IMG/VR virus record: IMGVR_UViG_3300020477_000089 | Span: 1-30,739 of that record | Reading direction: 5' to 3' (one strand) | DNA: 30,739 bases | DNA from: a virus | Part shown: positions 1 to 30,739 of the stretch, piece by piece | Numbering within the stretch: position 1 is the stretch's first letter | Layout of the letters: each line of letters begins with the position of its first letter | The notes under the pieces: model-generated | What the model was told of the DNA's origin: nothing | What the model saw: the letters and a program-made list of their open reading frames with translations, nothing else | The model's database searches: none | Position numbers and translations under genes: made by a program

Positions 1-2
1 AA

Positions 3-86
3 TCGTATGACCGTGCGGACGCAATTGTTATAGCAAAAGCAGGGTGGGCGATTGAACAAGCAAGCAGCGAAGAAGATACTGAATGA
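3..86 (+). CDS. C-terminal fragment, possible RuvC-like resolvase
   Basis: This open frame enters from the left edge and stops at 84-86, giving the last 27 residues of an upstream protein. The fragment contains YDRADAIVIAKAGW. An acidic-x-x-Asp-Ala element just before the C-terminus is typical of the last catalytic motif of RuvC-type Holliday-junction resolvases, which phages use to debranch DNA before packaging. The frame overlaps the chosen primase start by 35 nt, a longer overlap than elsewhere in the window. The identification rests on one short motif, so it is tentative; the fragment could belong to any replication-region protein. Confidence 0.35.
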   Translation, partial: SYDRADAIVIAKAGWAIEQASSEEDTE

Positions 87-990
87 AGCGCTTGGTCGCG
101 GCATGGATCGCGGTTCGGAAATTTTGTTCCACTGCCCGAAGTGCAATCACCACAAATCTAAACTTTCTGTTAACCTGTCTAAAAATGTATTTAAGTGTTG
201 GATTTGTGATTATAGGGGCCGCTCTATTAGGCGTGTTATTAGGTCTTTTGGTACCTATACTCAATTACAGAAATGGGACGCGATATTCGGCAGGGAAGAT
301 CTGGAAAGATTTGATGATCTCTTTAATCAGGGAATCGTGGAGAGACACGATCAGATCCTGGAACTCCCGCCAGAATTCATAAGCCTCTGTCACGACAACA
401 TACCAAAGACCGGACTATATGCCCGTAACTATTTGAAATCACGCGGTATTACCGACGAACAAATATTAAAATGGAAGATCGGATACTGCTTTAGTGGAGA
501 GTATCGCAACAGAATTGTGGTGCCCTCTTTCAATGATGACGGAAATGTTAGTTATTTTGTGGCAAGAAGTTACAATGGTGATACTTACAAATACAAGAAT
601 CCACGTGCCTCCAAAAACATCGTGTTTAACGAATTGTATGTTAATTGGAACGAAGACCTGATTCTTGTAGAGGGGGTATTCGATGCAATCAACGCAGGAA
701 ATTCTGTCCCAATATTGGGCTCGACGCTACGCACAGATTCTTCGCTCATCAAGAAAATTGTTTTCAACGACACACCAGTCTACATCGCACTTGATCCTGA
801 TGCAGCAGAAAAAGAACGAAAAGTAATCAAGACTTTGTTAAAGTATGACGTGGAGCTATACAAGATAGATGTAAGCGGTTATGAAGACGTAGGCTCTATG
901 CCGAAAGATGTATTTGAGGAAAGAAAACAAAACGCAACCTTTATCGATAGAGATAACTATTTATTGTTAGATTTGCTGTCAGCTGTATAG
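52..990 (+). CDS. DnaG-type DNA primase (gp61-like)
   Basis: Likely primase that makes RNA primers for lagging-strand synthesis with the phage helicase. Residues 28-52 hold a four-cysteine zinc ribbon (CPKC then CWIC) that would contact template DNA. Residues 153-172 resemble the basic core before the TOPRIM fold. A TOPRIM domain follows, with LVEGVFDA at 205-212 (the metal-binding Glu is 207) and DPD at 248-250. The length of 312 residues is close to the roughly 340 of T4 gp61. The start is TTG at 52, preceded by a purine-rich AGGGTGGG. The first in-frame ATG (103) has no ribosome site and would start only ten residues before the zinc ribbon. The next gene follows after 9 nt. No helicase domain is fused to it. 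Confidence 0.85.
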   Translation: MNKQAAKKILNEALGRGMDRGSEILFHCPKCNHHKSKLSVNLSKNVFKCWICDYRGRSIRRVIRSFGTYTQLQKWDAIFGREDLERFDDLFNQGIVERHDQILELPPEFISLCHDNIPKTGLYARNYLKSRGITDEQILKWKIGYCFSGEYRNRIVVPSFNDDGNVSYFVARSYNGDTYKYKNPRASKNIVFNELYVNWNEDLILVEGVFDAINAGNSVPILGSTLRTDSSLIKKIVFNDTPVYIALDPDAAEKERKVIKTLLKYDVELYKIDVSGYEDVGSMPKDVFEERKQNATFIDRDNYLLLDLLSAV

Positions 991-999
991 GAGAACACA

Positions 1000-1890
1000 A
1001 TGGCTAGAAGAAAAAATGTAAAGAGAATTGATCCTCGTTATTTTATGGACGAGAAGATGGAGCGCCCACAAATGATGATGGAGGCCCAATCCGCACCGAC
1101 GCGTCTGATGCCGTACTTAACAGCTACGGGCCATCAAAAGGGATCCCGTCCTACTGAGGCTATAAAAGGATTCCATATCGGAGATATTGATTTGGCCGAT
1201 TTTGTTCGTGATTGGCAATACGAGTCCACCCAGTCCATGGATGCCCCATCGGGCACCCCAACGTCCGAAATCATGGCACAATATATGGAAGAAAATCCTG
1301 ATCGCGCAAAAGCCTTTGAGTACTTGAAGCAAGTAGTGCAAATGTATGATGAATATGCCGTCGCGAGTTGGAAGGCAATTCAGGCTGGTGAAGATGTCGG
1401 CGCCGTTAACGATATGTACATGAAAAAATATGGCAAGGAATTAATGAAAGCACAAAAGCAACTACCCAAGCTTTTTGGAAAGAGAGGCGGCCCTGGCGGA
1501 TTCGGTTCTGGTCCCGAAGCAAGACAAAAGCGTGCTGCAGCGGCCAAAAAACAAGCACGTGCCTATGATGCGGGTGATCAACGCCGCATGCAACAACGCC
1601 ACAGAGCCGAGCGCGACAAGGAGCGCCAGACTTTTGAAGAGGCACAACAAATTGATGAACTTGGTCTTGGCCGCGCACTTAAAGGCATGGGCGGCGCACT
1701 TAAGGGCAAAGCCTTCGACAAGATCAAAGGAATGAAGGGTCCCGTCGCTCAACACGTGCAGGCGGAAAAACAAATTCAAGGAATTGTTGCCGATATGATA
1801 AAAAAAGATCCTTCTTCGGCAAATTCTTACGTTAACTTCTTAACGAAACTGGTCAAGTCTATTACACCAGCCGCAGGATTTGAAGAATAA
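1000..1890 (+). CDS. Conserved phage protein, probable virion component
   Basis: 296 residues starting at ATG 1000 behind a good ribosome site (TATAGGAG). No enzyme motif is visible. The N-terminus, MARRKNVKRIDPRYFMDE, is basic and ends in a Met-Asp-Glu that resembles a weak prohead-protease site. I believe similar N-termini occur in uncultured marine phages, but I cannot check that. The middle (about residues 155-215) is very rich in Lys, Arg, Ala and Gln, suggesting a helical nucleic-acid-binding or core-packing segment. An Ile-Asp-Glu follows, then a Gly/Lys-rich stretch (GLGRALKGMGGALKG). Its position directly ahead of the tagged proteins, and its basic composition, fit a DNA-associated internal head protein. 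That is inference. Confidence 0.6.
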   Translation: MARRKNVKRIDPRYFMDEKMERPQMMMEAQSAPTRLMPYLTATGHQKGSRPTEAIKGFHIGDIDLADFVRDWQYESTQSMDAPSGTPTSEIMAQYMEENPDRAKAFEYLKQVVQMYDEYAVASWKAIQAGEDVGAVNDMYMKKYGKELMKAQKQLPKLFGKRGGPGGFGSGPEARQKRAAAAKKQARAYDAGDQRRMQQRHRAERDKERQTFEEAQQIDELGLGRALKGMGGALKGKAFDKIKGMKGPVAQHVQAEKQIQGIVADMIKKDPSSANSYVNFLTKLVKSITPAAGFEE

Positions 1891-1903
1891 GGATTGATCA
1901 AAA

Positions 1904-1951
1904 ATGAAACTCACAAAAACACAACTTAAGCAGATTATTAAAGAAGAACTT
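1904..1951 (+). repeat. Tag-encoding dispersed repeat, copy 1
   Basis: Forty-eight bases encoding the shared N-terminal peptide. Related copies open genes at 2251, 2807, 7487, 7726 and 18552. The core CAACTTAAGCAGATTAT is shared with the copy at 2251. Confidence 0.7.
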
Positions 1952-2254
1952 GAAGCCGCTCTTGATGAAAGCCAGTGGCAAGATAATGTTGACGCAGATG
2001 CGAAATGCGCGAAGAAACATAAGCGCAACTCTCCTGAATATGAAAAGTGTTTAGATGAGCAAGGTATTGCTGAAAATTTGGATGAAAAGAAAGACGATAA
2101 TTGGATTCAAGATGCTGAAAAGGACATTGAAAGACGCGGTACCGAAGGGGTTTGCACTGGCAAGAACTTTGGTAGCGACAAATGTCCCCCGGGATCCAAG
2201 CGGTACAATCTTGCAAAGACGTTCCGAAAGATGGCCAAGGATCGCAAGAAGTGA
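1904..2254 (+). CDS. Tagged small protein, putative capsid-targeted internal protein 1
   Basis: 116 residues. It begins with the window's recurring N-terminal peptide, MKLTKTQLKQIIKEEL, and the tag ends in Leu-Asp-Glu at residues 20-22. That fits the Leu/Ile-x-Glu cleavage rule of T4-type prohead proteases. The body after the tag has four cysteines (the pattern C-x14-C near residues 34-49, and CTGKNFGSDKC near 83-93) and a lysine/arginine-rich C-terminus. The cysteines could bind zinc or form disulfides. A second Leu-Asp-Glu lies just after the first cysteine pair. The stop overlaps the next start as GTGA. No function is recognisable; packaging in the head is inferred from the tag. Confidence 0.75.
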   Translation: MKLTKTQLKQIIKEELEAALDESQWQDNVDADAKCAKKHKRNSPEYEKCLDEQGIAENLDEKKDDNWIQDAEKDIERRGTEGVCTGKNFGSDKCPPGSKRYNLAKTFRKMAKDRKK

Positions 2255-2298
2255 AAATTACAAAACGCCAACTTAAGCAGATTATCAAGGAAGAGCTT
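2251..2298 (+). repeat. Tag-encoding dispersed repeat, copy 2
   Basis: The first 32 bases are identical to those at 2807-2838, including the GTG start, although the downstream protein bodies are unrelated. This is the closest pair in the family. Confidence 0.8.
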
Positions 2299-2805
2299 TC
2301 TATCCTGTTGCAAGAAGCTTGGCCTGAACAAGCGGATCCGCTTGTCACATTCTGGGGCCCCGAGGGCGCCAAAAGTGCCCTCGATGCAAAAGCAGCAGGT
2401 CATCCTGCCGCCGAAGATATGATGGCGTTTTATAAGTCTGTCAAAAGGTACGTTGAGGCTATAAGAAACATAGACGATCCTGGCCGCGGCGGGCTGGAGC
2501 CCGAAGGTTCTCGTCTTGCCAACATGGGAGGAAGCTATAGCCTTCCCCAAGATCCGATTAAGAAAGGACTTTCTCCAGAATTAGCAGAGCAGTATGAAAA
2601 AATTGTAGACGCATTCAGGCGCCTTGGATATGGGGAAGGTGTACCTTATGCCGATGCTATTTCAGAAAAAGCAAGTGAAGCTGCAGAAGACTGGGGACAG
2701 AATCTTATGAAGTCCATGCCGAATTGGGGCAGAAAAGCAGAAATAGAGCCCGCCCGCGAATACTTAAAGAACTGGGTAGCCTTTAGACAATATGGAGACC
2801 TATAG
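2251..2805 (+). CDS. Tagged protein, putative capsid-targeted internal protein 2
   Basis: 184 residues from a GTG start at 2251 that overlaps the previous stop (GTGA). A longer ATG-initiated frame from 2182 exists, but it would lie inside the upstream gene. The GTG puts the shared peptide (KITKRQLKQIIKEEL) exactly at the N-terminus, as in its relatives, and GATCGCAAGAA supplies purines upstream. The tag ends in Leu-Gln-Glu at residues 20-22, a candidate protease site followed by Ala. The body is mixed helical, without cysteines or recognisable motifs, and includes a Gly/Pro-rich turn (GRGGLEPEGSR). Function unknown. Virion packaging is inferred from the tag alone. Confidence 0.75.
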   Translation: MKITKRQLKQIIKEELSILLQEAWPEQADPLVTFWGPEGAKSALDAKAAGHPAAEDMMAFYKSVKRYVEAIRNIDDPGRGGLEPEGSRLANMGGSYSLPQDPIKKGLSPELAEQYEKIVDAFRRLGYGEGVPYADAISEKASEAAEDWGQNLMKSMPNWGRKAEIEPAREYLKNWVAFRQYGDL

Positions 2806-2806
2806 G

Positions 2807-2854
2807 GTGAAAATTACAAAACGCCAACTTAAGCAGATCATCAAAGAAGAGATT
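2807..2854 (+). repeat. Tag-encoding dispersed repeat, copy 3
   Basis: Copy of the tag-coding DNA. It is identical to copy 2 over 32 bases (2807-2838) and diverges after the conserved Lys-Glu-Glu codons. Confidence 0.8.
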
Positions 2855-3322
2855 GAAAAAAGCCTAGACGAAGGTTTTATGGATACGATGCGCACCATGG
2901 TGGGAAAACCACGAGGAGACGATCGGACCAATTTTGAGATGGGTGGAGATGGTATGAAATTTCTTCAGCACTATATGGCAGATATAAGAGACGGCAACTA
3001 TACACCATCATCTTTAGAAGGAACAGATTTTGCGGAGCTTCTGGATTCTAATATGGGACATGCTCTGAAACAAGCTATGAATATGGGAGATATTGAGGAT
3101 TACTGGGATAGTAAAGGTGATGCACTCGAAGCCGAAGGAGTGACCAACACAATTACTCAAACTATTGGAAATCTAATGGCCACCGCTCCCAAATGGTTAG
3201 ACAAGAAAGTCGCCCTGGTGATTGATGCAATAGGGAATCTTGCCCCCTCTGGTCAACGCGCTAGCGGATATGAAGGCGCCACAGTCCGTAGCGACTATAG
3301 TAAGAGGATGTCAAGAAGATAA
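2807..3322 (+). CDS. Tagged protein, putative capsid-targeted internal protein 3
   Basis: 171 residues from GTG 2807, one base after the previous stop. An in-frame ATG at 2792 would add five residues. I prefer the GTG because it puts the shared tag at the terminus, and because GGAG at 2794-2797 then sits 9 nt upstream as the ribosome site. The tag ends in Leu-Asp-Glu at residues 20-22, followed by Gly. The body has a Met-rich stretch (GFMDTMRTMVGK), acidic middle helices and a hydrophobic helix (KVALVIDAIGNLA). The tail is basic, Ser/Arg-rich (RSDYSKRMSRR). No family is recognised. Confidence 0.75.
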   Translation: MKITKRQLKQIIKEEIEKSLDEGFMDTMRTMVGKPRGDDRTNFEMGGDGMKFLQHYMADIRDGNYTPSSLEGTDFAELLDSNMGHALKQAMNMGDIEDYWDSKGDALEAEGVTNTITQTIGNLMATAPKWLDKKVALVIDAIGNLAPSGQRASGYEGATVRSDYSKRMSRR

Positions 3323-3324
3323 TA

Positions 3325-3465
3325 ATGTTAAGAAAACTCTCACGATATCTTTTTAAGAAAGGCATAAGCGATTGGGAACTAATTAAGATTATCGGGATCG
3401 TTGGCATGGGCGGTCTTGTTATAGGAGCGATGCTTTATGGAGCAATAGGAGCACTAATGTTATGA
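3325..3465 (+). CDS. Small single-span membrane protein (46 aa)
   Basis: A 46-residue frame from ATG 3325, two bases after the previous stop. It fills an otherwise empty gap, and its stop overlaps the next start as ATGA. The first 12 residues are basic (MLRKLSRYLFKK). Residues 20-46 are a continuous hydrophobic, Gly-rich span (IKIIGIVGMGGLVIGAMLYG and onward), predicting one transmembrane helix with the N-terminus inside. The tight coupling on both sides argues that it is a real gene. Function unknown; a membrane-active or small regulatory role is possible. Confidence 0.65.
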   Translation: MLRKLSRYLFKKGISDWELIKIIGIVGMGGLVIGAMLYGAIGALML

Positions 3466-4295
3466 AAATTACAGAACAAATATTAAAAGAGATGATCATA
3501 AAACAATTGAATGAGGCCACCTTAAAAGACTGGCTTCTAGGTTTGGCAACATTCGGAACAGCGGCCAATATCGCAGTTGGCGGCGCCGCCCTACTAGATA
3601 AAATGTCCGAAGATGCTGTAGAGAGCGGTGTTCAAGAATTACAGAGAATCGAAAAAGAGCAGGGCCCAGAAGCGGTCGAAGATCTTCGTTCGCAATCTCC
3701 CCAAGGAAACGAGACCATTAATGCTATTTGGGATCAGTATGATTCTCTGCGCGCCGAAGGCGGCTATACAGACGAACCATCGCCGGCGGATTCTTGGAAC
3801 GAAAACAGAACGAGATTAGAGCACCTTATTGTCGAAGAACTTAAAAAAGTACTTGAAGAGCGCACCGAAATTGGATCATCAGGTAACCCAGTTGAACACT
3901 TGCACAAACTAGTTTCTACAAATGCCTATTCAGATTTGAATCAGATAGCAACCTATGTAGCAAATAGGATATATGCATCTAATGTGCAGCAAGATAGGCA
4001 AGGATTCATTCAAGCCATTCGACAAGCAATACCCCAACTAAAGGAACTTCAAGGCGATCTAGGTCAAGCCGCGGCTGCTTATGCTCAATCTTTAAAGGGT
4101 GTTTCGGCTAAATGGGAAGCCGCCCTGGAAGCAATCAACACTTCTCTTGATGCCGGCGCCCAAGCTGCAGATACAGCAGCAAATCCACTAGCAGCCGCTA
4201 AAGATCGCATGCGACAAGCCTACGCAAACAGAGAACAAGATCCAGAGGAATATGAAGCTGCTCGGCAAGCTTATCGTGCCGCCCGCGGTCGATAA
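3462..4295 (+). CDS. Tagged protein with membrane-like segment, putative internal protein 4
   Basis: 277 residues. The N-terminus MKITEQILKEMIIKQLNEA is a shorter, divergent form of the shared tag ending in Leu-Asn-Glu/Ala, a very good match to the T4 prohead-protease rule. A hydrophobic Gly/Ala segment at about residues 24-45 (LLGLATFGTAANIAVGGAAL) could insert into a membrane after delivery. Residues 116-133 (RTRLEHLIVEELKKVLEE) repeat the tag's helix pattern inside the protein. The C-terminal half is Ala/Gln-rich and helical with a basic end. The gene is followed by an intergenic promoter region, so it is probably the last gene of its transcription unit. Function unknown. Confidence 0.75.
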   Translation: MKITEQILKEMIIKQLNEATLKDWLLGLATFGTAANIAVGGAALLDKMSEDAVESGVQELQRIEKEQGPEAVEDLRSQSPQGNETINAIWDQYDSLRAEGGYTDEPSPADSWNENRTRLEHLIVEELKKVLEERTEIGSSGNPVEHLHKLVSTNAYSDLNQIATYVANRIYASNVQQDRQGFIQAIRQAIPQLKELQGDLGQAAAAYAQSLKGVSAKWEAALEAINTSLDAGAQAADTAANPLAAAKDRMRQAYANREQDPEEYEAARQAYRAARGR

Positions 4296-4302
4296 GTAGG
4301 CA

Positions 4303-4310
4303 TATAAATA
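4303..4310 (+). promoter_or_regulatory. TATAAATA box, candidate T4-type late promoter
   Basis: An exact TATAAATA, the T4 late-promoter core, in the intergenic space just upstream of a sigma70-like promoter. One octamer alone is weak evidence in AT-rich DNA. Confidence 0.3.
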
Positions 4311-4317
4311 AAAAGTC

Positions 4318-4349
4318 TTGACAACCGATCCCGCATAGGGTATTATAAT
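4318..4349 (+). promoter_or_regulatory. Sigma70-like promoter for the SbcCD-like gene
   Basis: TTGACA at 4318-4323 is a perfect -35 element. TATTAT at 4341-4346 follows after 17 nt; an overlapping TATAAT at 4344-4349 has a 20 nt spacer. The first option has ideal spacing. It lies in an 84 nt gene-free gap, directly ahead of the GGAGGG ribosome site and TTG start at 4380. This suggests the recombination gene is read by unmodified host polymerase, as an early gene. Confidence 0.7.
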
Positions 4350-4379
4350 ACTAACGGCATAACTACGTCTGGAGGGAAC

Positions 4380-7300
4380 TTGAAGTTTGCACATATAAGC
4401 GATACTCATATCAAAAATTTGAAGTATCATTACGAGTATAGAATTGTTTTTGAGCAATTATACGAAACATTACGAGAACAAGAGGTCGACTACATCGTCC
4501 ACTGCGGAGATATCGCACACACCAAAACACAAATCTCACCAGAGTTTGTGGAGATGTGTTCCGACTTCTTCCGTAACTTGGCGTCGATCGCGCCCACATA
4601 TATTATCTTGGGTAACCACGACGGCAATCTAAAAAACAGCAGCCGCCAGGACGCGCTTACGCCGATTGTAGATGCGTTAAATTTATCCGGACTCAACTTG
4701 CTCAAAGATTCTGGTGAAACACATTTGGACGATAAGTTCTGCCTTAATGTGTTATCTGTATTTGATCGAGAGCAGTGGATCAAACCAAGCAATCCAGACA
4801 AGATCAATATCGCACTTTACCATGGCTCAATTAGCAACTGTAAGACTGATGTTGGCTGGACAATGGTTAATGGCGAAGACACAATCACAATCTTTGACGA
4901 CCATGATTTTGCAATGCTTGGTGACATTCACAGGCGACAGTTCTTGGATGAAGAAGGCCGCGTGTGGTACGCCGGCTCGACAGTCCAACAGAATCACGGC
5001 GAGACTAACGACAAGGGTATTCTTATTTGGGATATTAAGTCAAAGGATGATTGGGATATTGAGCCGATTGTGCTCAAGAATCCAAAGCCATTCTTTACGA
5101 TTCCCCTTACGTTAAAGGGGCGAATGCCTAAAAAGATTGAAGTGCCGACAGGCGCACGACTTCGACTTGTAAGCAACAACAATTTGCCGCTCGATGTAAT
5201 GCGCAGAGCAATGGACATTGCGAAGCACCGCTTCAAGCCTGAAAGTATTTCGTTTTTAAATCGTGCTAGCGGTCAACGCGGAAATGTGGAGGATATTACC
5301 AACGGACTGAAGACAGAGAACCTGCGAGATCCAAAGATCCAAGAGGAACTCATTGATGAGTACCTTAAAGACTTTCAGGTGCCTGCTGACACTATGGAAA
5401 AAGTTTATGACCTTAATCGTGCGTATAATAAAATTATTGAAGAGAAAGAGGAGATAGCCCGCAATGTAAATTGGAAACTAAAGTCATTTGAATTCGATAA
5501 CCTTTTTAATTATGGAAAAAATAATGCTGTTAATTTTGATAGGCTTAATGGTATTGTTGGCATTTTCGGAAAGAATTTCAGCGGCAAGAGTTCAATTATC
5601 GATGCTGCTCTTTATACTCTTTTTAATACAACTTCAAAGAACGAGCGAAAAAACCTCAACGTCATTAATCAGAATAGAGATAGCGGACGAGGACGACTTA
5701 CAATTGAGGCCAACAATGCCACATATACAATCGAGCGAGAGTCGGTAAAATATACAAAGCGATTGAAAGGTGTTGAGACACTTGAGGCGAAGACCGATCT
5801 GAACTTTGAGGTGCGCGATCACGTTACTGATGAGGTGACCTCTCTTAATGGCACAACTCGTAATGAAACAGACGCAAATATCCGAAAGCATTTTGGAACG
5901 ATTGATGACTTTATGGTTTCTTCACTGGCGTCGCAGCATGGCGCATTAGCGTTTATTGACGAAGGTTCAACCCGTCGGAAAGAGATCATTGCTAAATTTT
6001 TGGATTTAGAGGTGTTTGAAAAGAAGTTTAGAATGGCTAAAGAAGATTCTGTTGAAGCCAAGGTTATGCTTAAGAAGCACGAAGATAAGAATTATGATGA
6101 AGAGATTGATAGCATCCATGAGACCCTTGAAGATCATCGTGATAGTGTAAAAATTAATAAGCACTTGTGCACAGAGTTGAGAGAGGAGTTGTCGCTCTTG
6201 CAAGATAGCGCCGGCGCCCTGGAGTCGCAAATTTCTGCAATTCCTAATGAGCTAATCGATATCGCTAAACTTCGCGAAGAACAAAAGGGAAAGACACAAA
6301 AAGTTCTAATGCTCACTGAAAAAATTAAAGAGCAATCAAAAGAGATTGAAAGAAAGAAGCGTGTAGCTAAAAACTCTAGGATAAAAATTGACGAAGTTGA
6401 TGTCGGAAAGCTGATGAAGCTTCAGCGAGAGATCGATGTTTTACACAATAAAGAAAAGAAAGCCACGGAAGAAATAAAAGAAATTGGAAAGAAAGAAAAG
6501 CTTCTTAATGACATTCCGTGCGGCGAAAGCTTTCCTAAATGTAAGTTTATTCGTGATGCTCATATAGCTGTTGCCAGTAAAGAGTTGGCCGAACACGAAC
6601 TTCGTCATGCTATGATTGATCTATCGGCGCTTAACCCAAGTGAGGTGTTTACACAGCTTATGGAGCATGCGCGCATTACAGAATTAATCAAGAAAATTGA
6701 CACCGAAAAAACGCAAGTTGAGCTTGAGCGCGAACGCAATAAAACTGTCAAGTCAAAAATCGAGCTTGCGCTTAAAGATATCTCATTGAAAATCAACGAG
6801 TATGAGGACAACAAGGAAGCCATTGAAAATCTTGAAATGTTATTGGGTGAAAAACGCGAACTAGAGAAAAGTATCGAGAGCAAGAACAAGAAGATTGTAT
6901 CTTGCGAAGAAGAGACGCTTGACCTCGTTAAACTTGTGGGTTCCTACGAACAACGTGTAGAAACACTGCGAGAGCAAAAGCAAGAATACCACGACTTAAG
7001 ATCATCGTTTGCGGCATATGATTTGTTTATGCGATGTATGCACCCTAACGGAATTGCTTACGATGTTATCAAAAAGAAAATACCAGTAATCAATCAAGAG
7101 ATTGCAAAGGTGCTTGCTAACATTGTGGAGTTTGAGATTTTCTTTGAAAGCTCTGGCAACAAGTTTGACATCTTTATTAAGCACCCGCAATATGATGAGC
7201 GCCCGATTGAAATGGCGTCAGGTGCAGAGAAAACGATGGCTGCGATGGCTATTCGATTGGCGCTTCTATCTGTGTCTTCATTGCCCAAGGGTGACTTATT

Positions 7301-7487
7301 CATACTAGATGAGCCAGGAACAGCACTAGACGAAGAAAATATGGAGGGTTTTATTCGAATCTTGGAACTAATTAAAGTGTATTTTAAGAACGTTTTGCTT
7401 ATCTCACACCTTGATTCGCTCAAAGACTGCGTTGATATGCAAATTGTTATAGACAAAAAACGCGGATACGCTAGGGTTAATCAATAA
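4380..7487 (+). CDS. Single-chain Mre11-Rad50 (SbcD-SbcC) fusion, gp47/gp46-like
   Basis: A 1035-residue protein combining nuclease and SMC-like ATPase, which process DNA ends for recombination-dependent replication. The N-terminal Mre11/SbcD phosphoesterase shows SDTH (7-10), CGDIAH (42-47), GNHD (78-81), YHGS (147-150) and GDIH (181-184). After a linker near 340-365 the Rad50/SbcC part begins: Walker A GKNFSGKS (397-404), long coiled coils, a degenerate zinc hook (CGESFPKC, 714-721, with six rather than two residues between the cysteines), signature ASGAEK (946-951), Walker B LFILDE (973-978), D-loop ALDEEN, and LISHLD (1008-1012). T4 carries these as two genes, 47 and 46; here one frame runs through with no start codon at the junction. 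The start is TTG with GGAGGG upstream. The stop overlaps the next ATG (TAATG). Confidence 0.93.
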   Translation: MKFAHISDTHIKNLKYHYEYRIVFEQLYETLREQEVDYIVHCGDIAHTKTQISPEFVEMCSDFFRNLASIAPTYIILGNHDGNLKNSSRQDALTPIVDALNLSGLNLLKDSGETHLDDKFCLNVLSVFDREQWIKPSNPDKINIALYHGSISNCKTDVGWTMVNGEDTITIFDDHDFAMLGDIHRRQFLDEEGRVWYAGSTVQQNHGETNDKGILIWDIKSKDDWDIEPIVLKNPKPFFTIPLTLKGRMPKKIEVPTGARLRLVSNNNLPLDVMRRAMDIAKHRFKPESISFLNRASGQRGNVEDITNGLKTENLRDPKIQEELIDEYLKDFQVPADTMEKVYDLNRAYNKIIEEKEEIARNVNWKLKSFEFDNLFNYGKNNAVNFDRLNGIVGIFGKNFSGKSSIIDAALYTLFNTTSKNERKNLNVINQNRDSGRGRLTIEANNATYTIERESVKYTKRLKGVETLEAKTDLNFEVRDHVTDEVTSLNGTTRNETDANIRKHFGTIDDFMVSSLASQHGALAFIDEGSTRRKEIIAKFLDLEVFEKKFRMAKEDSVEAKVMLKKHEDKNYDEEIDSIHETLEDHRDSVKINKHLCTELREELSLLQDSAGALESQISAIPNELIDIAKLREEQKGKTQKVLMLTEKIKEQSKEIERKKRVAKNSRIKIDEVDVGKLMKLQREIDVLHNKEKKATEEIKEIGKKEKLLNDIPCGESFPKCKFIRDAHIAVASKELAEHELRHAMIDLSALNPSEVFTQLMEHARITELIKKIDTEKTQVELERERNKTVKSKIELALKDISLKINEYEDNKEAIENLEMLLGEKRELEKSIESKNKKIVSCEEETLDLVKLVGSYEQRVETLREQKQEYHDLRSSFAAYDLFMRCMHPNGIAYDVIKKKIPVINQEIAKVLANIVEFEIFFESSGNKFDIFIKHPQYDERPIEMASGAEKTMAAMAIRLALLSVSSLPKGDLFILDEPGTALDEENMEGFIRILELIKVYFKNVLLISHLDSLKDCVDMQIVIDKKRGYARVNQ

Positions 7488-7534
7488 TGAAAATCACCAA
7501 GTCCCAACTTAAAGAGATTATTAAAGAAGAAGCA
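7487..7534 (+). repeat. Tag-encoding dispersed repeat, copy 4
   Basis: Tag-coding DNA about 90% identical by eye over 45 bases to the copy at 7726. The two proteins differ completely after the tag. Confidence 0.7.
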
Positions 7535-7729
7535 GATAGCCTTTTAAAAGAATCTCGTACATTTAATTTATATGAAATTGAAGAGATAATTGATGAGATG
7601 CTGGGAGGCAGAGCGGATTCTTATCTTGCCGATCAACTTCAAGCGTGGTGGGATGGATTACAAGACGATCCTGCGTTTATGGAACTAGGAAAAAATCCAA
7701 GCGATAAGTTTAGCGGGAGAAAAGGATGA
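7487..7729 (+). CDS. Tagged small acidic protein, putative internal protein 5
   Basis: 80 residues, start coupled to the fusion gene's stop (TAATG). The tag MKITKSQLKEIIKEE runs into Leu-Lys-Glu at residues 20-22, a candidate protease site followed by Ser. The remaining 58 residues are mostly acidic and helical, with a Trp pair (QAWWDGLQDD) and a short basic end. That would leave a mature peptide of about 6.5 kDa. No cysteines, no recognised fold. The ATGA overlap with the next tagged gene suggests the two are translated together. Function unknown. Confidence 0.75.
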   Translation: MKITKSQLKEIIKEEADSLLKESRTFNLYEIEEIIDEMLGGRADSYLADQLQAWWDGLQDDPAFMELGKNPSDKFSGRKG

Positions 7730-7773
7730 AAATCACAAAATCCCAACTTAAACAGATTATTAAGGAAGAGCTT
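7726..7773 (+). repeat. Tag-encoding dispersed repeat, copy 5
   Basis: Tag-coding DNA closest to the copy at 7487. It shares the CCCAACTTAAA core. Confidence 0.7.
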
Positions 7774-8088
7774 CGCGAAGCGCTTAATGAAGAGGAGTAC
7801 GACTCTGCGACTGATGCACGTCTTGTAAGATCTGGTCCGCGTTATAAAAAGCGAAGATACTCTGGAAGCCAGCCGTCACAAGTGGATATAGAGGCTCGCA
7901 AAAGGTGGGAAGAGAAAAATCCGAAGGACAGAAGAGACGTGGACTACTACAAACGCATGCTAGCCATGCCAGGAATGATGATGAGTTCCAGCAATCCCTG
8001 GCAACAGACACTCATCGATCATGCCCAAAAAGAAATCGACGCCGGCGAAACTCTTCCTTTGCCACAAAAACCAGAATCGGAGCAATAA
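7726..8088 (+). CDS. Tagged small basic protein, putative internal protein 6
   Basis: 120 residues, start overlapping the previous stop (ATGA). This is the clearest example of the tag: MKITKSQLKQIIKEEL followed by Leu-Asn-Glu at residues 20-22, with the cut predicted before an acidic EEYD. The body has a strongly basic stretch (RSGPRYKKRRYSG), then Arg/Lys/Glu-rich helices, then a Met-rich segment (MLAMPGMMMSSS). The basic patch would suit binding to packaged DNA. The FtsZ-like gene starts immediately after the stop. Function unknown. Confidence 0.78.
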   Translation: MKITKSQLKQIIKEELREALNEEEYDSATDARLVRSGPRYKKRRYSGSQPSQVDIEARKRWEEKNPKDRRDVDYYKRMLAMPGMMMSSSNPWQQTLIDHAQKEIDAGETLPLPQKPESEQ

Positions 8089-9228
8089 ATGAGCACGAAA
8101 GACAACGATAACGAATTTGATTTTCTGCCTCCCGCAGAACCACCACCCTCTTTTAATCAGGAGAAAGACAGCTATCATGAAGAAGTTGCAGCAGAGGATT
8201 TCGGAATGGTTGAGGACTTTGGATTACAGATGGAATACTCTGATGAAGATCTCCTCCCAGAAAACACTGCTCCTTCTTCGTTGAACGTTGGATTTGTTGG
8301 AGTCGGCGGTGGAGGCAATAAAATGGCTAACGCTTTTATTGAACTTGGTTTTAATAAGACATTGCTTGTGAACACCACAGGCAAAGATATTCCCAAGAAC
8401 GTTGAAGAAGATCACGTTGTTCTTATTCCCGATAGCGATGGCATCGGTAAGAATACAGAATACGGAAAGGAAGTCTTGTCACAGAACGGCGCCGTTGTTG
8501 AAGACGCGCTACGCATTAAGCTTGGAAAGGTAGACTGGCTGTTTGTTTTAGCTGGTGGGGGCGGCGGAACCGGAAGTTCTGTGACCGCACTTCACCCGGT
8601 ATTCGAACGTTATATGAAATCCGTTCAGTCTTCCGGAAAAGTTGTTTATGTGGTTTCTTGGCCAACAGCACAAGAAAACCTTAACCCCACAATCGCTAGA
8701 AATGCGCTGACGCTGGCTAATGACGTAGCCAAGTACCCGCACATCATTCTAGATAACGAGCGCGCCACGCGCTTGCTTCGTGGCAGAATCGGCATGCTCG
8801 GCATGTATCCTGTCGCCAACACACAATTTGCTAAGTCGTTCGCCCAGGTGCTAAAACTCTCCACCGAGGATTCACCGATTCAATCTTTTGATAGTAAAGA
8901 TCTGGAAACATGCTTGGGCAATGACGGAAGAGCTTTTCTCGGCTCAACCATGATAAAAGATCCAAATACTGGAAAGCTTGGATCGGTGATCCTCCATAAC
9001 TGTATGAACAGATCAGCCTGTCCTCCACCTAAAGGCAAAGCCGCCGCAGGTTCGTTAATCTTAGTGGCCTCTGAGGAAATGGTAGCAGACCCGAGAGTCA
9101 GTAAAAATATTGAGTCGGCAATCGCTTATGTCGGCGGTAGATGCGAGACACTTTTCTCTGGCGTTTATGTGCGAAAGAATGTGCCTGGATTGATTGCGAT
9201 ACTAAGTATGAATGGATTAGCAACATGA
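8089..9228 (+). CDS. FtsZ/tubulin-superfamily GTPase
   Basis: 379 residues. Residues 66-375 follow the FtsZ fold in order: VGVGGGGNKMAN (70-81) matches the first nucleotide-binding loop. LAGGGGGTGSS (154-164) is the tubulin signature loop. WPTAQEN (191-197) matches the loop after it, and ILDNERATRLL (220-230) the nucleotide-contacting helix. SFDSKDLETC (266-275) matches the catalytic T7 loop with both Asp residues kept (268, 271), followed by GRAFLGSTM as in FtsZ's GxAMMGxG. The C-terminal beta domain is present. It should bind GTP and polymerise. An acidic, unstructured 64-residue N-terminal extension replaces FtsZ's short one, and there is no conserved FtsZ C-terminal tail. Phage tubulins (PhuZ, TubZ-like) position capsids or DNA, so a cytoskeletal role during infection is likely. 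The start abuts the upstream stop; ATGA overlap downstream. Confidence 0.85.
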   Translation: MSTKDNDNEFDFLPPAEPPPSFNQEKDSYHEEVAAEDFGMVEDFGLQMEYSDEDLLPENTAPSSLNVGFVGVGGGGNKMANAFIELGFNKTLLVNTTGKDIPKNVEEDHVVLIPDSDGIGKNTEYGKEVLSQNGAVVEDALRIKLGKVDWLFVLAGGGGGTGSSVTALHPVFERYMKSVQSSGKVVYVVSWPTAQENLNPTIARNALTLANDVAKYPHIILDNERATRLLRGRIGMLGMYPVANTQFAKSFAQVLKLSTEDSPIQSFDSKDLETCLGNDGRAFLGSTMIKDPNTGKLGSVILHNCMNRSACPPPKGKAAAGSLILVASEEMVADPRVSKNIESAIAYVGGRCETLFSGVYVRKNVPGLIAILSMNGLAT

Positions 9229-9503
9229 AATTGTGGAATACAATAAAATCTTGGTTTAGCAACGAGGCGATCGTTGAAGAAGCTCCTCCGGTGGAGGCCC
9301 CACAAGTGGAATCGTGTGTAGAAACATTTATTTATATTCTAAGAGAAGCCGGTTGTTATAAGCACATTTTAAAGGTCGATGGCGTGGCCTTGTTTGAGGC
9401 TTGGTATACTGGCCCTTGTGATGAGGAGAGTATTCGTTTGGCTATTCCTTCGTTCAAGGCGGCTTATCCTGCTGTTAACGCCAAACTAGCCGGAAGATTA
9501 TAA
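9225..9503 (+). CDS. Small hypothetical protein coupled to the FtsZ-like gene
   Basis: 92 residues from ATG 9225, overlapping the GTPase stop as ATGA. A longer frame from 9141 would lie inside the GTPase gene. The N-terminus is an amphipathic aromatic helix (MKLWNTIKSWFSNEAIVEE) that could sit on a membrane surface. A Pro/Glu/Val linker follows, then a compact domain (about 35-92) with two cysteines and aromatic residues. Translational coupling suggests it works with the GTPase, for example as an anchor or regulator. That is inference from position; no family is recognised. Confidence 0.65.
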   Translation: MKLWNTIKSWFSNEAIVEEAPPVEAPQVESCVETFIYILREAGCYKHILKVDGVALFEAWYTGPCDEESIRLAIPSFKAAYPAVNAKLAGRL

Positions 9504-9506
9504 ATA
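9499..9506 (+). promoter_or_regulatory. TATAAATA box, candidate late promoter
   Basis: An exact TATAAATA spanning the stop codon of the preceding gene, 19 nt ahead of the next small gene. It matches the T4 late-promoter core; a chance match is possible. Confidence 0.25.
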
Positions 9507-9524
9507 AGAGGAATAAACAGTAGA

Positions 9525-9695
9525 GTGCCCTATGAACGAAAAGGAAAATGTGTTTACAAAAAAGGCGAATCAAAGCCGGTGGGCTGTTCCGCTTCAGTAG
9601 AAAAAGCCAAGAAATACTTAAAGAAACTCTACTCGGTGGAAGAAGTTATCCGAGAAGAGCTTAAGAAATATTTACAAGAAAGGAAGAACAAGTGA
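9525..9695 (+). CDS. Small conserved-looking protein (56 aa) with tag-like C-terminus
   Basis: A 56-residue frame from GTG 9525, with AAGAGGA about 12 nt upstream. It fills the gap between two annotated genes and ends as TGATG over the next start. The N-terminal half is basic with two cysteines (VPYERKGKCVYKKGE, then VGCSASVEKAKKYL). The C-terminal helix, VEEVIREELKKYLQE (residues 38-52), has the same register as the N-terminal tag of the internal-protein family and also ends in Leu-x-Glu. Close packing and sensible composition support a real gene. Function unknown. Confidence 0.65.
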   Translation: MPYERKGKCVYKKGESKPVGCSASVEKAKKYLKKLYSVEEVIREELKKYLQERKNK

Positions 9696-9886
9696 TGGAT
9701 TATGTATCAGGAAAATTAGATAGATTAGTAGAGAAAGCAATTTCTCGTAAGTTTATGGTTTGGTTGACGGCAACAGGATTGTTGGCGTTTTCTGATCTGG
9801 CTTCTGGCGATTGGGTTATGATCTCGGCAATTTATATTGGCGGTCAGGCTATTATTGACGGCATTGCTAGAATGAAAGGTGTTTGA
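9695..9886 (+). CDS. Small membrane protein, holin-like candidate
   Basis: 63 residues from ATG 9695 (a GTG three bases earlier is also possible). A charged amphipathic N-terminus (MDYVSGKLDRLVEKAISRK) precedes two hydrophobic spans, FMVWLTATGLLAFSDLA and VMISAIYIGGQAIIDGI, separated by a short Ser-Gly-Asp turn. The tail is basic. Size and a two-helix hairpin fit class II/III holins. It is followed, each with a small overlap, by two coiled-coil envelope proteins that look like spanin parts, so a lysis role is plausible. No endolysin lies in this window, so the assignment stays provisional. Confidence 0.6.
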   Translation: MDYVSGKLDRLVEKAISRKFMVWLTATGLLAFSDLASGDWVMISAIYIGGQAIIDGIARMKGV

Positions 9887-10296
9887 TGATTAAAGTTGAC
9901 TGGCTTAAAGTTTTGGGGTTCGTAAAGAAAAACTGGAAAGAAATAACAATTGTTATTCTTTTACTTACAGTTATCGGAAAAATGCGTTATGATTATAAGC
10001 AGCTTGAGAACACTTACGAAGCGAGTCAGCAATCTCTTCAAAATCAAATCGACGGGTTACAAGAAATTCATGCGGAAGAGTTAGAGAAAAAAGAGCATGC
10101 ATTGCGAACTTATCGCGATGCGTTAGAATTACTGGAGAGACAATATGACGAAGAAAGAGCTAAGGTTGAAGTGGTGGTTGAGGAAAGAATTATTGAAATT
10201 GAGACAACAATCGACAACCGAAAACAGTTCACAGAAAACAAAGAAGAACTCGCAGAACAAGTAACAGACACATTCGGGTTTCAATATGTTCCTTAA
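9886..10296 (+). CDS. Membrane-anchored coiled-coil protein, inner-membrane spanin-like
   Basis: 136 residues from ATG 9886 (TGATG overlap). It has a short cytoplasmic part, one transmembrane helix (about residues 18-32, EITIVILLLTVIG), then nearly 100 residues of predicted coiled coil rich in Glu, Gln and Lys (LENTYEASQQSLQNQIDGLQ onward), presumably periplasmic. That topology matches inner-membrane spanins (Rz type), which bridge to an outer-membrane partner and fuse the envelopes at lysis. The next gene starts inside its 3' end (11 nt overlap), the nested arrangement often seen for spanin pairs. Sequence identity to a known Rz is not evident to me. Confidence 0.55.
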   Translation: MIKVDWLKVLGFVKKNWKEITIVILLLTVIGKMRYDYKQLENTYEASQQSLQNQIDGLQEIHAEELEKKEHALRTYRDALELLERQYDEERAKVEVVVEERIIEIETTIDNRKQFTENKEELAEQVTDTFGFQYVP

Positions 10297-10699
10297 AGCA
10301 CTATTATTTTCGATGGTGGCTCACGCAGAGCCGCCACAGTTTACTATTGTGGGTCAGGATGAACCAGCGCCCTTTGAGGGTGTTTTGTTTAACAAGCGCG
10401 GTATAGCCGAGTTGCTTGTGCTCCCGTTGGAATATCGCCTGGATTGCGATTTAGAAGTAGAATATCGGATTGATGTCCAGGCCACTGAATTTCAGCTCGA
10501 AAGAGAAAACTTTCAAATTCGTTTAGACGCACTTACTAAAGAATATGATTTGCGTATTGAGCAAAAGGATATTGAAATTGCCGCACTGCAAGAAGCAATG
10601 TTAAAACAGGCGCCATCTAATAAATGGCTGTGGTTTGCTGGCGGGGTAGCGGCAGGTATCGGCGTAACTTATGCAGCTTATAGGGGGTTTAATGAATAA
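10286..10699 (+). CDS. Exported coiled-coil protein with C-terminal anchor, possible lysis partner
   Basis: 137 residues overlapping the previous gene by 11 nt. The N-terminus MFLKALLFSMVAHA looks like a cleavable signal peptide (cut after Ala-His-Ala). Next is a Pro-rich segment with GEPAPF-like residues (DEPAPFEGVLFNKRG), a coiled coil at about 65-105, and a C-terminal transmembrane helix (KWLWFAGGVAAGIGVTYAAY). It has no lipobox cysteine, so it is not a classical outer-membrane Rz1 lipoprotein. Together with the two upstream genes it may form an envelope-disrupting complex, or a unimolecular-spanin-like component. The export and anchoring are well supported; the lysis role is inferred. Confidence 0.55.
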   Translation: MFLKALLFSMVAHAEPPQFTIVGQDEPAPFEGVLFNKRGIAELLVLPLEYRLDCDLEVEYRIDVQATEFQLERENFQIRLDALTKEYDLRIEQKDIEIAALQEAMLKQAPSNKWLWFAGGVAAGIGVTYAAYRGFNE

Positions 10700-11087
10700 A
10701 GATCCCGATCGGATTGCGGCTATTGAAAAAGCCATCGCAGAGAAGTATGGCAAAGAAGCCGTTCAGAACCCCAAGGGCAACTGGAACGAGAATAAAGAAA
10801 AAGAATACCTTGAGCAATCGAAAGAATTTTATAAAAAAAAATACAAAAATGATGAGTGGCAAGAAAAAGTTGATGTTAATGGTATTAAGATCTCAAAAAA
10901 ACTACTTAATAGAGAATCTTTAAAAAGTTGTCCTGTCTGTGGGTCTTTCCCAAAGAAATCTATGGATGATGTTTGTCTCGTCAAATTTGAGTGCTGCAGT
11001 AGTTGTCATATAAAGTATGTCGAGGGAAGAGAAGAAAGATGGCTAAAAGGATGGCGCCCAAATGAAAATTACCAAAGCAAGACTTAA
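10692..11087 (+). CDS. Zinc-ribbon hypothetical protein
   Basis: 131 residues from ATG 10692, behind TAGGGGG and overlapping the previous stop by 8 nt. An earlier in-frame ATG at 10671 has no ribosome site. The N-terminal half is charged and helical (DPDRIAAIEKAIAEKYG, then a Lys/Glu-rich stretch). The C-terminal half holds CPVC (80-83) and CCSSC (101-105), a plausible four-cysteine zinc ribbon, then a basic end with Trp residues (ERWLKGWRP). Zinc ribbons of this size usually bind nucleic acid or a protein partner. The next gene starts 26 nt before its stop, an unusually long overlap here. Specific function unknown. Confidence 0.65.
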   Translation: MNKDPDRIAAIEKAIAEKYGKEAVQNPKGNWNENKEKEYLEQSKEFYKKKYKNDEWQEKVDVNGIKISKKLLNRESLKSCPVCGSFPKKSMDDVCLVKFECCSSCHIKYVEGREERWLKGWRPNENYQSKT

Positions 11088-11406
11088 AAAGATAATTTTA
11101 GAAGAATTAGAAGAAATCCGGATTAACAGCCTTAATGAGGCCCCGGTAGCCCAACCAGAGATTGGTAAGGCCAAAGCTACAGTCTCCCAGGTTCGATCAG
11201 GCGCCCTCGATGCAGCTAGTTCTCAAGGCGAACAAGGTATAACCAGCCAGGAACGAGGACTTATTAAACAACTTTCTGATATGCTTGTCGGCGCGTCTAA
11301 AGAAACCAATATTTTGTCTGGCGCAATAGTAACGAGAATTAAACAGTTGGCCGCTGAATTACAAAAGGCTCAAAAAACACAACCACAACAAGGAGTCCAA
11401 AAATAA
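11062..11406 (+). CDS. Tagged small protein, putative internal protein 7
   Basis: 114 residues. The tag is MKITKARLKKIILEELEE; a four-residue extension delays the Leu-Asn-Glu/Ala cleavage candidate to residues 24-26. The rest is Ala/Gln-rich and helical with no cysteine (GALDAASSQGEQGITSQERG), a hydrophobic helix near the middle (LIKQLSDMLVGA), and a Lys/Gln-rich C-terminus. It starts inside the previous gene and couples to the next (TAATG). It lies just upstream of terminase among head genes, which fits a virion protein. Function unknown. Confidence 0.72.
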   Translation: MKITKARLKKIILEELEEIRINSLNEAPVAQPEIGKAKATVSQVRSGALDAASSQGEQGITSQERGLIKQLSDMLVGASKETNILSGAIVTRIKQLAAELQKAQKTQPQQGVQK

Positions 11407-11936
11407 TGGCAACAGTATACGAAATCGTTCAAGGTCTGTCTCAAGCAGCCGCCAACGCATATGATGGTGCGCTCACCGAAGATGGCGATGCGCTCAAGGC
11501 CGGCCTTCAAAGAGAAGAGGGGGATCCTATTCTAGACAAACGAATTATTGATGGCTTTGGCGTTAAATTTTACGGAAACATGATGTGCTTGACGTATGAG
11601 TCGGACGTATTGTTGAGAGAGGTATACGGCACCGGCTTTGAAGATGAAATCAGACAAAGAGTGGCGGATATTTCTTCCTTTTTGAAGAAGGAATACAAGA
11701 AGATTACTGGCCGCAGTGTCTCTCTTACTGAAGAAGGGGACATTGATGTGTTTGTGCAAAGTAGCTCTAATATGCGCACGTGGGTTCAAGCAAAAATGCA
11801 CTATAAGATCGGAGGCCTTTCCGAAGAAATGAGCATCAACAATACAGGTGATCGTCCCGAAGAACAATGGAAGTCTTTTGTGGAGCTAGGAGGCTGGGGT
11901 AAGCGCCCCCCCAACGATAAGCGGAAGAAAGAGTAA
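11406..11936 (+). CDS. Conserved-looking phage protein, possible virion component
   Basis: 176 residues, translationally coupled on both sides (TAATG at each end). It does not carry the tag. It begins MATVYEIVQGLSQAAANAYDG and looks like one globular alpha/beta domain: helices at 85-100, a beta-rich middle (FGVKFYGNMMCLTYESDVLL), then VQAKMHYKIGG, and a basic Pro/Lys tail. I believe close relatives sit beside terminase genes in uncultured marine phages, which would suggest a head or packaging role, but I cannot verify this here. No catalytic motif is visible. Confidence 0.6.
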   Translation: MATVYEIVQGLSQAAANAYDGALTEDGDALKAGLQREEGDPILDKRIIDGFGVKFYGNMMCLTYESDVLLREVYGTGFEDEIRQRVADISSFLKKEYKKITGRSVSLTEEGDIDVFVQSSSNMRTWVQAKMHYKIGGLSEEMSINNTGDRPEEQWKSFVELGGWGKRPPNDKRKKE

Positions 11937-12757
11937 TGAAAATCACACTTGAAAGATTACGCGAGATTATAACCGAGGAAGTTATCAAAGAGGAGCTTGC
12001 TCGCGAGATAGCTGCGCCGGCCATCGCCGCCATGCTTCAAGGTTCTGCGGCCGAATCTACCTCTGAAATTTTCGGAGATGTGTTCACTCATATGTACGGT
12101 GAAGAGGCTTTAGAGGCAGAAGCAGATAAGATATATGCCGATGACGAAGACGCAGAGCCCGAAGAACAAAGCTTCCCCACAGAGTATCAGCCCGGTGGCG
12201 CCTATGGCGATCGGCCTGAAATCAGATTAGGAAGACGGCGCCCAGTGAAGGAGATCATTCAAGAGGAATATTATATATATTTGATCGAAAGAAAATATGA
12301 TTTATTGTCTGAAGCCTCCGACTTTGCCCCCAGCGCTGAAGAACAAGCCGCCTCTGTGGCATCGTCAAAAATTCGATCTCCTAGACAGATTTCTCCAGTT
12401 GATAAATACCCAGGATTTTTAGATGTTCTTGAGGATCCCGCTTCAACTCAAACTGACATCATGGCTGCCGAAATGGCCAAAGAGCGATATGAACTTCTTC
12501 AAAAGTTGGCCGTCAAATCAATAAAACAAATCAAAGATATAGATGTATACTGGCAAAAGTATTTAAATTTAGGTGGCACTATAAGAGATGCGATCGCTGC
12601 AGCGCCCGAGGGTACCGATATTGTAGGAAGCTTAGCGAAACTTCATCAAAGATTGAGAAACCGCCAAGAGCACGAGGGTGCGGAAGATGATCCGGACTCT
12701 ATGCGCGATTTCCAGGGCAATCCAATCTCCCGCTGGTCAAAGTCTCAAGATGATTAA
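11936..12757 (+). CDS. Tagged protein with second tag-like helix, putative internal protein 8
   Basis: 273 residues. It opens with a variant tag, MKITLERLREIITEEVIKEE, whose nearest protease-like site is Ile-Lys-Glu at 17-19. A second tag-like helix at residues 103-126 (PVKEIIQEEYYIYLIERK, then LLSE/A) carries a clean Leu-Ser-Glu/Ala site. Cleavage there would remove an acidic N-terminal propeptide of about 126 residues and leave a mature basic/helical domain of about 147. Residues 60-80 are strongly acidic (Glu/Asp/Ala). The gene couples directly to terminase (TAATG). Packaging is inferred from the tag; no enzyme motif seen. Confidence 0.65.
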   Translation: MKITLERLREIITEEVIKEELAREIAAPAIAAMLQGSAAESTSEIFGDVFTHMYGEEALEAEADKIYADDEDAEPEEQSFPTEYQPGGAYGDRPEIRLGRRRPVKEIIQEEYYIYLIERKYDLLSEASDFAPSAEEQAASVASSKIRSPRQISPVDKYPGFLDVLEDPASTQTDIMAAEMAKERYELLQKLAVKSIKQIKDIDVYWQKYLNLGGTIRDAIAAAPEGTDIVGSLAKLHQRLRNRQEHEGAEDDPDSMRDFQGNPISRWSKSQDD

Positions 12758-14343
12758 TGAGTTTTCAATTATCCAAACAAGAAAAAGTAAAAGAGATTCT
12801 TAAGTGTGGAAAAGACCCCTCCTACTTCCTTAACAACTACGCAAGAATATCGCATCCATTACATGGACTTATTCTTTTTAACACTTTCGACTTCCAAGAT
12901 GAACTTCTCAAAGATTTTAATGATTACCGTTTTAACGTTATTCTAAAAGCTCGTCAGCTAGGTATCTCAACTATTACCGCAGGCTACATCGTGTGGATGA
13001 TGTTGTTCCACCGCGATAAGGCTATTCTTGTTATGGCAACCAAGTTTGCGACAGCGGGAAACTTGGTTAAGAAAGTTAAGAACATTATGCGCAATGTTCC
13101 CGATTGGCTTAAGATTGCACAGATTAGCGTTGATAATCGCACATCGTTTGAGTTATCTAACGGCTCTACCATCAAGGCTGCCTCGACGTCTGGTGATGCT
13201 GGCCGTTCGGAAGCACTGTCGCTTTTGGTATTAGACGAGGCTGCGCATATCGAAAACCTTGAAGAACTATGGACCGGTCTATATCCCACGCTGTCAACAG
13301 GTGGTCGATGTATAGCCCTTTCTACGCCCAACGGTGTAGGTAACTGGTTCCATAAAACATGCTCCGAGGCAGACTCCAGCACCAACAACTTTAACCTAAC
13401 CACTCTCATGTGGGATGTGCATCCAGATAGAGATGAAGAATGGTATAAAAAAGAAACCAAGAATATGTCCAAGCGACAGATCGCACAGGAGCTACAATGT
13501 AACTTCAACACTTCTGGTGAAACGGTTATTGATCCGGACTGTATGGAGTGGATGCTGACAACGGTTAAGGAGCCTAAATATCGTACCGGCTTTGATCGCA
13601 ACTTTTGGCTATGGGAAGAGTTTGATCCTACCTGTAATTATCTATTAGTGGCTGACGTTTCACGTGGCGATGGCGCCGATTTCTCTACGTTTCATATCGT
13701 TAAGCTTGAAACACTAGAAATTATTGGAGAATACCAAGGCAAAGCGACGATTGATATGTTTGCCAATATGCTAAACAGTGTTGGTAAAGAATTTGGCGGT
13801 TGTATGATCGTTGTCGAGAACAATAATATTGGATATTCAGTTCTAATAAAGCTTATTGAAGACCATCAATATCCAAATGTTTACCATTCAATTAAGTCCA
13901 CACATGAATATATTGAGCAACACCAAGCAGAAGTACGCAACTCGGCAGTTCCAGGATTTACCACATCGATGAAGACGCGCCCACTGATTGTGGCCAAATT
14001 AGAGGAGTTTATCAGAAACAAACTAATTACCATATATTCTTCTCGTACCGTGAACGAGATGAAAACTTTTATTTGGAGGAATGGTAAGCCGCAAGCAATG
14101 AAAGGCTACAATGATGATTTAATTATGGCTCTTGCTATAGCATGCTGGGTACGAGATACAGCGCTGCAGGCAAATGCGCGAGATTTAAATTATCAAAAAG
14201 CATTTGCAAATGCAATTATTACTTCGACTACCACATTTAACACACGCATCTCTGGCCAACAGGGCTACAAGAAGGACAATATTTTTGATAAAATGACTGA
14301 AGCTGAAAAACTATATAAACAATATAAATGGATAATAAAGTGA
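12757..14343 (+). CDS. Terminase large subunit (gp17-like)
   Basis: 528 residues. This is the packaging motor: an N-terminal ATPase drives DNA into the prohead through the portal and a C-terminal RNase H-fold nuclease cuts concatemers. ATPase motifs: deviant Walker A KARQLGIST (64-72), Walker B LLVLDE (156-161), and coupling motif STPNG (189-193). Nuclease acidic residues: Asp300 in VADVSRGDG, Glu354 in VVENNN, and Asp453/454 in YNDDL. The first loop has Ile where T4 gp17 (RQLGKT) has the usual lysine. That variant is, as far as I recall, common among large terminases, which rely on the upstream Arg. T4 gp17 is about 610 residues, so this is a compact version. The portal follows after 8 nt. 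No small terminase is recognisable in the window. Confidence 0.93.
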   Translation: MSFQLSKQEKVKEILKCGKDPSYFLNNYARISHPLHGLILFNTFDFQDELLKDFNDYRFNVILKARQLGISTITAGYIVWMMLFHRDKAILVMATKFATAGNLVKKVKNIMRNVPDWLKIAQISVDNRTSFELSNGSTIKAASTSGDAGRSEALSLLVLDEAAHIENLEELWTGLYPTLSTGGRCIALSTPNGVGNWFHKTCSEADSSTNNFNLTTLMWDVHPDRDEEWYKKETKNMSKRQIAQELQCNFNTSGETVIDPDCMEWMLTTVKEPKYRTGFDRNFWLWEEFDPTCNYLLVADVSRGDGADFSTFHIVKLETLEIIGEYQGKATIDMFANMLNSVGKEFGGCMIVVENNNIGYSVLIKLIEDHQYPNVYHSIKSTHEYIEQHQAEVRNSAVPGFTTSMKTRPLIVAKLEEFIRNKLITIYSSRTVNEMKTFIWRNGKPQAMKGYNDDLIMALAIACWVRDTALQANARDLNYQKAFANAIITSTTTFNTRISGQQGYKKDNIFDKMTEAEKLYKQYKWIIK

Positions 14344-14351
14344 GAAAATAA

Positions 14352-16349
14352 ATGGCGCCCCCTACAAGAAATCCCGCAAATGACCAAAACCGTCTTTTTA
14401 AGGCTTTAACCAGATTATTCTCTGGCCCTATTGTTAACTACCGCTCCCAGACGGGACGACGAATCCGACGTCAACATTTAGATAAATTTTCGTCTCGCTT
14501 CAAGTCAACATCGGGCCAACAGTTTAAAAAATCTATTTACAATCCTTTGGATGTGGTGGCTACAAATGCTGTGGCGAATCAGCGCAGAACCGAGCGCTAC
14601 GTCGACTTTGATCAAATGGAATACACCCCAGAGATAGCCTCGTCGTTAGATATTTATGCGGATGAAATGACCACTTATTCTAATTTAAGTCCCATGTTAA
14701 ATATTAAATGTTCGAATGAAGAGATTCGAGCAGTTCTAACTATCTTGTTCGACCAGATCTTAAATCTACAATATAATTTATTTGGCTGGGCGCGCACTAT
14801 GTGCAAATATGGAGACTTCTTTCTGTATTTAGATGTAGATGATAAGTTCGGTATTAAGTCCGTAATTGCTCTTCCTCCGCAAGAACTAGAGAGATTAGAG
14901 GGTAAGGACTCAACCAACCCCAATTATATCCAGTACCAGTGGAATAGCGCAGGAATCACTTTTGAGAATTGGCAGATTTCTCATTTTCGTATTTTAGGTA
15001 ATGATAAATATGCTCCTTACGGAACTTCTATTTTGGAACCAGCGCGCCGGATTTGGCGGCAGCTTATTCTTATGGAAGATGCAATGATGGCATATCGAAT
15101 AGTGCGCTCTTCGGAGAGGCGCGTTTTTAAGATTGATGTGGGAGCAATCCCGCCTCAAGATGTTGAGCAATATATGGAAAAGATTGTCACCCAACTTAAA
15201 AGACATTCTGTTGTTAATCCAGATACGGGCCGTGTTGACTTGCGATACAACCCAATGTCAATTGAGGAGGATTATTACATTCCTGTGCGCCCTGGAACTG
15301 CTACTAGTATTGAGTCTCTTGCTGGGGCCCAAAATATTACGCAAATTGATGACATTAAATATCTTCGCGACAAGTTGTTCTCTGCGCTTAAGATTCCACA
15401 AGCATATCTTGCAATGGGCGAAGGCGCCGCGGAAGACAAAACGACATTGGCGCAAAAGGATATTCGCTTTTCGCGTACCGTACAGCGTCTGCAGCGAGTT
15501 ATCACTGCCGAGCTGACGAAAATTGGCATTATTCACCTTTATACTTTAGGATTTAGGGGAGATGACTTGTTGGCGTTTGAGGTGCTACTAAACAATCCCT
15601 CCAAGATTTCAGAACTTCAAGAAATCGAACACTGGAAACAAAAGTTTGACATCGCAGGGTCTGCCACCGAAGGTTATTTCTCCCGTAGTTGGGTAGCGGA
15701 ACATATCTTCGGAATGTCCCATGAACAATTTGTCCGCAATCAGCGAGAAATGTATTATGATCGGAAGCACGATGCAGCCCTTCAGGCCGTTGCAGAGGCT
15801 GCAGCCGCCGGCGAAGGTGGCGGCTTGGGTGGTGATCTGGGCGGTGATCTGGGCGGTGATTTAGGTGGTGATTTGGGTGGTGATCTAGGTGGTGATCTAG
15901 GTGGTGATCTTGGCGGCGAAGAGATGCCAGCAGGCGAGGCAGACGCCGGTGGCGATGACTCTGCTTTATTGGCGGTACCTCCTGGGTCACGAAATTCCCC
16001 TCGACTTACTCCGGGCTCTAAAGGTAAGGCCTATCGTCCTGTTAAAAGCGATAAACGTAACTCTGGTGCCCGCAGTCGCTCTTATGCCTCGCACTACGCG
16101 CGAGAAAAATCTAGTGCTACATTACGAAATGTCGTTCCGGGAATGGCCGACATTCAGGGTGTCTCAAAAATGACAGGATTGTCGAACGGTATTTATGAGA
16201 ACAAGGCGCCTATTTATAAGATGAATGAATTAAAAGAAGAAGAAAAGCTTTTTGAAGTTCACCACACTGTTCGCACTCTGATTGAAGATTTAGAACAACA
16301 CAGCAACGATTTACTAATGGAGCAAAAGAATGAAGATAAGGCACAATAA
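14352..16349 (+). CDS. Portal protein (gp20-like) with GGDL-repeat extension
   Basis: 665 residues. It forms the ring at the DNA-entry vertex, docks terminase and nucleates prohead assembly. Hallmarks of the gp20 family: RYVDFDQMEYTPEIASSLDI (83-102), the RSSERRVFKIDVG segment near 252-264, and EDKTTLAQKDIRFSRTVQRL in the core. T4 gp20 is about 524 residues. The excess here is C-terminal: after residue 480 come seven GGDL repeats (493-520), an acidic Gly/Ala segment, a basic Ser/Arg stretch and a helical end. This tail would face the capsid interior, where the core binds. The next gene overlaps by 20 nt. Some Leu-x-Glu sites lie in the tail, so it may be trimmed by the protease. Confidence 0.93.
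   Translation: MAPPTRNPANDQNRLFKALTRLFSGPIVNYRSQTGRRIRRQHLDKFSSRFKSTSGQQFKKSIYNPLDVVATNAVANQRRTERYVDFDQMEYTPEIASSLDIYADEMTTYSNLSPMLNIKCSNEEIRAVLTILFDQILNLQYNLFGWARTMCKYGDFFLYLDVDDKFGIKSVIALPPQELERLEGKDSTNPNYIQYQWNSAGITFENWQISHFRILGNDKYAPYGTSILEPARRIWRQLILMEDAMMAYRIVRSSERRVFKIDVGAIPPQDVEQYMEKIVTQLKRHSVVNPDTGRVDLRYNPMSIEEDYYIPVRPGTATSIESLAGAQNITQIDDIKYLRDKLFSALKIPQAYLAMGEGAAEDKTTLAQKDIRFSRTVQRLQRVITAELTKIGIIHLYTLGFRGDDLLAFEVLLNNPSKISELQEIEHWKQKFDIAGSATEGYFSRSWVAEHIFGMSHEQFVRNQREMYYDRKHDAALQAVAEAAAAGEGGGLGGDLGGDLGGDLGGDLGGDLGGDLGGDLGGEEMPAGEADAGGDDSALLAVPPGSRNSPRLTPGSKGKAYRPVKSDKRNSGARSRSYASHYAREKSSATLRNVVPGMADIQGVSKMTGLSNGIYENKAPIYKMNELKEEEKLFEVHHTVRTLIEDLEQHSNDLLMEQKNEDKAQ
15828..15911 (+). 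repeat. Seven tandem 12-bp units encoding GGDL
   Basis: In-frame tandem units of the form GGTGGTGATCTG with third-base variation (ggt/ggc, ctg/tta/ttg/cta/ctt). Protein sequence is exact while DNA varies, so the peptide repeat is probably maintained by selection rather than being a fresh slippage expansion. Confidence 0.9.
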
Positions 16350-17157
16350 AAAACGCAATAGCGCGTTTGTATATGAGGCATTAATTAGGGAAATTACTGT
16401 TGCTACCCTAAAAAAAGATTTTATTACCCGAAACAAAGCTATTAATATTCTTAAAGAATATTTTAAGCCATCCACTTTGTTGTTTAGGGATTTGGATTGT
16501 TATCGAGCGCTCTCTCCACGACAAAATTTAGATCAGCTCACGAGTCTTCAAATTTTACAAGAAGTTAAGTCAAATAAAAAGCTTATTGATGCTGATGAGT
16601 TGTTTCAAGAACAAACAGAGATCATTAATACCATTAACAAGGATCTTTCCCCCAGTGTTTTTTCTAACTTTGTTCCCAACTATAAAAGTCTAGCCACCAT
16701 TTCTCAAATTTTTTCTATGTCTGTTGGTGCTAAGAATAAGGTATTGTTAGAGCGCCAGATTTTAAATGACATGGCCTTGGCTGCCGAGGTTGTTGATGAA
16801 ACTTCGGTCATGGATAAAAATGTGTATCGGCTTTTCACTCAAAAATTTAATAACAAGTATGAGTCTCAACTATCAGGGCCTCAAAAGAAGCTTCTTGCTC
16901 ATTACGTCACTTCGTTTGCGGACAATGCTCTGTCGTTAAAGATGTTTTTAAACGAAGAGGTTGGTCGCCTCAAGAACGTTCTCACGAAGAGTCTTGAGAT
17001 GCCCGATATTAAAAATGATTCTCGGATGTTGGAGAAAACAACTAAAGTATTGCACCTCATAGAGTCTTATTATAAATCGGAGATCACACAAGAGGTATTG
17101 CTGGAAATATTAAAAATACAGAGTTTGGCCCAGGAGATCGAATACGATGGCGATTAA
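16330..17157 (+). CDS. Conserved head-region protein of unknown function
   Basis: 275 residues, starting within the last 20 nt of the portal gene. It begins MKIRHNKKRNSAFVYEALIR, a basic start followed by entirely helical sequence with many Lys, Leu, Asn and Phe residues. There are no cysteine pairs, nucleotide-binding loops or signal peptide. Its place after the portal corresponds to the T4 positions of the core proteins gp67 and gp68, but it is longer than both and no sequence match is apparent. A role in the prohead core or at the portal vertex is a position-based guess. An 11 nt overlap joins it to the next gene. Confidence 0.65.
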   Translation: MKIRHNKKRNSAFVYEALIREITVATLKKDFITRNKAINILKEYFKPSTLLFRDLDCYRALSPRQNLDQLTSLQILQEVKSNKKLIDADELFQEQTEIINTINKDLSPSVFSNFVPNYKSLATISQIFSMSVGAKNKVLLERQILNDMALAAEVVDETSVMDKNVYRLFTQKFNNKYESQLSGPQKKLLAHYVTSFADNALSLKMFLNEEVGRLKNVLTKSLEMPDIKNDSRMLEKTTKVLHLIESYYKSEITQEVLLEILKIQSLAQEIEYDGD

Positions 17158-17686
17158 AATTAAAATAGGTCCCGGCGCTAATGATGCAGTTGTGCGTCTT
17201 GAAATGGACGTGCGGAAGAGCGTTAATGGCGATCTTATGATTTTTGATCATGGAGATGTTGACATTGTGCTTTCTACTTCTCAAAATAAAGTATTTGCCT
17301 TCCCCAAAGATACCATGAATGATTTAGTTTATGGCGCCCAAAATCGGTTATTTGCCCATCTGCAAAAGAAGGGCCTGATCATTCCAGAGTCCATCCAGGC
17401 GGGATCTTTTTATGGGTGTTTTGAGGGGACACTAGAAAAGCCTTTGTCTGAAGATATAAGCGCATCCAAATTGGCTTTAATTAATATCTCGGAATTTATT
17501 GATGAAGAAAGGCCTTATTTTGAATCCATGGAGGCTATTGTGGCTATGGATGATGCAGAGCTTGTTCACCCAGATAAAGAAGATTCAACCGAGCTGGGAG
17601 AAGTGCCGCATCACGATGAGCAAGGATCTATTCGCCCGGGCTATGTGCGCGATCCTTATGCATTAGGATATCTTTATACCCTATAG
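17147..17686 (+). CDS. Conserved head-region protein of unknown function
   Basis: 179 residues overlapping the previous gene by 11 nt. The N-terminal 120 residues look like one compact alpha/beta domain (MAIKIKIGPGANDAVVRLEM, then GDLMIFDHGDVDIVLS with several acidic residues, then YGAQNRLFAHLQKKGLI). The last 50 residues are acidic and then aromatic, with STELGEVPHHDEQGSIRPGY near the end. No cysteines apart from one and no enzyme motif. Lying between portal and protease, it probably belongs to prohead assembly, though this is position only. The following intergenic leader, TATAGGAGATTATAAAATG, opens a new translation unit. Confidence 0.6.
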   Translation: MAIKIKIGPGANDAVVRLEMDVRKSVNGDLMIFDHGDVDIVLSTSQNKVFAFPKDTMNDLVYGAQNRLFAHLQKKGLIIPESIQAGSFYGCFEGTLEKPLSEDISASKLALINISEFIDEERPYFESMEAIVAMDDAELVHPDKEDSTELGEVPHHDEQGSIRPGYVRDPYALGYLYTL

Positions 17687-17697
17687 GAGATTATAAA

Positions 17698-18201
17698 ATG
17701 TCTGAAATGAAGCTGATAATGGAAAGCTGGCGAAAAGTTTTGACTGAAGCCGACGAAGAAGGAGTTTCCAATATTAAGAGAGTAGAAGATGTTAAGACTA
17801 TAGGTGATTTAAAATCCTTAATTCAAACGGCTCAACTTAAAAAAAGAGGAGACCAGCTAAAAGGAGGTGTCATTGATGCAGCAAAGAATGCCGTGGTTGA
17901 TGAATTGGTGGGAAAAATCCCTGGCTTGGCAACAGCTAAATCGCTGTTTGATTTTGCAAAAAGCACATACCAGCTTCCAGATGAATCCAGAACCGGCACT
18001 GCTTTAGATTTCCTAGACGTGGATGACGATGTTTCCAAAATTGTTGATGATCCTATTGAGAATGCGTTTTTAAAAACTTTAGGCGCCACATTAAAAACAA
18101 TGGATGATAGAACACCGCTTGAAAACCTAAACATCACCAAGCTACTGCAGGCCTATATTTCCAAGAACTTTAACAAAAGAACCGTATCGGGAACCGAATG
18201 A
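17698..18201 (+). CDS. Putative prohead core/internal protein with WRK-type leader
   Basis: 167 residues behind a strong ribosome site (TAGGAG). The N-terminus MSEMKLIMESWRKVLTEA differs from the common tag but also ends in Leu-Thr-Glu/Ala, matching the prohead-protease rule. I believe other T4-like phages have leaders of this WR-x-x-L-x-E style on core or head proteins. The body is helical and charged, with a short hydrophobic Gly/Ala stretch (VDELVGKIPGLATAKSLFDF) and a basic C-terminus. Its position between portal and protease matches the T4 core genes 67/68. A cleaved core or internal protein is the best guess. ATGA overlap follows. Confidence 0.6.
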   Translation: MSEMKLIMESWRKVLTEADEEGVSNIKRVEDVKTIGDLKSLIQTAQLKKRGDQLKGGVIDAAKNAVVDELVGKIPGLATAKSLFDFAKSTYQLPDESRTGTALDFLDVDDDVSKIVDDPIENAFLKTLGATLKTMDDRTPLENLNITKLLQAYISKNFNKRTVSGTE

Positions 18202-18503
18202 CAGAACTATTAACATTTATACTTTGCGCCTACGGGCTCACACAAATCCTTGTCTACGGCAAGATTTTTTCGAGATTAAGGCCCAAGAAAGGTAAGCTCG
18301 GAGAGTTAGCTAATTGTCCTATGTGTATGGGATTTCATGTTGGGTGGCTTTTAATGCTACTTTCTCCATTTACAGAACTATTTAGTTTTGATGTAACTGT
18401 CTTTAATTTTTTCCTTTTGGGAGGAATATCTTCGGGCACATCTTATATTTTAACAACCCTCTTCGGAGATGATGGAGTAAAACATGAGCACAAGTTGGAC
18501 TAA
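18198..18503 (+). CDS. Membrane protein with CxxCxGFHVG motif (DUF1360-like)
   Basis: 101 residues. A hydrophobic N-terminal helix (LLTFILCAYGLTQILVYG) is followed by a basic loop, then CPMCMGFHVGWLLMLLS (40-56) and a third hydrophobic region ending near residue 90. The Leu-Thr...Tyr-Gly start and the Cys-x-x-Cys-x-Gly-Phe motif at the start of a membrane helix resemble small DUF1360-type proteins, found in phages and bacteria with unknown function. It is out of place among head genes, which is notable. Coupled by ATGA to the previous gene. Confidence 0.65.
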   Translation: MTELLTFILCAYGLTQILVYGKIFSRLRPKKGKLGELANCPMCMGFHVGWLLMLLSPFTELFSFDVTVFNFFLLGGISSGTSYILTTLFGDDGVKHEHKLD

Positions 18504-18549
18504 CAAATGGATGCTGCAGCCTGTTCGCCGTTGCTGTAAAGGATCGTGA
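18484..18549 (+). CDS. Possible 21-aa microprotein
   Basis: A 21-codon frame from ATG 18484, with GGAG 6 nt upstream and a TGA just 2 nt before the next start. It overlaps the end of the DUF1360-like gene. The product, MSTSWTNKWMLQPVRRCCKG plus Ser, is basic with an adjacent cysteine pair. The well-spaced ribosome site and the exact fit between two genes favour translation; the short length means chance cannot be excluded. Confidence 0.35.
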   Translation: MSTSWTNKWMLQPVRRCCKGS

Positions 18550-18551
18550 CT

Positions 18552-18599
18552 ATGAGAATCACCAAATCTCAATTGAAGCAGATTATCGCTGAAGAGCTT
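18552..18599 (+). repeat. Tag-encoding dispersed repeat, copy 6
   Basis: Tag-coding DNA, more diverged (CTCAATTGAAGCAGATTATC) but aligned codon for codon with copies at 1904, 2251 and 7726. Confidence 0.65.
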
Positions 18600-19034
18600 G
18601 AAAATATGGTCGAGAGCAGCGAACTAGATGAAGGCATCCTCGATCGGCGCCTCGCCGCCCTAAAAGGTTGGGGCAGCAAAGCGAAGGGATCGCTCGCCTC
18701 CTTCGCGCTAAAGCAAACGGGCCGCAAACAGGCAGCAAAAGATGTGAAAAAATCTCAAAATAGATTATCAGACAATAAAAAGATCTCTCATATCATGAAG
18801 GTTAAACATAAAGAGCTGGCCAGCTTATACACGGAGATGTCCAGAGATTTGAGTTTATTAGAAGTTGATCAAGCCGAGGATGTGAAAGCTGCTCTCACGC
18901 ACCTAGAGGACGCCATGAAGGGCTTTAAAGAGATAGCACAGGCTTTGGAAAATGAGATAAAAGCGCTTGCATCCAAGCGCGCCCCACAAGAGGACGCAGA
19001 TGATGTTGACCTCCCAGACCCAGAGGAAGCATAA
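18552..19034 (+). CDS. Tagged protein, putative internal protein 9
   Basis: 160 residues from ATG 18552 (a GTG two codons earlier is also in frame). AAGGA lies about 9 nt upstream. The tag MRITKSQLKQIIAEEL is followed by a short acidic spacer and Leu-Asp-Glu/Gly at residues 25-27. The mature part starts with a very basic region (DRRLAALKGWGSKAKGSLAS, then KQTGRKQAAKDVKK), probably DNA-binding. A long amphipathic helical region and an acidic C-terminus (DADDVDLPDPEEA) follow. It sits immediately upstream of the protease that would process it. Basic internal proteins of this size match T4 IPI-III in style, not in sequence. Confidence 0.72.
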   Translation: MRITKSQLKQIIAEELENMVESSELDEGILDRRLAALKGWGSKAKGSLASFALKQTGRKQAAKDVKKSQNRLSDNKKISHIMKVKHKELASLYTEMSRDLSLLEVDQAEDVKAALTHLEDAMKGFKEIAQALENEIKALASKRAPQEDADDVDLPDPEEA

Positions 19035-19037
19035 AAA

Positions 19038-19643
19038 ATGCCAAAGAAACTTTTACGAGAATACTATGAACTATGCGAAGGCGGCGTTTGTCAAGATCTT
19101 TTGACCGAAGAGGAAAAGAGATACGTAGCAAACGGCGGCATGATTTTGTCTGGTAAACTACAAGAAGCTGATGTTCAAAACGGCAATGGTAGAATTTACC
19201 CTCACCGTGTTTTAATGCGCGAGATGAAAAACTACCAAAAACTCGTACAAGAAAAAAGAGCGCTCGGAGAACTAGATCATCCAGAAGATTCGGTTATAAA
19301 TTTGAGAAATGCTTCGCATATGATTACTGAAGTGTGGTGGGATAACAAGAATGTTATGGGAAAAGTTAAAGTATTGAATACTCCTTCTGGAAAAATCCTC
19401 CAAGAGCTGGTCAGCGATGGAGTTAAACTTGGAATCTCCTCGCGAGGAATGGGTTCGGTTACTGAAAGCGCAGGTCAAACGATTGTTGAGGATGACTTTC
19501 AATTAATCTGTTTTGATTTTGTGTCGGAGCCATCCACTCCGAATGCATTTATGATGCAAGAGGCCAAAAATTTCAAAAACAATGTATTCACCAAAGCCGA
19601 TCGTATCAATAGACTGTTGAACGAGGTTTTGGACAATGAGTGA
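19038..19643 (+). CDS. Prohead protease (gp21-like serine protease)
   Basis: 201 residues, close to the 212 of T4 gp21. It cleaves core, capsid and internal proteins inside the prohead after Leu/Ile-x-Glu, then degrades itself. Family features: the N-terminal strand around KLQEADVQNGNGRIYPHRVL (40-59), GELDHPED with the likely catalytic His81, GISSRGMGS with the nucleophile Ser134 or Ser135, and the following CFDFVSEPS segment. LLNE near the C-terminus is a possible self-cleavage site. The gene ends 8 nt inside the next gene. Its presence makes the recurrent Leu-x-Glu sites on neighbouring proteins meaningful. Confidence 0.92.
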   Translation: MPKKLLREYYELCEGGVCQDLLTEEEKRYVANGGMILSGKLQEADVQNGNGRIYPHRVLMREMKNYQKLVQEKRALGELDHPEDSVINLRNASHMITEVWWDNKNVMGKVKVLNTPSGKILQELVSDGVKLGISSRGMGSVTESAGQTIVEDDFQLICFDFVSEPSTPNAFMMQEAKNFKNNVFTKADRINRLLNEVLDNE

Positions 19644-21369
19644 CTGGAGCAGTTTTCAGGGTGATAAGGGTCGCCACGACAAGTGGAGAGAATTTCTTTT
19701 TGAAGATAAGAATAAAGGCGACAAAGAGCAATTAAATGAAGTCAGCTTCTTACAGAGTGTTGGTTTCCAACGGCTGAAGCCAGAGGAAGACGCAAGAATA
19801 CAGGCGATCGCGGATGAGATATTGGCTTCACCCAGGCTCGATCTCCTTTTTAACAAAGAGGCAGGCCGTATGAACCCCATCGTTGAATATAGTCCTATAC
19901 TCTTTTATATGCTTCAAACGATTGGTTGGCCGGCTAACAACGTCAACTTATTGCGCGCCACAAGCCTCCTTTTGGACTTGGGAGGTGTCAACCCCGCCTC
20001 TTTCGCCGGTAACCAGGAGCACCTGGACGAATGGCTAGAGGCCCTCAAGCGCGTAGAAAACAAGCTTAAAGAAGATATCAAAAAAGAAGTGGAAAAAGCC
20101 CGAAAACAAACTGATAGTGCCGGAATCGCCGGCGCCCTCGAATCCTTGGAAAACTACGAAAAACGCCCAAAATGGTGGCCCAGTGACTTGTGGAAGGGGG
20201 CCAAGAGAAAGGCCAAATCTCTCCAATCTCTAATCTTCAAAAGCGAAGAAGAAGAGGTAGAAGCCGAAGAAGAAGAGAAGGCCGCAGCGGAGCCCGAGAA
20301 GACCAAGAAGCGCGGCTGGTTCGGAAAGAAGAAGAAGAAGAAGACAGAGGAAGATCCCGACCGCTGGAAGGCGCGCTCTCGCGAACCAGTCTCCGACGTC
20401 GACTCTCTTGATGGCGATGAATCCGAATCCTCGGACGACCGCGAAAGAATTGGCGGAACAGGCTCGCGAGCCCGAGCAATTTGGTCCCCTAGAGAAGAAG
20501 AACCTTCGTCGGATGATGGTCCCGATCGGACCCCGGGCCCTTCTGACACCGGCACAGCTGATTATAATTGGGGCAATAGCTTTGGCATCAATTCAAAAAG
20601 CAATGCAGATTCGCTATTAAAGACATTTGAAACTCGCGGGGTACCGCCGGCGATCGCTAACTCGATTGCGGATTTAATTGCAGATCTAGCTGATGATGAA
20701 GATATTGTGCTTGAAGCGGTCAGTCTGGTGGGGCGCGCCGATGAGCCCCAAAGAGTTATAAGTGCCGAATCGGCTCGCGAATTATTTGATTTTCTTGCGT
20801 CTTTAAATATGGACAAGCCCACACAGAAAAACGTTTTAAAAGCTTTAAATCGTTGGGGCAACACCAATACTGTGCGCTTTGAAAAGCCGTCTCCCAAAGC
20901 CCCTGCCTCCGAAGAGCCGCCCCCAACGACCCCCTCGGAACCAGAGGTTTCTACTGACGAAGAGCCTGCCACAGACCCCGAGGACTCTGAAGAGGTCGAA
21001 GTCGAATTGGTGTTAAAGGACGATCCAGAAGCATCAGACGCAGAACCAGAAGCATCAGACGCAGAACCAGAAGCATCAGACGCAGAACCAGATAAAGAGA
21101 TTGACTCGGCGGCAATCAAAAAAGCTTTTGACAAAGCTGTTGAAGCATGGCACGAAGTAACAAAGAAGTCCGCACCACCCCCCGCGGTTCCCCAGAAGCA
21201 GTGGGTTGATAGTTACCGCAAAGCAACAGAGGAATTTTCCAAAGCGTACAAAGCCTACAAGGATCTTTCGCCGACACAAGAACTTGGAGATCCAAGGAAT
21301 AAACATAGTGAGCCATTGAAGGAACACAAAATCTATCAAAGATGGAGACTAATAGCAGGAATAAAATGA
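19636..21369 (+). CDS. Large low-complexity prohead core-like protein
   Basis: 577 residues. The N-terminus has a WREFLFE/D motif and a second site, QLNE/V, both prohead-protease-like. Residues 1-190 are helical. About 195-310 is low complexity: Glu runs, then Lys runs (FGKKKKKK), then Ser/Asp/Pro. A second helical domain spans roughly 325-420. Next comes an acidic Pro/Ser/Glu linker with three exact PEASDAE units. The C-terminus is YQRWRLIAGIK, close to the scaffold protein's DRMKRLAGIK. That shared ending suggests both dock on the same capsid or portal surface. Position after the protease and before the capsid gene fits a core component. A strongly charged, repeat-bearing protein like this may evolve quickly. 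Confidence 0.65.
   Translation: MSDWSSFQGDKGRHDKWREFLFEDKNKGDKEQLNEVSFLQSVGFQRLKPEEDARIQAIADEILASPRLDLLFNKEAGRMNPIVEYSPILFYMLQTIGWPANNVNLLRATSLLLDLGGVNPASFAGNQEHLDEWLEALKRVENKLKEDIKKEVEKARKQTDSAGIAGALESLENYEKRPKWWPSDLWKGAKRKAKSLQSLIFKSEEEEVEAEEEEKAAAEPEKTKKRGWFGKKKKKKTEEDPDRWKARSREPVSDVDSLDGDESESSDDRERIGGTGSRARAIWSPREEEPSSDDGPDRTPGPSDTGTADYNWGNSFGINSKSNADSLLKTFETRGVPPAIANSIADLIADLADDEDIVLEAVSLVGRADEPQRVISAESARELFDFLASLNMDKPTQKNVLKALNRWGNTNTVRFEKPSPKAPASEEPPPTTPSEPEVSTDEEPATDPEDSEEVEVELVLKDDPEASDAEPEASDAEPEASDAEPDKEIDSAAIKKAFDKAVEAWHEVTKKSAPPPAVPQKQWVDSYRKATEEFSKAYKAYKDLSPTQELGDPRNKHSEPLKEHKIYQRWRLIAGIK
21025..21087 (+). repeat. Three perfect 21-bp tandem repeats
   Basis: Three back-to-back copies of a 21-base unit, each encoding PEASDAE, inside the acidic linker of the 577-residue core-like protein. 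The copies are identical at DNA level, unlike the portal GGDL repeats, so the expansion is recent or still varying. Confidence 0.9.
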
Positions 21370-21791
21370 AAAAATCAGATTTAAAACAATTAATTAAGCC
21401 CCTTGTAAAAGAGTGTATTCACGAAGTCCTCATCGAAGAAGGTCTTTTATCAAATGTTGTAGCCGAAGTGGCAAAAGGCATGCAGGGGAGCCTTATAGTA
21501 GAAACACCACAAAAATCTTCCGAAAAACTATTTAAAGAAGACGCCATGGCTAATCGTAAGGCGCGCCAAACACGCACACAACTGCAAAACCACCGGTCCA
21601 AGCTTATGAATTCAATTAATGCAGATGCATATAACGGAGTTAATTTATTTGAAAATACCGAGCCGATGAATTCGTATGAATCCGGGAGCCCAAAGGCCGG
21701 ATCCGTGGATCTAGGATCCCCAGGTGATGCCGGGGTGGATATTTCTAATTTACTCGGTGGCGCCTCCGCAATTTGGCAGAAGATGAAGTAG
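21366..21791 (+). CDS. Head-region protein with divergent tag, putative internal protein 10
   Basis: 141 residues from ATG 21366, overlapping the previous stop (ATGA). A longer frame from 21342 lies inside the upstream gene. The N-terminus MKKSDLKQLIKPLVKECIHE is a divergent version of the tag. Leu-Ile-Glu at about residues 22-24 is a candidate cleavage site. A mid-section is basic (MANRKARQTRTQLQNHRSKL). The C-terminal part contains GSVDLGSPGDAGVDISNLLGG and looks like a short ordered tail. The sequence has the feel of a conserved structural gene rather than variable cargo. Function unknown. Confidence 0.6.
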   Translation: MKKSDLKQLIKPLVKECIHEVLIEEGLLSNVVAEVAKGMQGSLIVETPQKSSEKLFKEDAMANRKARQTRTQLQNHRSKLMNSINADAYNGVNLFENTEPMNSYESGSPKAGSVDLGSPGDAGVDISNLLGGASAIWQKMK

Positions 21792-21797
21792 GACAAT

Positions 21798-22043
21798 ATG
21801 AGTAGAAAAGCAAACATTACTGTGCATGCACGGGAATGCAGAAACAATAATGAAAGAATGATTCGCAAGTTTAACAAAAAAGTTAAAAAAGAAAGAATCA
21901 TCGAACAAGTAAAAGACCGTAGAAGATATAAAAAACCTTCCGTTGTAAAAAAAGAAAAACGCATCCGTGCAGAGCGAACTCGACAAAGAGACAGATTAAA
22001 AAAAATCAAAGCGCAAGAAAGGCGCAATAGAAGAAATAAGTGA
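21798..22043 (+). CDS. bS21-like ribosomal protein
   Basis: 81 residues, about one third Lys or Arg. ERMIRKFNKKVKKERIIEQV followed by KDRRRYKKPS matches the layout of ribosomal protein bS21 (E. coli: LRRFKRSCEKAGVLAEV, then RRREFYEKP). That includes the Arg-Phe core, the linker helix and the Tyr-x-Lys-Pro turn, with a basic helical end. bS21 sits by the anti-Shine-Dalgarno end of 16S rRNA during initiation; phage copies are known from marine phages and may replace the host subunit and favour phage messages. It is the last gene before a 40 nt intergenic region and a new leader. An alternative is an unrelated basic virion protein, which I think less likely. Confidence 0.72.
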   Translation: MSRKANITVHARECRNNNERMIRKFNKKVKKERIIEQVKDRRRYKKPSVVKKEKRIRAERTRQRDRLKKIKAQERRNRRNK

Positions 22044-22052
22044 CTATTTATA
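22043..22052 (+). promoter_or_regulatory. ACTATTTATA motif, candidate phage promoter element
   Basis: One of several near-identical motifs in gaps before structural genes. It lies 31 nt before the ATG at 22084, followed by TTTTTATAGGAG. Its reverse complement contains TATAAATA. Confidence 0.35.
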
Positions 22053-22083
22053 TTGAAAACATGCTTTTTATAGGAGATTTATA

Positions 22084-22566
22084 ATGCCAGCAGATTCATG
22101 GAAACTACCCCCGGGCCTAAACAATGTTGGCTCTTATCAGGTGAGTGGCCAGCCTTTTGTGTCGGGCTCTTGTTTAGCTCCAGCGTCAGCGAGCGCTGGG
22201 GGCTCATTAGTAGTAAGATTCCCGTCCCTTACAAAGTGGTTTCAAATTGAACCCAATCAGGCTATGAAAAGCCGTAATTTGCGGGTTGCCTTTAGTGAAA
22301 ACGGCCTTCATGGAAAGGGGGGCGGTGGAGGTGCCGGTGAGGGTTATAACTTTCGGATTCACCTTAGTTCAAGTTTAAGGGGCCCCATTGATATGAAGAC
22401 AAGCGAACTCTGGTTTATGTCCGAGGACGGTTCTACATTCACATTTGATGTATTAGCCGGCTTAACAAACATTCCGAGTAGCCGCGTTACGGCGGATCAA
22501 CGCACGATTAATGGTGTCGTGGAAGCTGGAGGTCCTAACTGGTCAGGCTCTGTAGGAGTCGGATAA
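22084..22566 (+). CDS. Virion structural protein, possible decoration protein
   Basis: 160 residues behind TATAGGAGATTTATAATG. No cysteine-rich or enzyme motif. The composition (Gly, Ser, Asn, Val, aromatic) indicates a beta-sandwich. It opens with ADSWKLPPGLNNVGSYQVSG, has a Gly-rich loop (KGGGGGAGEGYNF), and ends with NWSGSVGVG. Small all-beta proteins of this kind near the capsid gene are often capsid decoration or tail-adhesin components. I favour a surface decoration role because it lies between protease and scaffold, but sequence alone cannot decide. The next gene follows after 3 nt. Confidence 0.6.
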   Translation: MPADSWKLPPGLNNVGSYQVSGQPFVSGSCLAPASASAGGSLVVRFPSLTKWFQIEPNQAMKSRNLRVAFSENGLHGKGGGGGAGEGYNFRIHLSSSLRGPIDMKTSELWFMSEDGSTFTFDVLAGLTNIPSSRVTADQRTINGVVEAGGPNWSGSVGVG

Positions 22567-22569
22567 AAG

Positions 22570-23265
22570 ATGTCTTTTGGGTGGGCATATATAAATTGTT
22601 CCGATCAAGGAAGCGACGGATCGGGCTCTGCGGGCCCACCGTACTCCCTTCAGTTTGTCACGGAATCCGGCGGAGAGACTACCGGCTCGGCGTATTTAAC
22701 CTATTATTCTGCTTCGACCTATAGTTACGATCCCCATACCTTGGTTTTGTCAGGTACCATGATTATAACTGGCGCAATTAGCGCCAGTGTTTATCATATT
22801 GAAGATATCGCTATTATTGATGCTACCGGCTCCACTTATTTTGGAGATAGCGATGATGATGAACACATTAGAACGGGAAGTTTGGTTATTGCGCCCGCTG
22901 GTGTAAGTCCAAATACGTATGCCTTAAGCGCTTCAGTGGTGGATGGTCGTGTTTCTGTAAGGGCGTTTTCGGGCCGGTATCGCGCGATTACGGCTAATGG
23001 AAATATTGCAACCGATGATTACATTATTGGATGTAGCGGCAGCGGTAATCAAACACTATACCTGCCTAGTGCTTCTGCAGCTGGTGCAGGCGCCCTTATG
23101 ATCATTAAAGATGAGTATGAACACCGTGCCGGTACTGCTATCTATGTGTCAGCATCACTGCCTGCAGGGAATTTCTTAATTGAAGGATCAAGTTATTATC
23201 TACTTACAGGCACGATGCCGGCCATTAACTTATATTCTAATGGAACTAATTGGCACGTATTCTAA
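22570..23265 (+). CDS. Structural/adhesin-like beta protein
   Basis: 231 residues, Ser/Gly/Thr/Tyr-rich and all-beta in character. Residues 5-140 contain repeated short strands (AYLTYYSASTYSYDPHTLVL, then VLSGTMIITGAISASVYHI). Residues 141-231 form a separate C-terminal domain: DDYIIGCSGSGNQTLYLPSA, an Ala-Gly turn, a LMIIKDE strand, IEGSSYYLL, and a final NGTNWHVF. The same domain plan ends the three genes downstream. Such modules terminate fibre or fibritin-type proteins in many phages. Probably a virion appendage protein; receptor binding is inferred. Confidence 0.62.
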   Translation: MSFGWAYINCSDQGSDGSGSAGPPYSLQFVTESGGETTGSAYLTYYSASTYSYDPHTLVLSGTMIITGAISASVYHIEDIAIIDATGSTYFGDSDDDEHIRTGSLVIAPAGVSPNTYALSASVVDGRVSVRAFSGRYRAITANGNIATDDYIIGCSGSGNQTLYLPSASAAGAGALMIIKDEYEHRAGTAIYVSASLPAGNFLIEGSSYYLLTGTMPAINLYSNGTNWHVF

Positions 23266-23287
23266 TTAATATAAGGAGACGTGCTGC

Positions 23288-23908
23288 ATGGCTTATAACG
23301 CATTATCAGGTACAGTTATTGCTGCGCAAGAATATATTCCAGGCGATCTAATCGTTGGAAACATTGTTTCAGGCAACTTAAGTACTTCGGACGGCTCTTC
23401 AGTTATCAATGTACCTCGCGTTTCAAATGCGACAAACAATGCCATCATTACAAATGTAGATGGTGATGCCAATTCTTTAATTTGTGAGTCTAACTTAACC
23501 TTTGATGGCTCTACTTTAGCCCTTACTGGCGAATTGACTGCTAGCGCCGGCATTTCAGGCTCGTACTTTATGGGCGATGGCAGCCGATTGACCGGCATAA
23601 ACGCATCGGGCGGCGGAAGCACCCTTACTATAACAGCAATTGGTAATGCTAACGGAACTTTAGCCGCCGGTTTTAATTATGGAACAACTGCCTTTGATGC
23701 ATCGCGCACATGGACTACTCCCTCTGCGCCAACGGTAGGAGATGTGGTCCGCGTCAAGGCGCCTCCCGGCGTGAGCAGCACTAATACACTGATCATTCAA
23801 GCTTACGCAGACAACACTATTGATGGTGCCTCTACGATCACTATAGAATCGCCATATGGCGCCGTTGAGCTATGCTATGTGACTTCAGGATCCTATAGAA
23901 TATTTTAG
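23288..23908 (+). CDS. Structural/adhesin-like protein with shared C-terminal domain
   Basis: 206 residues behind TATAAGGAGACG. The N-terminus MAYNALSGTVIAAQ resembles that of the gene at 26274 (MAYNVVKGIV). Residues 65-105 carry the phage-fibre pattern LTFDGSTLALTGELTAS, then SYFMGDGSRLTGI. Residues 118-206 are a beta domain (RTWTTPSAPTVGDVVRVKAP, TIDGASTITIESPYGAV, final SYRIF) that matches residues 603-692 of the long protein at 24093. A short fibre or fibre-tip homologue made from the same modules is likely. Host-receptor contact is an inference. Confidence 0.65.
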   Translation: MAYNALSGTVIAAQEYIPGDLIVGNIVSGNLSTSDGSSVINVPRVSNATNNAIITNVDGDANSLICESNLTFDGSTLALTGELTASAGISGSYFMGDGSRLTGINASGGGSTLTITAIGNANGTLAAGFNYGTTAFDASRTWTTPSAPTVGDVVRVKAPPGVSSTNTLIIQAYADNTIDGASTITIESPYGAVELCYVTSGSYRIF

Positions 23909-23986
23909 TTTTATATGGAGTTGGTACAAGGGCGCCCTTTATGCGATCGGCTCTTAAGAAAGGTGATCCGAAGTGAGCACGGCGCT

Positions 23987-23995
23987 CTATTTATA
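23987..23995 (+). promoter_or_regulatory. CTATTTATA motif, candidate phage promoter element
   Basis: Same motif as at 22043, 26248 and 27453. Here it is about 97 nt before the start at 24093, leaving a leader that includes a hairpin. Confidence 0.3.
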
Positions 23996-23998
23996 GGT

Positions 23999-24022
23999 GA
24001 GGGCGAGCTTTGGCTTGCTCTC
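23999..24022 (+). other. RNA hairpin in 5' leader
   Basis: GAGGGCGAGC and GCTTGCTCTC can pair over ten positions (eight Watson-Crick, two G-U) around a TTTG loop. It is followed by AAAATTTGG, not a T tract, so it is not a typical terminator. It may stabilise or regulate the downstream message. Confidence 0.45.
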
Positions 24023-24092
24023 AAAATTTGGAGAGGTGTGTTTGCACTTATCCAATAACCATAAAAAACTATAATATGGAGGGTTTTTATAA

Positions 24093-26171
24093 ATGGCTTA
24101 TAAATTTCAATTAGGACAGGCTATAATGTCCGGAGCATTGGTTCAGGAAGGACAACTTGACGTCTATGACGCGTCTGGAAATCAAAAGTTTATGGTTTCG
24201 CAGACCGGTGTTGTTTCCGGATCTGGGGCTGCTCATTTCGTCGGCGCGCTGACCGCCGGCTCAACACTGGCTGTCACTGGTGCTATCACGGTTGGTTCCG
24301 ATGGTGCCGGCGCTGATGTTACATTCAATTCCGCCACCAGCGGTGACTACATGATGTGGGACGCTTCTGAAGAGAAGCTTATTATTGAAGGTACCAACGG
24401 CGCCACCGCGCTGGATATTACCGATGGTAATGTTTCAATTGGTGATGGTGATCTTTCGGTAGCCGGTAATGTTGATCTTGGTAACGCTACAAGCGATACC
24501 ATTACAGCTACCGGTCGTTTCGATTCCGACCTTGTGCCGTCATCTGACAGCGCTCGTGATCTTGGTACTACCGCACTTCAATGGGCAGAGGCTCACATCG
24601 ATACTGGTCACATTGATACAGTAACAGCTGTTAATGTTGATGGTATTCTTGGCGCAAACACTGCAGCCGCAGCTACTGTGACTACGCTTAGCGCCACTGG
24701 CGATGTTGACCTTGGTAATGCCACAAGCGACACCATCACATGTACTGGTCAGTTTGACTCGGATCTTATCCCGTCAACTGATAGCGCTCGCGATCTCGGT
24801 ACATCGGCAAAACAATGGGCAGAACTTCATGTTGATACTGGGCACATTGATGCTCTTGGATCTGCATTGAATTGCGCTAGTCAGGCAATGACAAACGTTA
24901 ATATTGACAGCGGTAACATCGATGGTACTGCTATCGGTGCTAGCTCGGCGTCCACTATTGTTGGTACTACAGTTTCTGGTTCTGGCCAGCTTTCGGGTCT
25001 TCAGTTGCTTCTTGCTCCTGGTAAGAGTATTGGTGTTGTTGGCGACACTGACTTAATGACGCTGACATCTGGTCAGCTTTCTGTTGCTGGTATTTTGAGT
25101 TCCTCGGCTACCCTTAAGGGCCACGCCATTGTTCTTAACAACGACCAGAATATTGGTATTGCTGCTGACACTGACTTGCTTCAGCTTAAGAGCGGAATTC
25201 TTAAAGTTGCTGGTGAAATTAGTGGCTCGGGTCTGCTTCAGATGAACGGTGCTGCTACTTTTGGTGGTGATTTAAAGGTTTCCGGTTCTACAACATTAGC
25301 CGGCGCAAATACTATTGCTGCTGCTGATACAGCGCTTGATGTGGCTGCCGATTCGGTGTATTTCCGCGATGCTGATGGAGTTATGAAGAGAGATTCGTTT
25401 GCTGATCTTGCTAGCGCACAGGCTGGTGATGGTCTCGCGGCTTCTTCTGGTGTTCTTGCTGTTGGTGCCGGTTCGCTGATTGATGTTCAGGCAAACCAAG
25501 TTGACGTCGATCTTACCGAAGCCGGCGAAGCTGCTATTGCTTCCGGCGACTATATGCTCTTCCTTGATGGGGGCGCCACAGGCACCGCCGCTAAGGAAAA
25601 CATTGATGATATTGCTAGCTTGTTTGCTGGAGCTGGCCTCACAGCTTCTTCCGCAGTTCTCGCGGTAGTTAACGCAACAAATGGTGGCTTGTCTGTAGCT
25701 GCAAATGATGTGAAGGTTGATCTTAATGACCTTTCCGCTGCTGCTGTTGACGTTGCTGCTGACAGTATTGCTATTGTCGATGCTAACGACTCCAATGCCT
25801 CTCGCAAAGAAAGCATTGCTGATCTCGTTTCGGCCATGGCTGGAGCTGGCTTGACAGCAACAGATGGTGTTCTTTCTTCGGATGCATCCCCGACGCCACA
25901 AAATATTGGTGATTCGGCTGGTACATTAAAAGAGGGATTTAACTATTCGTCTGCCGTTTTCTCGGCTGCCCGCACTTGGACATTGCCTGCAAGTCCTGAT
26001 GCTGGTGATAGAGTTACTGTTAAGGCTCCGTCGAATGCAAGCACGTACAATCTTACGATTGCCCGCGCTGGCTCTCAAACAATTGATGGCGCAACATCGG
26101 TTATTCTTGAGTCGCCATATGCATCGGTTTCGCTTACTTTTGTTGGCTCGGACACATGGTTGCTTTCCTAA
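24093..26171 (+). CDS. Long repetitive fibre/adhesin-like structural protein
   Basis: 692 residues, Ala/Gly/Ser/Asp-rich, almost no Cys. Ribosome site GGAGGG. Residues 1-50 (MAYKFQLGQAIMSGALVQEG) probably attach to the particle. Two copies of a 49-residue unit, 127-175 and 205-253, share DLGNATSDTIT, FDSDL and SARDLGT, QWAE and DTGHID. Two short units at 318-334 and 358-374 share DTDL and SGxLxVAG. Three units around 411-460, 484-526 and 557-595 share an Ala-Asp-Leu helix and an AGxGLxAxxGVL strand. The C-terminal 90 residues match the gene at 23288. Such repeats build trimeric beta shafts. Likely a tail-fibre or head-fibre shaft with receptor-facing tip. A strong terminator follows. Confidence 0.7.
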   Translation: MAYKFQLGQAIMSGALVQEGQLDVYDASGNQKFMVSQTGVVSGSGAAHFVGALTAGSTLAVTGAITVGSDGAGADVTFNSATSGDYMMWDASEEKLIIEGTNGATALDITDGNVSIGDGDLSVAGNVDLGNATSDTITATGRFDSDLVPSSDSARDLGTTALQWAEAHIDTGHIDTVTAVNVDGILGANTAAAATVTTLSATGDVDLGNATSDTITCTGQFDSDLIPSTDSARDLGTSAKQWAELHVDTGHIDALGSALNCASQAMTNVNIDSGNIDGTAIGASSASTIVGTTVSGSGQLSGLQLLLAPGKSIGVVGDTDLMTLTSGQLSVAGILSSSATLKGHAIVLNNDQNIGIAADTDLLQLKSGILKVAGEISGSGLLQMNGAATFGGDLKVSGSTTLAGANTIAAADTALDVAADSVYFRDADGVMKRDSFADLASAQAGDGLAASSGVLAVGAGSLIDVQANQVDVDLTEAGEAAIASGDYMLFLDGGATGTAAKENIDDIASLFAGAGLTASSAVLAVVNATNGGLSVAANDVKVDLNDLSAAAVDVAADSIAIVDANDSNASRKESIADLVSAMAGAGLTATDGVLSSDASPTPQNIGDSAGTLKEGFNYSSAVFSAARTWTLPASPDAGDRVTVKAPSNASTYNLTIARAGSQTIDGATSVILESPYASVSLTFVGSDTWLLS
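24471..24851 (+). repeat. Internal duplication in fibre-like gene
   Basis: Segments 24471-24617 and 24705-24851 encode two similar 49-residue units offset by 78 codons. Protein identity is high by eye while DNA third positions differ, so the duplication is old and kept under selection. Confidence 0.75.
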
Positions 26172-26211
26172 TCAACAACATTTGGCTTTAGAAAGGTCTC
26201 CTTTCTTGCCT

Positions 26212-26243
26212 GGATGCCCCTCTCGGGGGGCATCCTTTTTTTT
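26212..26243 (+). terminator. Rho-independent terminator after fibre-like gene
   Basis: GGATGCCCC pairs perfectly with GGGGCATCC around a six-base loop, followed by eight T residues. This is the strongest intrinsic terminator in the window. It separates the long fibre-like gene from 26274. Confidence 0.92.
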
Positions 26244-26247
26244 ATCA

Positions 26248-26257
26248 ACTATTTATA
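26248..26257 (+). promoter_or_regulatory. ACTATTTATA motif, candidate phage promoter element
   Basis: Directly after the terminator and 16 nt before the ATG at 26274, where a new promoter is needed. It is immediately followed by the ribosome site GGGGGAGAG, so if transcription starts here the leader is very short. Confidence 0.4.
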
Positions 26258-26273
26258 GGGGGAGAGATTATAA

Positions 26274-27428
26274 ATGGCCTATAACGTTGTAAAGGGAATT
26301 GTAGAAGGGTCGGTTGATCAGCATGCCGATCAGGAAATAGAAGGGGTTAAAGTATTTAAAAGCACAATTAGCGCTAGTGTGTTTTATGACACTGACGCTG
26401 AAAGCCCCTGTGCCACTGAAAATAAGGTAGCGTTCGACACACTAGTTAAAAGCCCTACACATGGTGTTTTAACTTATATTGGCGCCAAGACAGCCAAAGG
26501 TCATTACAATTTAACTTTTGACGGTAAGACTTTGCGCACCGATAGCGTCATGGCAACATGCTTTACGGGCTCTGCGGGGGGACTCTCGCACATCCCAGCC
26601 CACAGTATATCGGGATTGGTTCCAGCGGAATCTATTAATTATTCAAAAGGACTCGCTTCGCGCGATCATCAATTAGTTGTTCAAAGTGGCGACGGCGTAT
26701 GCGTGACATCTGCTGGTGTAGAGGTTAGTTTAAGTCCGCACGGTGCTCTTGACTTTAAGAACGGAAAATTATATGTGTCGCCCACTAACTGTGCAAATGT
26801 ACAAGAAAAAGGTCAAAATATTGGAGATGCTGATATTTTAATGGTGGAAGACGTATCCCGAGGAGAAACGCGCCACACTTCATTGAAGAACCTATATGAT
26901 GGATATTTAAAATTTAAAACGCCGCACCCTGACGGGCCGCAAAATAGTCTACAATTCAAAGGTACTAAATCATTTGCCGGATCGGATAAACTTACTTATG
27001 ATCCCTCTAGCACCACATTGAACGTTAAAGGAAAAGTCCGAAGCCTAAAGATTGAAGCGTCTAGTCTTTTTCAAAGCCATGGCGAAACCCACATTAACGG
27101 CGCCGTTTTTAAAGACATTAAAGAGGTGTGTGAGCAGAAATATCTTTTTCAAGATGGCGATCATACGGTCTTGTTTAATACCAGCGACTGTGCTATTACT
27201 GCGCGCCTGCCTCCTGCGTGTGATAACGCCGGAAGAGTACTCGTCATTAAAAAAATCTGTAGCGATGGAGAGAGATATAAAATTAAAGGCACTCATATAT
27301 TAAAAATTATTACTGGGGGCGAATTGATTGATTATACCAATATGATTACATTGAAATCTAGCTATTCAACGCGCACACTTCATTCTGATGGAAAAAAGTG
27401 GTGGATTATAGAAAGAGGTGGCTCCTAA
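26274..27428 (+). CDS. Structural/adhesin-like protein
   Basis: 384 residues. The start MAYNVVKGIVEGSVDQHADQ shares its opening with the gene at 23288. Then come beta-rich segments (GVLTYIGAKTAKGHYNLTFD, a DGKTLRTDSV motif like the DGSTLALT of its relative, and DHQLVVQSGDGVCVTSAGVE). The C-terminal region from about 290 has the same plan as the neighbours: a strand, CAITARLPPACDNAGRVLVI, a helix-free middle, and a final HSDGKKWWII. It is richer in Cys and Lys than the other members. Probably another appendage or decoration protein. It stands alone between a terminator and the scaffold leader. Confidence 0.62.
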   Translation: MAYNVVKGIVEGSVDQHADQEIEGVKVFKSTISASVFYDTDAESPCATENKVAFDTLVKSPTHGVLTYIGAKTAKGHYNLTFDGKTLRTDSVMATCFTGSAGGLSHIPAHSISGLVPAESINYSKGLASRDHQLVVQSGDGVCVTSAGVEVSLSPHGALDFKNGKLYVSPTNCANVQEKGQNIGDADILMVEDVSRGETRHTSLKNLYDGYLKFKTPHPDGPQNSLQFKGTKSFAGSDKLTYDPSSTTLNVKGKVRSLKIEASSLFQSHGETHINGAVFKDIKEVCEQKYLFQDGDHTVLFNTSDCAITARLPPACDNAGRVLVIKKICSDGERYKIKGTHILKIITGGELIDYTNMITLKSSYSTRTLHSDGKKWWIIERGGS

Positions 27429-27452
27429 ATAGGGTATTTTGATTCAATAGAG

Positions 27453-27462
27453 ACTATTTATT
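27453..27462 (+). promoter_or_regulatory. ACTATTTATT motif, candidate phage promoter element
   Basis: Variant of the recurring motif, 29 nt before the scaffold start at 27492, with a poly-T stretch and AGGAG between. Confidence 0.3.
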
Positions 27463-27491
27463 TTGAATTAGTTTTTTTTAGGAGCTTGTGT

Positions 27492-28709
27492 ATGTCTAAT
27501 TTATTAAAAGAAGCGATTGTCGACGCCAAGGCCTTGCGCGAGGCAGCCCTTAAAAGTGCCGAAAGTGAGATAATTAATAAATATTCCTCACAAGTCCGTG
27601 ACACCATGGAGAAACTCCTTGAGCAAGAGGAAGGCGAGCTTGGCGACCTGGGAGGTGGCGACGAGACAGAGGGCGCCGCCCCGGAGTTAGATCTCGGTGG
27701 TGATCTTGGAGCTGATGCTGGAGATCCTATGGCAGATGCCGCCGGCGCCGAGACACCTGCAGGCGAAGAAATTGTTGATAACATCCCTTTGGCCGCCACG
27801 GATAATTTTTCTTCTCTTTCGGGCAACGGTTTATCCGAGGCTCCTCAAGAAGGCGAAGAGGTAGAGTTCAACGTAAACCTTGATGCACTTCAGGAGGTCG
27901 TGGGCCAACTGCAAGAACAGCTGGACACCCAAACCGAGTATGAATTTGATGAAAACACGCTACGCAACATTTTAAATGAAGACGATCAAGAAGGCGCCTC
28001 GGATTTATATGATGTTGACGAAGACTCCGATGACGATGACGAAAAAGATTCTGAAGGATCGTCTTCCGCCGGCGCCCTAGCTGCTTCTGCTGCCGCCACG
28101 AAGGCTACCGATAGTACCCAGCGGGGATCCTTTGAAGAAGGTATTGTCACCGACGAGCTTATTGATGCCATCGCAGAAGAGCTGACCGTCGATATGGGCG
28201 CCCAACTGTCAGGCTGGGCCGGAAGCCCCGATTTTAAACAAGATTACCAAACTAAAAAAGAATTAGCACATCGCCGCAGTACTGATGTGCAAAAAGATTT
28301 AGAGATTACGAAAGATGCTTATGAGGAGTTGGTGTTTGAAAACAAAAAACTCGCAGATCATCTTTCACAATATAAACAGACAATTGAAGAGCTTAAAGAA
28401 GGTTTGCAAGATGTAAATCTTTCTAATGCTCGTTTGTTATATTCGAACCGCGTGTTGAGAAATGCCTCCTTAAATGAGCGACAAAAAAATAAAATTGTCG
28501 AAGCTATTTCCGGCGCTGGTTCAGTTACAGAAGCGCGTACAATTTTTGATACGCTTCAAAGCACAGTGGTGTCCACTCCAAAACGTGGACCACAATCGCT
28601 GAGCGAAGCAATCACTCGTCGTTCGTCTGTAATTCGTGCTTCTCGCACAGAGAAGCCTTCTGCCGATCCTTTCCAAGATCGGATGAAGAGACTAGCTGGA
28701 ATAAAGTAA
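27492..28709 (+). CDS. Prohead core scaffold (gp22-like)
   Basis: 405 residues from ATG 27492 (AGGAG 7 nt upstream; a TTG two codons earlier is less likely). It builds the internal core on which the capsid shell assembles and is then cut to small peptides. An acidic, Gly/Ala-rich N-terminal half contains LGDLGGGDETEG and LDLGGDLGADAG (49-75) and a run of acidic residues near 174-187. Coiled coil spans about 255-310. SLNERQKNKIVEAISGAGSV (326-345) is typical of the gp22 family, and it ends DRMKRLAGIK. Many Leu-x-Glu sites (LSE/A, LNE/D, IAE/E) are available to the protease. T4 gp22 is 269 residues; the extra length is the acidic half. Confidence 0.88.
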   Translation: MSNLLKEAIVDAKALREAALKSAESEIINKYSSQVRDTMEKLLEQEEGELGDLGGGDETEGAAPELDLGGDLGADAGDPMADAAGAETPAGEEIVDNIPLAATDNFSSLSGNGLSEAPQEGEEVEFNVNLDALQEVVGQLQEQLDTQTEYEFDENTLRNILNEDDQEGASDLYDVDEDSDDDDEKDSEGSSSAGALAASAAATKATDSTQRGSFEEGIVTDELIDAIAEELTVDMGAQLSGWAGSPDFKQDYQTKKELAHRRSTDVQKDLEITKDAYEELVFENKKLADHLSQYKQTIEELKEGLQDVNLSNARLLYSNRVLRNASLNERQKNKIVEAISGAGSVTEARTIFDTLQSTVVSTPKRGPQSLSEAITRRSSVIRASRTEKPSADPFQDRMKRLAGIK

Positions 28710-28727
28710 AAAACAATCATTATATTA

Positions 28728-28739
28728 TAAGGAGGTGAT
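28728..28739 (+). promoter_or_regulatory. Perfect long Shine-Dalgarno for the capsid gene
   Basis: TAAGGAGGTGAT is complementary over 12 bases to the conserved 3' end of bacterial 16S rRNA, and it ends 6 nt before the ATG at 28746. This is the strongest ribosome site in the window and fits the most abundant virion protein. The preceding ATTATATTATAA could also serve as a -10 region. Confidence 0.85.
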
Positions 28740-28745
28740 TAAATT

Positions 28746-30572
28746 ATGGCTGGTATTGTTGATAGATTAACAGAAGGTATTGTTAATCGAGATATGCGTG
28801 CTGAAGGTCACGCACTAATTACCAAATGGGAGCGCACAGGTCTTCTGGAAGGAATGACTAATGATCGCGCCCGCAACGGAATGGCCCGTCTGCTTGAGAA
28901 TCAGGCAAAGGAGCTTCTCCGTGAGGCAAGCACAATGAGTGGTGGAGATGTTGAGGGTTTCGCAGCCGTCGCATTCCCAATCGTTCGTCGTGTATTTGCC
29001 GGTCTGATCGCAAACGATCTCGTTAGCGTTCAGCCCATGAGTCTCCCCTCGGGACTCATTTTCTTCCTGGATTTCACCACATCTACGGACGGCCCAGGTC
29101 TTCCGCGTCTAGGTTATCCGGCTGATGAGACTTCGCTTTATGGTGGAGATCGCGTCGGTTCCCAGATTACTGGTGGTGTGGATCTTGGAGCCCCAAGTGG
29201 TTCGCAGCTTGGTCCTTATGGACTGAATAATGGCTATGCGTCTCCCACAGGTTCGGCTGCGTTTGCGCCGGCAGAGGGTAAGCTCGGATGGGTTCTCGTT
29301 GCTTCGGGTACTATCGGAGCTGTTGGTGGTGAGGGGGCTAATCCTCTCTCGGTAGGCGATCAGGCCACCTTGGACGCCGCATGTAAGTATGATCCTGATC
29401 TTTCAGGTTCTTCTGCAATTGTGTTCCACACAACTGGCTCTAGCGCGGGCAATCTTGAGCAGCTTAATGTTAATGACTTAAGCGCTATTGCTCTTGATAG
29501 CATTCTCGCTACGCCTGGACTTAACTCCGCGCGTATGGTTCGTCGTTTGACAACTCTTAACTCGGGCTCCGGTGGTGAGGATCCCAGTAATGCTGCTTAT
29601 AAGCTTCAGTTCGTTTTCGTTAACGAGAGCGGGTCTGTTGCCTTGGATGATGGTTTCGCAACCGGACTTCTGGGTGCTATTACAGGATCGACTAACATGA
29701 CCTTGAGCTTCCCTATTACGGATCAGTTTAATGCTGCTAATGCTCTTGGTGCTGTTATTGGTGCTACCGAGTGGGGTCTGGAGAATAACGAACTTATTCC
29801 CGAGATCGACATTAAGGTGGACAGCATCGCTGTAACCGCCGTGACCAAGAAACTCAAGGCCAAGTGGACTCCGGAGTTAGGACAAGATCTTAACGCCTAC
29901 CACAACCTTGATGCCGAGGTCGAGCTTACAAGCATTCTCTCCGAGCAAATTGCTCTTGAGATTGATCGTGAGATTATCGAAGATCTTATCCAGGGTGCTT
30001 CCGCTGCCACTTATTACTGGTCGCGTTCCCCGGGTCTGTTCGTTAACCGCGAGACTGGACAGGAGATCGGAGCTAGCTCTGCTGCACCCGACTTCACCGG
30101 TACTGTAAGTGAGTGGTATGAGACACTTGCCGAGACCATCAATGATGTGTCTGCGCAAATCCATCGTAAGACTCTGCGTGGTGGCGCTAACTTCATCGTC
30201 TGCGGACCTGAAGTTGCCAACGTGCTTGAGTTCACTGCTGGATTCCGTGCTAGCGTTACGGCTGACGACGAGAAGGGCTCCATTGGAGCTGTGAAGGTCG
30301 GAAGTCTTTCGAAGAAGTTCGACGTTGTTGTCGATCCTTACTTCTTGCGCAACGTCATTCTAGTCGGACGTCGTGGTTCCTCTTTCCTTGAAAGTGGATA
30401 TGTGTATGCACCTTATGTGCCGCTGCAGACCACACCTACCATCTTTGGACCAGAGGACTTCGTGCCCCGTAAGGGCGTGATGACTCGCTATGCCAAGCAG
30501 ATGGTTCGTTCTGATATGTACGGCTTGGTTATTGTTCAGGGACTCCTTGGACAGGCAGGCGCAACTAGCTAA
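28746..30572 (+). CDS. Major capsid protein (gp23-like)
   Basis: 608 residues forming the capsid shell (HK97 fold). Strong gp23-family segments: MARLLENQAKELLREASTMS (46-65), AFPIVRRVFAGLIANDLVSV (75-94) and PMSLPSGLIFFLDFTT; the C-terminal half includes the DREIIEDL helix and VVDPYF. Leu-Arg-Glu/Ala at residues 58-61 is the expected maturation cut, giving a mature protein of 548 residues starting AST; T4 gp23 is cut after Glu65. T4 gp23 is 521 residues, so about 90 residues are extra here, probably in the variable insert around 130-290 rich in Gly and Ser. Hairpin terminators follow. Confidence 0.95.
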   Translation: MAGIVDRLTEGIVNRDMRAEGHALITKWERTGLLEGMTNDRARNGMARLLENQAKELLREASTMSGGDVEGFAAVAFPIVRRVFAGLIANDLVSVQPMSLPSGLIFFLDFTTSTDGPGLPRLGYPADETSLYGGDRVGSQITGGVDLGAPSGSQLGPYGLNNGYASPTGSAAFAPAEGKLGWVLVASGTIGAVGGEGANPLSVGDQATLDAACKYDPDLSGSSAIVFHTTGSSAGNLEQLNVNDLSAIALDSILATPGLNSARMVRRLTTLNSGSGGEDPSNAAYKLQFVFVNESGSVALDDGFATGLLGAITGSTNMTLSFPITDQFNAANALGAVIGATEWGLENNELIPEIDIKVDSIAVTAVTKKLKAKWTPELGQDLNAYHNLDAEVELTSILSEQIALEIDREIIEDLIQGASAATYYWSRSPGLFVNRETGQEIGASSAAPDFTGTVSEWYETLAETINDVSAQIHRKTLRGGANFIVCGPEVANVLEFTAGFRASVTADDEKGSIGAVKVGSLSKKFDVVVDPYFLRNVILVGRRGSSFLESGYVYAPYVPLQTTPTIFGPEDFVPRKGVMTRYAKQMVRSDMYGLVIVQGLLGQAGATS

Positions 30573-30596
30573 ACACTAGTAGCAATATAAATGTAA

Positions 30597-30630
30597 AGCC
30601 TCCGTCTTTGACGGGGGCTTTCGTTTGTCT
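30597..30630 (+). terminator. Hairpin terminator after the capsid gene
   Basis: AGCCTCCGTC pairs with GACGGGGGCT (ten positions, one G-U) around a TTT loop, followed by TTCGTTTGTCT, a moderately T-rich tail. Confidence 0.8.
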
Positions 30631-30646
30631 AAAACTACTTACCTGT

Positions 30647-30672
30647 GAGCCCTTCGGGGCTCGTATTATTTT
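30647..30672 (+). terminator. Second hairpin terminator with TTCG tetraloop
   Basis: GAGCCC-TTCG-GGGCTC forms a stable UUCG-capped hairpin followed by GTATTATTTT. UUCG-capped terminators are common behind T4 late genes. Two terminators in tandem would isolate the heavily transcribed capsid gene. Confidence 0.7.
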
Positions 30673-30702
30673 ATGATATGATTACAAACGGAGGATTATA
30701 AA

Positions 30703-30739
30703 ATGGGAACAAAAAGAGTAGGCTTGGCTAGAACCCAAG
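30703..30739 (+). CDS. Start of a downstream gene (partial)
   Basis: ATG at 30703, 7-8 nt after CGGAGG and the common TTATAAA leader, begins MGTKRVGLARTQ and runs off the right edge. Its position after the capsid gene and the strong ribosome site make it a genuine start. I believe a similar opening occurs in a conserved gene after the capsid gene of other marine T4-like phages. Function unknown. Confidence 0.65.
   Translation, partial: MGTKRVGLARTQ

Follow-up and report, generated by a model that had tools for sequence, protein, structure and literature searches.

We identified, in a marine T4-like virus of bacteria, many unrelated proteins that share one short N-terminal tag, which is apparently cut off. 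This tag (K-tag, consensus MKITKxQLKxIIKEEL..LxE) opens nine genes of the window, as we call the entire 30,739-nt stretch analysed (IMG/VR record IMGVR_UViG_3300020477_000089). We consider it very probable that this tag serves as a removable propeptide by which accessory cargo is targeted to the capsid, loaded into the head and co-injected. The genes concerned, designated by their start coordinates, are listed with the head genes and with carriers of a second tag (W-tag); a slash marks a predicted or candidate cut.

1904..2254, + strand: K-tagged gene, 116 aa; tag residues 1-22, nt 1904-1969; predicted cut LDE22/S; 45 bits
2251..2805, + strand: K-tagged gene, GTG start, 184 aa; tag nt 2251-2316; predicted cut LQE22/A; 48 bits
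2807..3322, + strand: K-tagged gene, GTG start, 171 aa; tag nt 2807-2872; predicted cut LDE22/G; 47 bits
3462..4295, + strand: K-tagged gene, weaker tag, 277 aa; tag nt 3462-3515; predicted cut LNE18/A; 16 bits
7487..7729, + strand: K-tagged gene, 80 aa; tag nt 7487-7552; predicted cut LKE22/S; 42 bits
7726..8088, + strand: K-tagged gene, 120 aa; tag nt 7726-7791; predicted cut LNE22/E; 49 bits
11062..11406, + strand: K-tagged gene, 114 aa; tag nt 11062-11139; predicted cut LNE26/A; 35 bits
11936..12757, + strand: K-tagged gene, 273 aa; tag nt 11936-11992; candidate cut IKE19/E; 24 bits
12757..14343, + strand: terminase large subunit gp17 (PF03237 E=2e-8)
14352..16349, + strand: portal protein gp20 (PF07230 E=1e-77)
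17698..18201, + strand: W-tagged gene, 167 aa; tag MSEMKLIMESWRKVLTE/A, nt 17698-17748
18552..19034, + strand: K-tagged gene, 160 aa; tag nt 18552-18632; predicted cut LDE27/G; 41 bits
19038..19643, + strand: prohead protease, T4 gp21 type, Peptidase_S77
19636..21369, + strand: W-tag-like N-terminus, 577 aa; HDKWREFLFE/D, then QLNE/V; directly 3' of the protease
21366..21791, + strand: conserved small head-region gene with homologues, not in the tagged set; sub-threshold matrix score
27486..28709, + strand: probable scaffold/core protein in the gp22 position, directly before gp23
28746..30572, + strand: major capsid protein gp23 (PF07068 E=6e-73); conserved candidate cut LRE60/A (N-terminal alignment)

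K-tag searches were scored by a position-specific matrix with a threshold of at least 9 bits. A sequence-only reading had listed ten tagged genes, and all ten gene starts and tripeptides are present as it gave them, including the five tripeptides at exactly residues 20-22 (LDE in 1904, LQE in 2251, LDE in 2807, LKE in 7487 and LNE in 7726). Nine of the ten genes reach the matrix threshold. The tenth, 21366, opens with a different N-terminus (MKKSDLKQLIKPLVKECIHEVLIEEG) and does not reach the threshold. It is a conserved gene, with 18 homologues and 52-53% identity in the syntenic relatives G004 and G012, and we therefore place it outside the tagged set. Since the matrix gave 0 matches on reversed peptides and 9 in 185,200 shuffled window peptides, the K-tag family is not a product of chance. 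Within the K-tag itself lies another candidate site, I-K-E (residues 12-14), that had been overlooked.

In viral contigs, the K-tag was found on ∼470 non-redundant unrelated cargos (470 greedy cargo clusters in all); in the first contig set it spans 169 single-linkage clusters. No match occurred among 84,980 prokaryote (bacterial and archaeal) genomes. The prediction that the tagged set is larger than that of T4 is borne out by nine members in this 30.7-kb fragment and a maximum of 32 K-tagged genes per contig, in one of 273 kb. Searching cultured phages by tblastn with 22-residue tags is too insensitive for showing absence. The nearest cultured relative identified, Flavobacterium phage immuto of Flavobacterium sp. 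LMO8, has related N-termini on its genes 191, 194, 195, 200 and 202, but was rejected as a cultured K-tag phage, as its candidates (e.g. MKKSQLRQIIKEALD) score below threshold. In the papers searched we found no report of the K-tag peptide and no later description of such a tag.

The gp21 homologue that had been recognized in the window is gene 19038 (PF03420 E=7e-32; T4 gp21 structure 5jbl E=7e-19), which, aligned to 5jbl, keeps the catalytic residues His81 (in ALGELDHP) and Ser135 (in ISSRGMGS). Among tag contigs, a gp21-type S77 protease is encoded by 11/11 that are 150 kb or longer and by 35/64 of all lengths, as compared to 22-30 expected for fragments; it is present in LR756508 too. Tag contigs in which the protease is missing number 14 in the first set and 15 in the second. 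We examined the 14 as possible cases of the tag in phages that lack a prohead protease and found no contradicting contig: none of the 14 has gp23 or an HK97 capsid protein, and the portal, present in only two, is at or near a contig end.

Conservation of the K-tag stops at [IL]xE, residue 22-23. An [LI]xE tripeptide at residues 16-32 occurs in 108/167 proteins, as compared to 69.5±4.6 after column permutation. When residue 15, which follows IxE14, is small, a downstream LxE is found in 16/64 (25%) proteins versus 246/358 (69%) otherwise (p=1e-10), and the conservation of residues 17-22 is lost. The same contrast is seen within one contig (1/10 versus 12/14, p=5e-4); among K9-type tags alone the contrast between the short and the long mode is weak (p=0.06). 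Tags with one site and tags with two compensate for each other. In ∼10 cargo families the tag is swapped, with homologous cargo bearing a K-tag in one phage and a T4-like tag in another, and the homology begins at or near the LxE site, as in ...IGSIIE/GDGQVSNMGG versus MKKLFENWRKHLNE/GDGQVSNRGG. In the gp23 of those tag phages that were aligned, the T4 cleavage position retains an LxE, either L[RK]E or one much like it. Points against a cleaved propeptide are the modest preference for A/G/S at P1' (37% versus 23%) and the ∼30-35% of K-tags that have no strict downstream [LI]xE, many of which have M/V/FxE or depend on IxE14. The bounded conservation, the compensation, the tag swap, the gp23 LxE and the protease link all support the earlier proposal of a capsid-targeting propeptide cleaved by a gp21-type protease, which we amend in three respects: the members are nine rather than ten, there is another tag class, and the cut may fall at either of two positions.

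This second tag, T4-like and overlooked by the sequence-only reading, occurs on two window genes, 17698 (MKLIMESWRKVLTE/A) and 19636 (KWREFLFE), and has the consensus MKxLFENWRKFLxE/. The W-tag of 17698 closely resembles the capsid-targeting sequence (CTS) of T4 ipII/ipIII, MKTYQEFIAE/A as read from the T4 record. Residues 4 and 7 of the T4 CTS are needed for targeting and residues 8 and 10 for processing (PMC9026906); 17698 agrees at all four positions and 19636 at part of them. The 52 W-tags collected have W/F, then F/Y/H/V, then L/I/V/M and a terminal E, the last being built into the search pattern; a looser pattern gave 39 matches versus 5 in shuffled controls. A homologue of 17698 (L210; 33%, E=4e-23) bears a K-tag in place of the W-tag. 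Gene 17698 is absent from G004 and G012, and 19636 from these and every other locus compared. Searching the K-tag for the T4 CTS pattern (aromatic 4, F/Y 7, I/L 8, E 10) gave no W/Y...F-L-x-E, and by this comparison the K-tag is a tag class separate from the T4 CTS.

The cargos are highly variable. Homologues in G004/G012 were found for 0/9 tagged versus 20/23 untagged window genes (p=8e-6). Five tagged genes (2251, 3462, 7487, 7726 and 18552) have no homologue in G004/G012 or the other loci compared, and 1904 has none in G004/G012; 2807 has a 95% homologue in L017 that bears the same tag, and 11062 has partial homologues in L002 and L109 with other N-termini. The 11936 family recurs in ∼11 contigs, and its slot in G004/G012 is occupied by another tagged gene; within the 11936 protein there is a further tag-like stretch, PVKEIIQEEYYIYL. 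A minority of tagged proteins look like multi-tag polyproteins. Searches of Pfam, PHROGs and PADLOC with the ten listed proteins and 150 cargos returned almost no matches; because 148/150 K-tag cargos lack any Pfam domain, their effector role is suggested by analogy and variability. AlphaFold models were poor (pLDDT 49 for 17698 and 57 for 11936). W-tag cargos include Zeta toxin, ADP-ribosyltransferase, GNAT and NUDIX proteins.

The sequences themselves show a common tag, conservation that ends at the site, an exchange of tags, linkage with the protease and variable cargo; docking, cleavage, packaging, injection and effector function are what we infer. Newly made tagged proteins would dock on the prohead core via the N-terminal amphipathic helix, possibly with the 27486 product, which has homologues in G004, G012 and immuto, as the docking partner, and become enclosed in the head. 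The gp21-type protease would then cut after [IL]xE, at IxE14 if residue 15 is small and otherwise at an LxE near residues 16-27, releasing the cargo within the mature head. The cargo would leave with the DNA and act as an accessory factor in the newly entered host, where anti-defence or takeover is the most likely role. The second tag, nearly that of T4 itself, would have the same role, with cargos moving between both tags. It is reasonably likely that uncultivated marine T4-like and jumbo phages in this way practise modular injection, with two interchangeable removable tags, tens of effectors per virion and some multi-tag polyproteins.

It is also conceivable, if rather improbable, that the tag targets the prohead core and is cut, but that its cargos serve in assembly, as core or scaffold-accessory proteins, and are consumed or kept in the head and not injected. 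The T4 core also contains gp67, gp68 and gp22, all cut by gp21 (PMC9026906), and two tagged genes reside in the head cluster, 11936 directly upstream of the terminase gene and 18552 with the protease gene immediately downstream; these two could be core components rather than cargo. Assembly proteins, however, should be conserved in G004/G012, where the other head genes are 46-83% identical and none of the tagged genes is found. One genome has 32 different cargos, far from the head cluster, and the W-tag cargos include enzymes without an assembly role.

Two other explanations are less probable still. If the N-terminal helix were a permanent interaction or oligomerisation domain, e.g. for a host or phage partner, and never cleaved, LxE would be a by-product of helix composition. 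The tag is indeed amphipathic, with hydrophobic residues at 8, 11-12, 16 and 19-20, but the L-E linkage at variable positions is 8 s.d. above column permutation, whereas LxxxE and [VFMAT]xE are not enriched and LxxE barely so; the compensation between the two modes and the start of tag-swap homology imply that a cut, or at least a boundary, is needed at the site, and we regard a permanent domain as very improbable. Tagged genes are often adjacent and their ribosome-binding sites strong, as would suit a similarity that resides in the DNA, as a common translation or promoter element or as a recombination cassette, and not in a functional peptide. Conserved residues nevertheless have varying third codon positions, distant phages keep the same peptide with different codons, and the upstream DNA has only an ordinary ribosome-binding site. 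On the codon variation and the ordinary upstream DNA we dropped this explanation, the least credible of those considered.

To our knowledge, only three small internal proteins and Alt of T4 are known to enter by a capsid-targeting sequence. If the K-tag works likewise, sequence alone would mark the genes injected at time zero among the thousands of unknowns of marine T4-like and jumbo phages, and would yield hundreds of candidate anti-defence proteins and a second well-defined targeting peptide for protein loading into phage heads. If the modular-injection reading is true, hundreds of co-injected anti-defence and takeover proteins, as yet unknown, would become recognizable from their sequence. 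The rule for the position of the protease cut is testable.

The closest known system is that of the T4 internal proteins IPI, IPII and IPIII (and Alt), in which, as here by sequence, a short N-terminal propeptide is common to otherwise unrelated proteins; the [LI]xE site, the S77 protease in the same genome and the non-conserved cargo are alike, and the key CTS residues are retained in the W-tag, both in the window and in its relatives. All three T4 internal proteins are injected, each blocking different GmrSD restriction enzymes (PMC12373910). Unlike the T4 CTS, the K-tag is 14-27 residues long, has no detectable similarity to MKTYQEFIAE and often has two candidate cut sites, and it is carried by far more genes than the three internal proteins and Alt. 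The giant phages SPN3US and phiKZ have a diverged gp21-type protease and 20- and 24-residue N-terminal propeptides on some head proteins (PMC10052503). These short propeptides are cut after a Glu-containing motif, as predicted for the K-tag, but they differ in the cleavage motif reported and in length, most SPN3US propeptides being much longer at 111-254 residues, and we found no report of one tag common to unrelated proteins by the dozen. Also related are the polyvalent proteins, which are large or multidomain and are believed to enter along with the phage DNA, in that one W-tag protein matches ART-PolyVal; in contrast, most cargos described here are small single proteins that bear a dedicated, putatively removable tag. 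By these comparisons the putative loading system is a new, much enlarged variant of the internal-protein system of T4.

The window, a 30.7-kb linear IMG/VR record, comes from a T4-like myovirus and encodes:

Terminase gp17, portal gp20 and gp23
gp21-type prohead protease, gene 19038 (PF03420, E = 7e-32)
Probable scaffold gene, directly 5' of gp23

The sequence-only reading had described ten genes that share an N-terminal tag, together with a gp21 homologue. The PF03420 match confirms the homologue, and the N-terminus and LxE tripeptide given for each of the ten genes are found in the sequence. A position matrix, seeded from tags selected by pattern, recovered nine of the ten (16–49 bits), with 0 matches in reversed peptides and 9 in 185,200 shuffled peptides. 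Gene 21366 was dropped from the tagged set because it fell below the threshold and is conserved, with 18 homologues. The tag, MKITKxQLKxIIKEEL..LxE (K-tag), is best read from sequence as a capsid-targeting element that would be removed by the protease and that marks a large group of proteins (cargo), quick to change, which would be packaged and are probably injected effectors. The tagged gene at 11936-12757 (+ strand) may have arisen by fusion of two tagged genes; its second half occurs as a separate K-tagged protein in another locus (L067:4516-4989), and a tag-like stretch lies where the halves meet.

The information content of the K-tag reaches background level directly past residue 22-23. 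An [LI]xE tripeptide, the predicted cut site (slash below), lies at residues 16-32 in 108 of 167 cargo representatives, compared with 69.5 ± 4.6 when each column is shuffled among proteins, a permutation that preserves helix-like column preferences. The same permutation showed no enrichment of the control patterns LxxxE and [VFMAT]xE, and LxxE was barely enriched. The residue after the first [LI]xE site is A, G or S in 37%; the figure is 23% following other glutamates and 18% following LxE in the protein body. K-tag residues 12-14 are [IL]-x-E in 92%. If residue 15 is A, S, G or T, a downstream LxE occurs in only 16/64 proteins and residues 17-22 are unconserved; with E at this position the LxE occurs in 246/358, and conservation covers residues 16-22 (Fisher p = 1e-10). 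This contrast is found within a single contig (1/10 versus 12/14, p = 5e-4) and among R9-type tags (p = 4e-10), and is weak among K9-type tags (p = 0.06). A 273-kb contig has a second spacing class with LxE at 25-27. Protease cutting would explain these shifts in LxE position and presence; a fixed, uncut helix fails to account for them.

T4 gp21 cleaves after L/I-x-E (PMC9026906), and the window gp21 retains His81 and Ser135. In an alignment of gp23 from ~30 tag phages, nearly all carry L[RK]E or a similar LxE just before the body, mostly followed by A or S; T4 gp23 has FLTE/A at the corresponding place. As for whether the tag accompanies a gp21-type (S77) protease, it does in all 11 tag contigs of at least 150 kb. 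S77 occurs in 35 of 64 tag contigs of at least 16 kb, with 22-30 expected if each 200-300 kb genome had one, compared with 2/11 contigs chosen by an arbitrary 17-mer; 2,535 of 50,697 cultured phages match the window gp21. None of the 14 first-set tag contigs lacking S77 encodes gp23 or an HK97 capsid; in the only two with a portal gene, that gene lies at or near the contig end.

A degenerate DNA pattern for MKITKxQLKxIIKEE matched at least 119 viral-contig stretches and none of 84,980 bacterial and archaeal genomes. Among the matches listed, with the arginine-rich variant included and selection on tag residues 2-12 only, we identified 746 tagged proteins, which form 470 non-redundant cargo groups, from a marine-biased sample of fragmentary contigs. 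We counted 32 tagged genes in the 273-kb contig, 11 in one of 120 kb and 9 in the window. The public 484-kb huge-phage genome LR756508 encodes an S77 protease and has ~14 similar N-termini in 100 kb, many with LxE at residues 20-22. Its protease matches in two pieces within a single 576-aa open frame (LR756508.1:156507-158102), which suggests that an intein or some other insertion interrupts it. K-tags were also located within long ORFs (24, against 1 in reversed controls):

L214:4074 and 4578 (418-aa ORF)
L210:1107
L220:470
L183:693
L083:1353
L151:11017 (Flavobacterium phage immuto, 841 aa)

One long ORF has three K-tags, and some internal tags have LxE immediately upstream. These ORFs resemble polyproteins with several cargos that would be cut at each tag, or the result of fusion between adjacent tagged genes.

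Two relatives, G004 and G012, share the window gene order, with gp23 71-72% identical. Homologues there were found for 20/23 untagged window genes versus 0/9 tagged genes (p = 8e-6), and the same slots hold other tagged genes (the primase–gp46/47 interval, the surroundings of the tubulin gene and the place ahead of terminase). Of 150 K-tag cargos, 148 had no Pfam family (exceptions YkuD and FliG_C), and PADLOC gave 0 matches. Other observations in the window are:

4380-7487 (+), a 1035-aa gene that joins a calcineurin-like phosphoesterase and an SMC-type ATPase, probably gp47 and gp46 fused into one SbcCD-like recombination nuclease
8089-9228 (+), a Tubulin/FtsZ-family GTPase (PF00091, E = 1.6e-8), here carried by a T4-like phage; its identity to the G004 and G012 versions is 94%, higher than for other shared genes, and it was not found in G008 or G030
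21798-22043 (+), ribosomal protein bS21 (PF01165, E = 4e-9) flanked by head genes; Microcystis phage Mel-JY01 has bS21 in the same neighborhood
19636-21369 and 27486-28709, whose C-termini both read R-x-x-x-(I/L)-A-G-I-K or a close variant

In immuto and Mel-JY01 the probable core proteins have KLAGI(I/V)K as their C-terminus, and the immuto gene 188 protein has FRRMQKLAGIITE near its N-terminus; this may be a head motif that these proteins share.

Searches with tag-stripped cargo gave homologues with other N-termini. About 10 cargo families carry the K-tag in one phage and a second tag, MK.LFENWRKFLxE (W-tag), in another. The clearest swap is between L051 (K-tag, ...IIKEEIGSIIE/GDGQVSNMGGFSGGLGAL) and L116 (MKKLFENWRKHLNE/GDGQVSNRGGLTGGLGAL); in several pairs the alignable part begins deeper in the cargo, not exactly at the site. 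Genes 17698 (MKLIMESWRKVLTE/A) and 19636 (HDKWREFLFE/D) flank the window protease on its two sides with a tag that differs from the K-tag, and the L210 homologue of 17698, itself W-tagged, bears the K-tag (33%, E = 4e-23). The W-tag is present on 52 proteins, and its cargos include Zeta toxin, ART-PolyVal, DUF3990, GNAT and NUDIX proteins. In one 147-kb contig with 11 K-tagged genes, six or more W-tagged genes (MKKLLTEWRKFLxE) are clustered as well (L143, 5581-8982, − strand).

The tag system would work like that of T4. Compared with T4 ipII/ipIII (MKTYQEFIAE/A, from the T4 record), the W-tag keeps aromatic-4, F/Y-7, I/L-8 and E-10; experiments on this capsid-targeting sequence assign residues 4 and 7 to targeting and 8 and 10 to processing (PMC9026906). 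By sequence the W-tag groups with the T4 element, whereas the K-tag stands apart as a separate class. The cargo variability resembles that of the T4 Ip genes, which have the leader alone in common and inhibit GmrSD nucleases, a different one in each case (PMC12373910).
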